DNA from: Steroidobacter denitrificans
GTDB taxonomy: Bacteria; Pseudomonadota; Gammaproteobacteria; Steroidobacterales; Steroidobacteraceae
DNA: 64,000 nucleotides
Reading direction: 5' to 3'
Assembly (NCBI RefSeq): GCF_001579945.1
Contig: NZ_CP011971.1
Location: forward strand, 770,001 to 834,000
This document shows, piece by piece, positions 1-64,000 of this stretch. The notes below the pieces were generated by a model, which was not told the origin of the DNA, did not search any database, and saw nothing but the letters and a program-made list of their open reading frames with translations. Made by a program: the position numbers and the translations under genes. Each line of letters begins with the position of its first letter. Positions within the stretch are counted from its first letter, which is position 1.

Positions 1-826
<826 letters not shown>

Positions 827-932
827 TATAACACCCAATGCGCTTGTCCACTGGTAAAGTGGAAAGGCAAGGTGATGTTGAAGATTACTCAATGCGACAA
901 GTGCGTCGAAACAACTCCGAATTCGCAGTGTG

Positions 933-1018
933 TAAAGGGGACAGATCTAATTTCGCCTGGGGTTCAGTGCGGAATCGAAGTGCAGAGAAATTCAGAGAAA
1001 TTAGATCTGTCCCCTTTA
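933..1018. repeat. REP/MITE-like inverted repeat in the 23S-5S spacer
   Basis: The arm at 933-954 (starts TAAAGGGGACAGATCTAA) is repeated as an exact reverse complement at 997-1018, giving 22 paired bases around a 42-nt centre. Arms of the type GGGGACAGATCT/AGATCTGTCCCC resemble the repeats that accompany REP-associated Y1 (IS200-like) transposases in gammaproteobacteria; this is recalled, not searched. No transposase gene lies here, so the element would be non-autonomous. It sits in transcribed spacer and would fold into a long hairpin in the pre-rRNA. Confidence 0.7.
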
Positions 1019-1036
1019 TACTGACGTGAGCCAGTT

Positions 1037-1155
1037 TGCCTGGCGGCAATAGCAAGCGGGAACCACCCGATCCCATATCGAACTCGGAAGTGAAAACGCT
1101 GTGCGCCGATGGTAGTGTGCCCTTCGGGCATGCAAGAGTAGGTCACTGCCAGGCT
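1037..1155 (+). rRNA. rrf: 5S ribosomal RNA
   Basis: The sequence starts TGCCTGGCGGC and ends GTCACTGCCAGGC, so the two ends pair as helix I. The internal CCGATCCCATATCGAACTCGG block is the usual 5S loop B/C region and GATGGTAGTGTG is the loop E region. The length of about 119 nt is normal. It follows the 23S gene by about 210 nt and precedes a strong terminator. Confidence 0.97.
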
Positions 1156-1169
1156 TTTAATCATGCAAA

Positions 1170-1198
1170 GCCCCACCGGAACCCCGGTGGGGCTTTTT
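1170..1198 (+). terminator. rho-independent terminator of the rrn operon
   Basis: A perfect 10-bp stem, GCCCCACCGG at 1170-1179 with CCGGTGGGGC at 1184-1193, has an AACC loop and is followed by five T residues (1194-1198). An A-run precedes the stem. It lies 15 nt after the 5S gene. Confidence 0.95.
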
Positions 1199-1256
1199 GC
1201 GTTTTGGGATATCGATCCGGATTGCGGTTCGAGACGGCATCTGCCAGGCCTGGTAG

Positions 1257-1303
1257 TTTTAAATTTATGAAATGTTGCTAATCAGCAACGCTTAAATTTA
1301 AAA
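1257..1303. other. AT-rich bipartite hairpin upstream of the OmpA-like gene
   Basis: An 11-bp outer arm, TTTTAAATTTA at 1257-1267 with TAAATTTAAAA at 1293-1303, encloses a second perfect stem, GTTGCT at 1274-1279 with AGCAAC at 1284-1289 and loop AATC. The surrounding DNA is GC-rich, so this AT patch stands out. It lies 120 nt before the OmpA-like start and may be a promoter-proximal regulatory site or a palindromic unit. No function can be read from sequence alone. Confidence 0.5.
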
Positions 1304-1422
1304 TTATCAAGCGGTTTTCCCTTGTTTTTTCCTTAAGGCAACACATATTATCATCCGTGCTACGATGGCGTGGTTTGTGCGCAACATCGTTCCATATCGT
1401 CACATCTATTGGAGGATACTGA

Positions 1423-2520
1423 ATGAGCTGGAAGATTCGTGCTGCAGCCACGCTTGCCCTGGGAAGCATCACTGCCACCGCCGGCGCAGAACAGCGCGTG
1501 GGCGATTGGTACCTGGTTCCTCAGGCGGGTTACACTTGGTTGGACAACGACCGAATCGCCAGGGACGACATGTTCCTGGGCTTGGCCGTCGGTAAGCATC
1601 TGAACGACGCCTGGAGTCTGGAGCTGGGCATCACCAGCGGTGAGTTCGATTTGCCTGGCAACACCAGCAGCGAACTGGACATTACCACCTATTCGCTCGA
1701 CGTCCTGCGGGTTTTCGCCCGTAACTCGGTGGTGTCGCCCTACATCAGCCTGGGGGCCGGAGCCTTGCATAGCAAGTACACCGGCCAGAGCAGCGATACG
1801 AACTTGTTGGCGCAGGCCGGGGTGGGCTTGATGATCCAACTGGCGGAGAAGCGCGACGGCACCCTGCGTTTTTCGCTGCGTCCGGAGGTGAAGGCTCGTT
1901 GGGATCTGCCCCGTCACAATGATCCCCAGGACAAGTTCCTGGACTATTCTGCGGGTCTGGGTTTCCAGTTCGCATTTGGCCCGGCGCCTGTGGTAGCGGC
2001 ACCCGAGCCGGAACCGGCTCCGCCGCCCGCACCGCCCGCGCCGCCGCCGGCGCCACGGGACAGTGACGGCGACGGGGTGCTCGATCCGCAGGATCGCTGC
2101 CCCGACACACCCCGCGGCGTCGCTGTCGATGAGCATGGCTGTCCGCGGCAGGGTTCGGTGACTCTGCATGGCATCACCTTCGAGTTCGATTCGGCCACCC
2201 TCACCAGTGAGTCGCGTCCGGTGCTGGCGGCAGTCGCCGCCGACGTGAAGCGCTATCCCAAGCTGAAGCTGGAACTGCAGGGGCATACGGACAGCGTCGG
2301 CAACGATGCTTACAATCTGCGGCTGTCGGAGCAGCGTGCCCAGTCGGTGCGCGAGTTCCTGATCGCCGAAGGAGTGAGCCCGCAGCAGTTGACCGCCAAG
2401 GGTTATGGCGAGAGCCAGCCGACGGCGAATAACGCGACAGCGGAGGGCCGTGCGGAAAATCGCCGGGTCGATATGCTCGTGCTGGACAATCCCGGCGACG
2501 TGAAGATCGAAACGCCGTAG
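1423..2520 (+). CDS. OmpA-family outer-membrane protein with TSP3 linker
   Basis: This 365-residue protein begins with a short signal peptide that probably ends near TAGA at residues 20-22. Next comes a porin-like eight-stranded beta-barrel region (about 25-185, aromatic strands such as YLVPQAGYTW), then a Pro/Ala-rich linker with APPPAPPAPPPAP near 200. A thrombospondin type 3 calcium repeat (DSDGDGVLDPQDRCPDTP) follows, and then a C-terminal OmpA peptidoglycan-binding domain. That last domain shows FEFDSATL, LQGHTDSVGNDAYN, LSEQRAQSV and NRRVD, which place the diaminopimelate-binding Asp and Arg. The protein should span the outer membrane and anchor it to the cell wall. The ATG follows a good GGAGG site. 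It is monocistronic, with a strong terminator 37 nt after the stop. Confidence 0.93.
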   Translation: MSWKIRAAATLALGSITATAGAEQRVGDWYLVPQAGYTWLDNDRIARDDMFLGLAVGKHLNDAWSLELGITSGEFDLPGNTSSELDITTYSLDVLRVFARNSVVSPYISLGAGALHSKYTGQSSDTNLLAQAGVGLMIQLAEKRDGTLRFSLRPEVKARWDLPRHNDPQDKFLDYSAGLGFQFAFGPAPVVAAPEPEPAPPPAPPAPPPAPRDSDGDGVLDPQDRCPDTPRGVAVDEHGCPRQGSVTLHGITFEFDSATLTSESRPVLAAVAADVKRYPKLKLELQGHTDSVGNDAYNLRLSEQRAQSVREFLIAEGVSPQQLTAKGYGESQPTANNATAEGRAENRRVDMLVLDNPGDVKIETP

Positions 2521-2556
2521 CCTGCCACAGGCTCGAGATAAATCTGGTACGGTAAT

Positions 2557-2589
2557 GATCGGGCTCCGGCACGTGGCCGGAGCCCGATC
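2557..2589 (+). terminator. stem-loop terminator after the OmpA-like gene
   Basis: A perfect 14-bp stem runs from GATCGGGCTCCGGC (2557-2570) to GCCGGAGCCCGATC (2576-2589), with an ACGTG loop. The following bases are TTGCATCTTT, a weak T tract. It separates the OmpA-like gene from ctlX. Confidence 0.8.
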
Positions 2590-2629
2590 TTGCATCTTTC
2601 GCTCCCAAGGGGTCTCACCCAGCCGGCCG

Positions 2630-3649
2630 ATGAGCATCGAAGAACGTCAGTGCGCCGCCGACGTCCTGATGATCAGGCCGGTCCGCTATGCCGCCAATCC
2701 GCAGACCGCGGCTTCCAACCGATTCCAGGTTCCGCTGTCCCATGACCAGGGGGATCCGCGCCGGGACGGTCCGATTCATTCCGGCGAGGCTGCCACGACC
2801 CGGCTCCTCGAGGTGGAATCGCAGCAGAAGCGGGTGCAGGCCGCAGCGTGCTTCGAATTCGATGCTTTAGCTGCCGCCTTACGCTTGGCAGGCGTGCGTG
2901 TGCATGTATTCGACGACACGGCTCAGCCGCATACGCCGGATTCGATCTTTCCGAACAATTGGGTGAGTTTTCATGCCGACGGCACGGTGGTGTTGTATCC
3001 GATGCTGGCCGAGAACCGTCGCCTCGAGCGGCGCCAGGATGTACTGGAATCCCTGAGCGCCCAGCAGGGTTTCAGGGTCGAGCGCATCGTGGATCTGACT
3101 CATCACGAGCGCCAGGGCAGGTTCCTGGAAGGTACCGGCAGCCTGGTGCTCGACCGGGTGCATCGCATTGCTTATGCCTGCCTGTCTGCGCGCACCAATC
3201 TGGATGTATTGGGCGATTTCGCCCAGCAACTTGACTATGAAATCGTTGCTTTCGAGGCTCGCGACGCCCATGGGATGCCCGTCTATCATACGAACGTGAT
3301 GATGTCCGTGGGCAGCAGGGTGGCGGCGATTTGTGCCGCGAGCATCCGCGAGGATGAGCGCGCGGCGGTACTTGATACCTTGCGCGCGACGGGTCACGAG
3401 ATTCTGGATCTGAGCATCGAGCAGCTTACCGAGTTTCCCGGCAATATGCTTGCGCTCAGTACGAGCCGGGGTGAATCGATCGTGGCGATGTCCCAGCGAG
3501 CTCTGGGTTCGCTCTCGGCCGAACAGCGCGCCATGTTGGAAACGCATGGCGGTTCTATCGTCGCCTGCGCCGTCCCGACGATCGAGGCACTGGGCGGCGG
3601 CAGTGTCAGATGCATGCTGGCGGAGATTCATTTGCCGAGAAAGAACTGA
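2630..3649 (+). CDS. ctlX: CtlX-type amidinotransferase/arginine deiminase-fold protein
   Basis: This 339-residue protein belongs to the guanidino-group-modifying fold (dimethylarginine dimethylaminohydrolase, arginine deiminase, amidinotransferase). Visible motifs are SIFPNNWVSF with the first acidic substrate-binding region, EGTGSLVLD with the catalytic-pocket Glu, YHTNVMMSVG with the catalytic His, and a C-terminal GGGSVRCMLAE with the nucleophilic Cys. The family (COG4874) hydrolyses or transfers amidino or ureido groups; its exact substrate is unsettled. I chose ATG 2630 because the open frame upstream of it overlaps the preceding terminator. plsY follows after 22 nt. Confidence 0.85.
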   Translation: MSIEERQCAADVLMIRPVRYAANPQTAASNRFQVPLSHDQGDPRRDGPIHSGEAATTRLLEVESQQKRVQAAACFEFDALAAALRLAGVRVHVFDDTAQPHTPDSIFPNNWVSFHADGTVVLYPMLAENRRLERRQDVLESLSAQQGFRVERIVDLTHHERQGRFLEGTGSLVLDRVHRIAYACLSARTNLDVLGDFAQQLDYEIVAFEARDAHGMPVYHTNVMMSVGSRVAAICAASIREDERAAVLDTLRATGHEILDLSIEQLTEFPGNMLALSTSRGESIVAMSQRALGSLSAEQRAMLETHGGSIVACAVPTIEALGGGSVRCMLAEIHLPRKN

Positions 3650-3671
3650 CTGAAGGACAATTCCGTTTGTC

Positions 3672-4316
3672 ATGCTCGAACTCGGTATCAAGACACTACT
3701 GGCCTATCTGCTGGGATCAGTGATCGGCAGCCTGCTGATCGGCCGCCTGCGGGGCGGCGTCGATATTCGCACTATGGGCAGCGGCAATGCCGGCGGTACA
3801 AACGCGCTGCGCACCCAGGGCGCAGGCTTTGCGATCCAGGTCATGATCATCGATGTCGGCAAGGGTTGGCTCGCCGCGGGCGTGCTGCCGTCTTTATCAC
3901 TGCCGCTCATCGGCATCGATCCGACGATCGGGCGCCAGTGGCTGGCCGTTGCCTGCGCCAGCGCCGTCGTGGTGGGGCATGTCTATCCGCTCTGGTATGA
4001 ATTTCGCGGCGGTAAAGGCGCAGCGACCCTGGTCGGCGTGGTAATGGGATTGAAGCCGGTGGCATTGATTCCGGCTGTGCTGACCTGGCTGCTGATCCTG
4101 ATCGTATCCGGCTTCGTGGGTTTGGCGACGATGCTGGCGGTGGCGTCGTTTTGTATATATGTCGGGGTGATCGGCGGCGAGGCTTCGGGTGCCTTGCTGG
4201 CATTCGGTATCACCATGCTGGTATTCGTGTGCTACACGCACCGTTCCAACATCGAGCGCATGCGCGCCGGTACGGAGAATCGAGCGCATCGCTTATGGCT
4301 GTTCCGGCCACGCTGA
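3672..4316 (+). CDS. plsY: glycerol-3-phosphate acyltransferase PlsY
   Basis: This 214-residue inner-membrane protein has about five hydrophobic segments. It transfers an acyl group from acyl-phosphate to glycerol-3-phosphate, the first step of phospholipid synthesis. The three PlsY cytoplasmic motifs are present: GSGNAGGTNALR near residue 36, GHVYPLWYEFRGGKGAAT near 102 and HRSNIERMRAGTENR near 190. Length and motif spacing are normal. birA begins 9 nt after the stop, so the two are probably co-transcribed. Confidence 0.96.
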   Translation: MLELGIKTLLAYLLGSVIGSLLIGRLRGGVDIRTMGSGNAGGTNALRTQGAGFAIQVMIIDVGKGWLAAGVLPSLSLPLIGIDPTIGRQWLAVACASAVVVGHVYPLWYEFRGGKGAATLVGVVMGLKPVALIPAVLTWLLILIVSGFVGLATMLAVASFCIYVGVIGGEASGALLAFGITMLVFVCYTHRSNIERMRAGTENRAHRLWLFRPR

Positions 4317-4325
4317 GATCCACTC

Positions 4326-5345
4326 ATGGCTGCGACAGCGAAATTTCGCACCGAGATTCGCCGTAAGCGCCTGCTGGCGATGCTGTCGGATGGCGAGTTT
4401 CATTCGGGGGAACAATTGGCGAAGCGCCTGCGTATCTCGCGCAGCGGCATCTGGAAGCTGATGCGCTCGTTGCGTGCGCTCGGCATCGAGTTGGAATCGG
4501 TGCCTCGCCAGGGCTACCGATTGCCTGCCGAAGTGAATCTGCTGGATCGAGAGATCATCGAGCAGGCGCTGATGCCGCAGACCCGGGCACAGATGGAGCA
4601 CCTGGAGGTGTTGCTGCAAGTAGACTCCACGAATCGTCACCTCGCCGATCAGGCACCGGCCGCGGCGGGACGGATGCGGGTGTGCACCGCCGAGTTGCAG
4701 ACCGCCGGCCGGGGACGTCGCGGGCGTAGCTGGCTGGCGCCGTTCGGCAGTGGCATCTGCCTGTCCATGGGATGGCAGTTTGTCGAGGTGCCGCCGGGCT
4801 TTTCGGCACTGGGGCTGGCGGTTGGTGTGGCGGCTGTACGCGCTTTTCGGCGCCTGGGCATCGAGGGCGTGGGCTTGAAATGGCCTAACGATCTGGTCTG
4901 GCGGCATCGCAAATTAGGCGGCATCTTGATCGAGATGCGTGGGGAGTCCACTGGACCCGCATACGTGGTCATCGGTATCGGCCTCAACATGCGTATGCCG
5001 GCATCGACTCGGCTGGGACTGGCGGAACAGCAGGCCATGCTGGTCTGCGATCTGCACGAGATTGCGCCAGAGCGCACTCCCTCGCGTAACCAGCTGATCG
5101 CGGCCCTGATCGATGAATCGTTCGTCATGCTCGATGCATTTGCAATGCAGGGTTTTTCAGCGTTCGCCCCCGCGTGGGGACAGTTCGATACCTTGGCGGG
5201 GGCGCCGGTCAAGGTGCTCAGCGGCGCACAGACCATCGCCGGCATCGCACGGGGCGTCGACTCCGACGGCGGTCTGTTGGTGGAGGTGGACGGCGAACTG
5301 CGTCGCTTCATCTCCGGCGAGGTGAGCCTGCGTGCGGCCGATTGA
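4326..5345 (+). CDS. birA: bifunctional biotin-protein ligase and biotin operon repressor BirA
   Basis: This 339-residue protein has an N-terminal winged helix (about 10-65, GEQLAKRLRISRSGIWKLM), so it is the repressor-type BirA. The catalytic ligase domain follows, with VDSTNRHL, AGRGRRGRSW (the biotinyl-AMP loop) and KWPNDLVW followed by RKLGGILIEM. The C-terminal SH3-like domain ends the protein (GIARGVDSDGGLLVEVDGE). It activates biotin with ATP and attaches it to carboxyl-carrier proteins. Gene order plsY-birA-coaX suggests a housekeeping operon. Confidence 0.97.
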   Translation: MAATAKFRTEIRRKRLLAMLSDGEFHSGEQLAKRLRISRSGIWKLMRSLRALGIELESVPRQGYRLPAEVNLLDREIIEQALMPQTRAQMEHLEVLLQVDSTNRHLADQAPAAAGRMRVCTAELQTAGRGRRGRSWLAPFGSGICLSMGWQFVEVPPGFSALGLAVGVAAVRAFRRLGIEGVGLKWPNDLVWRHRKLGGILIEMRGESTGPAYVVIGIGLNMRMPASTRLGLAEQQAMLVCDLHEIAPERTPSRNQLIAALIDESFVMLDAFAMQGFSAFAPAWGQFDTLAGAPVKVLSGAQTIAGIARGVDSDGGLLVEVDGELRRFISGEVSLRAAD

Positions 5346-5417
5346 AAAGCACAGCGGCGGATATTTCCAGGGCTTGCCGCGGCGGCGAGCGATGATCCGC
5401 AGATCAATGGTGCTGCA

Positions 5418-6203
5418 ATGATTCTTCTGGTCGATATCGGCAATACGCGCATCAAGTGGGCGTACCTGGACAAGGGCGAACTGGGTGAGCAGGGTGCGCT
5501 GATGCATGCGGCCTGGACGCCGGAGGCGTTCATCGCAGCGATCTCAGCCGGGGACGGGCAGCCGGATCGAGTGCTCGCCGGCAACGTCGGCGGAAATGGT
5601 ATCGGTGAACGTCTATGCTCGGTGGTGAGACAGGCCTGGTCCATCGATACCGAGTTCGTACAGGCCAGTGCTGGGGCAGGGGGTGTGACCAGCGGATACG
5701 CCGATCCGGCGCAACTCGGGGTCGACCGCTGGCTTGCCATCATTGGCGCGCATGCCATGGCGCCAGGCGCATCCTGCATCGTCGATGTCGGTACGGCGAT
5801 GACGATCGACGGCGTCACGGCTGAAGGCCGGCACCTGGGCGGGGTGATCGTGCCGGGACCGTATCTGATGGTGGACAGCTTGCACCAAAACACCAGCGAT
5901 CTGGCGCAACGCTATCGTCAGGGGCAGGCTATCGGCAGCTTGTTCGCCGACAATACTCGCGGCGCGATCGAGCAAGGCGCCATGCATGCTTTGGCTGCGC
6001 TGATCGAGCGATCAGTCGGAGTCATGGAGCGCATGATCGGCCGGCCGCCGATATTGCTGCTTACCGGAGGGGGTTGCGGGCCGTTGGCCGGCCTGCTCGA
6101 CCGACCTCACCGTATCGTTGCCGACCTGGTATTGCGTGGACTGGCTGTATTGGCTCAGGAATCGGCACCGCTGGCGAGGTCGGATGATTCGGCCCAGGAT
6201 TGA
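5418..6203 (+). CDS. coaX: type III pantothenate kinase CoaX
   Basis: This 261-residue ASKHA-fold kinase performs the first step of coenzyme A synthesis. Motifs are DIGNTRIKWAYL at the N-terminus (phosphate 1), GVDRWLAIIGAHA (pantothenate site), DVGTAMTIDGV (phosphate 2) and GGVIVPGPYLM. The family lacks a P-loop and needs a monovalent cation. The birA-coaX order is common in gammaproteobacteria. A 72-nt gap separates it from birA without an obvious terminator. CoA supply would matter for the acyl-CoA pathways downstream, although that neighbourhood is probably coincidental. Confidence 0.96.
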   Translation: MILLVDIGNTRIKWAYLDKGELGEQGALMHAAWTPEAFIAAISAGDGQPDRVLAGNVGGNGIGERLCSVVRQAWSIDTEFVQASAGAGGVTSGYADPAQLGVDRWLAIIGAHAMAPGASCIVDVGTAMTIDGVTAEGRHLGGVIVPGPYLMVDSLHQNTSDLAQRYRQGQAIGSLFADNTRGAIEQGAMHALAALIERSVGVMERMIGRPPILLLTGGGCGPLAGLLDRPHRIVADLVLRGLAVLAQESAPLARSDDSAQD

Positions 6204-6377
6204 TTCCGGCGCCATTTTGCATCCGGAGCTGATCCTGGCCGATCAGACGCAATCGATGCGTACTCCAGCTTCAATCCGGCCTGGCGTGTATTGCTCTGGA
6301 TGCATGGCTCTGGGGTAGAATCGCCGGCAGCGAGGAGGGATGATTCGCTGAAGTTTATGACATGGATCGCTATCCAT

Positions 6378-6453
6378 GCCGGCTTAGCACAGTTGGTAGT
6401 GCACCTGATTTGTAATCAGGGGGTCGGGGGTTCGAGTCCCTCAGCCGGCACCA
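6378..6453 (+). tRNA. tRNA-Thr (anticodon UGU)
   Basis: A 76-nt cloverleaf. The acceptor stem GCCGGCT (6378-6384) pairs with AGCCGGC (6443-6449). The anticodon arm CTGAT-TTGTAAT-CAG carries TGT, the T arm contains GGTTCGAGTCC, and the CCA end is encoded (6451-6453). It marks the boundary between housekeeping genes and the catabolic region. No second copy of its 3' end was found in the window. Confidence 0.96.
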
Positions 6454-6561
6454 CTTTTCAAACGACTTACATGCGCCACAACGCCCCGCTGTGCTATTAA
6501 ATGGATGTTGCCGCGGATATCGTGCTCGATGAGCGATGACTGCTGCCATGGTGATGACCAG

Positions 6562-6596
6562 CAAGTCCTCGAGAGCTGCAACAAGTCCTCGAGAGC
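6562..6596. repeat. short direct repeat in the tRNA-antitoxin gap
   Basis: The 15-mer CAAGTCCTCGAGAGC occurs at 6562-6576 and 6582-6596, a period of 20 nt. The gap 6454-6659 otherwise shows nothing I can name. Confidence 0.6.
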
Positions 6597-6659
6597 CACA
6601 AAATGAGCATAAGGATCGCAATCGTCGGACATGTCGGTCTTCCCCGCGCGGCCGTGTGT

Positions 6660-7001
6660 TTACGCCGCCTTTTGCGGCACGAGCTTCACGCCCAGCGCCC
6701 GCGTGATTTTCATCACCGTGGCGAAGCTCGGCGTGGAGCCTGCCGACAGGCCGCGATAGATGCCCGCGCGCGTCAAGCCGCTCTCCCTGGCGAGAGCCGA
6801 AATACCGCGCGCCTTGGCAACGTCCGCCACTGCAGCTAGGAACACATCGGGATTGGGGTTCTCAAGCGCCGCTGCAAGATATTCCGCGATGACCTCCTCG
6901 TTGTCGAGGTACTCGGCCGCATCGAAGGGCGCGAGTTCGAGCGGTTTCGCCTTCGCTCTGGATTTCGCTTTCGCCTTGCGAGGTGCTTTGCTGGATTTCA
7001 T
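6660..7001 (-). CDS. HigA-like addiction-module antidote protein
   Basis: This 113-residue protein opens with a Lys/Ala-rich stretch (about 1-20), then shows FDAAEYLDNEEVIAEYL, typical of the COG3636 antidote family. A C-terminal helix-turn-helix follows (SALARESGLTRAGIYRGLS, about 69-87). It would bind and neutralise a RelE/HigB-fold mRNA interferase and repress the operon. The broken toxin gene lies directly upstream (3 nt between its stop and this ATG), which is the usual toxin-first order in this family. With the toxin frameshifted, this may be an orphan antitoxin. Confidence 0.9.
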   Translation of the reverse strand: MKSSKAPRKAKAKSRAKAKPLELAPFDAAEYLDNEEVIAEYLAAALENPNPDVFLAAVADVAKARGISALARESGLTRAGIYRGLSAGSTPSFATVMKITRALGVKLVPQKAA

Positions 7002-7004
7002 GGG

Positions 7005-7302
7005 TCACTCCTTCAATTGTCTGGCCATCTTGATGGCGCTCTTGATGTCCCGCTTCTGTGTGGATTTATCGCCGCCCATCAGCAGCACATAGGTCACGCT
7101 GCCGTGCCGGGTGAAGTACACACGGTACCCCAGGGCCGGCGTGGACACGCATTTCACTCACGCCGCCGCCGACGGACTCGCAGTCACTGAAATTGCCGAG
7201 CTGCGCCGAGCGCAGGCGCTCGATGATTCGAGCCACCGCCTTGGCGTCGCGAAGCTTCTTCAGCCACGCATCGAATTCAGCGGTGCGGATCAGCGTATTC
7301 AT
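7005..7302 (-). pseudogene. RelE/HigB-like addiction-module toxin, frameshifted
   Basis: The reading frame starts MNTLIRTAEFDAWLKKLRD and continues to SEMRVHAGPG, as expected for the COG3657 killer family. It then breaks at a run of four G on the coding strand (plus-strand CCCC, 7128-7131). Removing one G restores YRVYFTRHGSVTYVLLMGGD and then KSTQKRDIKSAIKMA with a stop at 7005-7007, giving a full-length toxin of about 98 residues. The gene is therefore either inactivated by a single-base insertion or the run is a sequencing error. As read, the product would lose the C-terminal strands that hold the catalytic residues. Confidence 0.85.
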
Positions 7303-7322
7303 GGATCGTATTGCATACGATT

Positions 7323-7348
7323 GTATACGCATATCAACGACCGTATAC
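7323..7348. promoter_or_regulatory. paired GTATAC boxes, candidate toxin-antitoxin operator
   Basis: GTATAC occurs at 7323-7328 and 7343-7348, two helical turns apart, 20-45 nt upstream of the toxin start. A third partial copy (GCATAC) is at 7313-7318. Toxin-antitoxin operons are usually autoregulated through such palindromes; the assignment here rests on position only. Confidence 0.4.
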
Positions 7349-7702
7349 ATTCGTAATTGCGTGGGGGATGAACATGAGTAGCGACACATCTGTTCTCCCC
7401 GGGATTTCCCGGAACGGAGACCCGTTGCCCCATGGAAATGACCTCGATCCGGATTGCGTAAGCTGGCGTCCGCCACGGATGCCGACCTCACCCAGCTCAA
7501 GGTTCAATATGAGACCGAGCGAGCTGGCGGCGTGGAGGTCGCTGCGGCCGACCTCGAGGCGATCGCCGCCCGGATCCAGGCTCGGGGAGATGGTCCGTAC
7601 CGGAGAGATCGTTTACGGACTATCCCGGGGTATCGTTAACCCCGGGCGTCATGGATCAAGCGGCTTGGATGCGGCTGACTGTTCGACCTGGAACAGCCGG
7701 GA
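7349..7702. other. intergenic region without a confident gene
   Basis: This stretch holds one short open frame from a TTG (7454-7639, 61 codons, LASATDADLTQLKVQYE) that I do not recognise and would not call a gene. It also holds a hairpin with an 8-bp stem, CCCGGGGT at 7624-7631 and ACCCCGGG at 7639-7646, which lacks a T tract. The hairpin lies 57 nt beyond the stop of the minus-strand ferredoxin-like subunit and could help end that transcript. Confidence 0.5.
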
Positions 7703-8200
7703 TCAGGTATCCCCGCCGCCGGCCTGCAACCGTTTTGCGGCAAGGCGCACCGCGGCAATGATATTCTGGTAGCCGGTGCAGCGACAAAGATTGCCGCTCA
7801 GGGTGTGTTGGATTTCCTCGTCCGTGGGCGAGGGATTGTCGCGCAGCAGCTCCAGGGTGGTCATCATGAAACCTGGAGTACAGAAGCCGCACTGCAGGCC
7901 ATGAGCCTCGATGAAGGCCTGTTGGATCGGATGCAGCTGTCCGGTCTCGGGTTCGCGCAGTCCTTCGACCGTCTTGATGTCCGCGCCATCGACCTGCGCC
8001 GCCAGTGTCAGGCAGGAGCGGGCCGTACGCCCGTCGAGTTGAATGGTGCAGGCGCCACAGATGCCGTGTTCGCAGCCGACGTGAGTGCCGCCCAGGCCAA
8101 GCTCGTGGCGCAGAAAATCGGCAAGCGTCAGCCGAGGCTCGACGTCGCGCTCATATGTTGTGCCGTTCACCGTTACGCGAATATGTCGTTGCATGCTCAT
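7703..8200 (-). CDS. molybdenum hydroxylase, [2Fe-2S] small subunit
   Basis: This 165-residue iron-sulfur subunit belongs to the xanthine dehydrogenase/CO dehydrogenase family. The N-terminal plant-type ferredoxin domain has Cys43, Cys48 and Cys51 (CEHGICGAC) and Cys63. The second, all-helical [2Fe-2S] domain has Cys104 and Cys107 (CGFCTPG) and Cys139 and Cys141 (CRCTGY). It passes electrons from the molybdenum centre to FAD. Its ATG overlaps the stop of the FAD subunit by 4 nt (ATGA), so translation is coupled. The matching large subunit is encoded on the other strand at 10924-13347. Confidence 0.95.
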   Translation of the reverse strand: MSMQRHIRVTVNGTTYERDVEPRLTLADFLRHELGLGGTHVGCEHGICGACTIQLDGRTARSCLTLAAQVDGADIKTVEGLREPETGQLHPIQQAFIEAHGLQCGFCTPGFMMTTLELLRDNPSPTDEEIQHTLSGNLCRCTGYQNIIAAVRLAAKRLQAGGGDT

Positions 8201-9084
8201 GCCGCTCTCCGACCGGCGCGCTCGACCGCTTGTGCCAGGCAGCGTTCGGCCAGCGTCTTTATCAGGTCGCGGCGGTATTCACTGGATGCATGAGCGCAGG
8301 TCATGGGTTCTTCCAGTGCCGCGGCTGCTGCTGCCGCAGCGCGCGCCAGCGTTGCTGGATCAGGGGGGTGCCCATTAAGCGCTGCTTCCCCGGCGCTCAG
8401 ACGTACCGTCGCCGGATTGACACCGAAAGCCGCCATGCGCGTGTCCTGGCAAACGCCGTTCTGCAGACGCAGGGTGACGGCAACGCCGGCGAGCGCGAGA
8501 TCACCCCGACGACGCGCAAATTCCTGAATGGCCCAGCCTGTGCCTGCGGGCATGATCGGCATGCGTACCTCGGTCAGGATTTCATTCGATTCCAGGCTGG
8601 TGGTCATGTAGGTCACGAAGAAGTCGGCTGCCGGAATGATGCGCTCGCCGGTGGGGCCGACGGCTTTCATTTCCATGTCGAGCACCAGCGCCACGGCTGG
8701 ATATTCCGAGGCTGGATCGCCGTGCGCGAAGGAACCGCCGACCGAGCCGCGGTTGCGAATCGTGAGGTGGGCAACGAGCTGCGTGGCAGCGTGGAACAAG
8801 GGCTGTCGGGTGCGGATCAGATCCGAGTCCTCAGCCTCGCGCTTGCTCGTCATGGCGCCGATGACGATCCAGCCCTTTTCCTCGCGCAGACCCCGCAGTT
8901 CGGCGATATCTTTCAAGTCGATCAATATTTCGGGACGCGCGACCCGCATGGCGAGCATCGGCATCAGGCTCTGGCCGCCGGCAAGGATTTTGGTGTCCTT
9001 GCCTTCGTTTTCGAGGCGCTCGAGCAGCGCCACGGCTTCGCCGAGCGTGCTCGGGGTGAGATAATCGAACGCAACTGACTTCAT
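8197..9084 (-). CDS. molybdenum hydroxylase, FAD-binding medium subunit
   Basis: This 295-residue subunit of the CoxM/xanthine dehydrogenase FAD family shows the two FAD loops ILAGGQSLMPMLAMR (about 33-47) and TIRNRGSVGGSFAHGDPASE (about 108-127). The C-terminal CO dehydrogenase flavoprotein domain spans about 180-290. It takes electrons from the iron-sulfur subunit and passes them to an acceptor. It is the first gene of a two-gene minus-strand unit. Its upstream region holds the candidate operator at 9261-9280, shared with the divergent genes. The substrate of the complete enzyme cannot be read from this subunit. Confidence 0.94.
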   Translation of the reverse strand: MKSVAFDYLTPSTLGEAVALLERLENEGKDTKILAGGQSLMPMLAMRVARPEILIDLKDIAELRGLREEKGWIVIGAMTSKREAEDSDLIRTRQPLFHAATQLVAHLTIRNRGSVGGSFAHGDPASEYPAVALVLDMEMKAVGPTGERIIPAADFFVTYMTTSLESNEILTEVRMPIMPAGTGWAIQEFARRRGDLALAGVAVTLRLQNGVCQDTRMAAFGVNPATVRLSAGEAALNGHPPDPATLARAAAAAAAALEEPMTCAHASSEYRRDLIKTLAERCLAQAVERAGRRAA

Positions 9085-9260
9085 TCTCGAACTCGAATTT
9101 GATTCGGTCGACTTGGCCTGCGATGCTCCCGCCCGCCAGGCTCGCGTCGTTTTGAACTAAGCCGGGACATTTCGGAAACGTCTCCGGGCTATTCGCACCG
9201 CGGCCGGCTCTTGCGATAAGTCCTTCAGGCAGGCAGCATCGTCGGCTGCATCACCGATAG

Positions 9261-9280
9261 CATCATCCATGTGGACGATG
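9261..9280. promoter_or_regulatory. candidate regulon operator, site 1
   Basis: CATCATCC-ATGT-GGACGATG has one mismatch to the palindrome CATCGTCC-N4-GGACGATG, which recurs in five other intergenic regions of the window. It lies between the divergent FAD-subunit gene (start 9084, 177 nt away) and the SnoaL-like gene (start 9381, 101 nt away). The rest of the 9085-9380 gap shows nothing else I can name. Confidence 0.65.
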
Positions 9281-9380
9281 CGAGGTTTTCAGTGCCCCGC
9301 TTAGCATTTTTTGCCGCTCTAACAGCGGCTTGCAACGCGGGTGCAGGAAAAGACGGCCCGCCATGATCCGGAGAATCCGC

Positions 9381-9854
9381 ATGTCCGCTACAAAAACGAT
9401 GGATGCCGCAGTCGCACGCTTGGTCGACATAGAGGCCGTCAAGCAGCTGAAGGCACGATATTGCTACCTCGTCGATGATGCTCAGTGGGATGAGCTGGAG
9501 AATCTCTGGACGGAGGACGCCGTCTGCGATTACGGCTTCTTCGGCCGCTTTCTGGGGCGGCAGGCCATCATGAACGATTTCTTCCGCACCCTGGTGGCCA
9601 GCGCCTCTACTTTCAATGCGCATATGCTGCACAATCCGATCATCGAGCTCGAAGGCGACGGCGCCGATGCTTCGTGGTACTTCACTGCGCATACGACCGT
9701 AAACGGCAGGGCGCTCCTGGCGATGGGCAAGTACCGCGATCGATATGTGCGAGTGCAGGGACAATGGAAAATTGCCGCCATCGCCGTCGAGTTCAAGTAC
9801 TACACGCCTCTCGAGGAAGGTTGGGTCAAGACGCCGATGTGGCAACCGGCTTGA
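9381..9854 (+). CDS. SnoaL-like (NTF2-fold) protein
   Basis: This 157-residue protein has the cone-shaped alpha/beta fold signature of SnoaL_4 proteins: IEAVKQLKARYCYLVDDAQW, WTEDAVCDYG, then a C-terminal sheet ending FKYYTPLEEGW. Members include steroid delta-isomerases, dehydratases and hydroxylating enzymes, and also many of unknown role. I chose ATG 9381 because GGAG lies 10 nt upstream. A luciferase-like gene follows after 16 nt, and the pair begins the divergent unit that includes the molybdenum large subunit. A role as isomerase or dehydratase is only a guess. Confidence 0.8.
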   Translation: MSATKTMDAAVARLVDIEAVKQLKARYCYLVDDAQWDELENLWTEDAVCDYGFFGRFLGRQAIMNDFFRTLVASASTFNAHMLHNPIIELEGDGADASWYFTAHTTVNGRALLAMGKYRDRYVRVQGQWKIAAIAVEFKYYTPLEEGWVKTPMWQPA

Positions 9855-9870
9855 GTGGGCGGAGAAATTC

Positions 9871-10791
9871 ATGCGATTTGCGATCCGTTTGCCCGCCAAT
9901 ATCCTTTACAAGGCGCTTACCAGCCCCTGGGAAGCAACGCTGCCGCCTGAGAAGTCGGTGCATTTCGCCAAGGCGGTCGATGAGCTGGCCTACGATTATC
10001 TCTGGGTGGCTGAGCATATCGTGCAGCATCCCAAGCTCGTGCCCGCCATGGGCGCGAAATTCTACGAAGCGGTATCGGCCGCAGGCTTTCTGTTGGGCGC
10101 TACGCAGCGCATCCACCTGTTGACCTACATCTGCCCCATTCCGTATCACAACCCGTTGGTCTGGGCCAAGGCGATTGCTTCGGTGGATCATCTCTCCGGC
10201 GGCCGGCTTGCGCTCGGACTCGCCGCCGGGCACCTGCGGCGTGAATTCGAGGCCATCGGCGTGTCCTTCGAGAAACGAGGGGCGATCTGCGATGAATATC
10301 TGCAGGCGATGAAAGAGCTGTGGACCAGCGACCGGCCGGAGTTTCACGGAGAGTTCGTCAACTTCAGCAACATGATCTTCGAGCCCAAGCCCTGTCAGTC
10401 GCCGCATCCGCCGCTGCTCATCGGCGGGGATGCAAAACCGGCGCTGCGCCGCGCCGCAAAATTCGGCGACGGCTGGCTGCCCTGGCAGACCACGCGCCGC
10501 GAAATGAAGGATGCGATCGCCTATATCCACGATCAGCCGGAAGTGCAGGCGCGTACCCGGCCCTTCGAAGTCTTTACGCTGCTGGCCGAGGTCCCCGAGG
10601 AGGATCGGCTCAACTTCGACAAGATGCATTATCCGCGGTACAAGGACGAGACGGTCGACTTGATCGGCCAGCTGAAGGACGCCGGCGCCACCGGAATGGT
10701 CGTCCACTTGCCCAAGACGGACTCCTACGAGGAGTGCCTCGACTGGGTGAGATGGTTCTCGCAGGAGATCATTCCCCTGTATCGGACTTGA
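9871..10791 (+). CDS. luciferase-like monooxygenase (LLM) flavoprotein
   Basis: This 306-residue TIM-barrel protein belongs to the bacterial luciferase/F420-dependent family. Motifs are YDYLWVAEHIV near residue 38, VDHLSGGRLALGLAAGHLRREFEAIG near 105-130, and PPLLIGGDAKPALRRAAKFGDGW near 185-205. Such enzymes use FMNH2 or reduced F420 to oxidise or reduce ketones and aldehydes. Which cofactor applies cannot be read here. ATG 9871 has GGAG ten nucleotides upstream; the longer open frame from 9745 overlaps the previous gene and was rejected. A second LLM gene lies at 44258-45133. Confidence 0.88.
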   Translation: MRFAIRLPANILYKALTSPWEATLPPEKSVHFAKAVDELAYDYLWVAEHIVQHPKLVPAMGAKFYEAVSAAGFLLGATQRIHLLTYICPIPYHNPLVWAKAIASVDHLSGGRLALGLAAGHLRREFEAIGVSFEKRGAICDEYLQAMKELWTSDRPEFHGEFVNFSNMIFEPKPCQSPHPPLLIGGDAKPALRRAAKFGDGWLPWQTTRREMKDAIAYIHDQPEVQARTRPFEVFTLLAEVPEEDRLNFDKMHYPRYKDETVDLIGQLKDAGATGMVVHLPKTDSYEECLDWVRWFSQEIIPLYRT

Positions 10792-10923
10792 GACGCGGAC
10801 CTGAGGCGATGAACCGTAACCGAACAGTTCGATGACTCCAAGCTCGATGATGCCGCTGATCCTGAAGCCAGCTCTTTCGAGCTTCCTTTCCAAAAGCGTG
10901 ACGATTCGGGTCGTGAGAGGCTG

Positions 10924-13347
10924 ATGCCCATGGTACACAGAGAACCTCGCCTCGAGGATATCCCCGCCAGCTCGCTACGTTTCCTGGGCAAGGACGTGCA
11001 GCGCATCGACGATGTGGCCCTGGTCTCGGGCAGCGTTGAGTTCATCGACAATATTTCGGTGCCGGGTATGCTGCACTGCGCGATCAAGTACAGCAGCATC
11101 GCGCATGCGCGTATACGGCAGATCGATATCTCCAAGGCAGAGCAACTGCCGGGTGTCTTCGCCATCGTTACCGGGGAAGACGTTCGTAAGTCGACCAATC
11201 TCTCCGGCGGCTTTCCCGAGGGCACAGGTTCTTTCTGCATGGCGACCGACAAGGCGCACTATGTAGGCGAGCCCATCGCCGCCGTGGCGGCCGTCAGCCG
11301 CCAGGTCGCCGAGGATGCGGTCGAGCTGATCGAAGTCGAGCTCGAGCCGCTGGCGCCGGCGGTCGACACGCTCGAGGCCATGAAGCCCGGCAGCCCGCTC
11401 GTCATCGAGGAATTAGGCAGCAATATTGCACTGCAACGGCAATTCATCTGGGGAGAGGTGTCCGAAGCCTTTGCACAGGCCGATCAGGTCTTCGAGGATC
11501 GCTTCCGCTGGCATCGTATGGGCGCCAATCCCATGGAAACCTTCGGGTGCATCTCCCAATGGGATCCGGTGACCGGAATGCTCAATATCCGCGGCAGCAC
11601 CCAGTCACCGCTGATGTATGCCGCGGGCGCTGCTGCCACGCTCGGCATACCCACCAACAAGGTCAATTTGACCAGCACTCAGCGCGGCGGCAGTTTCGGC
11701 GGCAAGGGCAATGCCCGCGGTATCGCCATCACCAGCCTGCTGTCGCGCAAGGCCGGCGGCCGTCCGGTCAAGTGGATCGAGGACCGCATGGAATATCTGA
11801 CCAGCGGCAGCAGCCAGGCCTGGGATCGGTATTATGAGGCCCGTCTTGCCGTTAAAAAGGACGGTACGGTCACCGGATTTCACGTCAAGCTGATCGAGGA
11901 TATCGGTGCCAGCGGCGAGGGTTACGGGGCGATGGGGGCCGGCAAGCCGCTCAGCGCCTTCACCGGCTGTTATGCGATACCGACAGCGTCCTATGATTTG
12001 ACCCTGGTGCTCAGCAACAAGGTGCCGACCACCGCCTATCGCGGCATGGGACCGCCGCCGCATTTCTTTGTGCTGGAACAGATGATGGATCTTGCGGCGC
12101 GCGGCCTCGGGCTGGATCCGGCCGAGATCCGTCGTCGGAATTACATCCGCCCGGAACAATTTCCATACATCATCCCGAGCGGTAATGAGTATGACAGCGG
12201 CGAGTACGAGGCGGCGCTCGACAAGGCGATGGAAATCTCGAGCTATCGGGAGTTGCGCAAGGAACAGGAGCGCGCCAGGGCCGAGGGGCGTATCGTCGGT
12301 ATCGGTGTCGCCAACACTGTCGAGCCGGGTGTATTCGACTGGAATGCCTATGCCATCGTCGGTATGCAGGCCATCGGCATTCCGGAGGGCATCACCGTTT
12401 CGATCGATGCCTTCGGCCGTATCACGGCACGAGTCGGCTTCACCAGCGAGGGACAGGGCCAGTACACGCTGATCGCGCAACTGCTCGCCGATTATTTCGG
12501 TACGGAGATGACCGATATCACCGTGACGCCGCTGAACACGCTGGGTGCGCCGCCGTCCTTCGGACCCGGCGGCAGCCGGCTGGGTGTCGCCACCGCCGGC
12601 GCCACCATGAAGGCAGCCGGCAAGCTCAAGAAAAAGATCATCGAAATTGCCGCGGTGCTGCTGCAGACGCCGGCGGAAAAGTTGGAGTTCATCGACGGCA
12701 GGGTACAAATCATCGGCATGCCCGAAGCCAAGGTGAATCTCACGGATATTGCCGGGGTTGCACATGGCCGCAGTGATCTGTTGCCGCCCGGAATGGAGAT
12801 GGGCCTCGAGGCGACCGGCATCTGGACGGCCCATGGCCGCAATCCGATCGACGATCAGGGCCGTGCCAAGAGCTACCTGACGGCGGCCAACGCCTGCCAC
12901 ATCGTCATGGTCGAAATCGATCGCGGCACGGGCCGCGTCAAGATATTGAAGTATGTGGTGGTGGATGACTGCGGTACGCGCCTCAATCCGGCAACCGTGG
13001 AGGGCATGACGCAAGGCGGCGTGGCCCAGGGCGTCGCTGCGGCCCTGCTCGAGGAGTATCCCTACACGACGGATGGACAGCCACAGGCGACGACCTTCGT
13101 GGACTATCTGCTGCCGACGATGAACGAAGTGCCCATGACCGAGAAATTCGCATTGGTTACGCCTTCACCGATCGCTCCGCTTGGCGCCAAAGGTTGCGGA
13201 GAGGGGTCGTTGCACACCACTCCGGCAGCGGTCATGTGTGCCGTCAACGATGCACTGGCGTCCATCGGAGTCATGGCACGTGAAGTACCTGCCTCACCAC
13301 ATCGCATCTGGAAACTGCTGCAAGCGGCCCGGCAACCCCAGGAGTAA
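10924..13347 (+). CDS. molybdenum hydroxylase, molybdopterin-binding large subunit
   Basis: This 807-residue catalytic subunit of the xanthine dehydrogenase/aldehyde oxidase family binds molybdopterin cytosine dinucleotide or a related cofactor. The N-terminal ald_Xan_dh_C domain starts near residue 20 (GKDVQRIDDVALVSG). Mo-cofactor loops are GGSFGGKGNARG (about 256), AYRGMGPPPHFF (about 370), TSEGQGQYTLIAQ (about 507) and APLGAKGCGEGS. The Glu in that last motif (residue 760, codon 13201) matches the catalytic base. The enzyme should hydroxylate a substrate carbon using water-derived oxygen. Its iron-sulfur and FAD partners lie on the opposite strand at 7703-9084. No chaperone gene of the XdhC/CoxF type is nearby. 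Confidence 0.94.
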   Translation: MPMVHREPRLEDIPASSLRFLGKDVQRIDDVALVSGSVEFIDNISVPGMLHCAIKYSSIAHARIRQIDISKAEQLPGVFAIVTGEDVRKSTNLSGGFPEGTGSFCMATDKAHYVGEPIAAVAAVSRQVAEDAVELIEVELEPLAPAVDTLEAMKPGSPLVIEELGSNIALQRQFIWGEVSEAFAQADQVFEDRFRWHRMGANPMETFGCISQWDPVTGMLNIRGSTQSPLMYAAGAAATLGIPTNKVNLTSTQRGGSFGGKGNARGIAITSLLSRKAGGRPVKWIEDRMEYLTSGSSQAWDRYYEARLAVKKDGTVTGFHVKLIEDIGASGEGYGAMGAGKPLSAFTGCYAIPTASYDLTLVLSNKVPTTAYRGMGPPPHFFVLEQMMDLAARGLGLDPAEIRRRNYIRPEQFPYIIPSGNEYDSGEYEAALDKAMEISSYRELRKEQERARAEGRIVGIGVANTVEPGVFDWNAYAIVGMQAIGIPEGITVSIDAFGRITARVGFTSEGQGQYTLIAQLLADYFGTEMTDITVTPLNTLGAPPSFGPGGSRLGVATAGATMKAAGKLKKKIIEIAAVLLQTPAEKLEFIDGRVQIIGMPEAKVNLTDIAGVAHGRSDLLPPGMEMGLEATGIWTAHGRNPIDDQGRAKSYLTAANACHIVMVEIDRGTGRVKILKYVVVDDCGTRLNPATVEGMTQGGVAQGVAAALLEEYPYTTDGQPQATTFVDYLLPTMNEVPMTEKFALVTPSPIAPLGAKGCGEGSLHTTPAAVMCAVNDALASIGVMAREVPASPHRIWKLLQAARQPQE

Positions 13348-13350
13348 GAC

Positions 13351-14331
13351 ATGGCGAAAAACGATTATTTCATCATCGATACCGAGACGCATCCCATCGA
13401 CGGTTCGATATGGCATCAACTGGCTCCGTATCCGGGTACGCAGCGCTTCATGAACTCTCTGCAAGGTTGCATCCGGCCGGTCATCCAGGAGTTCCCCTCC
13501 CTGGAGAGCGGCGATGCTGGACCTTTCGAAAAAATGATCACCAACATGGATGCCTCCGGGACGGATCTGGCCTGCGTCATCCCGGAAGGTTTTCTTTTTT
13601 GCACCGAAGGACCGACGCCGATTTCAACCAATGCCTGGATGCTGACCGGGGTGCAGAAGTATCCCGATCGTTTCATCATGTGTCCGAATTTCGGCCCGAT
13701 CATCCAGCGCGGCGTGCCGGAAGCCATCCGTGAAATGGAATTCATGGTGAAGGAATTCGGTGTCAAGATTTTCAAGTTCTATTGTCCCGAAGATACCTAT
13801 ATCAATGACAAGCGGCTCTGGCCTTTCTATGAGAAGGCGCAGGAGTTGAACCTGGTGATGCAGGTACATACCGGAACGGGCTATGTTTACGGCGCCCGTA
13901 ACAAATACTGTCATCCCGGTCTTCTCGAAGACGTTCTTTATGATTTCTACGATCTGCGTATCGTCGCCTTTCATTTCGGCTGGCCCCATCATCGTGAATT
14001 AAACTGCCTGGCGGCGACGTTCCCGAATCTGTACATCAGCGTGAGCTTCCTGAATGCGGCGGCGACCTGGCGGCCGAAATTCTTTCAGGAGCTGATCGGA
14101 GAGGCCATGCTCTACGCCACCTCCGACAAGATCGTCTGGGGCAGCGATACCAATGGCTCCGGCATGAAAGACTGCGTGGATCCATTCCTCACCTTCCAGA
14201 TCGATGAGGAAGGCCATCGGGGTTGGGGTTATCCCTACATCACCGAGGAAGACCGCGCCAAGATCTTCGGCCTGAACATGGCGAAACTTCTGGGGATCGA
14301 CCCGACAAAAAGAGCGAAACGCCCGGCCTGA
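13351..14331 (+). CDS. amidohydrolase 2 / ACMSD-family metal-dependent hydrolase
   Basis: This 326-residue TIM-barrel protein belongs to COG2159 (2-amino-3-carboxymuconate semialdehyde decarboxylase-like). The metal ligands can be placed: DTETHP near the N-terminus, the His of MQVHTGTGY near residue 173, the His of AFHFGWPHH near 210, and the Asp of VWGSDTNG near 265. Members decarboxylate or hydrolyse cyclic or aromatic acids. The start codon is 3 nt after the molybdenum subunit stop and follows GGAG, so the two are co-transcribed. It may act on the hydroxylated product of the molybdenum enzyme; that is an inference from position. Confidence 0.88.
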   Translation: MAKNDYFIIDTETHPIDGSIWHQLAPYPGTQRFMNSLQGCIRPVIQEFPSLESGDAGPFEKMITNMDASGTDLACVIPEGFLFCTEGPTPISTNAWMLTGVQKYPDRFIMCPNFGPIIQRGVPEAIREMEFMVKEFGVKIFKFYCPEDTYINDKRLWPFYEKAQELNLVMQVHTGTGYVYGARNKYCHPGLLEDVLYDFYDLRIVAFHFGWPHHRELNCLAATFPNLYISVSFLNAAATWRPKFFQELIGEAMLYATSDKIVWGSDTNGSGMKDCVDPFLTFQIDEEGHRGWGYPYITEEDRAKIFGLNMAKLLGIDPTKRAKRPA

Positions 14332-14433
14332 GGGGTCAGGACGCCGCCGGCCAACGCCGCGCGAAAGGCAGCTTGGTTTGCCATCCCGGGGATCCGTTCT
14401 CCGGGCCGCGGTGATGGTTGCATCGCCGAAACT

Positions 14434-14453
14434 CATCGTCCAAGCAGACGAGG
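14434..14453. promoter_or_regulatory. candidate regulon operator, site 2
   Basis: CATCGTCC-AAGC-AGACGAGG matches the recurring palindrome with two changes, both in the right half. It lies 77 nt before the cycloisomerase-like gene. Confidence 0.6.
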
Positions 14454-14530
14454 AGCGAGGCGAAACCGTCACGTAGATTTTAAAAGATTATTCGGATCGA
14501 TCCTTCCAGGACTGCTGGCCAAGGTGTTAT

Positions 14531-15394
14531 ATGACCCAGACCGTAATCGAGCAGACCGTTTCCGTAACAAGCACTGTCCTGGCAACAGATGAAGGTCGTC
14601 AGCGGGGGCATTGGTTTTCGACCAATCCAGACAAGGCCTGGGGCGAGAAGTTTTTTCTTGCCTATCTGCCGTACTTCTTCGCGCTGAATTACGCCAAGCA
14701 GCTCATGGGCTGGATGAACGTCAACACGTTCTGGCACATGACCCAGAATCTGGCGCTGTTGCTGCCGCTGATCATCATCCCGGCTGTCCTGAGGCCGGCC
14801 GTCACCGGGCGGGCATGGTGGGACAACTATGCCGTCAAGATGGTGCTGTGGATGTTCGTCTACAACTTCATCGGCACCTATTTCGGCTGCGAGTATTTCT
14901 TCGATGTGCTGGGCATGGTGTATTACTTCCCGCAGGTCACGCTGTCGCTGGATTCGGCGTTGATGGGCAGCGGTCAGCAAGTCATCCCGCTCGGCATGTA
15001 TTTCAACGCGCCGGCCTTCTTCGTGGTATATCATACGATTGCCGTATTGATGATGCGGCGCATTCGCACCATCGATTCCGGAGCGTTGAAACCGGTGTTG
15101 ACGGTCGTGACCGTGGTCGGGGTCGCCTATCTCATGGCCTTCCTTGAAACCCGGCTGGTCGCCACCGATGCCAACAAGCCGTACTTTTGGTACAAGGACC
15201 TCGGCTGGATGCTGAAGTATGGCTCGTTATTCTATGCCTGCTATTTTCTGCCGAGCTTTCCGATGGTCTTCAGGCTGGAGGAAAAGCCCGGTGATCGCTG
15301 GCCGGTGAGCAAGATCGTGTTCGAAGCCCTGGCGGCAGGCGTACTCGCGATCGTTCTCATCGACTTCGCGACTCACTTCATGCGCAATACTTGA
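14531..15394 (+). CDS. cycloeucalenol cycloisomerase-like membrane protein
   Basis: This 287-residue protein has six or seven hydrophobic segments. It resembles plant cycloeucalenol cycloisomerase (CPI1, EC 5.5.1.9), which opens the 9-beta,19-cyclopropane ring of sterols. Shared blocks, compared from memory, are NPDKAWGEKFFL near residue 32, LWMFVYNFIGTYF followed by YFFDVLGMVYYFP near 115-140, YHTIAVLMMRRIRT near 170, AYLMAFLET near 200, and YGSLFYACYFLPSFPMVFR with EEKPGDRW near 230-260. Length is close to the plant enzyme. The first 28 residues are polar. Cyclopropyl isomerisation is inferred from homology; the setting among catabolic genes suggests use on an imported substrate. A 16-bp tandem duplication spans the stop codon. 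Confidence 0.85.
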   Translation: MTQTVIEQTVSVTSTVLATDEGRQRGHWFSTNPDKAWGEKFFLAYLPYFFALNYAKQLMGWMNVNTFWHMTQNLALLLPLIIIPAVLRPAVTGRAWWDNYAVKMVLWMFVYNFIGTYFGCEYFFDVLGMVYYFPQVTLSLDSALMGSGQQVIPLGMYFNAPAFFVVYHTIAVLMMRRIRTIDSGALKPVLTVVTVVGVAYLMAFLETRLVATDANKPYFWYKDLGWMLKYGSLFYACYFLPSFPMVFRLEEKPGDRWPVSKIVFEALAAGVLAIVLIDFATHFMRNT

Positions 15395-15413
15395 ACCGCG
15401 CAATACTTGAACC
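15382..15413. repeat. perfect 16-bp tandem duplication across a stop codon
   Basis: GCGCAATACTTGAACC occurs at 15382-15397 and again at 15398-15413 with no gap. The first copy contains the stop of the cycloisomerase-like gene (TGA 15392-15394). Confidence 0.9.
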
Positions 15414-15457
15414 GTTCAATGTCTGAATCCATGTGCTATGCCTGAACCCGCTGTACG

Positions 15458-17083
15458 ATGAACAATGTCGACCTGAAGAACGAACGTAATCGAATACCTT
15501 TCAGGCTGCTGCGCCTGCATGCCGATGCGATCGGCGACTCGCCGTTTCTGCTCAGCGATGAGCGAAGCTACAGTTACGGTCAGGCGAACGCCGTGGTAAA
15601 CGCCTATGCGCACGGTCTGCGCCGGCTGGGCCTTCAGGCCGGCGACCGGCTGATGCTCTATATGCACAGCTGTGTGGAGTTCGTGCTGCTCAGTCTGGCG
15701 GCCAACAAGCTGGGTGCGCTGTGGGTGCCGGTCAATACCGACTACCGCGGCGAATGGTTGAGCGACACCATCAATGCAAGTAAAGGCGCCGTACTGGTCA
15801 CGGATACGGACTTGCTCGAAAAACTCCGGCCCGTGGAGCGGGAGCTTCGTTACGAGCGGTTGGTCCTGCGCGGTGGAGCGGAGGCTGCCGGCGGGGAATT
15901 CGCCCAGCGCGGCATCGTTTCCCTGGACGAACTGGCAGATAATTCCGAGGCTGAACCTGAGACGAAACATATAGGCTATGGCGATGCGGCGGCCGTGCTG
16001 TGGACCTCGGGTACCACCGGCAAGCCGAAGGGTGTGCTTCAGAGTCATAATGTCTGGATCCGTGCCGCCGTGAACAACGATCGGCTCTACGGCACTCGGC
16101 CCGGCGATATCACTTACAACTGCCTGCCGCTCTACAATTCGGCGGCCTGGGTAGCCAACATCTACCGGGCCTTGACGACCGGTATTCCCTGTGCCCTCGA
16201 TGAACAGTTCTCGGTCTCGAAGTTTTGGGATCGCATCCGGTTTTACGGCGCCACGCAGACGATGACGCTCGGCGCGATGCACATGTTCCTGTGGAATGAG
16301 CCGCGCAAGGCCGACGATGCGGACAACCCGCTGCGGGTGGCGAGCATGGTACCCATGCCGCATAAGCTGATCGCGCCCTTTTGTGAGCGCTTTGGCCTGG
16401 AAGCCATCGTTCAGGGTTTCGGGCAGAGCGAAGTGATGCCTATCCTCACCAAGGCGGAATCGGCCGAGAAGCAATTCAAGCCGAATGCGCTGGGAAAGTT
16501 GTTCGAAGATATGGAACTGAAGCTGCTTCGCGATGATGGCCAGGAAGCCGGGCCGGGTGAACCCGGCGAGTTTACGATTCGACCGCTGGCTCCGCACATC
16601 ATTTTCAGCGGTTATTTCGACGATCCGGAGGCCACCAAAAAGGCATTTCGCGGCGAGTGGTACGGTACGGGCGATCTCGGCATGAGGGATGCGGAGGGAG
16701 ACTACTTTTTCGTCGACCGCAAGAAGGATTATATTCGCTACAAGGGCCGGAATATCTCCTCGCTTCAGGTCGAGGGCATCGCCGCCAGCCATCCCGCCGT
16801 CCAGGCGGCGGCGGTCTATGGTCTGCCCTCGGATACCCTGGAGTCGGAACATGAGATCAAGCTCGATGTGATCCTGAAGCCCGGGCAGCAGCTGCGCCCC
16901 GAAGAACTGGCAGGCTATATCAACGAGCGCGCACCCTACTTTTGTGTGCCGCGTTATATCGACTTCGTCGATGAGTTGCCTTATACGCCCACCCAGAAAC
17001 TCGAGAAGTACAAGCTGCGCGCCAAGGGATTGTCGGCGTCCACCTGGGACCGTCTGAAAAGCGACTTCAAGCTGCAGCGTTAA
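15458..17083 (+). CDS. acyl-CoA synthetase (AMP-forming)
   Basis: This 541-residue ANL-superfamily ligase activates a carboxylic acid as acyl-AMP and then acyl-CoA. Motifs are the P-loop WTSGTTGKPKGVLQSH (about 183-198), YGTGDLGMRDAEGDYFF (about 403) and VDRKKDYIRYKGRNIS (about 422-437). The C-terminal YTPTQKLEKYKL carries the catalytic Lys. It lies downstream of the cycloisomerase-like gene and upstream of module A. It probably primes a side-chain or ring-derived acid for the hydratase/retro-aldolase genes that follow. The natural acid cannot be read from sequence. Confidence 0.93.
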   Translation: MNNVDLKNERNRIPFRLLRLHADAIGDSPFLLSDERSYSYGQANAVVNAYAHGLRRLGLQAGDRLMLYMHSCVEFVLLSLAANKLGALWVPVNTDYRGEWLSDTINASKGAVLVTDTDLLEKLRPVERELRYERLVLRGGAEAAGGEFAQRGIVSLDELADNSEAEPETKHIGYGDAAAVLWTSGTTGKPKGVLQSHNVWIRAAVNNDRLYGTRPGDITYNCLPLYNSAAWVANIYRALTTGIPCALDEQFSVSKFWDRIRFYGATQTMTLGAMHMFLWNEPRKADDADNPLRVASMVPMPHKLIAPFCERFGLEAIVQGFGQSEVMPILTKAESAEKQFKPNALGKLFEDMELKLLRDDGQEAGPGEPGEFTIRPLAPHIIFSGYFDDPEATKKAFRGEWYGTGDLGMRDAEGDYFFVDRKKDYIRYKGRNISSLQVEGIAASHPAVQAAAVYGLPSDTLESEHEIKLDVILKPGQQLRPEELAGYINERAPYFCVPRYIDFVDELPYTPTQKLEKYKLRAKGLSASTWDRLKSDFKLQR

Positions 17084-17150
17084 CCTCTGCCGCTCCGTGG
17101 GCTGCCCGGTGCCGCATGGCGATGGCACCGTATTCAGCCAGATCGCCGGC

Positions 17151-17185
17151 CGGGCACTGAACCCGCGATAAAGGTTCAGTGCCCG
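17151..17185. terminator. stem-loop after the acyl-CoA synthetase gene
   Basis: CGGGCACTGAACC (17151-17163) pairs exactly with GGTTCAGTGCCCG (17173-17185) around a 9-nt loop. It lies 68 nt after the synthetase stop. There is no T tract, so it may be a processing or attenuation structure instead of an intrinsic terminator. Confidence 0.5.
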
Positions 17186-17451
17186 ATCGCCCTCACCCCG
17201 GCGCTCCACATTCCCACCCCTCGCGACCACTCCAGCCGCGAACTCATGGCCGGACACGATCGGCGCACACAGCGCCCGATGCCGGACATGGTGTCGAAGT
17301 GCAGGATTTCTCGGCGGAAAATTCCAAAATATTGTCCATGAGTTCGTCGCGGGATTTCAGTGCCGGGTCTGTCCGCGGCCAGATCCATGCCGGCGCTGGC
17401 CACGCCGGGTAGCGTACACCAGCACTGGATAGCGTACCGTCGGAGGGGCTG

Positions 17452-17471
17452 AACCCTCCAAGTGGACGATG
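17452..17471. promoter_or_regulatory. candidate regulon operator, site 3
   Basis: AACCCTCC-AAGT-GGACGATG has a perfect right half and a weak left half of the recurring palindrome. It lies 75 nt before the first gene of module A. Just upstream, TAGCGTAC occurs at 17410-17417 and 17430-17437, two helical turns apart. The rest of the 17186-17545 gap has no recognisable feature. Confidence 0.5.
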
Positions 17472-17545
17472 TTGGGGGGCAAACCCCATTGTTAGCCTCT
17501 ATACCGAAGCTTGATTTGGCATCGCTTCCCATGGAGATCGAAAAG

Positions 17546-18058
17546 ATGGCTTTGGATATCGCCGAGGTGAATGCGCTCGTCGGCAAGGAATCCGCCCTGA
17601 GGGCGGCCCGGCATGCAGCGAATATTCCGGACATCCGCCACTGGTGCGAAGTGATCCAGCAAGACAACCGGAGCTACAAGGAGTTCGAAAAGAACACCGT
17701 ACATGCGCCGGCCGCCCTGCTGATGGTCTGGACGATGCCGCCGCTATGGTCCCCGGAATCGGCGGCGGCCACCGAGCCCCACGAACGTGCAATCAAGCTG
17801 CTGGAAGACGCGGGCTACGGCACCGGTTTGGCAGTGGCATTGGAACAGAAATTCCTGCGGCCTCTGAAGGTCGGGGAGCGGTTGAGCTACCGGGTGAAAT
17901 TGTCCGGCGTGTCGTCGGGCGAAGTCGAAACCGGTATCGGGCGCGGTTATCAGCTGGATCTGCTCTATACCTTCCAGAATCAGGACGGCGATGTCGTCAG
18001 TGAGCAGCTGTGCCGCCGTGCGCAGGTGGCCCGGATAACGGTGCCGGCGAAGCATTGA
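17546..18058 (+). CDS. hotdog-fold MaoC-like dehydratase subunit (N-terminal type), module A
   Basis: This 170-residue single-hotdog protein resembles the FAS1-like/MaoC N-terminal dehydratase domain (RHWCEVIQQDNRSYKEF near residue 31, ALEQKFLRPLKVGERLSYR near 95). The catalytic SGDxNPxH signature is absent, so it probably serves as the non-catalytic half of a heteromer with one of the two following hotdog genes, as ChsH2 pairs with ChsH1 in Mycobacterium. I chose ATG 17546 because GGAG lies 9 nt upstream; the open frame extends back to a GTG at 17462, over the candidate operator. The next gene follows after 24 nt. Confidence 0.8.
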   Translation: MALDIAEVNALVGKESALRAARHAANIPDIRHWCEVIQQDNRSYKEFEKNTVHAPAALLMVWTMPPLWSPESAAATEPHERAIKLLEDAGYGTGLAVALEQKFLRPLKVGERLSYRVKLSGVSSGEVETGIGRGYQLDLLYTFQNQDGDVVSEQLCRRAQVARITVPAKH

Positions 18059-18082
18059 GACCGAATCGGAGGTAAGGGATTC

Positions 18083-18688
18083 ATGGCTAACAAGTTCGGT
18101 GTTCTGCCGTTCAACAGTCCGGTCGAGCCGACCATGGACTACTCGAAGGTCGCTCCGCTGATCGGCGTACAGAGTCCGAAGCATCTGCCGCACGACCGGG
18201 TGACGGTAGAGGATGTGGATCGCTGGTGCCAGGTGATGCGCGACACCAATCCCCTTTATACGGACGAGGAATACGCGAAAAAGAGCCCCCACGGCGGGTT
18301 GCTCGCGCCCTCGGGCATGGTCCATGTGTTCGCCCTGGGGACGATGAAGGCCGCCATCGATCAATTCGTGCACGGCCAGTGCGAATTTCCGGACGATCCG
18401 AACGTCAAGCTGAATGTCGTGGTCGAGCAGGAGGGCTATACCGGCGTCATGGCGACCGCGCAGCGCCAGCAGCACTTCAAGCGAATCCGGGTGGGCGACG
18501 AGATCCACTGGACCATCGGTATTTTACGTCTTTCGGATTACGATCATCTGACGCGCCAGGGGGTCGGCCGAAAGTATCAGATCCTGTATCAGTTCTATAA
18601 CCAGAATGACGAGTTGCTGTGCAACCAGTCCTTCGACGTGCTCGTCTACCGGGCGCCGATGAGCACTCGTCGGCTGTACGCGGGCTGA
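18083..18688 (+). CDS. hotdog-fold FAS1-like dehydratase subunit, module A
   Basis: This 201-residue protein shows VEDVDRWCQVMRDTNPLYTD (about 47-66) and a following GGLLAPSGMVHVF, then IRVGDEIHWTIGILRLSDYD. These mark the long-hotdog FAS1-like dehydratase type. DTNPLY replaces the catalytic DxNPxH, so the His is missing. It would partner a catalytic MaoC protein, most likely 18726-19166. Its closest relative in the window is 51533-52144 (module C), which shares the DPNPLYWSEEF-like block. A strong CGGAGG site precedes the ATG. Confidence 0.82.
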   Translation: MANKFGVLPFNSPVEPTMDYSKVAPLIGVQSPKHLPHDRVTVEDVDRWCQVMRDTNPLYTDEEYAKKSPHGGLLAPSGMVHVFALGTMKAAIDQFVHGQCEFPDDPNVKLNVVVEQEGYTGVMATAQRQQHFKRIRVGDEIHWTIGILRLSDYDHLTRQGVGRKYQILYQFYNQNDELLCNQSFDVLVYRAPMSTRRLYAG

Positions 18689-18725
18689 ACGCATCCAAGA
18701 ATCGCTTACGAAGAGGAATCAGGCA

Positions 18726-19166
18726 ATGTCGCGCGAGATCAACAATGTCTATTGGGAAGACGTGCAGGTCAAACAGGATCTCCCGGAGAAGAGCCGGGTT
18801 ATCGACACGACGCTGATCGCGATGGGCGCGACCTGGGCCACGCATGACTTCATGCCGGTGCACCATGACCGGGACTTCGCGCAGTCCAAGGGCGCACCCG
18901 ATATTTTCATGAACATTCTCACCTCGAATGGCCTGATGATGACCTACCTCGAGCAATGGGCCGGTCCGCAGGCAGTGATCAAGGACATCTCCATCAAGCT
19001 GTCGGTGCCGAATTTTCCGCGGGACAAGATGGATATGAATGCCCGCGTCACCCGCAAGTGGGAAGAGAAGGGCGAGCATCTGATCGAGGTTGCCTTCAGC
19101 GGCGACAACCAGATGGGGCCGCATGCCAGCGGTACCGCAGTCATCTCTCTGCCGACGCGAGGGTAA
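18726..19166 (+). CDS. MaoC-like enoyl-CoA hydratase subunit, module A
   Basis: This 146-residue hotdog hydratase has the block HDFMPVHHDRDFAQSKGAPD followed by IFMN, which places the Asp/His pair of the hydratase-2 family. In Mycobacterium the ChsH1 type gives the catalytic residues of a heterotetramer that hydrates steroid side-chain enoyl-CoA. It sits between the FAS1-like subunit and the thiolase-fold gene (4 nt between stop and next start). The paralogue 51066-51536 in module C shares the GLPDIFMN and WAGP segments. Activity is inferred from family and order. Confidence 0.85.
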   Translation: MSREINNVYWEDVQVKQDLPEKSRVIDTTLIAMGATWATHDFMPVHHDRDFAQSKGAPDIFMNILTSNGLMMTYLEQWAGPQAVIKDISIKLSVPNFPRDKMDMNARVTRKWEEKGEHLIEVAFSGDNQMGPHASGTAVISLPTRG

Positions 19167-19170
19167 GACG

Positions 19171-20346
19171 ATGTCCTTGAAAAACAAGGCGTGCATCGTC
19201 GGTATCGGTTCGACGGAATTCACCCGCAATGCCGGCCGCAGCGAGATTCATCTCGCCGTGGATGCGGTCACGGCCGCTTGTGTGGATGCCGGCCTGGAGA
19301 TCGATCAGATCGACGGAATGTCGAGCTACGGCACCGCCGGCATCTATGCGGCGGAATTGGCGCCCGATATCGATGTGGCGCGCAGCCTGGGCATTCCCAA
19401 TCTGCGCTACTTCGGACAGACGCCCTGGGGCGGCGGCGCCAGCTGCGGAGTGGTTGCCCATGCGGCCATGGCCGTCGCCTCCGGCGTGGCCAACTACGTG
19501 GTGTGTTACCGGTCGCTGAAGCCGGCCAGCGGTACGGTCCGCTATGGCCGGCCGACGGCCATTCCGGCCGAATACCGCTACAGCTATTACATGCCGTATG
19601 GCTTCGCCAGCCCGACGATGTGGGTGGCGACAATGGCCAAGCGCTGGATGCACGAAACCGGGGCGACGCGCGAGCAGCTCGGCTACGTGGCGCTGGTGAG
19701 TCGCGAGAATGCCTTGCGTAATCCGCGGGCGATGTTCTACGGCAGGCCGCTGACCATGGAGGAGTATCTGCATTCTCCGATGTCCTCGGATCCCTTCACG
19801 CTGCACGACACCTGCCTGGAAAACGACGGCGCCGTGGCGCTGATCGTCACGACGCCGGAACGCGCCCGGGATCTGAAACAAAAGCCCGCTTTCATCGCCG
19901 GTGTCGGCTTCGGTACTTCTTACGATTCGCACAGCATGACGTCTTTTTATCGCGACTCGATCGGTCTGCCGGAATGCACCGAAGCGGCGCGTGAAGTTTT
20001 CCGGATGGCTGAGCTCACGCAGAAGGATATCGACGTCGCGCAGCTCTATGACGCATTCACCGCGACCGTGCCCATGCAGCTGGAGACCTATGGTTTTTGC
20101 AAGTACGGGGAAGGCGGCGCCTTCTGTCAGGGGGGCGATCGCATCCGCCTCGGCGGCGAGTTACCGATCAATACCTCGGGTGGCATGCTGGCGGAAGCTT
20201 ATATTCACGGCATGAACATGATCGCCGAAGGAGTGCGGCAGGTACGCGGCACCTCGACATCGCAGGTGAAGGACGCACAGAACGTGCTCGTCACCGGTGG
20301 GCTCGGCGTGCCGACGACGGCGCTCATCCTCACCCAAGGTAATTGA
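19171..20346 (+). CDS. thiolase-fold retro-aldolase (Ltp2-like), module A
   Basis: This 391-residue protein of the SCP-x/thiolase superfamily begins NKACIVGIGSTEFTRNAGRS. The GHP motif with the catalytic His is replaced by MLAEAYIHG after INTSGG, and the usual HDCFT block reads YDAFT, with Tyr in place of His. These changes are seen in steroid aldolases such as Ltp2, which split 17-hydroxy side-chain CoA thioesters instead of performing thiolysis. Such enzymes need a DUF35 partner; one is encoded 27 nt downstream. ATG 19171 follows GGGTAAGACG; the longer frame overlaps the previous gene. Confidence 0.87.
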   Translation: MSLKNKACIVGIGSTEFTRNAGRSEIHLAVDAVTAACVDAGLEIDQIDGMSSYGTAGIYAAELAPDIDVARSLGIPNLRYFGQTPWGGGASCGVVAHAAMAVASGVANYVVCYRSLKPASGTVRYGRPTAIPAEYRYSYYMPYGFASPTMWVATMAKRWMHETGATREQLGYVALVSRENALRNPRAMFYGRPLTMEEYLHSPMSSDPFTLHDTCLENDGAVALIVTTPERARDLKQKPAFIAGVGFGTSYDSHSMTSFYRDSIGLPECTEAAREVFRMAELTQKDIDVAQLYDAFTATVPMQLETYGFCKYGEGGAFCQGGDRIRLGGELPINTSGGMLAEAYIHGMNMIAEGVRQVRGTSTSQVKDAQNVLVTGGLGVPTTALILTQGN

Positions 20347-20373
20347 CGAGTTTCGCATACGGGAGTCGAGCCG

Positions 20374-20808
20374 ATGTCCATTGAATACAACCCGAAGTAC
20401 ATGAAGCACTTCTATGACCCCGTCTGGGAGAATTTCGAAGACGGGTTCTGGCAGGGCATCAAGCAACGCAAGTTGAAGTTCCAGAAATGCTCCGGGTGCG
20501 GCACGTTCAGCCATCCTCCCCGGGTTCGCTGCCCGAAGTGCAAGGGCGAGGGTTGGGAGTGGGTCGAATCCAGCGGCAAGGGCCGTATCTACAGCTGGAC
20601 CGTGGCACGGCAGGAAGTGCATCCGGCCTTCCGGGTCCCCTTTGAAATCGTGCTCGTCGAAATGGAAAACGAGCCCGGCGTACGCCTTATTTCCAACATG
20701 GTCGACTGTACCCCCGAAGAGATCTCTTTCGACATGCCGGTCGAGGTCTGCTTCAGGGAGGTCACCAAGGAGTGGGCGCTTCCCATGTTCAAGAAAGTCG
20801 GCGGCTGA
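20374..20808 (+). CDS. DUF35 zinc-ribbon/OB-fold partner protein, module A
   Basis: This 144-residue protein has an N-terminal helical hairpin, then a four-Cys rubredoxin-like ribbon (CSGCGTF and CPKCKGEGW, about 36-56). An OB-fold follows, with GKGRIYSWTVARQEVHPAF. DUF35 proteins bind thiolase-fold enzymes and complete the CoA-thioester channel. In Mycobacterium the DUF35 domain of ChsH2 is needed for the Ltp2 aldolase. Placement between the retro-aldolase and the acyl-CoA dehydrogenases supports that pairing. Confidence 0.9.
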   Translation: MSIEYNPKYMKHFYDPVWENFEDGFWQGIKQRKLKFQKCSGCGTFSHPPRVRCPKCKGEGWEWVESSGKGRIYSWTVARQEVHPAFRVPFEIVLVEMENEPGVRLISNMVDCTPEEISFDMPVEVCFREVTKEWALPMFKKVGG

Positions 20809-20823
20809 GCGGCAAGGACACTC

Positions 20824-21948
20824 ATGGATTTCTCGCTGAGTGACGAACAGGAGCTGTTCCGGGATTCGGTTCGCAAATTTCTTCAGGAACGATGTCACTC
20901 GACGCTCCTGAGAGAGCTGGAAAACAGCGACACGGGTTTCTCGGCGGCGCTTTGGGAACAGATCGCCGCACAGGGTTGGACCGGGATCGCGATCGCAGAG
21001 GCCCACGGCGGCTCGGATCTCGGCCTGCTCGAGCTTGGGGTATTACTCGAGGAAATCGGCAGAGCCGCCTTTGACAGCCCGTTTTTTGCCAACCTCATGG
21101 CAACGTTGGCGATACAGGGCGGCGGCAGCGATGCCCAGAAGCAACGGCTTTTGCCCGGTATCGCCGACGGCAACGTGATCGTGTCACCGGCCATCGAAGA
21201 GCTGGGCGTTGCCTATGAACCCCGCTTCGTGACAACTCGTGCGGTACGTGCGGCCGATGGTTTCATCCTCAGCGGCCGCAAGATGTTCGTGCCGTATGCC
21301 AGCATCGCGAACCAGCTATTGGTGCTGGCGAGAACGGCGGGTGCGATCGGTGATGAAGATGGTTGCAGCCTGTTTCTGGTGGATCGCGGGGCTCCAGGTA
21401 TCGAGCTGACACGGCTCGAGAGCATCGCACCGGACCGGCAGTTCCAGGTCGACTTCGGCGACGTAGTGGTTCCGGCGGATGCCGTGCTGGGCGAGGCAGG
21501 TGCCGCGCTGCGAATCCTGAAAGATGTATATCGGCAATGTACGGCCCTGGTCTGTGCGGAAATGCTGGGTGGCGCGGAGTACCAACTCGCCGTCACCGCC
21601 GAGTATGTCAAGCAGCGGACCCAATTCGATCGGCCTCTCGGGTCGTTCCAGGCCGTACAACATCATCTGGCCGACATGTTCACGCTGGTGCAGGGGTCGC
21701 GCTGGACCACCTATCAGGCGATCGAGCAGTTGAGCCGCAATAGGACGGCAGAGCGGGAGATCACCATCGCCAAGGCGTTCTCGAGCGATGCCTGCCAACG
21801 GGTGGCCGCGCTGGCGCAGCAACTCCACGGTGGTGTGGGTGTCGATATGGCGAACGATCTGCAGTTCTACTTCCGCCGTGCCAAGGCGATGGAGCTGAAA
21901 TTCGGCCCGACGCCGGTGCAGCTCAGGCGTCTGGGCGAGCAGCTTTAA
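20824..21948 (+). CDS. acyl-CoA dehydrogenase subunit, module A (ChsE1-like)
   Basis: This 374-residue flavoprotein has the acyl-CoA dehydrogenase fold: N-terminal helices MDFSLSDEQELFRDSVRKF, a middle beta domain with FILSGRKMFVPYA, and a C-terminal domain with QRTQFDRPLGSFQAVQH and QLHGGVGV. The middle domain reads VIVSPAIEELG, unlike the usual TEP(D/G)AGSD loop. That fits an alpha2beta2 enzyme in which one subunit is degenerate at the active site, as in ChsE1/ChsE2. The partner gene starts 30 nt downstream. Module C has the matching gene 49878-51056. Confidence 0.88.
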   Translation: MDFSLSDEQELFRDSVRKFLQERCHSTLLRELENSDTGFSAALWEQIAAQGWTGIAIAEAHGGSDLGLLELGVLLEEIGRAAFDSPFFANLMATLAIQGGGSDAQKQRLLPGIADGNVIVSPAIEELGVAYEPRFVTTRAVRAADGFILSGRKMFVPYASIANQLLVLARTAGAIGDEDGCSLFLVDRGAPGIELTRLESIAPDRQFQVDFGDVVVPADAVLGEAGAALRILKDVYRQCTALVCAEMLGGAEYQLAVTAEYVKQRTQFDRPLGSFQAVQHHLADMFTLVQGSRWTTYQAIEQLSRNRTAEREITIAKAFSSDACQRVAALAQQLHGGVGVDMANDLQFYFRRAKAMELKFGPTPVQLRRLGEQL

Positions 21949-21978
21949 TCTGGACCGGCTCACGCAGCGGGAGCGAGC

Positions 21979-23172
21979 ATGGATTTCCAACTGACCGAAG
22001 CACAGCAGCAGCTGCAACGGGAACTTGTCGCCTATTTGCAAGGGCACATCACGCCTGAGCTGGAAGCCGAACTTCTAGCTCAGCAGGAAGGCGGTGGACC
22101 GGATACGCATCCGCATTACAGCCGATTCATGCGGCAACTGGGGCGCGATGGCTGGCTCGGACTGGCATGGCCGAAACAATACGGCGGTCAGGAAAGGGAC
22201 GCCATCGACCAATACATCTTCTTCGACACCATCAGCGGCTATTATCGAATTCCGATTCCGTTCCTGGCGATCAACGCCATCGGCCCCACCATCATGCGCG
22301 CGGGCACCGAGGAACAGAAAGATCGTTTCCTGCCGCCGCTTCTGCGCGGTGAACTGAACATCGCCGTCGGCTACACGGAGCCTGGCGCGGGCAGCGATCT
22401 GGCCTCGCTCAAGACCAAAGCGGTGCGCGACGGCGATGATTATGTCATCAATGGGCAAAAGGTATTTACCAGCCTGGCGCATTTCTGCGACTACATCTGG
22501 CTGGCGGCACGAACCGATCCCACCGTAAAGAAACACAAGGGTATTTCGATCTTCATGGTGGATACCCGACTGCCCGGCATCACGATCAATCCCCTGCGAA
22601 CCATGGGCGGCTTTCGCACCAATGTAACTTTCTACGACAATGTGCGAGTACCGAAGTCCTGCCTGATCGGCGAGGAAAACAAGGGCTGGAGCTACATCAA
22701 CTCCCAGCTCGCGATGGAACGAATCGGGTTGGTACCGCACTCGCGAATGCGGCGGGTGCTCGAGGACATGATTGCCTGGGCGAAAAATACGACGATCGAC
22801 GGCAGACGTGTCTTCGATGAGTCCTGGGTACGGGAAAGACTGGCCGATCTCACTACAAAGACCGAAGTACTACGGCTGTTCAATTTCCGCGCGGCGAGCC
22901 AGATCAGCCAGGGCATCGAACCTTTCGCGGAAGCGGCCATGACCAAGGTATTCGGCTCGGAGCTCTTTCAGAGTGTGGCGGGTACATGCATGGACATGAT
23001 GGGACTGATCGGGGGGCTGCAGCCGCCGTCGGACATCTCGCCCGCAAAAGGTATTTTCCAGCGCGATTTTGCCGCGATGCGATTGCTGACCTTTGGCGGG
23101 GGAGCCAATGAAGTTCTCAAGGATATGATTGCGCTGGGCGGGCTCGGCATGCCGCCCTCACGACTTGCCTGA
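21979..23172 (+). CDS. acyl-CoA dehydrogenase subunit, module A (ChsE2-like)
   Basis: This 397-residue acyl-CoA dehydrogenase has a canonical substrate and FAD loop, GYTEPGAGSDLASLKTKA (about 132-149), the DDYVINGQKVFTS strand, and NVTFYDNVRVPKSCLIGE. The C-terminal part has PFAEAAMTKVFGSELF. It should carry the FAD site of a heterotetramer with 20824-21948 and introduce an alpha,beta double bond in a branched side-chain acyl-CoA. The module C counterpart is 48629-49822. The flavoprotein gene follows 12 nt after its stop. Confidence 0.88.
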   Translation: MDFQLTEAQQQLQRELVAYLQGHITPELEAELLAQQEGGGPDTHPHYSRFMRQLGRDGWLGLAWPKQYGGQERDAIDQYIFFDTISGYYRIPIPFLAINAIGPTIMRAGTEEQKDRFLPPLLRGELNIAVGYTEPGAGSDLASLKTKAVRDGDDYVINGQKVFTSLAHFCDYIWLAARTDPTVKKHKGISIFMVDTRLPGITINPLRTMGGFRTNVTFYDNVRVPKSCLIGEENKGWSYINSQLAMERIGLVPHSRMRRVLEDMIAWAKNTTIDGRRVFDESWVRERLADLTTKTEVLRLFNFRAASQISQGIEPFAEAAMTKVFGSELFQSVAGTCMDMMGLIGGLQPPSDISPAKGIFQRDFAAMRLLTFGGGANEVLKDMIALGGLGMPPSRLA

Positions 23173-23184
23173 GAGAGGTAGACC

Positions 23185-24879
23185 ATGACCGCGAGCTGGA
23201 ACCATGCCGTCGATGTGCTGGTGATCGGATCCGGAGCCGGAGCCATGGTAGCCGCCTTGACGGCGCATGACCGAGGCGCCTCGACACTGCTCATCGAAAA
23301 GAGCCCGCTCTATGGTGGCTCCTCGGCGAAGTCCGGCGGCGGTCTCTGGATTCCGAATAATCACCTGATGCAGGCAGCGGGTCTGGAGGATAGCCCGGAT
23401 GCCGCCATGGATTATCTCAGGGTGGTGACCCAGGGCCGCGAACCTGAGGAACGGCTGCAGACCTTCGTGATGACCGCGCCGGAAATGCTGCGCTATCTCG
23501 CCGAACGCACGCGTTTCAAGCCGCAGTGCATGCCGACGTATCCGGACTATTATCCCGGCCGGCCCGGCTGGCGCGGCGGCGGCCGGGGCATCGAGTCGGC
23601 GTACTTCGATGCCCGGGTGCTCGGCGAGGAATTCGAGCGCATGGTGGCCTATCCAGGCACCGCGATGATGGGCCGCTACAATGTCACGCTCAAGGATACG
23701 CACGACATGCTCTGCCGCAAGCCTGGCTGGGCAGGGCGCATGCTTCGGGTGCTCGGAAGATATTGGCTGGATCTACCCTGGCGCTTCAGGTCGCGGCGCT
23801 GTCGGGATCTGGCCGCGGGCGCTGCGCTGGTGGCGTCACTACGAGCCTCGCTCATGGATCGTAACATTCCTTTGTGGCTGAGTACTCCGGCACGCGAATT
23901 AGTGTACGAAAACGGCCGGGTGACAGGCGTCGTGGCGGAACGCGATGGCCGTACCGTACGGATTGGCGCAAACCGAGGCGTCATTCTGGCTGCCGGCGGG
24001 TTCGAGTCGAATCAAGCATTGCGTGAGCGTTATCTGCCGGCGCCGACCGATGCCGCCTGGACGGTCGGTAATGTGTACAACACGGGAGATGCGCTCCAAC
24101 TCGGCCAGTCCATCGGTGCCAAGATCGATCTCATGGCCACCTGTTGTTGGATGCCCATCAGTCCGGTACCCGGTTGGGAAAGTCCGGTCGGGATTCTGTT
24201 CGAACGAGCCCTGCCCGGGGGCTATATCGTCAGCCAGGGCGGTGCAAGATTCGTCAATGAGGCGCTGCCTTACATCGATACCGTCGAGGCAATCTATGCG
24301 AACAATCGCCCCGATGCGCCAACGGTGCCATCCTGGCTGATCTGCGACGCGACTTTCAGGAAGAAATACCCTTTCGGACCGCTGATGCCTGCCAGCGTAC
24401 AGCCTGACTGGATGATATCCCGACAGCAGCGAAGCTTCATGAAGAAGGCGAACTCGCTCGAGGAACTTGCACGACTCACCGGTATAAACCTGGCTGGCTT
24501 GAAGGATACGGTGGCCAAGGTGAATCAGTACGCCCGTACGGGTGTCGATCTCGATTTCCACCGCGGCGAAGGCGCCTATGAGCGCTTCTACGGCGATCCG
24601 TTCGTCCAACCGAATTCCACACTCGGACCGATCGAAACTCCGCCGTTCTACGCCATGTCCATCTATCCCGGCGATCTCGGTACGACCGGCGGCTTGAAGA
24701 CGAATGTCCATGCCCAGGTCATGACGGAACAAAATGAGGTGATTCCCGGCTTCTATGCGGTCGGCAACTGCTCGGCCTCGGCGATTGCCGGTACTTATCC
24801 GGGTCCGGGATCGACTCTGGGGCCTGCAACCACGTTTGGCTATATTGCAGCACGTCACCTGACGGCAACGAGCGCCTGA
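23185..24879 (+). CDS. 3-ketosteroid-delta1-dehydrogenase-like FAD flavoprotein
   Basis: This 564-residue protein of the FAD-binding 2 family resembles KstD closely. Shared landmarks are the Rossmann motif VLVIGSGAGAMVAAL (11-25), YGGSSAKSGGGLWIPNN (43-59), YPDYYPGRPG near 119-128, FVNEALPYID (356-365), YPGDLGTTGG near 494-503 and GTYPGPGSTLGPATTFGY near the end. Tyr122/123, Tyr363 and a Tyr in the FYAMSIYPGD block lie where the family catalytic tyrosines are expected. KstD removes 1-alpha and 2-beta hydrogens of 3-ketosteroids. A delta4(5-alpha)-dehydrogenase is an alternative. It is the last gene of module A and the clearest evidence that the pathway handles steroids. Confidence 0.85.
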   Translation: MTASWNHAVDVLVIGSGAGAMVAALTAHDRGASTLLIEKSPLYGGSSAKSGGGLWIPNNHLMQAAGLEDSPDAAMDYLRVVTQGREPEERLQTFVMTAPEMLRYLAERTRFKPQCMPTYPDYYPGRPGWRGGGRGIESAYFDARVLGEEFERMVAYPGTAMMGRYNVTLKDTHDMLCRKPGWAGRMLRVLGRYWLDLPWRFRSRRCRDLAAGAALVASLRASLMDRNIPLWLSTPARELVYENGRVTGVVAERDGRTVRIGANRGVILAAGGFESNQALRERYLPAPTDAAWTVGNVYNTGDALQLGQSIGAKIDLMATCCWMPISPVPGWESPVGILFERALPGGYIVSQGGARFVNEALPYIDTVEAIYANNRPDAPTVPSWLICDATFRKKYPFGPLMPASVQPDWMISRQQRSFMKKANSLEELARLTGINLAGLKDTVAKVNQYARTGVDLDFHRGEGAYERFYGDPFVQPNSTLGPIETPPFYAMSIYPGDLGTTGGLKTNVHAQVMTEQNEVIPGFYAVGNCSASAIAGTYPGPGSTLGPATTFGYIAARHLTATSA

Positions 24880-24981
24880 AACGACGGTGATGATTGAATG
24901 TGCATAAGTGCACTTTGAGTCTTGGGGCAGGCAGCCGTGGCTCTGTCGGCTTAACGTAGTAGTGCTTTCATCGGTGCCCGG

Positions 24982-25017
24982 CGTACGCCCTGGGATCGTA
25001 CGATCAGGAATCGTACG
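24982..25017. promoter_or_regulatory. three CGTACG cores at a 15-nt period
   Basis: CGTACG occurs at 24982-24987, 24997-25002 and 25012-25017. The middle copy is the core of a perfect 12-bp palindrome, GATCGTACGATC (24994-25005). The array lies about 210 nt before the LuxR-type gene and may bind that regulator or another protein. The remaining gap 24880-25225 shows nothing else recognisable. Confidence 0.45.
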
Positions 25018-25225
25018 CCCGAAAGTCGCCTGCCATGGCTGCAGGCCAACTCCGGCTAATGCCGGGAAATCAGGTAGATGTTTCCGCGCTGTGCCCCGAT
25101 CGGGGTAAGCCGGCCGTATCAGTAGCCATATTCAGCGCTTCGAGTACGGCGTTCCGGCGAGTGAGCGTTCTGCTCGATCTCTTGATTTCCTTGTGCTATT
25201 AAACGCCTCCCTATAGGTACTAGCA

Positions 25226-26515
25226 ATGAGAATGGCGGTAGACAAGGAGGAACACTTGAACGGGCGTCCCGGCAGGGACGCAGGCCCAGGCCCAGGCCCG
25301 GGCACAGGTACTGGCGTAGGCCTGGGCCCAGGCGCCGCCGTCAGCCCAGGCATCGGCACCGGTCTTGCGGGGCTGCTCGAAGCATTCGGGATGCCTCTCG
25401 AGCGCTTTTGCGAACTGCTGGAATTGATCTATCAGGGGCCCCTCGAGGCCACCCCCTGCAGCAGTGCCATGCTGGAATTGCGTAACTGGCTGCAGGCCAA
25501 TGGCAGCATTCTGGTTCTGCGTCCCGCTCGCGCCAATACGCTGGCGGTCGTCATCCAGGATCGAGGCCGCGGACCCAAGCTCTCTACCTCCGTGTATACG
25601 CAGTTTTCGATTTTTTCCCTCGATCCCTTCGTCGGCTTGCCGGCCGATCGGGCGGTGACGATCGATGAGATCGTCGATCAGGAGAAATTGGCCCAGAGCG
25701 CGTTCTTCAAGCAATACGTCGAGCCGCGCCAGGTTCGCTACATTCTCGGCGTCGATATCCACGGGGATGATGGCCGGGAGTTTCGCCTGCGTTTTACGCG
25801 TCCGGCGAATAGCATGGAGTTTTCGAGCATGGACAAGGCGCTCGTGGAGGCGCTCGTCCCGCACTTCAAGCGGGCGCTCAATTTCTACGGCCGCCTGGGG
25901 CAGGTGGAAACGGAAATGCAGCTCTATGCCAATGTCATGAGCAGCATGCTCGTAGGATCGATCATTCTGGATGGATCAGGGGCGATTCTACGTGCCAACA
26001 ATGTTGCGCAAGCAATCTTGACGGAGAAAGATGGCTTGCTGGTGACTGCGGGTGGCCTTTCGACGGAGTATCGCAACGAGAACCGCGAACTGCAGCGGCT
26101 CATTCGCCAGATTTTGGCGGTGCCTCCAGGGCAGCCGTCCATGGCCGAAGCGCTATCGGTCACCCGCCCCTCCGGGCGGGCGAGCCTGAACCTGCTGATT
26201 CGGCCGATACCCCTGAGCGAATGCTCCGAGGGGCCGAACCGGCCCAGTGTCGTGGTGTTCATCCGCGATCCGGACCATCGGACCCAGCCCCCGGTCGAAC
26301 TCGTGCAAAGGCTATTTCACTTTACGCCTGCCGAGGCGAAGCTCGCCCTGCTGCTCACCGATGGGCTCAGTCTCGACGAGGCGGCCGAGGCGCTGGGAAT
26401 CAGCAAAAATACGGCACGCGCCCACCTACGTGCCATCTTTTCCAAGACCGGCGTGACGCGTCAGACCACTCTGGTGAGGCTGCTGCTGAACAGCGTCGCC
26501 GCCATCAGCAGCTGA
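25226..26515 (+). CDS. LuxR-family transcriptional regulator with PAS-like core
   Basis: This 429-residue regulator ends in a LuxR/GerE helix-turn-helix (about 365-425: FTPAEAKLALLLTDGLSLDE, ALGISKNTARAHLRAIFSKTG). A PAS-like segment precedes it (about 240-330, MLVGSIILDGSGAILRANN), and an uncharacterised N-terminal region may sense a ligand. Residues 20-36 are an alternating Gly-X tract (GPGPGPGTGTGVGLGPG) encoded by a near-hexameric CAGGCC repeat. The next in-frame ATG is at 25394, so the real start may lie beyond the tract. It is convergent with the TonB receptor gene, with 5 nt between stops, and is a candidate regulator of this locus. Confidence 0.88.
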   Translation: MRMAVDKEEHLNGRPGRDAGPGPGPGTGTGVGLGPGAAVSPGIGTGLAGLLEAFGMPLERFCELLELIYQGPLEATPCSSAMLELRNWLQANGSILVLRPARANTLAVVIQDRGRGPKLSTSVYTQFSIFSLDPFVGLPADRAVTIDEIVDQEKLAQSAFFKQYVEPRQVRYILGVDIHGDDGREFRLRFTRPANSMEFSSMDKALVEALVPHFKRALNFYGRLGQVETEMQLYANVMSSMLVGSIILDGSGAILRANNVAQAILTEKDGLLVTAGGLSTEYRNENRELQRLIRQILAVPPGQPSMAEALSVTRPSGRASLNLLIRPIPLSECSEGPNRPSVVVFIRDPDHRTQPPVELVQRLFHFTPAEAKLALLLTDGLSLDEAAEALGISKNTARAHLRAIFSKTGVTRQTTLVRLLLNSVAAISS

Positions 26516-26520
26516 CGGCG

Positions 26521-28704
26521 TCAGAACGCATACTCGACACCTACGCCGTAAGTCCTCGGTTTTTCGTAGGTTGCGCCGTCATATAGATCGACCAGGAAGG
26601 TCGCCTTCATATATTTCTCGTTCGTCAGATTCTTGCCCCAGAGATTCAGCTTGAAGCGGGAATCGCGCGGTTGCCAGGCAGCCCGGGCCGATAGAGTGGT
26701 GTAGGACGGCTGGCGCACGCGCTCTTGGGCATCCCAGTAGAATTCATCCGAGTGAAACACCACGGCCGAGAGTTCCACGGCGCCGAAGTCGAATTCGTGC
26801 GCATAGTTGGCGGTCAATCCCGCCGTCCATTCCGGCGATTTCGGCGTCTTGAAACCGCTGGCGTCGATGATGGCGTTCTCATTGCCACAGAGGCAATCCG
26901 GCCCGCCGGTGGGCACGAGGACCACGGCATTGGGATAGCGATCGAACTCCGCCTGCAGCAGTGCCAGCCCGGCCGTGAGCGTGAAGTCATTCGTCACCCG
27001 AAAGGTCAGGTCGGCATCGAGCCCGTAGATTTCCGAGGAGGCGGCATTCGCCGTGGTATTCAAATTGTCGGTGACCGTCATCACCTGCTGGTCCGAGTAA
27101 TCGTAATAGAAGGCGGCGAGGTTGGCGCTCAGCCGCCGATTCGGCGAGGTCTTCACCCCCACCTCGATCGCCTTTATTTCCTCCGGGTTGAAGGGGATCG
27201 GATCGGCCGCGGCGATATTGAAGCCGCCGCTCTTGAAGCCCTCTGAATAGGTGATGTAGAGGGTGTCGTCCTCCAGGAAGCGATAGCGCAGCGACACCCG
27301 CGGCGTGAAGCTGTCCCAGCTCTTCGAGCCCAGCCGGGGCATCTCAGGCTCGGGTCCATAGCCGAACTGGAAGGTGCCGTAGGCGGTGCGCTTCTCATCG
27401 CTGTAGCGCGCCCCACCGACCAGGGTCAGCCGGTCGGTCAGATCGTAGCTTAACTCGCCGAAGATGGCGTAGGCTTCAGTCACCTGCCGCGACCAGACGA
27501 ACATCGGCGTGGGGATTCCCTCGACAGTGATGAAATCGCCGAGCAGATCGAGCGGATCGTAGCGCCCGTCGCTGTGATAATAGAACAGTCCGCCCACGGC
27601 ACGCAGGCGCTCCTCCGGACGGCTGGAGAAAATGAATTCCTGCGAGTAGTCTTTCTGGAGTTCATTGAGGTTATACCAAAGTCCGTCATAACTGGAGCCA
27701 TCAGGATCCATCACGTAGAGCGCGTCGACCTTGTTGTAGGCGGTCATCGAGGAAAGCGTTCCGGCCGCGAAATCGAAATCCGCCTTCAGGCTGGCAAGAT
27801 AGACGGTGCTGTCTGCGAAAGGGGTGCGGGACGCGGCGAACTCGTAGGGCCGCTCGGCAAATTCAGCACCGGGAATATTTCGCGCCAGGGCATTACCGCC
27901 AATCGCCGAGTAGTTCTGGGTGTCTTCATCGCGACGGTCCATATAGCCGAGGCTGAGCAGCAATGTCACCTCGTCGCTGGGTTGGGCGAGCAGCTTGCCG
28001 CGTACCACCGTGCTCTCGACGCCGCCGACATTGTTACGGCCTGTGACGATATCGCGGTGATAGCCGTCGCTGTCCTCGCGATACGCCGATAGGCTGCCTG
28101 CCAGCGTGTCGCCGACCAGCGGACCGCTGATGAAGCCCTTGGCGGTTACGGTATCGAAGCGCCCGTAGTCCAGACTCAGGCGGCCACTCGGCGTAAAGCC
28201 GGGTTCGAGCGTGAAGATACGGATCGCCCCACCGGTGGCATTGCGTCCGAACAATGTGCCCTGCGGGCCTTTCAGCGCTTCGATCTGCAGTATATCGGGG
28301 AGATCGAAGCTGTTGGCGATCTGGTTGGCCTGGTAGACGCCGTCCAGATAAAGAGCCACATTGGGATCGTTGCCCGGATCGGTCTGCTGCGACCCTACAC
28401 CACGTATGATCGGCTGCAGATTCGCCCCGGTGCCGGCGAGGGTGAGCCCCGGAGCCACCGTCGTTAGATCACGCAGGTTGGTCACCCCGGCCTTTTCGAG
28501 CTGCTCTCCGGATTGAACCGTGATCGCGATCGGCACGTCCTGGAGCCGCTCGGCCCGACGCTGGGCGGTGACGACCACCTCGGTGATGGTTTCCTGGATC
28601 TCCGTGGCGGGACCGGCGCTTGGTGATTGCGCCATGGCGCCGGCCGCGACTACCGCACCGCAAGCGCCGGCAACGAATTTATATGCCTTAGGAATAGCGA
28701 TCAT
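26521..28704 (-). CDS. TonB-dependent outer-membrane receptor
   Basis: This 727-residue receptor has a signal peptide (MIAIPKAYKFVAGACGAVVA and on to AMAQ). A TonB box follows (ETITEVVVTAQRR), then the plug domain (DVPIAITVQSGEQL, DGVYQANQIANSFDLPDILQ, LFGRNATGGAI), and a beta-barrel ending in the typical aromatic YAF. ATG 28704 is preferred over the upstream ATG at 28731 because the signal peptide then starts directly at the N-terminus. Receptors of this type in sphingomonads and steroid degraders import hydrophobic substrates. The gene is divergent from module B, and the gap holds a candidate operator and a long palindrome. Confidence 0.93.
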   Translation of the reverse strand: MIAIPKAYKFVAGACGAVVAAGAMAQSPSAGPATEIQETITEVVVTAQRRAERLQDVPIAITVQSGEQLEKAGVTNLRDLTTVAPGLTLAGTGANLQPIIRGVGSQQTDPGNDPNVALYLDGVYQANQIANSFDLPDILQIEALKGPQGTLFGRNATGGAIRIFTLEPGFTPSGRLSLDYGRFDTVTAKGFISGPLVGDTLAGSLSAYREDSDGYHRDIVTGRNNVGGVESTVVRGKLLAQPSDEVTLLLSLGYMDRRDEDTQNYSAIGGNALARNIPGAEFAERPYEFAASRTPFADSTVYLASLKADFDFAAGTLSSMTAYNKVDALYVMDPDGSSYDGLWYNLNELQKDYSQEFIFSSRPEERLRAVGGLFYYHSDGRYDPLDLLGDFITVEGIPTPMFVWSRQVTEAYAIFGELSYDLTDRLTLVGGARYSDEKRTAYGTFQFGYGPEPEMPRLGSKSWDSFTPRVSLRYRFLEDDTLYITYSEGFKSGGFNIAAADPIPFNPEEIKAIEVGVKTSPNRRLSANLAAFYYDYSDQQVMTVTDNLNTTANAASSEIYGLDADLTFRVTNDFTLTAGLALLQAEFDRYPNAVVLVPTGGPDCLCGNENAIIDASGFKTPKSPEWTAGLTANYAHEFDFGAVELSAVVFHSDEFYWDAQERVRQPSYTTLSARAAWQPRDSRFKLNLWGKNLTNEKYMKATFLVDLYDGATYEKPRTYGVGVEYAF

Positions 28705-28864
28705 TGTCTTTACCCTATTGATCGAACACATGCCCCATGCCGTTGTTGCGAAATTACTACAATTCCTGTTTCTTGTTCATGAGCTTTTGATGCTCGTATC
28801 TCCGCATAAAATCGGATTTTTAATGGCATTGAGAAATGACACTAGGGAATGTGTATCGTTGTAA

Positions 28865-28884
28865 CATCGTCCGACCGGACTACG
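28865..28884. promoter_or_regulatory. candidate regulon operator, site 4
   Basis: CATCGTCC-GACC-GGACTACG has a perfect left half and two changes in the right half of the recurring palindrome. It lies 161 nt before the TonB receptor start, in the divergent gap shared with module B. Confidence 0.55.
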
Positions 28885-28988
28885 GATCGACCGTGATGAA
28901 CAGGCGCTCTCGAGCGTGGCGAGCGACCGTCGTGGCGGCGGTCGACCGCCACTGCAGACGGCGGCATCGCAATGACGAGTTGCGGCGA

Positions 28989-29052
28989 TCCCGCTCATGG
29001 TCCCTGTCTGTCGTGCCTTTGGATTCACGACAGACAGGGACCATGAGCGGGA
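28989..29052. repeat. 27-bp perfect inverted repeat
   Basis: The arm at 28989-29015 (starts TCCCGCTCATGGTCCC) is matched exactly in reverse complement at 29026-29052, with a 10-nt loop CCTTTGGATT. The structure lies 205 nt before the module B retro-aldolase. It has no coding capacity. It may be a REP/MITE-type element or a very stable RNA hairpin. The rest of the gap 28705-29256 has only the candidate operator. Confidence 0.85.
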
Positions 29053-29256
29053 CATCCAGTGTGCCTATGACCCTGCCGCAGGAAAGCTTTGGTCGAGCGT
29101 AACCGTGCTTGGTACAGAAGCCGGCCGCCGAGCTGTTGCACGGTCACGGATCCGCATGATAATTTTATTTGTCGGATAGCAAGTAAATCTCGATGTGGAT
29201 ACGAGATTCACTATCATCCAGGATTTCAACGGCCGAGGCGCGGCAGGGGATTTACA

Positions 29257-30468
29257 ATGGGATTGAGTGGACAGGCGGCGCTCGTGGGGGCGGCGCAGTA
29301 CAGGCCGGAAAAATACAGTACCGCGCCGCAGATGTTTCATCTGGAACAGGTTGCGGATCTGACGGTGCGGGCATTGGCCGATGCGGGTCTCGAGCTGGCG
29401 GAGGTGGACGGCCTGATCGTGCCGGCGCCGCAATTTCATGAAGCCACCATGTTCGTTCCGGCGATGGCCGGAGAGTATCTGGGGGTGGCTCTGAATTACG
29501 CCGAGGTCGTGGATCTGGGCGGCGCCAGTTCGGTCGCCATGGCATGGCGCGCGGCGGCGGCGATCGAGATGGGCATGTGCAACACGGTGGTGTGTGCCAT
29601 TCCGCAACGCATGGCGCCCTTCGCGCCTGACGAGGACATGTCTGAATTCATGCGCGCGAGCCGCTATGGAGGCCACAGTACGCGGTATGGCGCCCCCGAA
29701 GCGGAATTGGACTTGCCCTATGGGCATATGGCGCAAAATACCGGTTATGCGCTGATCGCACAGCGCTATGCGGCCACCTATGACTATGATCCCGCCGCGC
29801 TGGCGCGCATCGCCGTCGCCCAGCGTTTCAATGCCTGCCATAATCCGGAGGCGATCTTCCACGGCCAGCCGATCACGGTCGAGGATGTGCTGGCCTCGCG
29901 CATGGTGGCGGAACCATTGCGCGTACTGGAAATCGTCATGCCGGTGGCGGGCGGCGGTGCAATGGTGATCACCCGCGCCGACCGGACTCGAAGTATCCGT
30001 CATCGCGCGGTCAAGATCATCGGCTGCGGCGAGCATGTGCAAAGCAAGTCCCCGACCTATGCTCAGGATATGCTGGCGACGCCGATCGGACCGGCTTCCC
30101 GACGCGCTTTCGAGATGTCGGGCTTCAAGCCTGCCGACATGCATATGGCGCAGATCTACGATTGCTACACCATCACCGTACTTCTGACGCTGGAGGATGC
30201 CGGCTTTTGTCCCAAGGGCGAGGGCATGCGCTTTCTGCGCGAGCATGATCTGACTTTCAAGGGAAATTTTCCGATGAACACGCATGGTGGCCAACTCAGC
30301 TTCGGGCAGGCCGGCCTCGCCGGAGGCATGTCGCAGGTGATCGAAGCGATGCAGCAGATTCAAGGGCGGGCGGGAGAGCGGCAGCTGGCCAGGCACGATC
30401 TGGCCTATGTCTCCGGCACCGGCGGCGTAATGAGCGAGCAGGGCGCTCTGATCTTACAGGGGGCATGA
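29257..30468 (+). CDS. thiolase-fold retro-aldolase-like protein, module B
   Basis: This 403-residue SCP-x-type thiolase homologue begins LSGQAALVGAAQYRPEKYS. The signature regions read QIYDCYTITVLLTLEDAGF and NTHGGQLSFGQAG, so the thiolase GHP His is absent and HDCFT has become YDCYT, as in the module A and C enzymes. It is therefore more likely a C-C lyase or an Ltp3/Ltp4-type enzyme than a beta-ketothiolase. ATG 29257 has AGGGGA 10 nt upstream; the longer frame from 29089 has no family similarity. Its stop overlaps the next start by 4 nt (ATGA), so it is translationally coupled to its DUF35 partner. Confidence 0.85.
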   Translation: MGLSGQAALVGAAQYRPEKYSTAPQMFHLEQVADLTVRALADAGLELAEVDGLIVPAPQFHEATMFVPAMAGEYLGVALNYAEVVDLGGASSVAMAWRAAAAIEMGMCNTVVCAIPQRMAPFAPDEDMSEFMRASRYGGHSTRYGAPEAELDLPYGHMAQNTGYALIAQRYAATYDYDPAALARIAVAQRFNACHNPEAIFHGQPITVEDVLASRMVAEPLRVLEIVMPVAGGGAMVITRADRTRSIRHRAVKIIGCGEHVQSKSPTYAQDMLATPIGPASRRAFEMSGFKPADMHMAQIYDCYTITVLLTLEDAGFCPKGEGMRFLREHDLTFKGNFPMNTHGGQLSFGQAGLAGGMSQVIEAMQQIQGRAGERQLARHDLAYVSGTGGVMSEQGALILQGA

Positions 30469-31421
30469 ACGCCATGACCTGGAACAAACCGCTGCCGCAA
30501 CCCACGCCGACTTCGGCTCCATACTGGGAAGGTCTGAAGGCCCACGAAGTGCGCATCCAGCAGTGCGACCAAGGCCACTGGGTGTTCTTTCCGCGTATTC
30601 ATTGTCCCGTCTGCGCCAGCCGTGAACTGGCGTGGCGCAAGATTTCCGGTGAGGGGACGCTGTATACCTTCACGGTGGCTCGTATACCCACGATGCCAGA
30701 ATTCACCGATGAAATGCCGCAAATCCTCGCCGTGGTGAAATTCGACGAGGGTCCGCACATCAATACGACCATCGTCGGCGCCGATCCTGCGACGCTCAAG
30801 GTGGGCCAGCGTGTACGCCCGGTGTTCGATGATCGCCCCGGCACGGCCACCTTGCTGCGCTACACGCCGGTGGAGTCGGCACATCCAGGTGTGATCGATG
30901 ACGCGGCCGACGCGAAGGTCATGCCCGCTGCGGAAACCGTGCCCGCTGTGGCGGTCCGCAAGATCGACATCAAGAATATCGATGCGGTCCGTGCCCTGGT
31001 ATCCGACTCCTTCTCGGCATGGTCGCCGGAGTTGGCGGTCACACAGGAGTTGATCAACGAGTTTGCGGCATTGTCCGGGGATGACTACTGGATCCATACG
31101 GATCCTGAGCGCAGCCGCAAGGAAAGTCCTTTCGGCGGCACCATCGCTCATGGAATGCTGATCCAGGTGCTGCTGGGCCGGCTCAGGATTCCGCAGGATT
31201 ATGAGATCACCGGCTTCAACAACATGGTGAACTACGGATCGGATCGCTTGCGCTTTCCGGTGCCCGTGCCTGCGGGTTGCCGTATTCATGCACGCTCGCG
31301 CGTCAAGTCGGTCGAGCAGGTCAAGAGCGGCGTCAAGCTGATGATGGAGATCAACGTTCACGTGGTTGGTCAGGATGATCGTCCTTGCGCCATCAACGAC
31401 ATGATAATCATGTACATGTGA
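30465..31421 (+). CDS. DUF35-MaoC fusion protein, module B
   Basis: This 318-residue protein combines two functions. The N-terminal DUF35 part (about 15-130) has a ribbon with CDQGH in place of the first CxxC and an intact CPVC, then GEGTLYTFTVARIPTMPEF. A linker (about 135-185) leads to a MaoC hydratase domain with SGDDYWIHTD followed by GGTIAHGML (about 205-235), the full catalytic signature. In the mycobacterial ChsH2 protein the order is MaoC first, DUF35 second; here it is reversed. It probably supplies both the hydratase and the retro-aldolase partner for 29257-30468, which makes module B compact. Confidence 0.88.
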   Translation: MNAMTWNKPLPQPTPTSAPYWEGLKAHEVRIQQCDQGHWVFFPRIHCPVCASRELAWRKISGEGTLYTFTVARIPTMPEFTDEMPQILAVVKFDEGPHINTTIVGADPATLKVGQRVRPVFDDRPGTATLLRYTPVESAHPGVIDDAADAKVMPAAETVPAVAVRKIDIKNIDAVRALVSDSFSAWSPELAVTQELINEFAALSGDDYWIHTDPERSRKESPFGGTIAHGMLIQVLLGRLRIPQDYEITGFNNMVNYGSDRLRFPVPVPAGCRIHARSRVKSVEQVKSGVKLMMEINVHVVGQDDRPCAINDMIIMYM

Positions 31422-31497
31422 GATACGGCATCCCGCAAATCCTTCCGCAGTGACGGCAGTCTGCGGAGAGATCTCGGCAGGAAGATCGAAGCCTGGC

Positions 31498-32955
31498 TCA
31501 GGATGGCATGCTGGAGCGGATGACTCGATCGATCATTCGCTCCAGCTTGCCGTCGCCATACGGCGGCAGCATGCCGATGAGCTTGCGTGGATCGAACCAG
31601 CCGGCCTTGAACACGGTGCGTGCGTGACTGAATTCCAGGAATCCTTCGTAGCCGTGATAGCGGCCCATGCCTGAATTGCCGATTCCGCCGAAGGGAGCAT
31701 CTTCCAGCGCGGGATGCATCGCCACGTCGTTGATCGATACGCCGCCCGAGATCGTGTGATCGAGCACGTAACGTTCCTCGGTCGCATCCTTGCCGAAATA
31801 ATAGAGTGCGAGCGGCCGCGGCCTGGCGTTGATGCCGGCCACGACCTCCTCGAGGCGGTCGTAGGAAAGCACCACCAGCGCCGGCCCGAAGATCTCGTAG
31901 CGCATGATGTCGAGATCTTCGGGTGGATCGATGACCAGCCGTAGCGGCAGACGCTTGTCGCGGGGACCTTCGAAGGGGCCGCCGAGGGTTTCCACACGCA
32001 CACCGCGCGCGGCGGCTTCGGCGACATAGCCATCGACGCGTGAGCAATGCCGCGCATCGATGATCGAGACCCAGTCCGGATTGTCGGTGTAGCTGCCGGG
32101 ATACAGCCGTGCGTGAGCTGCGCTCATGGCCGTGATGAGGGATTCGAGCCTCTCCCGCGGCACGCAGACATAGTCGGCATTGATACAGAGTTGGCCGCTG
32201 TTGGTGCATTTGGCAAGCATGATGCGCTTGGCGGTCATTTGTATATCCGCGCTGCGGCCGACGATCACCGGCGATTTCCCGCCGAGCTCCAGTGTCAGCG
32301 GCACCAGGTTTTCCGCAGCGCTGCGCATGACGGCCTTCGCCACCGTCGTGCCGCCGGTGAGCATCAAATGATCGAAGGGCAGGGCGGAGAATGCTCGTCC
32401 CAATTCCACGCCGCCGGTAATGGCCGCTACTTCGGCCGGATCGAAGAATTCACGCACCACCTGCGCGAGCAGGCCAGCCGTATGCGGGTTGAGCTCCGAG
32501 GGTTTGATGATGGCGCGATTGCCTGCCGCGAGCACATAGGCCAGTGGAGCGATCGTCGTGTAGATGGGATAGTTCCAGGTGCCCAGAATGCCCACGACGC
32601 CCTTCGGCTGGTATTCCACCCGGCCGGTGGCTCCGAACAGACCGAACGGCATCACCTTCTTGCAGCTGCGCGGCTTCATCCATCGCCCGACATGTTTCCT
32701 GGCAAACTTGAGAGAGGTGATGGCACCCATCACGTCCATCATCAGGCTGACGACGCGGGGGCGATTGCCGAAGTCTGCGTCGAGCGCCTCGCTCAAGGCA
32801 TCGCGATGCCGGACCAGCATCGCGATGGCGCGCCGCAGCCGGTCTTTGCGGATCGCCGCGCTGACCGCGCCTTCGGCACGACAGGCGCCTTGCTGGAGCT
32901 GCAGCAGTTTTTGCAACTCCGCCACGGCATCGGTATCGGCGGGATCGTGGTTCAC
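31498..32955 (-). CDS. aldehyde dehydrogenase (coniferyl-aldehyde dehydrogenase-like)
   Basis: This 485-residue NAD(P)-dependent aldehyde dehydrogenase shows TWNYPIYTTIAPL (cofactor site Asn), LELGGKSPVIV with the general-base Glu, NSGQLCINADYV with the nucleophilic Cys, and the C-terminal GNSGMGRYHGYEGFLEFSH. The GTG at 32955 is the likely start: it overlaps the TGA of the upstream gene (GTGA), and the longer frame runs deep into that gene. It should oxidise an aldehyde made by the PQQ alcohol dehydrogenase encoded divergently at 33810. A short remnant of a related gene lies at 60452-60661. Confidence 0.92.
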   Translation of the reverse strand: MNHDPADTDAVAELQKLLQLQQGACRAEGAVSAAIRKDRLRRAIAMLVRHRDALSEALDADFGNRPRVVSLMMDVMGAITSLKFARKHVGRWMKPRSCKKVMPFGLFGATGRVEYQPKGVVGILGTWNYPIYTTIAPLAYVLAAGNRAIIKPSELNPHTAGLLAQVVREFFDPAEVAAITGGVELGRAFSALPFDHLMLTGGTTVAKAVMRSAAENLVPLTLELGGKSPVIVGRSADIQMTAKRIMLAKCTNSGQLCINADYVCVPRERLESLITAMSAAHARLYPGSYTDNPDWVSIIDARHCSRVDGYVAEAAARGVRVETLGGPFEGPRDKRLPLRLVIDPPEDLDIMRYEIFGPALVVLSYDRLEEVVAGINARPRPLALYYFGKDATEERYVLDHTISGGVSINDVAMHPALEDAPFGGIGNSGMGRYHGYEGFLEFSHARTVFKAGWFDPRKLIGMLPPYGDGKLERMIDRVIRSSMPS

Positions 32956-33566
32956 GATGACGGCGCTGAGGATGATTGCGGTTCTCTGTCGATCCAGAAT
33001 CGCCACCGGCAAAACGGCCCATTCTTGTCGGCACGGGGCGGCAGCAGCGGCCATTCCATCTTCATATCCGGATTGAACGCCTTGCAGATCGCCTCGTAGG
33101 CACTATGCTCGAGACTGCCGGGTCCCATGGCGCAAAGCCGGTTCAGTCCGTCTGTATCGCCGTGCTTCTCGTAGAAGTTTGCGTTCTGGCAGAACTTTCC
33201 GCTGTAGCCGACATTGTCGTTGTTGGTGACGTCGAAATCGAAGTCATACATGCCGCCGCCGCGGCAGCCGTCGGGCGCGACTTGGAAGTACTTGAACATG
33301 GAGATCACATCATCATTCTGGATGTTCAGGGCCTTGCGCACGAGCGGTACAGCGAAGCGTGTCATGACGCGCCGATAGATTTCGTTGAACTGGCGCTGCC
33401 CCTCGTCCTTGCCCTGCTCTTCCTGCAGAACCTGCAAGGCAACCACGCACAAACCTTGGAATGTTCTCTGATAATTCTCGATGAGCCGGACCAATGCCTC
33501 CTTGGAAAGATCCGAGAACTGGAGATCTGGTTTGAATGGTCCGCTATAATCGTCCAGCTCAGTCAT
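32952..33566 (-). CDS. conserved hypothetical protein coupled to aldehyde dehydrogenase
   Basis: This 204-residue soluble protein has no signal peptide or membrane segment. The N-terminal half is helical (EALVRLIENYQRTFQGLCVV). The second half contains YDFDFDVTNNDNVGYSG and several Cys (CQNANF, LCAMG, ICKAF), ending FCRWRFWIDRE. The Cys-rich tail ending in CRWRF recalls the L-2-amino-thiazoline-4-carboxylate hydrolase-like/DUF6125 group, but I am not sure of this. Its stop overlaps the GTG of the aldehyde dehydrogenase, so the two are made together. Function unknown. Confidence 0.7.
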   Translation of the reverse strand: MTELDDYSGPFKPDLQFSDLSKEALVRLIENYQRTFQGLCVVALQVLQEEQGKDEGQRQFNEIYRRVMTRFAVPLVRKALNIQNDDVISMFKYFQVAPDGCRGGGMYDFDFDVTNNDNVGYSGKFCQNANFYEKHGDTDGLNRLCAMGPGSLEHSAYEAICKAFNPDMKMEWPLLPPRADKNGPFCRWRFWIDREPQSSSAPSS

Positions 33567-33676
33567 TTTTCAACACCTCTTCATCGTAATATGATCCGCC
33601 GGTTCCGGCGGCGCACGCCGGGTATGGACTTCGCAACTGCGTGCCAGGGTAGCAAAGAGTATCACTACTCCCGGTG

Positions 33677-33708
33677 CATCGTCCGGACGGACGATGAGCC
33701 GGACGATG
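33677..33708. promoter_or_regulatory. candidate regulon operator, site 5 (perfect, with a third half-site)
   Basis: CATCGTCC-GGAC-GGACGATG (33677-33696) is an exact match to the recurring palindrome. A further GGACGATG follows at 33701-33708, again after a 4-nt spacer, giving a 12-nt phasing. It lies midway between the divergent genes starting at 33566 (minus) and 33810 (plus). Confidence 0.7.
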
Positions 33709-33809
33709 GTGCACTGGATCCTGCATTGCAAAGCAACCGCCTGTATTCCAAGCAACCGTCAATACGACAGTGATGATGGTTGATCACCCCATGGAAGCCG
33801 TGTGGAACT

Positions 33810-35909
33810 ATGATGCTCGAAGGCAGATTGCGGTGCGCCGCCGTGCTCCTGGCGCTCGGTATCATCGCCTCCGTCGCTGGGGCCGGCACCGTAGTGGTGG
33901 ACGACCGGATCCTTGCCGATGAGGACAATGGCCGGGACTGGGCCGGCTACGGCCGCACGTTCAGCGAGCAGCGCCACAGTCCCCTCCGACAGATCGATAC
34001 ACAAAACATCCGGCGCCTCGGCCTGGCCTGGAGTCTCGAACTGGAGACGCCCGGCAATGTCGCCACCGCTCCTCTGGAAGTGGATGGCGTAATCTATTTC
34101 GGTGTCGGCCTCAGTGTGATCCACGCGGTGGATGCCAGGACCGGCAAGCTGTTGTGGCGCTACGATCCGGAGACGGCCAAGGCGGCCGGCGCCAAGCTGC
34201 GGCTTGCGTGGGGTATACGCGGCATCGCCTTCTGGAACGGCAAGGTTTACTCCGGCACCCAGGACGGCCGTCTGATCGCCGTCGACGCGAACAGCGGCGC
34301 GCTGGTGTGGAGTGTCATGACGGTTGACAAGAACGATCGGCGCTACATCACCGGGGCGCCGCGTGTTTTCGACGGCAAGGTCATCATCGGCCACGGCGGT
34401 GCCGATTTCGGTCCGGTGCGCGGCTATGTCACCGCCTACGATGCCGAGAGCGGTCGCCAGCTGTGGCGCTTCCATACCGTGCCCGGCAATCCCGCCGACG
34501 GCTTCGAGAGCCCGGCCATGGAGATGGCGGCAAAGACCTGGACGGGACAATGGTGGAAATTCGGCGGCGGCGGCACGGTGTGGAACGCCATGAGCTACGA
34601 TCCCGAGCTCAAGCGTGTCTATCTCGGCACCGGCAACGGCGCGCCCTGGAACCACAAGCTGCGCAGTCCCGGCGGCGGCGACAATCTTTTCCTTTGCTCG
34701 ATCGTCGCGCTCGATGCCGAGACCGGCGCATATCTCTGGCATTACCAGACCAATCCGGGCGAGAGTTGGGACTTCAACTCGACAATGGACATGGTGCTCG
34801 CCACCCTGTCCATCGACGGCCGGCCGCGCAGGGTGCTGCTGCACGCACCGAAGAACGGCTTCTTCTATGTCATCGATCGCGATAACGGCAAGCTGATCTC
34901 CGCTGAAAAAATCGTCAAGGCGACGTGGGCCGAGCGTATCGACCTGGCGAGCGGCCGCCCGGTGGAAGCGGCTGGCGTCCGTTACGAGAATGGCGAGGCG
35001 CTGATCTGGCCCGGTCCCTTCGGAGCCCACAACTGGCAGCCCATGGCTTATAACCCGGCAGCCGGCCTTGTCTACATCCCGGTGCGCGATATGCCGGGAT
35101 ATTACAATGACAAGGGTATCGATCCCGCCACTTACAGCAATGGTCCGGGTTCGCGCAACACCAACGGCATCAATATCTCCAGCAGCGATATTCCGATCGA
35201 TGCCGGTCACAGCTTTCTGCTCGCCTGGGATCCGCTGCGCCAGAGGGAAGCCTGGCGCGTGCCGACACCGGGCCTGTGGAACGGCGGAGTGCTGACGACG
35301 GCGGGTAATCTGGTCTTTCAAGGCCATGCCGGCGGCAAGCTCGTGGCCTATGATGCGCGCGACGGCCGCGAGCTGTGGTCCTACAGCCTAGGCGTGGGCA
35401 CGATTGCGCCGCCGATCAGCTATGCAGTGGACGGCCGGCAATATATCTCGATACTTGCCGGGTGGACTGGTGGAACGGTGCTGCTCGGTTCCCTCAGCGC
35501 TCAGCATGGTTGGGTCGGGCGTGCCTACCCGCGCCGTCTGCTGACTTTTGTTCTCGATGGCAGGGCGCAACTGCCTGCCTCACCACCACCGGCACCGCCC
35601 TTGCCGGTGGACGATCCTGATTTCGTCATCGACGCCGCCAAGGCTCGCGACGGCGCCGCCCTCTATCGCGCCTGTGCCCTTTGCCATGGCATGGGTGCGG
35701 TGGCCGGCGGTTATATACCGGATCTGCGTGCCTCGACCGTGCCGCTCTCCAAGGAGGCTTTCGAACGTGTCGTGCGCGGCGGCGCGCTGCTCGAGCGCGG
35801 CATGCCGGTCTTTGGCGAGTTGAGCGATGAGGATCTGGAAGCTCTGCGTCATTACTTGCGGGAGCGTGCCAGAGCGTCGCATCCCGACGCCGCCGCACCG
35901 GATCCATGA
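33810..35909 (+). CDS. PQQ-dependent alcohol dehydrogenase with C-terminal cytochrome c domain
   Basis: This 699-residue periplasmic quinohaemoprotein has a signal peptide (RLRCAAVLLALGIIASVAGA), then an eight-bladed propeller with tryptophan-docking repeats (AVDANSGALVWS, AYDAESGRQLW, ALDAETGAYLWHY). The catalytic Asp lies in GESWDFNST; the residue two on is Asn, as expected for a calcium enzyme and not a lanthanide one. The vicinal Cys-Cys pair that normally precedes RGxAxW is missing (LAWGIRGIAFW). A C-terminal haem c domain has CALCH, with MPVFGEL giving the axial Met. It should oxidise an alcohol to an aldehyde and feed the respiratory chain. The TTG-initiated extension to 33780 is unlikely. 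Confidence 0.9.
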   Translation: MMLEGRLRCAAVLLALGIIASVAGAGTVVVDDRILADEDNGRDWAGYGRTFSEQRHSPLRQIDTQNIRRLGLAWSLELETPGNVATAPLEVDGVIYFGVGLSVIHAVDARTGKLLWRYDPETAKAAGAKLRLAWGIRGIAFWNGKVYSGTQDGRLIAVDANSGALVWSVMTVDKNDRRYITGAPRVFDGKVIIGHGGADFGPVRGYVTAYDAESGRQLWRFHTVPGNPADGFESPAMEMAAKTWTGQWWKFGGGGTVWNAMSYDPELKRVYLGTGNGAPWNHKLRSPGGGDNLFLCSIVALDAETGAYLWHYQTNPGESWDFNSTMDMVLATLSIDGRPRRVLLHAPKNGFFYVIDRDNGKLISAEKIVKATWAERIDLASGRPVEAAGVRYENGEALIWPGPFGAHNWQPMAYNPAAGLVYIPVRDMPGYYNDKGIDPATYSNGPGSRNTNGINISSSDIPIDAGHSFLLAWDPLRQREAWRVPTPGLWNGGVLTTAGNLVFQGHAGGKLVAYDARDGRELWSYSLGVGTIAPPISYAVDGRQYISILAGWTGGTVLLGSLSAQHGWVGRAYPRRLLTFVLDGRAQLPASPPPAPPLPVDDPDFVIDAAKARDGAALYRACALCHGMGAVAGGYIPDLRASTVPLSKEAFERVVRGGALLERGMPVFGELSDEDLEALRHYLRERARASHPDAAAPDP

Positions 35910-35970
35910 TTACTTATGTTGTTACGCCATCTTTAAATCTGCGCCATCCAGGCGCTCGAAGGAGGAGAAA

Positions 35971-36519
35971 ATGACGTCGTTTCCCCGGGCTGAGCTGGAA
36001 GAAATGATGCGTCGCTGGATCGCCGCCAACGCCAAGGCGGAGGAGATCGGCGACTGGACGGCGATGACCGAGCTTTACACGCCGGATGCCATCTACAGCT
36101 GGAACAACGGTCCGCGCACCGAGTTCGTTGCACGCGGCCGCAAGCAGATCGCCGACTGGGCGCTGGGGACCGAGATGGAGGGTCTCGACTCATGGAAATA
36201 TCCCTACGTGAAGGTATTGATCGACGAGCAACAGGGGCAGGTGATCGGTTTCTGGCGCCAGATCGCGGGCGAGACACGCGCCGACGGCAGCCACTACGAG
36301 ATCGCCGGCACCGGTGGCTCGTGGTTTCGCTACGCCGGAAATTACCAGTGGAGCTGGCAGCGAGATTTCTTCGACCATGCGAATGCGGGCGCGATCTTCA
36401 TGGAGATGCAGAAGGACGGTAAGTTGAACGAGATCATGCAGGAACGCGTTCGCCGGGGTTCGAAAATGCCGGGCTGGCTGCGGCGCACCGAATTCGATTG
36501 GTACGCAACGATCGAATAA
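35971..36519 (+). CDS. SnoaL-like (NTF2-fold) protein
   Basis: This 182-residue protein of the SnoaL-like superfamily shows RWIAANAKAEEIGDW, LYTPDAIYSWNNG, GRKQIADWALG, and a C-terminal RYAGNYQWSWQRDFFDHANA. A very good site (GGAGGAGAAA) precedes ATG 35971. The fold includes isomerases, dehydratases and limonene-epoxide-hydrolase-like enzymes. It is distinct from the first such protein at 9381. It lies between the PQQ dehydrogenase and an SDR, so an isomerase or epoxide-opening role on a terpenoid or steroid intermediate is conceivable but unproven. Confidence 0.8.
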   Translation: MTSFPRAELEEMMRRWIAANAKAEEIGDWTAMTELYTPDAIYSWNNGPRTEFVARGRKQIADWALGTEMEGLDSWKYPYVKVLIDEQQGQVIGFWRQIAGETRADGSHYEIAGTGGSWFRYAGNYQWSWQRDFFDHANAGAIFMEMQKDGKLNEIMQERVRRGSKMPGWLRRTEFDWYATIE

Positions 36520-36536
36520 CGCAGGCACGTATCACG

Positions 36537-37451
36537 ATGGCCAAGCTGCGCAATCGAACGCAAGAAACCGCCAGCCTGGCCGTCGTGGTGACGGGTGCCT
36601 CATCGGGCATCGGACATGCGGGCGCAGTAGCGCTGGCGGCGCATGGCTATCATGTCTTCGCCGCCGTACGGCGACCGGAGGAATCGGCGGCGCTGTTCGC
36701 CGAAAGCGCGGGGCGCATCACCGCGGTGCGCATGGACGTCACGGACGCAACGAGCATCGATGCCGCCGTGGAGCGGATCGATGCACGGCTGTCCGAGTCG
36801 AATCTGGCGCTGGTCGGCCTGGTGAGCAATGCGGGTGCCGGCATGATGGGCCCGGTGGAATTTCTATATGAGGATGTGCTGCGTAGTCAGCTGGAGACGA
36901 ACCTGGTCGGTCATCTCGCCGTCGCGCGCCGCTTTCTGCCGCTGATCCGCGCAGGTGTCACGGGCGCGAACGCATCCCGGCGCGGACGCATCTACTTTGT
37001 CGGCACAGGTGCCGGCGTCCCCTCACCCGTCTATCCGTTCCTGGGCGCCTATATGGCATGCAAATGGGGTCTCGAGGCGCTTTGCCGCAGTCTGCGTCAG
37101 GAGCTGGCGCTACGCGGCGATTCGATCGATGTCGGAATGGTGAATCCGGGTTTCGTGCGCACACGGATGAGCGAAACGACGCGCTCGGCCACGGGATCGG
37201 TGCTTGCGCGCATGCCTCGGTCGGCCCTGACGGCCTATGCGCCGCTGCTGGCCTGCTTCGGCCGGTACAGCGCCCGCCGGCGCGGTAGTAGCGCCGAGCA
37301 GGCCGGGGCCGTTCTGGCACGCGCCGTGAGCGCCCCACGGGCACGTCGTCAATATTATATCGGTACCGACTCGATCGCCGCGGCCTGTTTCGCACGACTG
37401 CCGCTGGGGTTGCAGGAGCGTTTCATCGCGCGCATCTATAGAGAGCGCTAG
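36537..37451 (+). CDS. short-chain dehydrogenase/reductase
   Basis: This 304-residue classical SDR has the cofactor loop VVVTGASSGIGHAG (about 17-30), VSNAGAGMMGPVEF (NAG motif, about 98) and the active-site GAYMACK (YxxxK) near residue 175, followed by VNPGFVRTRMSE. The FAAVRRPEE after beta-2 suggests NADP binding. It resembles SDRs that act on retinol or hydroxysteroids, but I cannot fix the substrate. It starts 17 nt after the SnoaL-like stop and ends the plus-strand unit that begins with the PQQ dehydrogenase. Confidence 0.87.
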   Translation: MAKLRNRTQETASLAVVVTGASSGIGHAGAVALAAHGYHVFAAVRRPEESAALFAESAGRITAVRMDVTDATSIDAAVERIDARLSESNLALVGLVSNAGAGMMGPVEFLYEDVLRSQLETNLVGHLAVARRFLPLIRAGVTGANASRRGRIYFVGTGAGVPSPVYPFLGAYMACKWGLEALCRSLRQELALRGDSIDVGMVNPGFVRTRMSETTRSATGSVLARMPRSALTAYAPLLACFGRYSARRRGSSAEQAGAVLARAVSAPRARRQYYIGTDSIAAACFARLPLGLQERFIARIYRER

Positions 37452-37507
37452 TCCCGAGAGCACGCTGGTTTTGCCGGGGCGGGGAGATGCAGCCGTGAGG
37501 AGAGATC

Positions 37508-37546
37508 GCCAAGAGCCGGCTTCTAGACGAGAGGCCGGCTCCTGGC
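37508..37546. terminator. bidirectional stem-loop between convergent genes
   Basis: GCCAAGAGCCGGC (37508-37520) pairs with GCCGGCTCCTGGC (37534-37546) with one mismatch and a 13-nt loop. It lies between the convergent SDR and CocE-type genes. No long T tract is seen on either strand. Confidence 0.5.
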
Positions 37547-37589
37547 GTGTGCTGCCTTGCGAACGACTCTCCTGGGATCGCCTGCAACC

Positions 37590-39335
37590 TCAGGCCTTCA
37601 CCACCGGCAGCGTCAGGCAGGAGGGATACCGGGTGTCGTGGAAGATCTGCTGTACCGCTTTTTGCGCATCGGCGGCACTACCCAGCGCCGGTGTCACCTT
37701 CGAGTTGAGATTGCGGTCGAAGCGCGGGAAGTTGCTGCTGGAGATTTCGAGCCGGATGCAATGGTTGGCCTGAAAGGTATGCGCGACATCCCATAGATCG
37801 ATGGTGAATTCCGTGATCTTGCCTGGTTCGAGGAACTCGGCGTGCTCGCGGCTGTTGCGATAGCGCGCCCGCACGATGCCCTCGGCAATGTTGGCGCAGT
37901 AGCCGCTGGGCTCCACGTCGACGAGCTTGGCCGTGAAGTCCGTATCCTCGGCGCTCGAACTGGCGTGAAGCGTGACCGTGATCGGACCGGCAATCGCGAG
38001 GGCTTCCGCCAGCCGCGGCGTGGTGTAGACCAGAACATCCTGGCGCTTTTCCACTTCGGCCTGGTCCTCGACCCCCGTCGGAACGCCGACCATGCTGCGG
38101 CCGCCGCAGGTCGGCACCGGGTCGAGAGGATCATATACATAGCTGTCGCGGGGCTCGGCATCCGCCGGCCGGGTGTCGAGCGTGCCGTCCCCCATGCGGC
38201 TGTTCGCATGCCCGGCGCTGTGCAGGTAGTAGCGCACCGGCGTATGCGCAGGCGGCCAGGACGGAGCCTCCTTCCAGACGTTCTCGCCCATCTGATAGTA
38301 GCGCACACCGTTTTCGGGCAAAACTTTCAGGGGCTGGCCGCGCAGCCAATGATCGAACCAGCCCAGCGCCAGCCCGCCGAGCAGTTCCGGACCGGTGAAC
38401 ACATCCGCGCCGAAATCGCGCTGGCCCGCACAGGTCGGCCGCTTGTTGTAATAGGCGCTGTGGTCCCAGGGGCCGAGAATCAGGCGATGCTTGTCGCGCA
38501 CGCTTGGATCGCTGCGCTCCGCAAGCGCCTTTGCCATGTCGAGATGGCCGCGCAAGCAGGTGTCGTACCAGGAGGTCATGTGCAGCACGGGCACATTCAC
38601 ATTTCCGGCTCGCGCCACCGCGTCCGCTTCCTGCCAGAATTCATCGTAGCTCGGATGCGATAGCCATTCACGCCAGTAGGGCGCCGCGCCGTTCTGGAAG
38701 GGTGGGAAGTCGATGAGGGGCAGGAAGCTCGCCGAGCCGTTCATATCGCGCGAGGCGGTCGCGAGCTTGTTCAGCATTTCCTGCTCGGCGGCGGGCGCCA
38801 ACCCCATACGTCGAATGGTGTCGGTGGCGAGCGCCGTCCAGATCCAGGACATCTGGAAGCCGAGTTCCAGCGCGCCGTTCGAATAGGTCCAGCCCGAAAG
38901 ATAGTCGATGGCCGTCTCGTAGGCGAAGACCGCCTTCAAGTGCGGCGGTGCGGCGACGGCACCCTGCACGGCCATGGTGCCGAGCGCGCATGCTCCATAG
39001 AGTCCCACGTCCCCGTTGGACCAGGGCTGTGCGGCGGCCCACTCGACCGTGTCGTAGGCGTCTTCGCGGATCTGGGTGTAAGGACGCCACGTACCTTCGG
39101 AACCCGCCCGTCCGCGAACTTCCTGGACCACCACTGCATAGCCGCGCTGGGCCGCGATCAGGGGACTGAAGATGAGTTCGTGCACGACCAGGAATTGATC
39201 GTTGTTGTAGACATGTCCATTGACGAGCACCGGATGGCGTTTGCCGTCATCGGGGCGATAGACGTCGGTAGCCACGCGTACGCCGTCGCGCATTTCCACC
39301 ATGACGTCGCGTTCGATCAGGATGTTGGTAGTCAT
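37590..39335 (-). CDS. CocE/NonD-family hydrolase with Cys at the nucleophile position
   Basis: This 581-residue protein of peptidase family S15 (cocaine esterase-like) has an alpha/beta-hydrolase core (MVEMRDGVRVATDVYRP, VVVQEVRGRAGSEG) and a C-terminal jelly-roll X-Pro domain (FTIDLWDVAHTFQANHCIRL). The nucleophile elbow reads GLYGACALG, where relatives have GxSYxG; Cys116 (codon 38988-38990, TGC) replaces the catalytic Ser. The other triad members appear intact: Asp258 in TSWYDTCLRG and His292 in GPWDHS. It may be a cysteine-nucleophile esterase or thioesterase, or an inactive homologue. It lies 123 nt after the nine-gene operon's thiolase and is probably its last gene. The gap 39336-39458 contains degenerate repeats of TTGCGCAG/TTGCTCAG. 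Confidence 0.88.
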   Translation of the reverse strand: MTTNILIERDVMVEMRDGVRVATDVYRPDDGKRHPVLVNGHVYNNDQFLVVHELIFSPLIAAQRGYAVVVQEVRGRAGSEGTWRPYTQIREDAYDTVEWAAAQPWSNGDVGLYGACALGTMAVQGAVAAPPHLKAVFAYETAIDYLSGWTYSNGALELGFQMSWIWTALATDTIRRMGLAPAAEQEMLNKLATASRDMNGSASFLPLIDFPPFQNGAAPYWREWLSHPSYDEFWQEADAVARAGNVNVPVLHMTSWYDTCLRGHLDMAKALAERSDPSVRDKHRLILGPWDHSAYYNKRPTCAGQRDFGADVFTGPELLGGLALGWFDHWLRGQPLKVLPENGVRYYQMGENVWKEAPSWPPAHTPVRYYLHSAGHANSRMGDGTLDTRPADAEPRDSYVYDPLDPVPTCGGRSMVGVPTGVEDQAEVEKRQDVLVYTTPRLAEALAIAGPITVTLHASSSAEDTDFTAKLVDVEPSGYCANIAEGIVRARYRNSREHAEFLEPGKITEFTIDLWDVAHTFQANHCIRLEISSSNFPRFDRNLNSKVTPALGSAADAQKAVQQIFHDTRYPSCLTLPVVKA

Positions 39336-39458
39336 GATTTCTCTTCTCGGGTTGCTCGGGTTGCGCAGCTTGCTCAGTTTACTCAGCTTGCGCAGATTGC
39401 GCCGCTAGTCATAGATCAATCTGCTTCTGAAGCATGAATCAGCCTGGTTCGGGCCAGT

Positions 39459-40670
39459 CTAACCCGCCGCCTGGCCGGCTCGCTCGAATATTGCCGCAAG
39501 ACCCTGGCCGCCGCCAATGCACATGGTCTCCAGACCGTAGCGTCCGCCGCGACGCGCCAGTTCGTGCAGCAGGGTGGCGAGGATGCGCACGCCGGTCGCG
39601 CCGATGGGATGACCGAGGGATATTCCCGAGCCGTTGACGTTGAGCCGGTCCGGATCGTTCCAGCCCCAGCCCTTGAGCACGGCGAGAACCTGGCAGGCGA
39701 AGGCTTCGTTGAGTTCGACGAGATCCATGTGATCGAGCGACAGCCCGGTTCTGCGCAAAAGCTTTGCCACCGCCGGCACTGGGCCATAGCCCATGGTCGC
39801 CGGATCGCAACCGGCGGCTGCCCAGTCGATGAGGAATCCCATGGGTTCCAGCCGGAGACTGGAGAGTTTTTCCTCGGCCACCACCAGGCAGGCGGCCGCA
39901 GCGTCGTTCTGCTGGCTGGAGTTGCCGGCGGTGACGGTGCCGCCCTTGATCAGCGGACGCAGCGCAGCGAGGGACTCGCGGCTGGTGTCGGGCCGTATGC
40001 CTTCGTCGCGCGCAAAGGCAAGCGTCGCACCTTTTTTTTGCGGCACGGATACCGGTATGACCTCGGCATCGAATCGTCCCGCGGCCCAGGCGTCGCGGGC
40101 GCGATGGTGGCTGCGGGCCGCGTAGGCGTCCGCCTCTTCGCGGCTGATGCCATGCTCGCGAGCCAGATTTTCCGCGGTTTCGATCATGCCGGAGATGGGG
40201 CCGAAGCGTTCCACGGGCTGCGAGCGTTCGCGGCCGCGATCGAGCCGATCGTGCAGCTTGACCGAGCCGGCGCGGGCACCCCAGCGCATGTCGGTGGTGT
40301 AGTACTCGATATTGCTCATGCTCTCCACGCCGCCGACCAGCACCACGTCGGCGGCGCCGGTCTGCACCATCATCGCCGCGGCGATGACCGCCTGCAGCCC
40401 GCCGCCGCAGCGGCGATCGAGCTGCATGCCCGGCACTTCGATGGGCAGCCCCGCCTGCAGCGCCGCCCAGCGGCCGATACAGGGCGTCTCGCTATTGGCA
40501 TAGGATTGCGCCATCACCACATCGTCGATGCGCGCCGGATCCAGACCGGTGCGGGCGAGGACGGCGCGAATCACACTCGCCGCCAACTCCTCGACAGGGA
40601 CCGGACGCAGGCTGCCGCCGAAGGTGCCGACACCCGTGCGTACGGGGCTTACGATGGCTGCTCGTCTCAT
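39459..40670 (-). CDS. acetyl-CoA acetyltransferase (canonical thiolase)
   Basis: This 403-residue class II thiolase has all catalytic residues: the acyl-accepting Cys in DRRCGGGLQAV (about 88), NEAFACQVL, the His in SGISLGHPIGATG (about 355) and the C-terminal Cys in CIGGGQG. It is thus a true beta-ketoacyl-CoA thiolase, unlike the three retro-aldolase-type proteins of modules A-C. Its ATG overlaps the CoA-transferase stop by 4 nt. It would complete classical beta-oxidation by releasing acetyl- or propionyl-CoA. Confidence 0.95.
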   Translation of the reverse strand: MRRAAIVSPVRTGVGTFGGSLRPVPVEELAASVIRAVLARTGLDPARIDDVVMAQSYANSETPCIGRWAALQAGLPIEVPGMQLDRRCGGGLQAVIAAAMMVQTGAADVVLVGGVESMSNIEYYTTDMRWGARAGSVKLHDRLDRGRERSQPVERFGPISGMIETAENLAREHGISREEADAYAARSHHRARDAWAAGRFDAEVIPVSVPQKKGATLAFARDEGIRPDTSRESLAALRPLIKGGTVTAGNSSQQNDAAAACLVVAEEKLSSLRLEPMGFLIDWAAAGCDPATMGYGPVPAVAKLLRRTGLSLDHMDLVELNEAFACQVLAVLKGWGWNDPDRLNVNGSGISLGHPIGATGVRILATLLHELARRGGRYGLETMCIGGGQGLAAIFERAGQAAG

Positions 40671-41929
40671 GGGTTAACCTCTTTGGCCGTACGCTCGAGT
40701 GTATCTCGGTGGCGCGGCTCGGCAATGGCAATCATGCGGCGGATACGCTCCGATATCGGCTGGCCGCGTAAATCGGCGATGCCGTGCTCGGTGACGATCA
40801 GTCCGGCGTCCGCACGCGAGGTACTGACCGGTCCGCTCAGGCGCGACACGATACGGCTGTGCCGACCGGCGGTGGAGGGCAGCGCGACGATCGGCAGGCC
40901 GCCGCGGGATCGGGCCGCGCCGCGTAAAAAATCGATGGCGCCGCCGACTGCGCCGACATAGCTGCCCGCGGCCTGCTCGGCGTTGATCTGTCCGGTGAGA
41001 TCCACTTCGACCGCTGAATTCAGGGCGACGAAGCGGTCGATGCTCGCGAGTACATCCGCATCATGGGTGTAGCGCGTGGAGCGGAACTGTATGGCGGGGT
41101 TGCGGTGAATGAATTCGTGAGTCACACGGCCGCCCAAGGCAAGACCGGCCACCGTGATACCGCGATCGCGCGTCTTGCGCGCATTCGTCAGGGCTCCGCA
41201 GGTCATCAGGCGGACGACGGCATCGCCGATTGCGCCCGAATGCATGCCCAGATCGCGCCGATCGCCCAGACGCTCGAGGATGGCTTCGGGGATCGCGCCC
41301 AGACCGGCCTGGAGCGTCGCGCCATCCTCGATGAGCCCGCTCACGTGAGCGGCGATGGCGCGCTCCACGGAGCCCGGTGCCGGATGCGCGATCTCGGGTA
41401 ACGGTCGGTCGGTGTGCACGACGACATCGAAGTCCTCATCGGTGAGGAAGCGCTCACCATGAGTCCATGGCGCCTGGCGGTTGACTTCGGCGATCACGGT
41501 GCGAGCGCTGTCGATGATCGGCACAAGATATTCGTGAGCGAGACCGAGACTGTATCGACCCTGTTCGTCCGGCGGCGCCACCTGCAGAAGCAGCACGTCG
41601 CTGGCGAGCGAGCCGGTCGTGAGCAGATCGGGAAATTGCGAATAATGACAGGGCAGGATATCGAGCTTGCCGGCGGCTGCGAGCGCCCTGTTGGTGCCGC
41701 TGCCGCAATAGCCGACGAAGTCGATGCAGTCCGCGTGCTCGGCGGCGAGCTTGCCGCCCGCGGCAGGGATACCCAGGAAGACCTGGAAACGTCCGCCGAT
41801 GCGATGGCGCTGCTCGAGCAGCGCCGCCACCAGCGGCAGGGGTTCAGCCGCCGCCTGACCCCAGAGCACCCGGTCGCCGGGACGCACCCAGGCGGCGAAA
41901 TCGAGGTCCGCCGTGGTGTGCTCAAGCAT
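40667..41929 (-). CDS. acetyl-CoA hydrolase/4-hydroxybutyrate CoA-transferase family protein
   Basis: This 420-residue class I CoA transferase shows GLGAIPEAIL near residue 220, the covalent Glu in ALNSAVEVDLTGQINAE and GAVGGAIDFLRGA near 340. The family exchanges CoA between acetyl-CoA and short carboxylates. I chose ATG 41929 because it is 5 nt after the upstream stop; the extended frame overlaps that gene. It is translationally coupled to the thiolase (ATGA overlap). In this operon it could recover CoA from, or donate CoA to, a released short acid. Confidence 0.9.
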   Translation of the reverse strand: MLEHTTADLDFAAWVRPGDRVLWGQAAAEPLPLVAALLEQRHRIGGRFQVFLGIPAAGGKLAAEHADCIDFVGYCGSGTNRALAAAGKLDILPCHYSQFPDLLTTGSLASDVLLLQVAPPDEQGRYSLGLAHEYLVPIIDSARTVIAEVNRQAPWTHGERFLTDEDFDVVVHTDRPLPEIAHPAPGSVERAIAAHVSGLIEDGATLQAGLGAIPEAILERLGDRRDLGMHSGAIGDAVVRLMTCGALTNARKTRDRGITVAGLALGGRVTHEFIHRNPAIQFRSTRYTHDADVLASIDRFVALNSAVEVDLTGQINAEQAAGSYVGAVGGAIDFLRGAARSRGGLPIVALPSTAGRHSRIVSRLSGPVSTSRADAGLIVTEHGIADLRGQPISERIRRMIAIAEPRHRDTLERTAKEVNP

Positions 41930-41934
41930 GATTC

Positions 41935-43368
41935 TTATGCATGCCGGGCTGCCTGGGCAGGTGAGTCTGCGGCCATGACGGCGAGATGGCTTTGCCAATT
42001 GCGCAGGGCTTCGAGCGCTGCCCGTTCCGATACATAGACCGGCAGTCCGGCCTGAGCGAAGGCCTGGCGTACTCGCGGGTCGGGCGCGTGAACGACACAG
42101 GGCTTGCGACTGGTCCGCACGGCATCCGCAGTCTCGCGCACGAAGCGCGGCAGATCGTAGCTCGGGCCACCGATGGCGACCAGACCCAGGACGGCGGCTG
42201 ACACCGCAGGATCGGCGAGGGCGATATTCATCGCCCGTCCCAGGAGACCGGGGTCGGCGAGCAGCATCGCGGTCAGATCGAGAGGGTTGCGATTCAGCGA
42301 AAATTCCGGAAGGGTGCTGTCGAGAGCGGCACAGGTTGCCGGTGAGAGCGCCGCCAGCGGCAGCTCGAGCGCGGCCGCGGCGTCGGCGGCAATGACGCAG
42401 GATGCGCCGGAATTACTGATGAGGGCGATGCCGCCGGCCGGCGCGCCGGCGCCCGGACCGAGATAGAGGGGTATGCTTTCACAAAGATCCGGTAGTCCAT
42501 CCGCGAGGCGGCAGCCGTGCTCACGAAAGAGAGCGGCGATGTCCTGGCCGCTCAAGCCGTCGAAACCCGTCGAGCCGGTGTGCAGTATGGCCGAGCGGGC
42601 GCCCTGGGACGACACACCGCCCAGCATGGCGATGATCGCGATACCGCGGCTGCGCGCCGCCTCGAGCGCCGCGCGCATGGCGGCCGCATCCTTCACTTCT
42701 TCCTGATAGATGAGCAGGACACGCAGCGATTCATCGTTGGCGAGTTGCGCGATGAACTGCGTCACGTCGAGATCGGCCTGATTGCCCGTGGTGCAGACAT
42801 AGCGCACGCCGATCCCGTTGGCGCGCAGCAGCGCATAGGCCGCAGCTCCGAAGCCGCCGCTTTGCGAGACGATGGCTACCGGACCGTCCTGGTGCGGGCA
42901 GTCGAGGTAGACGGAGGCGAAGGACAGGATCGCTCCGTTGGAGAAGTTGGCGATGCCGAGCGTATTGGGGCCGAGCAGCCGGATACCTGTCCGGCGGCAA
43001 GTCTCCATGAGCGCCGCCTGCCGGGCGCTGCCGGCGGCGCCGATCTCGGCGAAGCCCGAGGAAAACAGCAGTACGTGAGGTATGCCGAGGCCGGCGCAGG
43101 CTTCGATTTCGGCGCCGGCTCGATCGGCCGGCACGCATAAAATGGCGACGTCGGGCACCTCCGGCAGGGCGGCCAGGCTGGTGTAGGATGGCAGCCCCTG
43201 CACCGGAGTGCCGTGCCGGGTAACCGGATAGAGGTTGCCGGCGAAGCCGTGGGAGATCAGATGGCGCAGCGGCCGGCCGCCGACCTTGTCCGCGTTATCC
43301 GAGGCGCCGACCACGGCGACGGCGCGCGGGTTCAGCAAGGACTCGATGCCATGAGCGTGTTTGTTCAT
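41935..43368 (-). CDS. ADP-forming acyl-CoA synthetase, alpha-type (CoA-binding) part only
   Basis: This 477-residue protein has an N-terminal CoA-binding Rossmann domain (NPRAVAVVGASDNADKVGGR), then two succinyl-CoA-ligase flavodoxin-like domains (VAIVSQSGGFGAAAYALLR; ISNSGASCVIAADAAA). AILHTGS is the likely phospho-His region. The ATP-grasp beta part found in fused family members is missing and is not encoded next door. It may work with a beta subunit encoded elsewhere or only bind CoA. Its ATG overlaps the MaoC stop (ATGA). Partnership with the downstream CoA transferase is plausible. Confidence 0.85.
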   Translation of the reverse strand: MNKHAHGIESLLNPRAVAVVGASDNADKVGGRPLRHLISHGFAGNLYPVTRHGTPVQGLPSYTSLAALPEVPDVAILCVPADRAGAEIEACAGLGIPHVLLFSSGFAEIGAAGSARQAALMETCRRTGIRLLGPNTLGIANFSNGAILSFASVYLDCPHQDGPVAIVSQSGGFGAAAYALLRANGIGVRYVCTTGNQADLDVTQFIAQLANDESLRVLLIYQEEVKDAAAMRAALEAARSRGIAIIAMLGGVSSQGARSAILHTGSTGFDGLSGQDIAALFREHGCRLADGLPDLCESIPLYLGPGAGAPAGGIALISNSGASCVIAADAAAALELPLAALSPATCAALDSTLPEFSLNRNPLDLTAMLLADPGLLGRAMNIALADPAVSAAVLGLVAIGGPSYDLPRFVRETADAVRTSRKPCVVHAPDPRVRQAFAQAGLPVYVSERAALEALRNWQSHLAVMAADSPAQAARHA

Positions 43369-44261
43369 GAGGGGAAAGCGAACTCCGCCCGGCCGTTGCC
43401 GAGCACCACGACGTCGCGTTCGATGACGCGGACACGAAATAACGCATGATCGGCGCGAGGCCAGATTTCCGTGCGCAGCGTTTCTCCCGGAAATACCGGC
43501 GCGGAAAAGCGGGCGCTCAGCGCCGTCAGGCGCTCGGGGCGATTGTCACAGCAACTCGAAAGAATGGCGCGGCCCGCGACTCCGTAGGTGGCCAGTCCGT
43601 GCAGGATGGGGCGCGGGAAGCCGGCGGCGGCGGCCACGCCTGGATCGGCGTGCAGAGGATTGAGATCGCCGGATAATCGATAGATGAGCGCGGTTTCCGG
43701 CCGGGTGGCCAGATCGCAGATTCGTTCGGGCGCGGTATCGGGCAGGACGGGAGGATCGGACGGCGGCGGATCGCTCGGCTGGCCGGCGGGATGTGCCGCG
43801 CTCGGCGCGCTATAGCCGCCATCGCCGCGACAGAAGCTCAGCTGCTCGAGGGTTGCCAGCAATTCGCCGCCGCTTTTTTCCAGCAGGCGTCGTTCGGTCA
43901 CGACGAGCGCGCCCCTGCCGGGACCCTTGTCGACGATGCGGGTGACGGCATTGTGCGCAACGACGGTGCCGCGCGGCGGCAGGGGTTTGTGGATGCGCAG
44001 GCTGTGCTGGCCGAGTACCAGACGCACCCAGTCGATGGTGGAATCCGGGTGCCGGGCCCAGAAGCCCGGAAATCCCAATACGACCGCCTGGGTCGGCAGC
44101 GCCAGCAGATTCTCCTCGTAGACGAAGCGCAGCTGGCGCTCATCGAGCGGATCCATGCCCACCCCGAGGCCGAGCGCGTAAAGAATCGTGTCCTTCTCGG
44201 TGTAGGTCTGCTCGATCGTCCCGAAAGGCCAGGATTTGAGCCGCTGATAATCGAGCGTCAT
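43365..44261 (-). CDS. double-hotdog MaoC enoyl-CoA hydratase 2
   Basis: This 298-residue protein has two hotdog domains, as in the hydratase-2 part of peroxisomal multifunctional enzyme and mycobacterial HtdY-type proteins. The N-terminal half starts YTEKDTILYALGLGVGMDP. The catalytic motif is in the second half: YRLSGDLNPLHADPGVAAAAG followed by FPRPILHGL (about 190-220). A Pro-rich linker near 165 joins the halves. It should hydrate 2-trans-enoyl-CoA to an R-3-hydroxyacyl-CoA, which the SDR at 45130-46050 could oxidise. It overlaps its neighbours by 4 nt on both sides. Confidence 0.93.
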   Translation of the reverse strand: MTLDYQRLKSWPFGTIEQTYTEKDTILYALGLGVGMDPLDERQLRFVYEENLLALPTQAVVLGFPGFWARHPDSTIDWVRLVLGQHSLRIHKPLPPRGTVVAHNAVTRIVDKGPGRGALVVTERRLLEKSGGELLATLEQLSFCRGDGGYSAPSAAHPAGQPSDPPPSDPPVLPDTAPERICDLATRPETALIYRLSGDLNPLHADPGVAAAAGFPRPILHGLATYGVAGRAILSSCCDNRPERLTALSARFSAPVFPGETLRTEIWPRADHALFRVRVIERDVVVLGNGRAEFAFPS

Positions 44262-45133
44262 GCGGAACCTGCGTGAATGTGACGCCGTGCGAACTCTTCC
44301 ATCCGGCGCTTCTTGAAGCTGATGTCCGAGGGTTGCGCCTTGCCGTCGACCAGAAAATGTGTGCCGTTCGTCATGGTGACGCCGAGCGCCTCGGCCCGCT
44401 CGAACGCGCCGGGCTTCGGGCTGTCGATTCCCGTCCAGACCTCGAAGGGGCGATCCAGGGTGCCCGCCTGCTCCCGTGCCTGCCTGAGTTTCGCCAGCAT
44501 GTCGGGGAGTTCCTCCTCCGTGTGGCGCAGACCCAGCCAGCCGTCATAGCGGGCCGCCCGGCGCAGTGCGGCGTCGCTGGTGCCGCCGATGAAAATAGGC
44601 ACCTGCCGACGGGTGCCGGGGGACATCTGCAGGGGGGCGAAATCGTGGAATCGGCCGTGATATTCGACCATCTCGCCGCTCATCAGCTTGCGCATCACTT
44701 CGAGCTGCTCGTCGACACGTTTGCCGCGCGTATGGAAATCCTGGCCGGTCAGCACGAATTCCGTCTTTTGCCAGCCGATCCCGACACCCAGGATGACGCG
44801 GTCGTCGGCCAGGTAGGCAGCAGTGGAGACCGCTTTGGCTGCGTTGAAGGTGTCGCGCATCGGCAGCACGTACACGGTGGTCAGAAAGCGCAGCGTCCGG
44901 GTCTCGCGCGCCAATGCCGCGGACATTACCCAGGGATCCGGCCAATGGGTTTCCGGGTGCCAAAATACCTGTCCGCTCTTGGTGTAGAAGTATTCGTCGA
45001 CCTGGGTCTTCGTGGTGACGAGATGATCGCCGAACGAAACGCCGTAGAAGCCCAGCTCCTCGGCGAATTTCGCCAGTTCGACGGCCTGGTCGAGCTCACA
45101 AAAGGCAAGCGATTGCCAGAATTTCATGGTCAT
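44258..45133 (-). CDS. luciferase-like monooxygenase (LLM) flavoprotein
   Basis: This 291-residue TIM-barrel protein of the luciferase/F420-dependent family has FAEELGFYGVSFGDHLV near residue 23, a central LADDRVILGVGIGWQKTEF, and PIFIGGTSDAALRRAARYDGW near 180-200. It lies inside a translationally coupled beta-oxidation operon (ATGA overlaps on both sides), so it probably acts on a CoA thioester intermediate or its ketone or aldehyde product. The cofactor (FMN or F420) is unknown. It is only distantly similar to the first LLM at 9871. Confidence 0.88.
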   Translation of the reverse strand: MTMKFWQSLAFCELDQAVELAKFAEELGFYGVSFGDHLVTTKTQVDEYFYTKSGQVFWHPETHWPDPWVMSAALARETRTLRFLTTVYVLPMRDTFNAAKAVSTAAYLADDRVILGVGIGWQKTEFVLTGQDFHTRGKRVDEQLEVMRKLMSGEMVEYHGRFHDFAPLQMSPGTRRQVPIFIGGTSDAALRRAARYDGWLGLRHTEEELPDMLAKLRQAREQAGTLDRPFEVWTGIDSPKPGAFERAEALGVTMTNGTHFLVDGKAQPSDISFKKRRMEEFARRHIHAGSA

Positions 45134-46050
45134 AGCGGATCCCAGCAGAATACTTCGCCGGATCGTTCCAGATCAAAGAACGACCCCTGCAGAGCGGGTA
45201 TCGCGTGCTGCGCGACGCTCTCGGGCGTCCAGCCCTCGGCGCGATGGACCGAGCGTATCGGCCGCGGCTGGCTCATCAGAAAGATCTCGTTGCTGCGCAC
45301 GGCGAAGATCTGGCCGTTCACGCCGTTGGCTGCATCGCTGGCGAGGTATACGGCGAGCGGCGCGATCTTGGCCGCCGTCATTTGTTTCAGCCGCTCGACA
45401 CGCGCCTGCTCCTCGGGTGTGTCCGCGGGGATATTGCTGGTCATGCGGCTCCAGGCGAAGGGCGCAATGCTGTTCGAGCGCACGTTGAACCTTTGCATGT
45501 CGAGCGCGATGGACTTGGAGAGCGCCGCAACGCCCAATTTCGCCGCGGAATAATTGGCTTGCCCGAAATTGCCGATGAGCGCCGAGGTGGAGGTCATGTG
45601 GATCATGCTGCCGGAGGCTTGTTCCTTGAAGTGCAGTGCCGCTGCCCGGCTGACATAGAAGGCGCCGTAAAGATGGACCTTCAGCACGGAGTCCCAGTCG
45701 TCCACACTCATCTTGTGGAAGATGCGGTCGCGCAGGATACCGGCATTGTTCACGATACAATCGATGCGTCCGAAGGTGTCCAGTGCCGTGCCGATCAGGC
45801 GCTCGGCAGCGGCCGGATCCGCGACGCTGTCCGTATTGGCGGCCGCCTCGCCGCCGAATGCGCGTATCTCGTTCACCACTTGTTCGGCAGGGCCCGCGTC
45901 CTTGCCGTCGCCGGACAGCGAAGCGCCGATATCGTTGACCACCACCTTTGCCCCATGACGGGCCATCAGCAGCGCAATCTCCCGACCGATACCGCCGCCG
46001 GAACCGGTCACCACCACCACTTTGCCTGCCACCATTCTGGAATCTGTCAT
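45130..46050 (-). CDS. SDR 3-hydroxyacyl-CoA dehydrogenase (MFE-2-like)
   Basis: This 306-residue SDR resembles the dehydrogenase domain of multifunctional enzyme 2/17-beta-HSD4: VVVVTGSGGGIGREIALLMA (residues 11-30), VVVNDIGASLSG, NNAGILRDRIFHKM, and the catalytic NYSAAKLGV (YxxxK). The long C-terminal tail after about residue 245 is family-typical. It should oxidise R-3-hydroxyacyl-CoA with NAD, which matches the hydratase-2 encoded two genes downstream. Its stop overlaps the start of the LLM gene (ATGA). Confidence 0.92.
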   Translation of the reverse strand: MTDSRMVAGKVVVVTGSGGGIGREIALLMARHGAKVVVNDIGASLSGDGKDAGPAEQVVNEIRAFGGEAAANTDSVADPAAAERLIGTALDTFGRIDCIVNNAGILRDRIFHKMSVDDWDSVLKVHLYGAFYVSRAAALHFKEQASGSMIHMTSTSALIGNFGQANYSAAKLGVAALSKSIALDMQRFNVRSNSIAPFAWSRMTSNIPADTPEEQARVERLKQMTAAKIAPLAVYLASDAANGVNGQIFAVRSNEIFLMSQPRPIRSVHRAEGWTPESVAQHAIPALQGSFFDLERSGEVFCWDPL

Positions 46051-46062
46051 TGTCCCATCTCC

Positions 46063-47214
46063 TCAGGAATCGCTCTTCATCATATTTCGTGCGATGACGA
46101 GCTGCTGAATCTGCGTCGTGCCTTCGAAGATCCGGAACAACCTGACATCCCGGTAGAAACGCTCGATGCCATACTCGGCCATGTAGCCGGCTCCGCCCAG
46201 GATCTGCACCGCCCGGTCGGCGACTCGCCCGCACATTTCGGATGCGAACAGCTTGGCGCAGGACGCTTCGGTGCTCACGTTCTCGCCGCGATCGCGGCGC
46301 TGGGCCGCATCGAGGGTCATGCAGCGTGCGGCGTAGAGTTCCGCCTTGCTGTCGGCGAGCATCGCCTGCACCAGTTGGAACTCGCCGATCGCCTGCCCGA
46401 ACTGCTTGCGCTCTCTCGCATAGCGCAGGGCATCCCCCAGCATGCGTTCGGCGACGCCGACGCAGATGGCGGCGATGTGGATGCGGCCCTTCTCCAGGAC
46501 CTTCATGGCGGTCTTGAATCCAAGTCCGGGCCGTCCGCCGATGATATTCGCGGCCGGCACGCGGCAGTCCTCGAAGATCACGTCACAGGTCCAGGCGCCG
46601 CGCTGCCCCATCTTGCGATCGCGCTTGCCGAGCCGCAGTCCCGGGGTTCCGGCCTCGACGATGAAGGCCGAGACCCCACCGGCTCCCTTGCTGCCGGGAT
46701 CCGTGCGCGCCATGACGGTGAACATGCCGGCCAGCGGCGCATTGGTGATGAAGCGCTTGGTGCCGTTGAGAACATAACTGTCACCGCTGAGCGTCGCCGA
46801 GGTGCGCAGCGAGGCGGCGTCCGAGCCTGCTTCCGGCTCGGTGAGCGCGAAGGAGGCGATGAGTTCCCCGGTGGCGAGACGCGGCAGGTAGCGCGCCTTT
46901 TGTTCGGGCGTGCCGTCCATGAGAATCCCCTGCGAGCCGATGCCGACGGTCGTGCCGAACAGCGAGCGGAAGGCGGGCGAGGTCTGACCCATGACGAACA
47001 TGGCCAGAACCTCTTCCTCCATGGTGAGGCCGAGACCCCCGTATTCCTCGGGGATGGTCAGGCCGAAAAGGCCCATCGCCTTCATTTCCGCGACGATGTC
47101 GGCGGGGATTTCGTCGGTTTCATCGACGATTCGCTCCGCCTGCACCAGGCGCTCACGCACGAAGCGCGAAACGGTCTCCAGCAGCGATCTCAGTGCATCC
47201 TGATCCCGGATCAT
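46063..47214 (-). CDS. acyl-CoA dehydrogenase (short/medium-chain type)
   Basis: This 383-residue enzyme is a complete acyl-CoA dehydrogenase: IPEEYGGLGLTMEEE, the FAD/substrate loop ALTEPEAGSDAASLRTSA (about 127-144), MGQRGAWTCDVIFEDCRVP, ARERKQFGQAIGEFQLVQ, and the C-terminal catalytic-Glu segment RIFEGTTQIQQL. It should homotetramerise and act alone, unlike the paired subunits of modules A and C. It is second in the minus-strand operon, 12 nt before the SDR. Confidence 0.94.
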   Translation of the reverse strand: MIRDQDALRSLLETVSRFVRERLVQAERIVDETDEIPADIVAEMKAMGLFGLTIPEEYGGLGLTMEEEVLAMFVMGQTSPAFRSLFGTTVGIGSQGILMDGTPEQKARYLPRLATGELIASFALTEPEAGSDAASLRTSATLSGDSYVLNGTKRFITNAPLAGMFTVMARTDPGSKGAGGVSAFIVEAGTPGLRLGKRDRKMGQRGAWTCDVIFEDCRVPAANIIGGRPGLGFKTAMKVLEKGRIHIAAICVGVAERMLGDALRYARERKQFGQAIGEFQLVQAMLADSKAELYAARCMTLDAAQRRDRGENVSTEASCAKLFASEMCGRVADRAVQILGGAGYMAEYGIERFYRDVRLFRIFEGTTQIQQLVIARNMMKSDS

Positions 47215-47232
47215 CGAGGCAACTCCGAGCGC

Positions 47233-48393
47233 TCAGTAGGAGCGCGGCAGGCCGAGCAGGTGCTCGGCGACGTAGGCGAGGATCAGGTTGGTCGAGATCG
47301 GTGCCACCTGATAGAGACGTGTTTCGCGGAACTTGCGCTCCACATCATATTCGTTGGCGAAACCGAAGCCGCCGTGGAACTGCAGGCAGGCGTTGGCGGC
47401 TTCCCAGGAGGCTTTGGCCGCGAGGTGCTTGGCCATGTTCGCCTGAGCGCCGCAGGGTTGGCCGGCATCGAACAGACGGCAGGCCTCGAAGCGCATCAGA
47501 TTGGCCGCCTCGATCTCGATGTAGGCTTCGGCGATCGGGAATTGCACGCCCTGATTCTGGCCGATCGGGCGGCCGAAGACGACGCGCCGGTTGGCATAGG
47601 CGGTGACCCGGTCAACGAACCAATGGCCGTCGCCGATGCACTCGGCGGCGATCAGCGTGCGCTCGGCGTTCAGCCCGTCGAGGATGTACTTGAAGCCCTT
47701 GCCCTCCTGACCGATGAGGTTCTCGGCGGAGATCTCCAGATCGTCGAAGAACAGCTCGTTGGTATCTTGATTGAGCATGTTGGGAATGGGTTTCACGGTG
47801 AGACCGCGGCGCATCGCCTCGCGCAGATCCACGACGAAGATCGACATGCCTTCGGACTTCTTGGCGACCTCGGCGAGCGGCGTGGTGCGCGCCAGCAGGA
47901 TCATGAGATCCGAATGTCGTACGCGCGAGATGAAAACTTTTTGACCGTTGACGAGATAGCGGTCACCCTTCTTGACGGCGGTCGTCCTGATGCGGGTGGT
48001 GTCGGTGCCGCTCGTGGGTTCGGTGACCCCCATCGCCTGCAGCCGCAGTTCACCCGAGGCGATCTTCGGCAGGTAGCGCTGCTTCTGTTCCTCCGAGCCG
48101 TGGCGCAGCAGTGTCCCCATGTTGTACATCTGCCCATGGCAGGCGGCAGAGTTGCCGCCGCAGCGGTTGATTTCTTCCATGATGACCGAGGCTTCGGCAA
48201 GGCCGAGGCCGGAACCCCCGTACTGCTGGGGAATCAGCGCCGCCAGCCATCCCGCCTTGGTCAGCGCCTGGACGAATTCCTCGGGATAGGCCTGCTCGGC
48301 CTCCTTCCGGCGGAAATACTCGTCCGGGAATGCCGTGCAGAGATCCCGCACGGCATCGCGTATGTCTGCGTAGTTCTCGGTCCTTGTCTTCAA
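47233..48393 (-). CDS. acyl-CoA dehydrogenase family protein
   Basis: This 386-residue acyl-CoA dehydrogenase begins with helical ENYADIRDAVRDLCTAFPDE. It has GVTEPTSGTDTTRIRTTAVK as the loop near FAD, NMLNQDTNELFFDDLEIS, and AERTLIAAECIG, where a Glu could act as the base as in isovaleryl-CoA dehydrogenase-type enzymes. The C-terminus is QFHGGFGFANEYDVERKFRE. It is the first gene of the minus-strand operon; the candidate operator at 48468-48487 lies 75 nt upstream. The next gene follows after 18 nt. Confidence 0.92.
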   Translation of the reverse strand: MKTRTENYADIRDAVRDLCTAFPDEYFRRKEAEQAYPEEFVQALTKAGWLAALIPQQYGGSGLGLAEASVIMEEINRCGGNSAACHGQMYNMGTLLRHGSEEQKQRYLPKIASGELRLQAMGVTEPTSGTDTTRIRTTAVKKGDRYLVNGQKVFISRVRHSDLMILLARTTPLAEVAKKSEGMSIFVVDLREAMRRGLTVKPIPNMLNQDTNELFFDDLEISAENLIGQEGKGFKYILDGLNAERTLIAAECIGDGHWFVDRVTAYANRRVVFGRPIGQNQGVQFPIAEAYIEIEAANLMRFEACRLFDAGQPCGAQANMAKHLAAKASWEAANACLQFHGGFGFANEYDVERKFRETRLYQVAPISTNLILAYVAEHLLGLPRSY

Positions 48394-48467
48394 GAGTCGA
48401 TCCCCTTCGTGGGCGCAGTGTGGTTGCAGTTCAGGGTGCTATGAGTAGTCACCGCGGGGAGTGCTCG

Positions 48468-48487
48468 CGTCGTCCAAAGAGACGATG
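48468..48487. promoter_or_regulatory. candidate regulon operator, site 6
   Basis: CGTCGTCC-AAAG-AGACGATG matches the recurring palindrome with two changes, one in each half. It lies in the divergent gap 48394-48628, 75 nt before the minus-strand operon and 142 nt before module C. Nothing else is recognised in the gap. Confidence 0.6.
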
Positions 48488-48628
48488 ACCGGGCCGATAC
48501 GATTCCACCAAACTCGAGTGCAAGATTCGTATGCAACCCGGGTTCCAGGGCGAAGTCCGCTGCGGTTGAGTGCCTTTGGATACCGGTATGGACCACCCGG
48601 TCCATATACCACGTGGAGAAGCGATCAT

Positions 48629-49822
48629 ATGGATTTCCGCTATACCCCTGATGAGCAGGAATTTCGCCTGGAAGTTCGCAAATTCATCGCGGAGCACTGT
48701 CCACCCGAACTCAAAGGCTTTCATGAGATCCACGCCGAGCATGTGCATCTCGAGATGGCCTTCCTGAAGAAAATGGCGGACAAGGGCTGGCTGGGCGCCG
48801 CATTTCCCAAGGAGTACGGCGGCCTGGGCGGGGAACGGATGCCCATGGTCGAATATATTCTGATCGACGAATTGCATCATGCGGATCTTGAGGGCGTCGC
48901 GGTGACCCTCACCTACATCGTGGGCATTATCGGTAACACCCTGTTGCAGATTGCTTCCGAGGAGCTCAAGCAGGAGTTTCTGCCGCGCATGCTTGCCGCG
49001 GAACTGCGCTTCGCCATCAACTACAGCGAGCCCGATTCCGGTAACGACATCGCCAGTATCCGCACGCGTGCGGTCGACGATGGCGACGACTTTCTCATCA
49101 CCGGTCAAAAGCGCTTCATCACCTGCGCCGACACGTCCGATTATTTGTGGACGCTGGTGCGTACGGAGGCGGGATCGGTACGGCACAAGGGCCTGAGCAT
49201 CGTCCTGATGCGTTCCAACCTGCCTGGAGTCACCATCCAGGTATTCGAAATGATGAATGGTATCCAGACCTGCGAGGTCTACATGGACGAGGTGCGGGTG
49301 CCGAAACGCTACCTGGTCGGCGAGCGCGGCCGCGGCTGGGAGCACCTGATGGAGGCGCTGGCCCGCGAGCGTATGACCATGATCAATTTCAAGGCCGTAA
49401 GCGAGCCGTTCGAACGCTTCACGCAATGGGTGCGCGGCGCCGAGATCGACGGTCAGCGCCTGGCTGCGGATCCGGTGGTCAGGCAGTCGCTGGCGAACAT
49501 GCATGTGAAAATCGCCGGCGGCAAAATGATGCAACTCATCGCCGGGGCGCGCACCGCCGACAAGAACTACATTCCGACGCTCGAGGCCTCGGCCTGCAAG
49601 ATGTACCGCGCCATGCTGAGTTGGGAGAAGGCCAATCTCGCCCTCGACATCATGCGTTCCAACGGACTCCTGACGGAGGGCAGCCCGGACGCGCCGCTCG
49701 ATGGCTGGTGGGCAGCCGAATACGGCTGGGCGGGTCATGAACTTTCCGGTGCGGGCGGCATGGATCTTAATCGAAAAATCATCGCCCAGCAGGGACTCGG
49801 CCTGCCGCGATGGTCGAATTGA
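48629..49822 (+). CDS. acyl-CoA dehydrogenase subunit, module C (ChsE2-like)
   Basis: This 397-residue protein is paralogous to 21979-23172 of module A: MDFRYTPDEQEFRLEVRKFI, a FAD/substrate loop NYSEPDSGNDIASIRTRA, DFLITGQKRFITCADTSDYL and EVYMDEVRVPKRYLVGERG. It probably forms the FAD-bearing half of a heterotetramer with the next gene. ATG 48629 follows GTGGAGAAG; the open frame runs 168 nt further upstream over the candidate operator but has no family similarity there. A 13-bp tandem duplication covers its stop. Confidence 0.88.
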   Translation: MDFRYTPDEQEFRLEVRKFIAEHCPPELKGFHEIHAEHVHLEMAFLKKMADKGWLGAAFPKEYGGLGGERMPMVEYILIDELHHADLEGVAVTLTYIVGIIGNTLLQIASEELKQEFLPRMLAAELRFAINYSEPDSGNDIASIRTRAVDDGDDFLITGQKRFITCADTSDYLWTLVRTEAGSVRHKGLSIVLMRSNLPGVTIQVFEMMNGIQTCEVYMDEVRVPKRYLVGERGRGWEHLMEALARERMTMINFKAVSEPFERFTQWVRGAEIDGQRLAADPVVRQSLANMHVKIAGGKMMQLIAGARTADKNYIPTLEASACKMYRAMLSWEKANLALDIMRSNGLLTEGSPDAPLDGWWAAEYGWAGHELSGAGGMDLNRKIIAQQGLGLPRWSN

Positions 49823-49839
49823 GCGATCGAATTGAGCGA
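49814..49839. repeat. perfect 13-bp tandem duplication across a stop codon
   Basis: TCGAATTGAGCGA occurs at 49814-49826 and 49827-49839 without a gap; the first copy contains the stop of the acyl-CoA dehydrogenase gene (49820-49822). Degenerate copies of TTGAACGA continue to about 49862. Confidence 0.85.
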
Positions 49840-49877
49840 GTGCTGAACGAGTATTGAACGACTGGTGAGCGATACCC

Positions 49878-51056
49878 ATGAACGTCAATCTGACCGATGA
49901 ACAACAGATGATGGTGGACAGCGCCCGGGAGTTCCTGCGGGATTCGTGTCCGCTCGCCACCATACGCGACTGGGAGAAGCTTCCCGATCGCTATCCCCAC
50001 GAACTCTGGATGCAGATGGCCGGGATGGGCTGGACCGGGGCCATTTATCCGGAGGATTGCGGCGGTATGGGCCTGGCGAATCTCGACATGGCGCTGCTGA
50101 TGCGGGAGATGGGGCGGGTGGCCTTGCCGAGCCCGATCCTGTCCACGGTGCTGCTCGCCGGCCGTGCGGTTCTCGAAGGCGGTTCCGAGGAACAGAAACG
50201 CACTCTCCTGCCCAGGATCGCAGCAGGGGAGCTGTTGATGTCCTTTGCCTTCGGCGAGGCCAGCGCACGGCCCGATGCTGCGACGGTCAAGACGACGGCA
50301 CGGCTCGAACAAGGGCGTTACGTGCTGAACGGTATCAAGCACTATGTGGAATTCGCCGAGCAGGCCGAGAAAATGCTCGTCGTGGCGCGGACCCGCGACA
50401 GCGGCGATCCCGAGCAGGGCTTGACGATGTTCCTGATCGATGCCCGCACGCCCGGCATCGAGTATGTCCCGCTGCAGACGCTGGCCTTGCAGCCCCAGGC
50501 AAAGGTCTTGCTGAACAACGTATCGGTCGACGCCGGCAATGTGGTCGGCCGGGTAGATCACGCCTGGTCCGTGCTCGACCCCGTGATCCAGGCCGCCACG
50601 GTCATCCTTTGCGGCTATATGACCGGCATCGCGGAAGGCGCGCATGAACTGGCGGTGAGTTACTCCAAGGAACGAGTGCAGTACGGCCAGCCAATCGGAG
50701 CCTTCCAGGCAATACAGAACTATCTGGCCACGGCCTGGGCAAAGAATGCCATGGGTGAGTATCTCGGCTATTACGCCGCCTGGCTCATCGATCAGGGTAT
50801 CCCGAGCCGCGAGGCGGTATCCACGGCGAAGGCCTTTGTCGGCTATTCAGCCGTGGAGTCCACGCAGCTGGCGACCCAACTGCACGGTGGACTGGGCGCG
50901 ACGGCCGATGCGCGTACGACACCGTTCCTGCGCTGGGCCAAGCAGTTGCAGCAGACGCTGGGCAATAGCCAGTATCACGAGACGATCGTTGCGGCGGAAA
51001 TCCTCGACAAGGATCCGACAGGATTCGACGAGAAATACTCGCTCGCCTACATATAG
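49878..51056 (+). CDS. acyl-CoA dehydrogenase subunit, module C (ChsE1-like)
   Basis: This 392-residue protein is paralogous to 20824-21948 of module A: NLTDEQQMMVDSAREFLRDS, GWTGAIYPEDCGGMGL, and an FAD-loop position reading SFAFGEASARPDAATVKTTA in place of TEPxAGSD. The C-terminus has KERVQYGQPIGAFQAIQ and QLHGGLGATADART. As in module A, the degenerate loop suggests one active and one structural subunit. It follows its partner by 55 nt and precedes the MaoC gene by 9 nt. Confidence 0.87.
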   Translation: MNVNLTDEQQMMVDSAREFLRDSCPLATIRDWEKLPDRYPHELWMQMAGMGWTGAIYPEDCGGMGLANLDMALLMREMGRVALPSPILSTVLLAGRAVLEGGSEEQKRTLLPRIAAGELLMSFAFGEASARPDAATVKTTARLEQGRYVLNGIKHYVEFAEQAEKMLVVARTRDSGDPEQGLTMFLIDARTPGIEYVPLQTLALQPQAKVLLNNVSVDAGNVVGRVDHAWSVLDPVIQAATVILCGYMTGIAEGAHELAVSYSKERVQYGQPIGAFQAIQNYLATAWAKNAMGEYLGYYAAWLIDQGIPSREAVSTAKAFVGYSAVESTQLATQLHGGLGATADARTTPFLRWAKQLQQTLGNSQYHETIVAAEILDKDPTGFDEKYSLAYI

Positions 51057-51065
51057 GAGATTGCG

Positions 51066-51536
51066 ATGCAATTGCCGCCCGTAAAAGATATTTGTTATGA
51101 CGATGTGAAGGTCGGCGAGGAGATTCCCTCGATCAGCATCGGCCCGCTGAGTCATACACAGTTTTTGTTCATTGCCTCGTCTCACCACGACTGGTATCCG
51201 GGACACCATGACGTGGAATATGCGCGTGCGCAGGGGCTGCCGGATATTTTCATGAACGCGACCTGGCAGCATGGTCTGCTGCAGCGGCTGGTGTGCGGCT
51301 GGGCGGGGCCAAACAGCATTCCGAGAAAGATCAAATATCGCATGGGCCGCCCGGTCGTGCGCTACGACACGGTCACGGGCAAGGGCGTGGTGACCGGGAA
51401 AAGAATCGAGAACGGCGAACATCTCATCGATCTCGATATCTGGCTCGACAAGCAGGATGCGGAAAAGGTCACGACGGGCAGCGCCACGGTCGTTCTGCCT
51501 GCACCAGGAGAGGCGGCCAAGGGAGATGTGAAGTGA
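51066..51536 (+). CDS. MaoC-like enoyl-CoA hydratase subunit, module C
   Basis: This 156-residue single hotdog protein has the catalytic block HDWYPGHHDVEYARAQGLPD followed by IFMN, with the Asp and His of the hydratase-2 family. It corresponds to 18726-19166 of module A. Its stop overlaps the GTG of the next hotdog gene by 3 nt, which supports assembly of the two into one hydratase. An AGGAG-like site (TATAGGAGATTGCG) precedes the ATG. Confidence 0.86.
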   Translation: MQLPPVKDICYDDVKVGEEIPSISIGPLSHTQFLFIASSHHDWYPGHHDVEYARAQGLPDIFMNATWQHGLLQRLVCGWAGPNSIPRKIKYRMGRPVVRYDTVTGKGVVTGKRIENGEHLIDLDIWLDKQDAEKVTTGSATVVLPAPGEAAKGDVK

Positions 51537-52144
51537 GCGGCAAAGAGAGTGCCAAAGAGAGTGCCAAAGAGAACAACGTAGTGCTCGAAACCGACCCTGC
51601 CGGGTATGTCTATCGTATCGGCACCGAAGAGGAAGGCATGCAGTGGATCGGCCGCGAGACCGAACCGGTCGAGCAGCCCTATCCGATCGATATCGAGCAC
51701 ATCGAACACTTCGTGGAGGGGATTCAGGATCCGAATCCGCTCTACTGGAGCGAAGAGTTCGGCAAGCAGACTCGATGGGGCGGGCGTATTGCTCCATGGG
51801 GCGTGATCGTGCTGACCGGGGAGCACAATGTCTGGCGGCCCGAGTGGCTGGAAGCTCCCAAGGAGACGCCGACCTTGTTCATGACCGTTCCGCTGCCCGG
51901 CAACCGCTTGCTGGCGACCGACTATGAAGTGGAATGTTTCCAGCCGCTGCGTCCGGGCGATCGGGTGTCCAAGAGCGAGCAATTGATGTCGATCGTGCCC
52001 AAGACCTTTCGGGTCGGCGTTGGGCATCAGGTGACCGTCAAGGCCTTCTTTCGTAATCAGCGGGGCGAGCTTTGTATCACCGACAGCCGGACGATCTTTC
52101 GCTATAAATTCGGTACGGGAGCGGGCTACAAGCCTGCCGCCTGA
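51533..52144 (+). CDS. hotdog-fold FAS1-like dehydratase subunit, module C
   Basis: This 203-residue protein opens with a short Lys/Glu-rich repeat (SGKESAKESAKENN), encoded by tandem AGTGCCAAAGAG units. A FAS1-like hotdog domain follows with IDIEHIEHFVEGIQDPNPLY (about 56-75) and RIAPWGVIVLTGEHN. The catalytic His is replaced as in 18083-18688, so it is probably the non-catalytic hydratase subunit. The GTG start overlaps the preceding TGA; the repeat may therefore be a slippage-expanded N-terminal tail. Confidence 0.82.
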   Translation: MSGKESAKESAKENNVVLETDPAGYVYRIGTEEEGMQWIGRETEPVEQPYPIDIEHIEHFVEGIQDPNPLYWSEEFGKQTRWGGRIAPWGVIVLTGEHNVWRPEWLEAPKETPTLFMTVPLPGNRLLATDYEVECFQPLRPGDRVSKSEQLMSIVPKTFRVGVGHQVTVKAFFRNQRGELCITDSRTIFRYKFGTGAGYKPAA

Positions 52145-52156
52145 TGGAGAACTCAC

Positions 52157-53314
52157 GTGAGTAGTCCGCTTAGAGGCAAGACGGCCGTCGTCGGTATCGG
52201 CGCGACCGAGTTTTCCGCGAATTCGGGCCGCAGCGAGCGGCGCCTGTCGGCGGAGGCAGTCCTGGCAGCCTTGGAGGATGCCGGCCTGGAACCGGACGAT
52301 ATCGATGGCATCGTGAACTCGGATTACGATGACACCAACCAGATCGATGTCATCAATTCGGTGGGGCTGCGTAACATACGCTCCTACGCCACCATTCCCC
52401 ACGGCGGCGGCTCTCCCTGCGGCACCGTGGCGCAGGCGGCCATGATGGTGGCCTCCGGTGTATGCAATGCCGTCGTTGCCTATCGCTCGCTCAATGAACG
52501 CTCCGGACACCGTTACGGTAGCTCGGATGCCGTGCCGACCTTCCCCTGGGTGTACGGACTGCATGCGCCTTATGGTCTGATCGTGCCGGGTGAATGGACG
52601 GCCATGCATGCGCGCCGGCGAATGATCGAGTTTGGAGATACGCGCGAGCAATGGTCGAGTGTACCGGTGACCTTTCGTGCCCATGCCAACCGCAATCCGC
52701 TGGCGATGCAGTACAAGAAGACGCTGACGCGCGAGGATTATCTCAACGCACCGATGCTCGCCGAGCCGCTGTGCCGCTACGATTACTGTCTCGAAACGGA
52801 CGGTGCCGTGGCCTATATCGTGACCTCGGCCGAGCGGGCCCGCGGACTGAAGTCCGTCCCCGCCTATATCCATGCGGCCGTGCAGGCGACCGGTTTTCCG
52901 GTGTGGTATCAGACGAACTGGTATCGAGAGTCCTTTACCGCAGGCATCGAGACGGTGGCTACCGCTGAACATCTCTGGAAGGATAGCGGCCTGGCACCGG
53001 ACAATATCGATGTGGCGCAGATCTACGATCACTTCGCGCCGCTGGTGCTCACCACGCTCGAGGACTTCGGCTTTTGCCGCAAGGGTGATGCGGCCGCTTT
53101 CGTCGGTGACGGACGGGTCGGCCTCGGCGGTGAACTACCGCTCAATACCGCCGGGGGACTTTTGTCCGAAGGCTACATCCATGGCTGGAATCTTATTCTC
53201 GAAGGCGTGCGCCAGATTCGCGGCACCTCCACCGCACAGGTCGAGGATGTGGAATTCTCACTCGTCACGAGTTGCTGGGGAGCACCCACGAGCGCCGTGA
53301 TTTTTTCGAGGTGA
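52157..53314 (+). CDS. thiolase-fold retro-aldolase (Ltp2-like), module C
   Basis: This 385-residue protein is paralogous to 19171-20346: LRGKTAVVGIGATEFSANSG, HGGGSPCGTVAQAAMMVASG, VAQIYDHFAPLVLTTLEDFG and ELPLNTAGGLLSEGYIHGWN. HDCFT is replaced by YDHFA and the GHP His is absent, as in the two other copies, so a retro-aldol cleavage is more likely than thiolysis. The start is GTG with GGAG 9 nt upstream. The DUF35 partner gene starts 7 nt after its stop. Confidence 0.87.
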   Translation: MSSPLRGKTAVVGIGATEFSANSGRSERRLSAEAVLAALEDAGLEPDDIDGIVNSDYDDTNQIDVINSVGLRNIRSYATIPHGGGSPCGTVAQAAMMVASGVCNAVVAYRSLNERSGHRYGSSDAVPTFPWVYGLHAPYGLIVPGEWTAMHARRRMIEFGDTREQWSSVPVTFRAHANRNPLAMQYKKTLTREDYLNAPMLAEPLCRYDYCLETDGAVAYIVTSAERARGLKSVPAYIHAAVQATGFPVWYQTNWYRESFTAGIETVATAEHLWKDSGLAPDNIDVAQIYDHFAPLVLTTLEDFGFCRKGDAAAFVGDGRVGLGGELPLNTAGGLLSEGYIHGWNLILEGVRQIRGTSTAQVEDVEFSLVTSCWGAPTSAVIFSR

Positions 53315-53321
53315 ACTTCAA

Positions 53322-53741
53322 GTGACACAGCAGATATCGAAGTTCCCGCGCCCGATGCCACAGATCGATCCGGATCATCAGGAATGGTGGGCGGGTCTGC
53401 GGCGCCACGAGGTGCTCGTGCAGGAATGCCCGCGCTGCAGCGCGCTCATTTTTCCACCCCAGCCGACCTGTCCCCACTGCCGTTGCCTCGAGCGAGGCTG
53501 GCGTAAGTCCTCCGGACGTGGCAAGGTCTATAGCTGGATCGTCGTGCGCCGGCCATCGCATCCCTGGTTCGCGGACAAGGTTCCCTATCCGGTCGTCGTG
53601 GTCGAGATGGAGGAAGGTTTCCGTGTGGTCGGGAGCATCGACTGCCGCCTCGAGGAACTGCGCGAGGGTTTGGCGGTCGAGGCTGGCTTCGAAGATATCG
53701 ACGAGCAAGTGACTTTGTTGCGATTCCGGGTGGCCGAATAG
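53322..53741 (+). CDS. DUF35 zinc-ribbon/OB-fold partner protein, module C
   Basis: This 139-residue protein has an N-terminal helix (DPDHQEWWAGLRRHEVLVQE), a four-Cys ribbon (CPRCSAL and CPHCRCLERGW) and an OB-fold (SGRGKVYSWIVVRRPSHPWF). It matches the module A protein 20374-20808 in length and order. It is expected to dock with the adjacent retro-aldolase. It starts with GTG after GAGGTGAAC. Confidence 0.9.
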   Translation: MTQQISKFPRPMPQIDPDHQEWWAGLRRHEVLVQECPRCSALIFPPQPTCPHCRCLERGWRKSSGRGKVYSWIVVRRPSHPWFADKVPYPVVVVEMEEGFRVVGSIDCRLEELREGLAVEAGFEDIDEQVTLLRFRVAE

Positions 53742-53776
53742 CCGGTTCCAACAGTACGAGCAGCCGGTTCCGACAG
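53740..53776. repeat. near-perfect duplication after the module C DUF35 gene
   Basis: AGCCGGTTCCAACAG (53740-53754) recurs as AGCCGGTTCCGACAG (53762-53776) with a period of 22 nt. The first copy begins within the stop codon of the DUF35 gene. Further GGCAGGAGGA-like copies continue up to the next start. Confidence 0.7.
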
Positions 53777-53803
53777 CAGGAGGAAAGACGGCAGGAGGAC
53801 ACG

Positions 53804-56176
53804 ATGGCCGGGTTGGAAGGACTACGAGTCATCGATATCAGCGACGGTATCGCCGGACCTTTCTGCGCGCGATTGCTCGCCGATGGCGGTGCCCAAGTCT
53901 TCAGGGTGGACTCATCCGCTGAAGGTGAACTTGCTCGGGCGAGCACGCTCGAGGTCTTTCTCAATCAGAACAAGCGGGGTCTTGCGCTGAATCCGGCCGA
54001 CACCGGCGAGCGAGAGATTTTTTTGCGCCTGGCCGCCACCGCGGACATCATTATCGAATCATCGCGTCCTGGAACCATGGAAGCCCTCGGTCTGGGCTAT
54101 GGTGAGTTGGCGGCGATCAATCCGGGGATCATCCTGGTCTCCATCACGGACTTCGGTCAATCCGGACCCTATCGTCACTACCGGGCGGATCATTTGTCGA
54201 TTTCGGCGCTCGGCGGTTGGGCCTATACCTTCGGTGAGGCGGATCGCGAACCACTGCAGGTAGGCTTTCCCGTGATGTACTACATGGCGGGCATCCATGG
54301 AGCCATCGGCGCGCTGGCCGCCCTGCGCGGCCGGCGTGTGGATGGGCGAGGCCAGCACGTGGATGTCTCTTCACTGGAGGCGTGCCTGAGCATGCTTTCT
54401 TACCCGCAGGTGCTGGAGCAGTTCGGCTGCCCGCCGCTGCACAGGAGTTTTTCCGCGGCGCTGCAGATGTTCTACGTTGAGGCTCGAGATGGCTGGGTTG
54501 CACTCAATCATTTGTCCGCCAGCCAGTGGGACAATACCTGCGCCATCCTCGGCCTGTTTCATCTGGCCGAAGATCCCACTTTGCTCTATGACATGCAGAA
54601 AAAACGGGCGATCGTACCGGAGTTCATGGCGGCGGCGCGGGAGTGGGCCAAAGACAAGACTCAGATGGAGGCTTTCTACGCCGCACAGGAGCTGCAGATT
54701 CCCGCCGGTATTCCCTTCACGCCGAAGGAACTCATCGCCTGCGATCAATTCCAGGCCCGGGATTTCATGGTTCGCAGCATTCAGCCCGGACTGGGTGAAT
54801 TTTTGCAGCCGGGCGCGCCGTTTCGGTCCATCTCGCTGCGCGGCGATCTGCAACCGGCACCGCGGCGCGGCGAACACGATCAGGAAGCGCTGCAGAACCT
54901 TGGACCGATGCCGCAGCCGCAGCAGTCCCCCGGCCGTATCGGTGCCGCCAAGGAACTGCTTGCCGGTCTGCGTATCGCCGATCTGACGCACTATCGTTCG
55001 GGACCCACGGGCACCTCGCTGCTGGGCGGTTTGGGCGCCGACGTGATCAAGATCGAGTCGGTACAAAGACCCGACGGTTTTCGCTTCTACAACACCTCGA
55101 ATCCGACCGATCCGCTTTTTTATGAATTGGGCTCGTATTTCAATGCCAGCAATACCAACAAGCGCGGCATCACGCTCGATCTGACTTCACCGCGGGGCAA
55201 GGAGCTCTTTACGAAGCTCATCGAACAGAGCGATGTGGTCATCGAGAATTTTTCGCCCCGTGTCATGGGCAATCTCGGCTTCGATTACCAGCGGCTCAAG
55301 GAGATCAATCCTCGCATCATCCTGGTCTCGATGTCCTGCTTCGGGCAAACCGGTCCATGGCGGGATTTCGTCGGCTTCGGTTACGTATTCGATCAGATCG
55401 GCGGAGCCGCCGCCGCTTCGGGTTATGAAGGCGGTCCGCCGACGCACATGATGGCGGCCTCCGATGTGACTTCCGGTTTCATGGCCGTGTACTCGGTATT
55501 GCTGGCGCTCGAGGAGCGGGAACGCACAGGCCGGGGACAGCACATCGACATGTCGCAGGTCGAGTCGCTCGCCTTCCTGCTCGGACCGGATATCATCGAA
55601 TATCAGCTGACGGGAAAGTTGCAGCCGCGCATGGGCAACCATGATCCGGTCTTTGCGCCGCACAATGTATATCCCTGTCGTGGCGAGGATGAATGGGTGA
55701 GCATTTCCGTGGAGTCTGCGCCGCAGTGGGCGGCGCTGGCGACAGTCATGGGCAGGCCGGAATGGATTCAGGATGAGCGATACGCGACTGCCGCCGCCCG
55801 CAAACACAACGAACATGCGCTCGATGAAGCGATCGGTCAGTGGACCCGGAGTCAGGACAAGCGCGCGGTGATGGAGCGCCTCCAGGACCTTGGCATCATT
55901 TCGGGTGCGGTGCTGAAGCCGATGGAACTCCTGGATGATCCGCAGTTCGAGGCCAGGAACATGCATCAGCCGCTGGCGCGGCCGCTGGTCGGTACACATC
56001 GCTATCCGGGATTCCCGATCCGTTTTTCGGAGGCGATCTGCGAGCAGCGCCGGCCTGCTCCCATGCTCGGCCAGCACAACCAGGAAGTGCTGACGGGCCT
56101 GCTGGGAGTGACCCCGGAAGAGTTCGAGGCTCTCAAGGCGGGCAGTGTCATCGGCGAGCGGCTGCGGGGGGCATAG
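53804..56176 (+). CDS. class III CoA transferase (CaiB/BaiF type), internally duplicated
   Basis: This 790-residue protein consists of two CaiB-type halves. The first (about 4-365) starts LRVIDISDGIAGPFCARLLA and has the catalytic Asp region GRGQHVDVSSLEAC. The second (about 388-790) starts LRIADLTHYRSGPTGTSLLG and has GRGQHIDMSQVESL. Both Asp residues are kept, so both halves could be active. The family includes CoA transferases and alpha-methylacyl-CoA racemase; either would suit a branched sterol side chain. It follows module C on the same strand by about 60 nt and is convergent with the TetR gene. Confidence 0.9.
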   Translation: MAGLEGLRVIDISDGIAGPFCARLLADGGAQVFRVDSSAEGELARASTLEVFLNQNKRGLALNPADTGEREIFLRLAATADIIIESSRPGTMEALGLGYGELAAINPGIILVSITDFGQSGPYRHYRADHLSISALGGWAYTFGEADREPLQVGFPVMYYMAGIHGAIGALAALRGRRVDGRGQHVDVSSLEACLSMLSYPQVLEQFGCPPLHRSFSAALQMFYVEARDGWVALNHLSASQWDNTCAILGLFHLAEDPTLLYDMQKKRAIVPEFMAAAREWAKDKTQMEAFYAAQELQIPAGIPFTPKELIACDQFQARDFMVRSIQPGLGEFLQPGAPFRSISLRGDLQPAPRRGEHDQEALQNLGPMPQPQQSPGRIGAAKELLAGLRIADLTHYRSGPTGTSLLGGLGADVIKIESVQRPDGFRFYNTSNPTDPLFYELGSYFNASNTNKRGITLDLTSPRGKELFTKLIEQSDVVIENFSPRVMGNLGFDYQRLKEINPRIILVSMSCFGQTGPWRDFVGFGYVFDQIGGAAAASGYEGGPPTHMMAASDVTSGFMAVYSVLLALEERERTGRGQHIDMSQVESLAFLLGPDIIEYQLTGKLQPRMGNHDPVFAPHNVYPCRGEDEWVSISVESAPQWAALATVMGRPEWIQDERYATAAARKHNEHALDEAIGQWTRSQDKRAVMERLQDLGIISGAVLKPMELLDDPQFEARNMHQPLARPLVGTHRYPGFPIRFSEAICEQRRPAPMLGQHNQEVLTGLLGVTPEEFEALKAGSVIGERLRGA

Positions 56177-56243
56177 AGGGCAGCCTGGGGATGCGGCTGG
56201 CGATGAGTCGGGCAGGTCTCATCGGTTGCGGCAGTCGCGGCTG

Positions 56244-56264
56244 CGGTTGAGTGTCAACCGGTTT
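56244..56264. terminator. short stem-loop at the convergent CoA transferase/TetR ends
   Basis: CGGTTGA (56244-56250) pairs with TCAACCG (56254-56260) around GTG and is followed by GTTTT. The right arm includes the TetR stop. It could end transcription of the CoA-transferase unit. Confidence 0.4.
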
Positions 56265-56952
56265 TGCGAGTCCTTGGCTTTTTCAATTCCAATCGCGCAA
56301 GCAGATCATCGAGGCAGCGGTCCGCGGCCTTGCGAAGATCGAAGCTATCGGGATCGAGCATCCAGAATGCCAACAAGCCCAACAAGGTGCTCATCATCAG
56401 CATCGCCTCATGATCCGGATCGGCGTCGGCTGCCACCTCGCCGTGTTTCTTGCCCTGCTTGAGGTAGCGTCCCAGCTGCTCGCGGGTTCGGCTGTTTATT
56501 TTATAGATCCGGGTTCGCAGTGCTGCGCTCATGGTCGTGGACTCCTCGCGCACGGCCTCGCCCGAGAGGATCAGATACGTCCGGAAATACTCGGGAAAGC
56601 GCACCCCCGTTTCCATCCAGATCCGAATGGTCGCGCGCAGTCGCTGCATGCCCTGTCCCGGCTCCCAATCCGGTAGCGCGAAGTGAGTGTTGCCGACGAC
56701 GTAGCGCATATAGCGTTCCACGACGTGGAGCAAGAGGCCTTGCTTGTTGCCGAACAGATGAGCGGGCAGGCCGCGGCTGTAGCCGGCCTCGGCCCCCACC
56801 TCGGATAGCGTCAGCCGATCGGTACCCTTGCGGCTGATGACGCGCATGGCTGCATCGATGATTTTCTGCTCGGAGGTGGCGCGACGTTCGGCCTGCGTGC
56901 GGCGCGGCGATTTTTGGCGCGGGCGAGAGACGGGGCGCTTTCTCTTCGGCAT
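56254..56952 (-). CDS. TetR-family transcriptional regulator
   Basis: This 232-residue regulator has a basic N-terminal tail (PKRKRPVSRPRQKSPRRTQA), a TetR helix-turn-helix (about 27-73: KIIDAAMRVISRKGTDRLTL, VGAEAGYSRGLPAHLFGNKQ), and a helical ligand-binding domain. I start at ATG 56952; an in-frame ATG at 56985 would add 11 residues. It is divergent from the aldehyde dehydrogenase at 57109. A TetR protein is one candidate for reading the palindromic sites found elsewhere in the window, although no copy is seen in its own 56953-57108 gap. Confidence 0.9.
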   Translation of the reverse strand: MPKRKRPVSRPRQKSPRRTQAERRATSEQKIIDAAMRVISRKGTDRLTLSEVGAEAGYSRGLPAHLFGNKQGLLLHVVERYMRYVVGNTHFALPDWEPGQGMQRLRATIRIWMETGVRFPEYFRTYLILSGEAVREESTTMSAALRTRIYKINSRTREQLGRYLKQGKKHGEVAADADPDHEAMLMMSTLLGLLAFWMLDPDSFDLRKAADRCLDDLLARLELKKPRTRKTG

Positions 56953-57108
56953 GAAATGCGTTCCAAGAGCTTCGAGCGAGATCATTATACTTTGGCGGGT
57001 GCGAAAAGAGCTTCGAGTTCCCCGGAATGGCTGTCGCACGCATGCGTATCTGCGATGTTTGAAGCGATACGGTGAAAAACCTGTTTCATCTCCAAGAGGT
57101 GCTCCGTG

Positions 57109-58581
57109 ATGCTTCCCGACCTTGCTCCTGAAACCCGACTCTTCATCGACGGCCGGTTGGTCGAATCCTCCACCGGTGCTCGCTTTGAGAACCTCAATCC
57201 AGCCACCGGGCAAGTGCTCGGCACGACGGCCGACGGTACGGCGGCGGATATGCGGGCAGCGGTTGCCGCGGCGCGGCGTGCGTTCGATGAAACGGGCTGG
57301 GCGAGCGATCCGGCCTTGCGTGCGCGCTGCCTGCGCCAGCTCCACGCCGGGCTGCTCGCGGAAAAGGAGCAACTGCGCGCGATCGTGGTGCGCGAGGCCG
57401 GCGCGCCCATATCACTCACGACCTTCATGCATGTGGACGGCCCTATCGACATGCTCTCCTGGTGGGCGGAGAAGGCCGAGCGCTATGTTTACGAGCGCGC
57501 CATGCCGGAGGGATCCTTCCTCGGCCAGCGGGTACGACGCCTGCTGCGCCGCGAGGCCATGGGCGTGGTCGGTGCGATCACGCCCTGGAATGTGCCGCTG
57601 CTGCTGAATCTGACCAAGATCGGTCATGCACTCGCCGCCGGCTGTACGGTCGTGCTGAAGCCGGCTCCCGATACGCCCTGGTCGGCGACGCACCTGGGGC
57701 GAATCGCAAGCGAACATACCGAACTCCCCGCGGGGGTGCTCAATATCGTTGCCTCCGCCGATTCGCTCGTGGGTGAGGCGCTGGTGCGCGATCCGCGCGT
57801 CGACATGGTGTCCTTCACGGGCTCCACGGCGACCGGCCGGCGCGTGATGGAATGCAGTGCCGGCAATCTCAAGAAAGTCTTTCTGGAACTTGGCGGCAAG
57901 AGTGCCGCCATTGTGCTCGATGATGCCGATCTTGCGAGCGTGCTGCCGGGTGCCGCGGCCACTTGCATCCACGCCGGCCAGGGCTGTGCTCTCACAACGC
58001 GCTGGCTGGTGCCGCGCAGCCGCTACGCCGAGAGCATCGAGATCCTGCGCACGGCATTCCAGGCATGGAAGTACGGCGATCCGGAAGATCCCGTCAATCT
58101 TCAAGGTCCGCAGATATCGAGACGTCAACAGGAGCGTGTACTCGGCTACATCGAGCGCGGCCGCGCCGAGGGAGCTCGGCTCCTCGTGGGCGGCGGGCGC
58201 CCGACACGCCGCGGTTTTTTTGTCGAGCCGACCTTGTTCGTGGATGTCGATCCGCGCGCGACGATCGCGCAGGAAGAAATCTTCGGCCCGGTCTGCTGCG
58301 TGATCCCTTATGACGGTGATGAACAGGCCGTGCGCATCGCCAACGATTCCGTCTACGGGCTTTCGGGAGCGGTATATTCGCCGGATGAGGCGCGTGCGCT
58401 GCAGGTCGCGCGCCGCATCCGTACGGGCACCATCTCGGTGAACGGCGGACAGTGGTTTCAGGTCGATGCACCCTTTGGGGGTTATCGACAAAGCGGTATC
58501 GGCCGTGAGAACGGCGAGCAGGGCTTCGAGGAACATCTGGAGACCAAGGTGATCGCGCTGCCCGGTACACCGCCCGGTTGA
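57109..58581 (+). CDS. NAD-dependent aldehyde dehydrogenase
   Basis: This 490-residue aldehyde dehydrogenase shows ITPWNVPLLLNLTKIGHA (cofactor site), SFTGSTATGRRVM, LELGGKSAAIV with the general-base Glu, HAGQGCALTTRW with the nucleophilic Cys, and PFGGYRQSGIGRENG near the C-terminus. It is divergent from the TetR gene and 55 nt upstream of a crotonase gene. A GTG directly precedes the ATG at 57109; AGAGG sits 10 nt upstream. It belongs to a different subfamily from the enzyme at 31498. Confidence 0.94.
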   Translation: MLPDLAPETRLFIDGRLVESSTGARFENLNPATGQVLGTTADGTAADMRAAVAAARRAFDETGWASDPALRARCLRQLHAGLLAEKEQLRAIVVREAGAPISLTTFMHVDGPIDMLSWWAEKAERYVYERAMPEGSFLGQRVRRLLRREAMGVVGAITPWNVPLLLNLTKIGHALAAGCTVVLKPAPDTPWSATHLGRIASEHTELPAGVLNIVASADSLVGEALVRDPRVDMVSFTGSTATGRRVMECSAGNLKKVFLELGGKSAAIVLDDADLASVLPGAAATCIHAGQGCALTTRWLVPRSRYAESIEILRTAFQAWKYGDPEDPVNLQGPQISRRQQERVLGYIERGRAEGARLLVGGGRPTRRGFFVEPTLFVDVDPRATIAQEEIFGPVCCVIPYDGDEQAVRIANDSVYGLSGAVYSPDEARALQVARRIRTGTISVNGGQWFQVDAPFGGYRQSGIGRENGEQGFEEHLETKVIALPGTPPG

Positions 58582-58636
58582 GGTTCGTTTGTGCGTCGAT
58601 CCGCCCTTCTGCCTGGGTGCAGGCAAGGAGAAAGAG

Positions 58637-59431
58637 ATGTCATCGCCCGTGCTGCTCGTCGAGAAAAGTGGTGCTGTTGCCATCCTCACGCTGAATCGCC
58701 CGGATGCCATGAACGCACTGAGCATCGGGCTGCGCTGCGCCTTCAGCCAGGTATTTCGCGATATTCAGGCAGATCCGCTGATACGCGTGGCGATTCTCAC
58801 CGGCGCCGGACGTGCGTTTTGCGGCGGTATGGATTTGAAGGAGCTGGCCGGTGGAATGAATCAAACGGGCGATGGGGATGCGGCCTCCGGTTGGGACATG
58901 ATGGATGCCATGGCAGCCTTTGAAGGTCCGATCATCGGCGCCATCAACGGACCTGCCATCACGGCAGGATTCGAACTGGCACTTGGCTGCGATCTCATCA
59001 TCGCCTCGAGCGAGGCGATGTTCGCTGACACCCATGTCCGCGTCGGGATGCTGCCCGGCTGGGGCCTGAGCCAGCGACTGCCACGCCTGATCGGTATCGC
59101 CCGCGCCAAGGAGCTCAGCTTCACCGGCAACTTCCTTACGGCTGAACGCGCCTGTGAGTGGGGTCTCGTGAATCGTGTAGTGGCCGCCGCCGACTTGCTG
59201 CCCGTATGCCGCTCATTGGCCGCCGAGATGGCTTCCACCGTGCCGGAGCTGCTCAAGGCTTACAAGAAGTTGATCGATGATGGCTATGGAATGCCGCTGG
59301 CGGAGGCCATGGGCTACGAAAGATCACTGGCGCTGGCTTACGCGCGCACTGTCTCGCCGGCCGTGATTGCGACGCGGCGGACGAGCGTACAGGCGCGTGG
59401 CCGCATGCTGAGCAAGGACGAGACGGATTAG
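58637..59431 (+). CDS. enoyl-CoA hydratase/isomerase (crotonase) family protein
   Basis: This 264-residue crotonase-fold protein has the oxyanion-hole segments GAGRAFCGGMDLKEL (about 58-72) and INGPAITAGFELALGCDL (about 101-118). The first catalytic Glu is present in GFELAL. The second, normally in FGQPE, aligns with His in FADTHVRVGMLPGW. That pattern marks a sub-group whose reaction may differ from simple hydration. ATG 58637 has a good AAGGAGAAAGAG site. It is co-oriented with the aldehyde dehydrogenase. Confidence 0.92.
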   Translation: MSSPVLLVEKSGAVAILTLNRPDAMNALSIGLRCAFSQVFRDIQADPLIRVAILTGAGRAFCGGMDLKELAGGMNQTGDGDAASGWDMMDAMAAFEGPIIGAINGPAITAGFELALGCDLIIASSEAMFADTHVRVGMLPGWGLSQRLPRLIGIARAKELSFTGNFLTAERACEWGLVNRVVAAADLLPVCRSLAAEMASTVPELLKAYKKLIDDGYGMPLAEAMGYERSLALAYARTVSPAVIATRRTSVQARGRMLSKDETD

Positions 59432-59451
59432 AGATTCGTCCCGAAAGGGCG

Positions 59452-60363
59452 TCATTGACGCTGGCGGTTGCGGAAGTTGCTCGGCGTCTCACCGTAGGCA
59501 CGACGAAAGGCGACCGAGAAACTGGCAGGGTGACGGTAACCCAGCTGCAAGGCGATGCGTTTGAGGGGCAGATCCGTTTTTGCCAGAAACACACGCGCCT
59601 GTGCCAATTGTTGTGCCGTCACATGCTCATGTACCGTCTTGCCGGTGGTGGCTTTGAAAGTACGCATCAACTGGCGCGTACCGATGCCACATGACGAGGC
59701 CAGTTCGGTCAGACTGGGGACGCCGGCAGCGAGATCGGCCAGGCGTTCCTCGATCCGTCGTAACTGCCAGGCGGCCAGCTGGCCCGTCCTATTCTCAGTG
59801 ATGCCGTGACGCTCGATATGGCGTATCACATCGATCAGCACCGTGGCGAGTAGCGCTTCGATCAATGCTTCGCTGGCAAGTCCCGGTGCCTGCATTTCTT
59901 CCGCCAGACGTTGTAGGTTGACTCGGATGGAGGGATTCGACGACAGATCAGTCGCGGCCAGCAGTTGTCGTGCCGACCAGTCTCCTTGGAGGTGACCGGT
60001 AAGCCCATCGAAGTGTTTTTTCGGGATGTGGCAGCAGAGGAGGGATTGTGGGCCGCCGGCGTAGCGTCCAACGAAGGGCATTCCCGAGGGAAAGAGTGCC
60101 ACCTTGCCGACAGTGGCAAATTGACCCTGCGGCCAGATACCTTCATAGCTGATGTGCGAAGGTTGCCTGGGCGCGGTCAGCGAGAAGGACAGGACATGTC
60201 TTTCTGGATGAAAGATGCGAATGTCCTGGCGCTTGGGCCACTCGGCATGGCCGATCTCGATGACGGCATTCCCGACAGAGTGGGCGGTACAGCTTGCGCG
60301 AAAAATTCTGCCTGTCATCACTGACCTGATTTCCTTCTCACGCCCTTCGTGTGGTCGTGCCAT
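59452..60363 (-). CDS. AraC-family transcriptional regulator
   Basis: This 303-residue regulator has an N-terminal sensing domain of AraC-binding-like-2 type (EWPKRQDIRIFHPERHVLSF) and a C-terminal AraC DNA-binding domain (about 205-300: LTELASSCGIGTRQLMRTFK, KRIALQLGYRHPASFSVAFR). It is convergent with the crotonase gene and divergent from the alcohol dehydrogenase unit. The start at ATG 60363 is uncertain; Met16 (60318) is an alternative. No obvious operator repeats were seen in the 60364-60451 gap. Confidence 0.9.
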   Translation of the reverse strand: MARPHEGREKEIRSVMTGRIFRASCTAHSVGNAVIEIGHAEWPKRQDIRIFHPERHVLSFSLTAPRQPSHISYEGIWPQGQFATVGKVALFPSGMPFVGRYAGGPQSLLCCHIPKKHFDGLTGHLQGDWSARQLLAATDLSSNPSIRVNLQRLAEEMQAPGLASEALIEALLATVLIDVIRHIERHGITENRTGQLAAWQLRRIEERLADLAAGVPSLTELASSCGIGTRQLMRTFKATTGKTVHEHVTAQQLAQARVFLAKTDLPLKRIALQLGYRHPASFSVAFRRAYGETPSNFRNRQRQ

Positions 60364-60451
60364 GTCGGTCTCTCTAAAGTCATGTCGTATTTGTCAGGCG
60401 ATCCTGCTTGAGCCGTTCGGATCGGGCGCACTATGCTCGATGAAAGAATGA

Positions 60452-60661
60452 AGCCTGCAGCAGTCACAGGCAACTTTCGTGGGAGGCGCCAATGCCGCCT
60501 CGGGCATGGGGCACTACGGGGGGCGCGAGGGCTTTCTCGAATTCAGCCATGCTCGCACCATCTTCCGGGCCGGCTGGTGGGATCCGCGCCGCGCCCTGGG
60601 TCTCCACCCGCCCATTACCAGGAAGACGGAATTCCTGGCCGAGAGAGGCGTGAGGCGCTGA
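60452..60661 (+). pseudogene. C-terminal remnant of an aldehyde dehydrogenase
   Basis: The frame that opens after a TGA at 60449-60451 encodes only about 69 residues. The core NAASGMGHYGGREGFLEFSH, with following RTIFRAGWWDPRR, matches the last 60 residues of coniferyl-aldehyde-dehydrogenase-type enzymes, including the gene at 31498 (SGMGRYHGYEGFLEFSH). The catalytic and cofactor domains are absent. A good ribosome site is lacking. It is probably a deletion remnant left when the AraC gene or its neighbours were joined here. Confidence 0.8.
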
Positions 60662-60706
60662 TTTGGCTATGCGACATCGCGAGGCCGACGAGAAGGGCGG
60701 TGCAAT

Positions 60707-61846
60707 ATGACGAACCCTGCATTGGCGGCAGTCCTGAACGACAAGGAGACGCTCGAACTGCGAGAGTTGCCGCTGCCGCCCATAGGCGATGACGACGGTT
60801 TGTTGCGTATCGAGGCTTGCGGTATCTGCGGCAGTGACATTGCGCAGTTTCGCGGTGAACTTGCGTGGGGGCATGGTTACCCCGTTATCCCCGGCCACGA
60901 AATCGTCGGGCGGATCGATCAGCTCGGTCGCCATGCGGCGCGACGATGGAATGTTCAGGAAGGCGATCTCGTGACGGTCGATCCTTTCCTGGCCTGCGGT
61001 TGCTGCGATACCTGCATGAGCGGTCGTTATATCAACTGCACCAACAACTGGGGCGATAAGCAACAGTCTTACGGCTTCATCGGTACTGAGTACGCACCGG
61101 GGCTGTGGGGTGGCTATAGCCAATATCTCTACCTGCATCGCAACGCCCGCCTGTATAAATTCCCTGCGGGCGTCGCCGCCAATCAGGCGGTGCTGTTCAA
61201 TACCCTGGGCGGCGGCATCCGTTGGGCGGTGACGGTACCGAAACTCGGCATCGGGGACACCATTGTCATCATGACCCCCGGCCAGCGCGGTCTGACCAGC
61301 GTCATTGCCGCGCGGGAGGCGGGCGCCGGCAAGATCATCGTTGCCGGTCGCAAGGACAGCTACAAAATGGCCCTGGCCCGCGAACTGGGAGCGGACGTCA
61401 CCATCAATTTCCAGCGTGAAAATCTGCTCGAACGTGTCAAGGAGGAGACGGCGGGACGGCTCGCCGACGTGGTGCTCGATCTGACCCCGGAAGCGACCCA
61501 ACCGGTGCTGGACGCCATCGAGATCGTCAGGCCCGGCGGCACCGTCGTGCTGGCGGGCTCGAAGGGTGCCCGCACGGTCGCCATACCGACCGATACCCTG
61601 ATGTGGAAAGACATCACCCTGCGCGGCGTGGTGGGTGTGGGGCATCGTGAATACCGGCAAGCCATCAGCATCATCGCCTCCGGAAAATATCCTTTGCACC
61701 GCTTGATGACGCATCGCTTTCCCCTGCGTGAGGCGGAGACGGCGATACGCACGTTGGCCGGCGAGTCGCCCGTAGAGGAACCCATGTGCATCGCCATCGA
61801 GCCTTGGCTCGATGAGCGGCAACATCTGCAAGGAGATATGAAGTGA
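60707..61846 (+). CDS. zinc-binding alcohol dehydrogenase
   Basis: This 379-residue medium-chain dehydrogenase has the catalytic zinc ligands in CGICGSD (Cys38) and PGHEIVG. The structural zinc loop is CGCCDTCMSGRYINC (about 102-116). The cofactor domain lacks a standard GxGxxG and reads MTPGQRGLTSVIAAREAG, followed by IIVAGRKDSYKMALARELGA. It resembles L-threonine/L-idonate-type dehydrogenases more than ethanol dehydrogenases. Its stop overlaps the next start (GTGA), so it is co-translated with the DUF1214-type gene. Confidence 0.92.
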   Translation: MTNPALAAVLNDKETLELRELPLPPIGDDDGLLRIEACGICGSDIAQFRGELAWGHGYPVIPGHEIVGRIDQLGRHAARRWNVQEGDLVTVDPFLACGCCDTCMSGRYINCTNNWGDKQQSYGFIGTEYAPGLWGGYSQYLYLHRNARLYKFPAGVAANQAVLFNTLGGGIRWAVTVPKLGIGDTIVIMTPGQRGLTSVIAAREAGAGKIIVAGRKDSYKMALARELGADVTINFQRENLLERVKEETAGRLADVVLDLTPEATQPVLDAIEIVRPGGTVVLAGSKGARTVAIPTDTLMWKDITLRGVVGVGHREYRQAISIIASGKYPLHRLMTHRFPLREAETAIRTLAGESPVEEPMCIAIEPWLDERQHLQGDMK

Positions 61847-63069
61847 GCAGGATGAGTTATCGCGAATTGCTGGGCGAGCTTGGCAAACCGGTCGTCAGCG
61901 GCGAGATCTGGTCGGCTTTCGCCGAGGCCATCCGGCGGGCGGGCGAAGTCGTCACGCTGCCGCATGCGCCTGATTCACCGTACGATCGCGCCGAGGGCTA
62001 CCGATATTTGACCAATCTGATCAATGCCGCGTTGATCATGCATGTCGAGTTCGCCGACAAGGACTATCCCGAGTTCGGCCGCTTCATGGATACATCGATC
62101 AAGTGGGGACAGGACAACACCGATTGTCTGTACTCGAAGTGCTCCATACGCGGCGATGCGACCTATCGGATTCGCGGCAGTGGCGGCAGTGCTCACTATC
62201 TCAGTCTGGTGGCAACCCACGGTAGTTTCGGCGACGAGACGGCCGAGGACAAGCATCCGGGCGGCTCCTGCGGCAAGATCACCAATCTGAATCTCGCCTA
62301 CGAACCGGACGGCTCTTTCGAAGTCATCGTCAGTCCCGAGCCGCACGAGGGTAACTGGTTGCGCATCGACGCCAGGGCGGACGGTCTCGGTGTGCGCCAA
62401 TTCTTCTACGATTGGGACCACGAACGGCCGTGGTATCTGGAAATCGAGCGCGTCGGCGCCGAGTATCCGCCGCCGCGGATGACGGCAGAACAGTTCGACA
62501 AACGCCTGCGCGGCGCCATGAAATTCATCAGCCCCGGCGCCCAGTATTGGGATCGGACATCGCGCGGGCTATACGCGCAGCCGGTCAATCAGGTGCCGAT
62601 GATCGAGCGTGGACGCTCAGTGACCGATCCGGAGCAGCATTATGGTTTCGGCTGGTATCGAGTTGCCGAGGACGAGGCTTTGATCGTCGAGCTTACACCG
62701 CCGGCCGATGCGCATTACTGGGGTTTCCAGGTGTACAACTGGTGGCAGGCAAGTTGGGACTACACCTACCGACAATCCAGCCTCAACGGTCATCAGGCAC
62801 GCCCGGATGCCGACGCCAAGTATCGCCTCGTACTGGCCCATAGCGATCCTCGCGTGCACAACTGGATCGATCTGATGGGACACATCGAGGGTCTGCAGAC
62901 CATCCGCTACCTTCTGAGCGAAACCGGGCCGGAACCGGTCACCCGGCTGGTCAAGCTCACCGAGATATTCCAGCATCTTCCCGCCGGCACACCGAGGATC
63001 GATGCGCAGGCGCGCGCCGAAACGCTGCGCAGACGCCGCCAGGCGGTGTGGCGGCGTTTCAGGGGTTGA
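61843..63069 (+). CDS. DUF1214-type protein
   Basis: This 408-residue protein has no signal peptide. It has FADKDYPEFGRFMDTSIKWG near residue 70 and ATYRIRGSGGSAHYLSLVA near 105. The C-terminal DUF1214-like segment includes LIVELTPPADAHYWGFQVYN and WWQASWDYTYRQSSLNGHQA (about 283-325). The family is uncharacterised but recurs in aromatic and steroid degradation clusters, an impression from memory. GTG 61843 is preferred because AGGAG lies 7 nt upstream and the start overlaps the previous stop; ATG 61852 is the alternative. The sulfotransferase gene follows after 4 nt. Confidence 0.82.
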   Translation: MSRMSYRELLGELGKPVVSGEIWSAFAEAIRRAGEVVTLPHAPDSPYDRAEGYRYLTNLINAALIMHVEFADKDYPEFGRFMDTSIKWGQDNTDCLYSKCSIRGDATYRIRGSGGSAHYLSLVATHGSFGDETAEDKHPGGSCGKITNLNLAYEPDGSFEVIVSPEPHEGNWLRIDARADGLGVRQFFYDWDHERPWYLEIERVGAEYPPPRMTAEQFDKRLRGAMKFISPGAQYWDRTSRGLYAQPVNQVPMIERGRSVTDPEQHYGFGWYRVAEDEALIVELTPPADAHYWGFQVYNWWQASWDYTYRQSSLNGHQARPDADAKYRLVLAHSDPRVHNWIDLMGHIEGLQTIRYLLSETGPEPVTRLVKLTEIFQHLPAGTPRIDAQARAETLRRRRQAVWRRFRG

Positions 63070-63073
63070 AGAC

Positions 63074-64000
63074 ATGTTTTTCTACTTCGATTTTGCCAAC
63101 TATTTCACCTTGCTGCGGCTGGCGCTGCGCGAGCAGGGCCGAACGCGGCGGCGCCTGCTGCGCCGCTTGCTTATCCGCGTGCCGCTGGTGGCGCTGTTCC
63201 ATGCCGTGTGCTTCTTCCTCGACGGCATTTTCTTTCCGCGCCTGCACCGGCTGGAGGTGCGCGCGCCGGTGTTCATCGTCGGCCATCCCCGCAGCGGCAC
63301 CACGCTGCTGCATCGCCTGATGTGCGGGGACCACGAGCGCTTCAGCTACTTCATGCTCTACGAGCTGTGGTTTCCCTCGTTGATTCAGAAAAAAACTATC
63401 CGGTTCATTGCGCGTCTGGACGAGCGCCTGGGAGATCCGCTTGCCCGACGCATCCGTGCTTGGGAGGCGCGCAAGTTCAAGGCTACTCAGGGCATGCACA
63501 CGATGGGCCTGACACTGCCGGAGGAGGATGATTTCGTGCTCACACCCTCCTGCGCCTCAGGGTGGTGGATGGTGATGTTGCCCTACCTCGATGAAATGGA
63601 TTTTTATTACATCGACGAGCCGCCGCCGGCCCGCCGGCGGCGGCTGATGGCTCATTACCGCGAATGCGTCAAGCGCCAGCTTTATTTGAACGGTGCGGGC
63701 CGCACGCACCTGAGCAAGAACCCGGTGTTTTGCGGGCGTATCGAGAGCCTGCTGGAAGCTTTTCCCGATGCCCGCATCGTCGTCGCCATGCGTCATCCCT
63801 ACGAAACCCTGCCGAGCAGTCTGAAGTTGATGAAGAACGCCTGGAAGTACCGCGGCTGGGACGAGGCACGCATCCAGCGCAATCTCGATAACCTCGCTGC
63901 GAAATCGTTTCACATGATTCGTTACCCGCTCGAGGTGCTCGCCCGCCATCCCGAGACGCGGCAGGTAGTGGTCGATTATCACGATCTTGTCGCCGAACCC
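63074..64000 (+). CDS. sulfotransferase family protein, partial (runs off the window)
   Basis: The frame from ATG 63074 stays open to the end of the window (309 codons). It carries the PAPS 5'-phosphosulfate loop VFIVGHPRSGTTLLHRLM (about 72-89) and the 3'-phosphate-binding RHPYETLPSSLKLMK (about 238-252). A basic/hydrophobic N-terminus (residues 1-60) includes a possible membrane-associated segment. LSKNPVF precedes the second motif, as in many bacterial sulfotransferase-3 proteins. It would transfer sulfate from PAPS to a hydroxyl group, possibly of a steroid. Only the 3' end is missing. Confidence 0.88.
   Translation, partial: MFFYFDFANYFTLLRLALREQGRTRRRLLRRLLIRVPLVALFHAVCFFLDGIFFPRLHRLEVRAPVFIVGHPRSGTTLLHRLMCGDHERFSYFMLYELWFPSLIQKKTIRFIARLDERLGDPLARRIRAWEARKFKATQGMHTMGLTLPEEDDFVLTPSCASGWWMVMLPYLDEMDFYYIDEPPPARRRRLMAHYRECVKRQLYLNGAGRTHLSKNPVFCGRIESLLEAFPDARIVVAMRHPYETLPSSLKLMKNAWKYRGWDEARIQRNLDNLAAKSFHMIRYPLEVLARHPETRQVVVDYHDLVAEP

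Follow-up and report, generated by a model that had tools for sequence, protein, structure and literature searches.

A 20-bp palindrome, CATMGTCY-N4-RGACKATG in its refined form, is likely the operator recognized by a family of LuxR-type steroid-catabolism regulators with GAF-like/PAS-like sensor domains, represented here by the protein encoded at 25226-26515 and/or its paralogue at 861341. The DNA analyzed (the window) is a 64,000-nt stretch of the Steroidobacter denitrificans genome, and the substrate of the regulon is most likely a steroid. Computation showed that the motif is clustered, conserved, placed at a fixed spacing from -10 elements, found in the company of luxR and present at steroid-type genes of several unrelated proteobacteria. 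A search of one open-access library found no description of this operator.

The six 20-bp places listed in an earlier note on this DNA were recovered with the same strands and mismatch counts; the window holds six matches against a mean of 0.84 in shuffles, and none of 100 shuffles reached six. All six are located between called genes, with an intergenic share of the window of 12.9% by the gene caller used here (0.129^6 = 5e-6). The boxes at 9261, 28865, 33677 and 48468 lie, as proposed, in divergent gaps, and those at 14434 and 17452 are each between two plus-strand genes. Distances of 75-180 nt to a start codon had been given; we measured 60 to 161 nt to the nearest likely start, which is close but not identical. 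The idea of a dimer-bound operator that defines a catabolic regulon is supported by clustering, by conservation at orthologous loci and by other steroid loci. Not every gene that flanks a site has to be a target: the -10 element at 28865 faces the TonB receptor only. The boxes line up in four of six alignments of orthologous loci, but not in those of 28865 and 9261.

The box at 9261-9280 (plus strand, matrix score 24.0) is followed after 21 nt by a predicted -10 element TAGCAT (9302-9307, plus strand). On its plus side are genes for a SnoaL-like protein (9381-9854), a luciferase-like protein and the large subunit of a molybdenum hydroxylase, and on its minus side those for the FAD/FeS subunits. 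A box in locus L114 (position 5120) precedes a homologue of the FAD-subunit gene, in a gap that could not be aligned pairwise with that of 9261. The box at 14434-14453 (plus strand) precedes gene 14531-15394 (plus strand) and the AMP-ligase gene 15458-17083. Its arms are identical at 16 of 16 positions to those of the orthologous site L107:5666, where the remaining gap is 26% identical; the predicted -10 element TAGATT (14474-14479, plus strand) recurs there as the same hexamer at the same distance. The weak box at 17452-17471 (plus strand), with three mismatches, was retained in view of its orthologue in G243, a relative, where 19 of 20 letters are identical (L066:5655). The remaining gap is 53% identical, and the predicted -10 element TAGCCT (17493-17498, plus strand) is unchanged there in hexamer and distance. 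The box stands before a plus-strand gene run (17531-24879) for FAS1-dehydratase-like, thiolase, OB-fold, two acyl-CoA dehydrogenase and KstD-like proteins; the window also contains a ChsH2-like gene.

The box at 28865-28884 (minus strand) reads, with its predicted -10 element TAGTGT (28839-28844, minus strand), towards the TonB receptor gene 26521-28731 (minus strand). Its letters are identical in G243 (C160:9337) next to another TonB-type gene; since that neighbor differs (29% match), the two gaps are not orthologous. The 28865 box and the one in L112 did not fall into register when their gaps were aligned pairwise. The perfect box at 33677-33696 lies between gene 32952-33566 (minus strand) and the PQQ dehydrogenase gene 33810-35909 (plus strand), with an extra half-site GGACGATG beside it at 33701-33708. 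No clean -10 element was found 20-21 nt from it on either side; the L109:6337 box, in front of a homologue of gene 32952-33566, has TAGCCT at 21 nt. The last box, 48468-48487, separates the beta-oxidation run 48351-39459 (minus strand) from acyl-CoA dehydrogenase genes that start at 48629 (plus strand). Its arms match those of L108:1920 at 16 of 16 positions (remaining gap 52% identical), and a degenerate TACTCA, also present in L108, lies 20 nt from it on the minus side.

In 37 of 148 flanks, against 1.3 expected, a TAnnnT sequence, mainly TAGnnT, begins 20-21 nt past the box; because many of these sites are related by descent, the binomial value for this spacing is overstated. Since the -10 hexamer starts at a fixed distance, the box is predicted to be centered near position -42.5 of the promoter. 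LuxR-type class II activators bind near -42.5, as at the lux promoter. The fixed box-to--10 distance of a class II (lux-box type) promoter was found here, with start positions predicted from sequence. A box upstream of the -10 element at a fixed 20-21 nt occupies an activator's place and therefore points to activation. The half-sites are not always symmetric: 48 of 74 sites carry A at position 4 in just one of their two halves. Among the asymmetric sites, the TAGTC half is mostly located away from the -10 element (16 versus 7), numbers that are too small for a claim.

Across the complete genome, with no more than one mismatch allowed, the refined motif occurs 11 times, nine of these within 779-908 kb, a 130-kb steroid island that reaches past the window. 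The motif itself had been refined on sites of the island. The density scan that the earlier note had called for placed the near-perfect motif in the catabolic island, and the proposed regulon has to be extended past the window, up to genome position 908 kb or so. With two mismatches allowed, the original pattern gave 12 places, five in the window and seven in 779-908 kb. At three mismatches it gave 98 places versus 17 for a reversed-pattern control; the three-mismatch rule is loose, and many of the places outside the window, among those whose surrounding DNA was examined, are coding. The refined motif at up to two mismatches occurs 30 times in its own genome, about as often as in members of the family that lack a close LuxR (10 to 41 times per genome in 27 genomes). 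The specificity of the box is argued from the near-perfect set (the original pattern at up to two mismatches), intergenic placement, -10 spacing and conservation. Near-perfect boxes number 11 in the own genome, eight in G243 (LuxR identity 76%) and 1.3 on average in 22 genomes of the family that have no close LuxR. G085 and G295 have a LuxR at 48% yet one near-perfect box each, and G233 has five though it is without a close LuxR. A composite of the box core and the -10 element was found at eight genome places, seven of them in the island; since its reversed control is more frequent (20 places), only the location counts as an argument.

A matrix built from the own genome was applied to 34 loci fetched via LuxR. 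It returned 35 intergenic matches and one coding match, in 17 of the 34 loci, versus means of 0.73 intergenic and 2.26 coding matches for 200 permuted half-site matrices. The constancy of the 4-nt spacer was borne out in these loci, with 33 intergenic matches at 4 nt and zero to three at each spacer of 0-3 and 5-8 nt. A wider count of 45 intergenic matches and one coding match includes seven stretches from relatives, six of which were picked for a near-perfect box. The company of box and LuxR is partly built in, since loci were mostly chosen via LuxR, and searches that start from the motif serve as a counter-check. Such searches found boxes in Pseudomonas and Pandoraea at KshA, KstD-type, BphC-like and thiolase genes, away from luxR; a Sphingobium kshA-type cluster has weaker boxes. 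A blind seed search sought 8-N4-8 palindromes in nine loci pre-chosen as motif-bearing.

In L072, L078, L117, L119, L122, L123 and L139 a box is found no more than 150 nt from where luxR stops; in L122 and L123 kshA is located between box and luxR, and a second box directly follows luxR. A deposited 3-ketosteroid-9-alpha-monooxygenase is encoded near the L161 regulator. No site scoring above 14 was found in 17 of the 34 loci, including all eight Halieaceae-type loci, whose LuxR proteins carry the recognition helix HTARAQLK instead of NTxRxHLR; a search for a replacement palindrome for these proteins found none. The box is present in 17 of 26 loci of the other type versus 0 of 8 of the Halieaceae type (Fisher p 0.0027; the loci are related, and the L140 and L144 helices were unaligned). 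No box was found in L160 (Cupriavidus N-1, LuxR 42%). Genome G645 has two LuxR copies, one with a box of score 17.8 nearby and the other with nothing above 8.3. A survey of the class found this LuxR in two of 369 genomes, one of them its own. Exact matches to the palindrome occur in 8 of 369 genomes, a survey that is uninformative because six of the seven matches outside the own genome are coding.

The candidate regulator (25226-26515, plus strand, 429 aa) is a GerE/LuxR-type protein: its GerE domain scored 26.4 bits against a Pfam cut-off of 23.5 and was the only Pfam match at E 1e-5, with no match to an autoinducer-binding domain. C-terminal helix-turn-helix (HTH) helices were seen in its structure model, and its alignment profile matches the HTH domains of VpsT and of LuxR-type response regulators with known structures. 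Compared by fold for an autoinducer-binding domain, as in AHL quorum receptors (LuxR sensu stricto), the GAF-like residues 1-188 match the PDE5A GAF (Z 13.1, rmsd 3.5 over 166 aligned residues) but also CviR (Z 11.6, rmsd 3.8 over 160), and a probable PAS-like domain was read from the model; Foldseek matches of the model had low TM-scores. The linker gave one weak profile match, to the histidine kinase chain 7yrt (E 0.0045). Paralogues in the same genome lie at 861341 (68%) and 2764269 (49%). Autoregulation of this luxR through a box in its own promoter was rejected, as the best score there is 1.9.

The earlier note had named both this LuxR and the TetR protein at 56254 as possible owners of the box; only the former fits. 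Were the box the operator of a TetR that keeps the pathway repressed in the absence of a CoA-ester inducer, as with KstR or EdcR, it would match steroid clusters elsewhere that are run by TetR repressors, as parts of the literature describe (PMC8700777), and a 71% homologue of TetR 56254 does adjoin a box in G243 (L109). We nevertheless consider this very improbable: the TetR was found in one of 45 loci (tblastn E 1e-20, half the protein; a strongly diverged TetR could escape), boxes occur in many loci without it, the tetR region of the window has no box (best score 5.9), and the fixed 20-21 nt to the -10 element is an activator's place. Ownership by another steroid-gene regulator conserved in step with LuxR is unlikely, though less so. 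Company is not binding, a LysR gene adjoins the site at 845138, an AraC gene is located at 59452, and the owners compared were LuxR, TetR and AraC, i.e., the candidate regulators of the window itself. Among these, LuxR alone recurs in the searched loci, which were selected via LuxR; AraC 59452 matched only a single additional locus, again within this genome, and the box near the luxR stop codon in seven loci (L072 to L139) argues against a different owner. TetR and AraC were thus both rejected by their sparse presence across loci.

That the boxes arise by chance, from a codon-like word (GAC GAT) recurring in GC-rich DNA, is extremely unlikely. Coding matches are indeed common at two to three mismatches, but the 35-to-1 excess of intergenic matches in the 34 loci, the orthologous boxes kept in diverged gaps and the fixed -10 spacing all speak against it. 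That the box is transcribed into a hairpin of an 8-bp stem and a 4-nt loop, as a terminator or as an RNA leader, is hardly credible, even though the 33677 copy would form a perfect stem with a tetraloop. Arm pairing over 74 sites was 398, below the 422.7 (sd 7.7) obtained by random re-pairing of half-sites, and visible -10 elements downstream of the box place it outside that transcript; on these two observations the hairpin was rejected.

If the LuxR-type regulator does own the box, a dimer would bind two CATCGTCC-type half-sites centered near -42.5, in place of a -35 element, and would recruit RNA polymerase to promoters whose recognizable core element is TAGnnT at -10. We infer that LuxR 25226 is the protein that binds and that it activates. 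Its N-terminal domains may sense a steroid or a breakdown product, the presumed inducer, and this would jointly switch on genes for uptake, activation, ring attack and beta-oxidation. KshA had no match in the window's own genome; one switch may therefore serve different chemistries. We lean slightly towards a wider reading, in which a GAF-PAS-type LuxR with CATMGTCY-N4-RGACKATG at -42.5 is a widespread proteobacterial steroid switch whose underlying pathway is exchanged: kshA-type and oxygen-dependent in Pseudomonas, Pandoraea and Sphingobium versus the kshA-free molybdenum-hydroxylase island here. If true, the box could be used to find further steroid genes in such genomes, and its fixed promoter geometry would allow the steroid regulon to be predicted from the DNA sequence, distant and unannotated genes included. 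A switch shared by aerobic and anaerobic steroid pathways becomes testable, and the box promoter is a possible part for steroid sensors.

How Proteobacteria control steroid catabolism is known mostly from Comamonas, according to the parts consulted of PMC6678751. There, TeiR/TesR of Comamonas testosteroni is described as a LuxR-type positive regulator whose gene accompanies the steroid genes and which is required to induce them; the consulted parts name no operator for it (PMC8700777, PMC6678751, PMC13101464). The window LuxR, compared by description and gene context, is likewise encoded among steroid genes. The consulted part of PMC6678751 presents TeiR as a kinase located at the cell pole, whereas the window LuxR has GerE as its only Pfam domain, a GAF-like N terminus and a weak kinase-chain match. 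KstR/KstR2 and EdcR resemble the present system in that a single palindromic operator holds a steroid regulon together. The operator proposed for EdcR, as given in part of PMC8700777, overlaps the -10 box and differs in sequence from ours. Unlike our LuxR candidate, KstR/KstR2 and EdcR are TetR repressors, and a box that travels with tetR, as in systems of the KstR/EdcR type, was seen in one of 45 loci (tblastn E 1e-20). LuxR and the lux box differ from the window system by its predicted GAF-like/PAS-like domains, its GTCC-N4-GGAC core and its steroid-type instead of quorum genes. The two have in common a 20-bp inverted repeat, a GerE-type HTH, a -10 element and a box that is predicted here, as is generally held for lux, to lie near -42.5.

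The 20-bp palindrome (8-nt arms, 4-nt spacer) that the earlier note placed in six gaps, four of them between divergent units, was found at all six positions (9261, 14434, 17452, 28865, 33677 and 48468), and the gene caller agreed that every copy is intergenic and that four of the six separate divergent genes. The window (bases 770001–834000 of a genome made of one 3.467 Mb contig) carries a steroid-type gene set, as judged by Pfam and NCBIfam, including ChsH2-like OB-fold and thiolase sets, acyl-CoA dehydrogenases, a molybdenum hydroxylase, a TonB receptor and a PQQ dehydrogenase. The top NCBIfam model for the KstD-like flavoprotein gene at 23185 is 3-ketosteroid-delta-1-dehydrogenase, with a score under that model's cut-off. 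A third half-site, GGACGATG, is seen at 33701–33708, soon after the perfect box at 33677, and positions 53804–56176 encode a protein of 790 aa in which two stretches belong to CoA-transferase family III.

The idea that these sites define a regulon was borne out, but its proposed extent was too small, as further boxes lie past the window in the same island (779–908 kb of the genome). The six-site matrix was scanned over 750–934 kb and then retrained (n = 18, four coding matches among them), which retrieved extra intergenic boxes at 837788, 845138, 859483, 864074, 891550, 891748, 907909 and 907934. Ten neighboring proteins were tested and comprise TonB receptors, an AMP-forming ligase, a SnoaL-like protein, an acyl-CoA dehydrogenase, an enoyl-CoA hydratase, a LysR regulator, a hydantoinase-A-like protein and others. 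The refined pattern CATMGTCY-N4-RGACKATG (at most one mismatch) occurs at 11 genome places, nine of them within 779–908 kb; since it was tuned on island sites, the figure for the original pattern (7 of 12 places at up to two mismatches) is the fairer measure of clustering. A three-mismatch rule is unspecific (98 genome places vs. 17 for the control), and at two mismatches the count in the own genome is about that in relatives lacking a close LuxR. The boxes at 907909–907953 (L060:13909–13953) share a single divergent gap, 25 bp apart; both have their own TAG −10 element directed outward, and they form a back-to-back pair. The island LysR gene (L057:10076–10957) diverges from a box-bearing gap (11138; 844–845 kb), and its product is a possible second-level regulator.

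The LuxR protein encoded at 25226–26515 (+) has two paralogues in the own genome, at 861341 (68%) and 2764269 (49%). Counts of near-perfect boxes among 27 family genomes are 11 for the own genome, eight for G243 (LuxR 76%), three for G261 (52%) and one each for G085 and G295 (48% each); the remaining 22 contain 0–5 per genome, 29 in total. Pairwise gap alignment placed G243 boxes at promoters orthologous to window sites, with arm identities of 16/16 at 14434 and 48468, 15/16 at 17452 and 14/16 at 33677 vs. only 26–53% for the gap sequence outside the arms. The boxes at 28865 and 9261 were not lined up by this alignment.

A protein search with LuxR, taking one genome per species, yielded 34 loci from Steroidobacteraceae, Sterolibacterium, Pseudomonas, Oceanospirillaceae, Solimonas, Pandoraea, Halieaceae and others. 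Matrix matches were present in 17 of them (35 intergenic, one coding) and the signal was confined to the 4-nt spacer. Two hundred permuted half-site matrices gave a mean of 0.73 intergenic matches and a maximum of 21, the latter stemming, as we read it, from permutations that scarcely change the matrix. Adding seven G243/G261 stretches, six of which were fetched for holding a box, gave 45 intergenic matches and one coding. A matrix-free seed search for 8-N4-8 palindromes ranked the same palindrome first in nine loci preselected as motif-bearing. No such box was found in the Halieaceae-type relatives L130, L132, L133, L135–L138 and L141, where the recognition helix is altered. The LuxR locus L129, from a record titled Klebsiella pneumoniae MAG, closely resembles those of Gammaproteobacteria MAGs (L127, L128 and L131), so the record is probably assigned to the wrong organism.

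LuxR also matched 84 plasmid records, six of which were examined. The Caballeronia plasmid has six boxes in gaps, that of Cupriavidus C39 three (plus one coding), that of Burkholderia three weaker ones (plus one coding) and that of Vibrio three, its gaps being those of the deposited annotation. On the Sphingobium plasmid, a gap box scoring 15.4 adjoins a deposited 3-ketosteroid-9-alpha-monooxygenase gene, another (13.4) lies elsewhere and one more is coding; a scan of the Cupriavidus N-1 plasmid found no box.

Six genomes from which LuxR loci had come, and one plasmid, were searched with the box only (at most one mismatch), giving 8, 8, 1, 2, 1, 7 and 4 places. Six stretches, covering 7/7 places of Pandoraea terrae and 4/8 of Pseudomonas sp. 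C1C7, were read; five are on a contig other than that of luxR, and the sixth is on the same contig, ~170 kb away. An 18-kb Pseudomonas stretch has five intergenic boxes among genes for a BphC-like dioxygenase, a flavin reductase, two KstD-type flavoproteins, an acyl-CoA-dehydrogenase-fold protein that we read as HsaA-like and a ferredoxin-reductase protein read as KshB-like. One Pseudomonas place (C19) is coding. The Pandoraea luxR locus is without a box; boxes elsewhere in Pandoraea adjoin a KshA gene, a thiolase, an acyl-CoA dehydrogenase, ligases, an SDR and an MFS carrier.

The earlier note named the TetR (56254) and LuxR proteins as candidate regulators, and the comparison favors LuxR: it is the sole window regulator that recurs in the 45 loci compared, a set chosen largely by way of LuxR itself; TetR and the AraC protein (59452) are each found in one. 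Enzyme genes, such as those of acyl-CoA dehydrogenases, likewise recur there. The gene order in loci L122 and L123 is box, kshA, luxR, box, and in several others a box lies at most 150 nt past the luxR stop codon. The AlphaFold model of LuxR (pLDDT 78.6, pTM 0.55) contains an N-terminal GAF-like domain, a further domain that we read as PAS, and an HTH. We infer that the box is bound by this LuxR, a paralogue or both; its regulator is most likely LuxR.

Promoter geometry was analyzed in 74 non-redundant intergenic boxes from the own genome, relatives and LuxR loci, with both flanks read irrespective of genes. In 37 of 148 flanks, belonging to 35 boxes, a TAnnnT element starts 20 or 21 nt past the box, vs. 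1.3 predicted from other distances, a statistic that is overstated, since the boxes are partly akin by descent; 27 of the 37 elements begin with TAG. Four of the six window boxes (9261, 14434, 17452 and 28865) have the element at this spacing. The box center is thus at −42.5 or −43.5, which we take to be the class II position of LuxR-type activators. The arms show no covariation and pair somewhat less than expected, so the box is read as a protein-dimer site rather than an RNA stem.

In some steroid-gene loci elsewhere that bear the same box, kshA, which encodes an oxygen-dependent ring-opening enzyme, adjoins luxR. KshA_C (PF19298) has no match in the whole own genome; thus, the shared box may serve clusters of differing ring chemistry. 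An anaerobic 2,3-seco route is described for Steroidobacter denitrificans (PMC6678751) and may be the one that this island runs. The box and its regulator are most likely a LuxR-type activator with its box, a known kind of system whose reach here is unusually wide.

Follow-up and report, generated by a model that had tools for sequence, protein, structure and literature searches.

A CPI1-family membrane protein in the atcA region of Steroidobacter denitrificans and its probable use in the breakdown of foreign cyclosterols

Plant CPI1 (At5g50375), the cycloeucalenol cycloisomerase or cyclopropylsterol isomerase, yields a Delta8 sterol that is the substrate of CYP51 in plant sterol synthesis, and its presence is usually read as a sign that sterols are made by way of cycloartenol. 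EBP-type sterol Delta8-Delta7 isomerases, which belong to the EXPERA group, are also membrane sterol isomerases by function. A newly described sterol reductase, 8,14-Bsr, takes the product of CYP51 (PMC13277303). Lee, Giner and Welander (2026) described the 8,14-Bsr/CYP51 module in methanotrophs, mycobacteria and myxobacteria and examined residues Y37, Y43, Y78, Y80, D133 and D136 of the M. capsulatus reductase (PMC13277303); the word cycloeucalenol does not occur in the main text of that paper. According to work cited there, a Mycobacterium fed lanosterol forms a C19 8(14)-steroid, which shows such processing of trimethyl sterols to be within the reach of bacteria. The third system relevant here is the anaerobic degradation of androgens by Steroidobacter denitrificans through the 2,3-seco pathway (atcABC); degenerate atcA primers for anaerobic androgen degraders are available (PMC5554518).

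The stretch of DNA analysed here (the window) is 64,000 nucleotides long and corresponds to bases 770001-834000 of the S. denitrificans genome, which is a single contig of 3,467,246 bp and is 100% complete. A sequence-only reading of the window had described a membrane protein encoded at positions 14531-15394 that shares many blocks with CPI1. The ORF is indeed there, on the plus strand: it starts with ATG, contains no internal stops, is intact and encodes 287 amino acids with seven predicted transmembrane helices. Its composition is coding-like (GC of 0.52, 0.38 and 0.78 at the three codon positions, with a window GC content of 61.5%), and no promoter- or terminator-like sites above chance were detected around it. 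The closest relatives of the protein, encoded by loci L003 and L004 of the sister genomes G060 and G061, are 82-84% identical to it and have N-termini of similar length. The AlphaFold model (pLDDT 86.5, pTM 0.84) contains seven long helices and agrees with the polytopic membrane protein of about 280 amino acids expected for the CPI1 family.

The letters of Arabidopsis CPI1 (which we take to be UniProt Q9M643) used in all comparisons are an approximate version of the database entry, and the resulting numbers are to be read as a lead. With this approximate sequence, the window protein aligns end to end over 269 amino acids at about 34-35% identity (E 1e-44), both being membrane proteins of similar length. 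A profile built from the bacterial relatives scored the approximate CPI1 at 209 bits (the best of 200 shuffles reached 7.2). Out of 32 residues that are invariant across 45 bacterial proteins, 27 are retained in the approximate CPI1, at an overall identity of 34%. The strongly conserved charged and aromatic residues K35, W37, E39, K103, Y117, R176, E206 and D278 are mostly present in it too. The claim of shared blocks is borne out provisionally, within the limits set by the approximate sequence.

The sequence-only reading had named assignment to another membrane family as one outcome that would speak against it. Searches of Pfam (E up to 1) and NCBIfam matched the protein to zero models, a sequence search of the PDB gave nothing significant (best E 0.12), and a PDB fold search with the model returned zero matches at E < 0.001. 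In particular, neither an EXPERA domain nor an EXPERA fold was found by Pfam and the PDB fold search, which sets the protein apart from the EBP-type isomerases. For membership in the CPI1 family the sequence comparison gives a lead, and the gene neighbourhoods of the bacterial relatives give stronger support; the protein may open a cyclopropane ring.

The setting of the gene had been called one of acyl-CoA degradation. The catabolic part of this claim is borne out by atcABC, an acyl-CoA ligase, a thiolase and acyl-CoA dehydrogenases, but the description is too broad: the genes around CPI make up the atcABC region, which belongs to the anaerobic 2,3-seco pathway, and next to it comes a side-chain-type module. 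The plus-strand gene at 10924-13347 encodes a molybdopterin large subunit with MoCoBD/Ald_Xan_dh domains and is atcA, that of the 1-testosterone hydratase/dehydrogenase, a marker gene for anaerobic degradation of steroid ring A. It contains both atcA primer sites, the forward one exact (11029-11051) and the reverse one with a single mismatch (12175-12201), 1173 bp apart, within the spacing of 1.1-1.2 kb looked for, and it is the sole match in the genome. Two minus-strand genes encode the probable AtcB and AtcC (in either assignment), namely the 2Fe-2S subunit of the molybdoenzyme at 7703-8200 and its FAD subunit at 8197-9084; homologues of the former (57-68% identity) and of the latter (44-56%) are contiguous with atcA in L092-L095.

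On the plus strand, atcA is preceded by a luciferase-like gene and directly followed by an Amidohydro_2 hydrolase gene at 13351-14331 (PF04909, E 1.7e-28). Its product is a good candidate for the 2,3-seco pathway enzyme that cleaves the 1,3-dione of ring A by hydrolysis. CPI lies 199 bp further on and is therefore the second gene downstream of atcA. It is followed after 63 bp by a gene for an AMP-forming acyl-CoA ligase (15458-17083, plus strand; PF00501), a candidate for the ligase of the 2,3-seco acid. The side-chain-type module at 18083-24879, on the same strand, encodes two FAS1/MaoC-like dehydratase proteins, a PRK07855 lipid-transfer-type thiolase, a DUF35-like protein, two acyl-CoA dehydrogenases and a 3-ketosteroid Delta1-dehydrogenase-like protein, in this order.

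Orthologues of AtcA (at least 59% identity) are present in seven of 50 genomes with CPI. The atcA-amidohydrolase pair is kept in five of the other six (the Amidohydro_2 gene, 38-87% identical, adjoins or is near atcA in L090, L091, L093, L094 and L095), and in none of the six does CPI lie beside atcA. The idea that CPI is a constant member of the atcA operon was rejected: in G060 and G061, atcA and the amidohydrolase gene are on contigs without CPI, and on the CPI contigs an SDR gene takes the place of atcA-amidohydrolase upstream of CPI. The CPI-ligase pair itself is kept in L003 and L004, with the ligase (79-85% identity) 17 bp downstream of CPI. Assignment of the NAD-dependent SDR beside CPI as SdmB and of a Rieske protein as SdmA was also rejected, since the scores of 95 and 63 bits are far under the curated cut-offs of 600. 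The locus thus resembles the known 2,3-seco region in having CPI two genes downstream of atcA, and differs from it in that CPI is undescribed there in the literature consulted and that the adjacency is not conserved.

A scan of a genome collection yielded 58 CPI loci in Gammaproteobacteria, Myxococcota and Chloroflexi, with neighbourhoods usable for 57 of them, a paralogue from the window genome included. No homologue was found in 59 genomes of the genus, family and order or in 368 other genomes drawn from the class; the gene is therefore rare and scattered in its distribution. The plasmid collection contained no match, and no CPI was found on viral contigs searched with the approximate CPI1 and the bacterial alignment. 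In the tree, the window CPI groups with those of L003-L006 at full support. The proteins of Cellvibrionales MAGs (L005, L008, L009 and L011) are 55-79% identical to it, and that of L005 (78-79%) is nested with it, again at full support. The paralogue (C1:2893715-2894521; L002:1489-2325), a second CPI-family gene whose product is 42% identical, is flanked by SDR genes and a gene encoding the beta subunit of an F1/N-type ATPase and falls into a clade of Solimonas and Haliea proteins.

All ORFs neighbouring CPI loci were grouped by clustering. As can be seen from the groups, the commonest neighbour, at 26 loci, is a P450; among solved structures, CYP51s are its best relatives (442 bits to M. capsulatus CYP51). 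CYP51 is on the same strand as CPI and at most 1.5 kb from it in 22 of the 57 loci, and in two (L045 and L048) the stop and start of the two genes overlap. A SnoaL/NTF2-like gene homologous to 8,14-Bsr is found near CPI and CYP51 in 13 loci (in nine at most 1.5 kb from CPI), placed between the two or just upstream. Two of these CPI-linked homologues fit the published six-residue pattern strictly; in the Cellvibrionales proteins, F replaces the first Y. Since the CPI product feeds CYP51 and the CYP51 product feeds 8,14-Bsr, three consecutive steps (CPI, CYP51 and 14-reduction) appear to be encoded together. Both enzymes of the module of PMC13277303 thus recur at CPI loci, here together with a putative isomerase of the cyclopropane ring and in the absence of sterol synthesis.

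The gene order in L005 is Bsr-CYP51-SDR-CPI-luciferase-like, the last gene directly following CPI and overlapping its stop, and homologues of this luciferase-like gene occur in five further CPI loci. Its orthologue in the window is a luciferase-like oxidoreductase gene on the minus strand at 44258-45133 (75% identity). The Cellvibrionales loci resemble the window in CPI and in having an orthologue of this protein close by, but they carry CPI in Bsr-CYP51-SDR-CPI clusters with CYP51 kept, whereas the window genome has no CYP51. An 8,14-Bsr homologue is nevertheless encoded in the window, at 35971-36519 on the plus strand; it is 39% identical to the protein that is linked to CYP51 in L005 (E 6.8e-33). 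Its Y36, Y42, Y77, Y79, D132 and D135 correspond to the six M. capsulatus residues in exact register with an offset of 1, a match reached in none of 20,000 shuffles. CYP51, with which 8,14-Bsr is expected to co-occur, was found nowhere in the whole genome, and it is also absent from G060, G061 and the Solimonas-type genomes. With CPI and the 8,14-Bsr homologue present, S. denitrificans would have the steps on either side of 14-demethylation but lack 14-demethylation itself. Another enzyme may fill this gap, the substrates may carry no C-14 methyl, or both proteins may have been repurposed.

The sequence-only reading had seen no sterol-synthesis gene near CPI. This holds genome-wide: the complete genome contains neither a squalene/oxidosqualene cyclase nor CYP51, and it has no credible squalene epoxidase (there is only a partial match of 24 bits to a family that is also matched in the E. 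coli control), and the full sterol pathway that would have counted against a catabolic reading was searched for and not found. Among the 50 CPI genomes, 34 have CYP51 and 43 have a 3-ketosteroid dehydrogenase homologue, but only four have a full-length squalene epoxidase and only five, all from Myxococcota, an OSC-motif cyclase; for draft genomes, such absences are weaker evidence than in the complete window genome. Most squalene epoxidase matches were discarded as short and partial; they are probably other flavin enzymes, and the E. coli control gives such matches too.

All five cyclases with the OSC motif read WPVSDCTAE, with V at the diagnostic position, which denotes lanosterol and not cycloartenol synthesis (PMC4919349). 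Because of this lanosterol-type valine, their hosts should not make cyclosterols. Three myxobacterial genomes (G090, G095 and G102) have a second CYP51. In G090 and G095, one CYP51 is on the OSC contig and another is elsewhere, so that CYP51 counts alone can mislead claims of sterol synthesis. The CYP51 located just upstream of CPI in L042 (G095) is the non-OSC copy, since the OSC contig is shorter than that of L042. Given the lanosterol-type cyclases and the second CYP51 in three genomes, these hosts probably do not use the CPI module for sterol synthesis of their own, and the best reading is that the bacterial module handles foreign cyclosterols.

We therefore favour, with a probability of roughly 0.6, the view that a bacterial CPI1-family isomerase opens foreign cyclosterols for breakdown, including entry into the 2,3-seco pathway in Steroidobacter. 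The analysis shows the gene, its relations to other bacterial members of the family, the gene neighbourhoods, and the lack of sterol synthesis and CYP51 in this genome; what the enzyme converts, by which chemistry, and which way the flux runs are inferred. CPI would protonate the 9beta,19-cyclopropane carbon of a cyclosterol and take away the proton at C-8, so that an ordinary Delta8 sterol bearing a C-10 methyl results. The substrates would be exogenous plant or algal cyclosterols of the cycloartenol or cycloeucalenol type, and the ring-opened sterols would then be open to CYP51, the 8,14-reductase and finally steroid catabolism. A dedicated bacterial cyclosterol route of this kind, in which CPI opens the ring and CYP51 and 8,14-Bsr remove the methyl at C-14 and bring the double bonds into place before steroid catabolism, is a tentative proposal. 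In Steroidobacter, the CPI gene would have been moved to the neighbourhood of the atcA region, or retained there, with CYP51 missing, and its product would feed ring-opened sterols or steroids into the oxygen-independent 2,3-seco pathway; the S. denitrificans enzyme thus probably readies imported plant or algal sterols for breakdown. A catabolic, non-biosynthetic use of CPI is well supported by the context. The sequence-only reading had considered such use of this fold unusual; the catabolic setting agrees with it, but the case is not unique, as CPI lies by CYP51 and 8,14-Bsr in many bacteria without sterol synthesis.

Several facts weigh against this interpretation. The steroids known to support S. 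denitrificans are of the testosterone type and carry no cyclopropane, the usual next step is missing since CYP51 is absent, and CPI lies beside atcA in no other genome examined. One may then suppose that the protein is a broader membrane steroid isomerase, which moves a double bond or a proton within an ordinary steroid (for instance near C-8/C-9/C-10 or in ring A) as a step of the 2,3-seco pathway, with no cyclopropane opened. The place of the gene between the ring-A hydrolase candidate and the acyl-CoA ligase, near atcA, and the lack of CYP51 are in line with this, and androgens are known substrates of S. denitrificans (PMC5554518). Such an isomerase is nevertheless rather unlikely: the protein is 78-79% identical to that of L005, which belongs to a CYP51/8,14-Bsr cluster, all six other AtcA-bearing CPI genomes lack the atcA adjacency, and the 2,3-seco scheme, as summarised in PMC6208644, needs no isomerase step of this kind.

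It is less likely still that CPI binds, senses or moves sterols of the inner membrane and is not an enzyme at all. It is an integral membrane protein that matches no solved fold, and we know of no catalytic assay of a bacterial member; but its charged and aromatic residues are strongly conserved and mostly retained in CPI1, and the family has a tight operon link with two sterol enzymes. A plant-like part in sterol biosynthesis, which membership in the CPI1 family, the adjoining CYP51 of many relatives and the sterol-synthesis genes of some myxobacterial hosts would favour, is highly improbable and, for the window genome, largely refuted by the missing cyclase, CYP51 and credible squalene epoxidase in a complete sequence; the OSC hosts, in turn, are of the lanosterol type, three of them with a second CYP51. 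Compared with plant CPI1, then, the Steroidobacter protein has a host that makes no sterols and a gene in a steroid-catabolic region, and its bacterial family is linked to CYP51 and 8,14-Bsr, the former being absent from the window genome. Foreign cyclosterols as substrates for breakdown remain the preferred reading.

In the open-licence literature, we found no earlier description of a bacterial enzyme that opens the cyclosterol ring, nor of a bacterial CPI in catabolism. Since bacteria that cannot make sterols have CPI linked to CYP51 and 8,14-Bsr, finding CPI or CYP51 in a bacterial genome or MAG does not prove sterol synthesis, a caution that bears on genome-based claims of bacterial sterols and on biomarker work. 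CPI loci point to breakdown genes for cyclosterols, the first sterols of plants and algae, and the bacterial CPIs are concrete proteins for work on the mechanism and fold of CPI1, which is absent from the PDB by sequence and fold search.

A further conserved protein was noticed at the myxobacterial loci. A membrane protein of 234 amino acids, encoded near CPI and CYP51 in L042 (13498-14202, minus strand) and in eight further myxobacterial CPI loci, matches no Pfam or NCBIfam model and is a possible candidate for another sterol enzyme.
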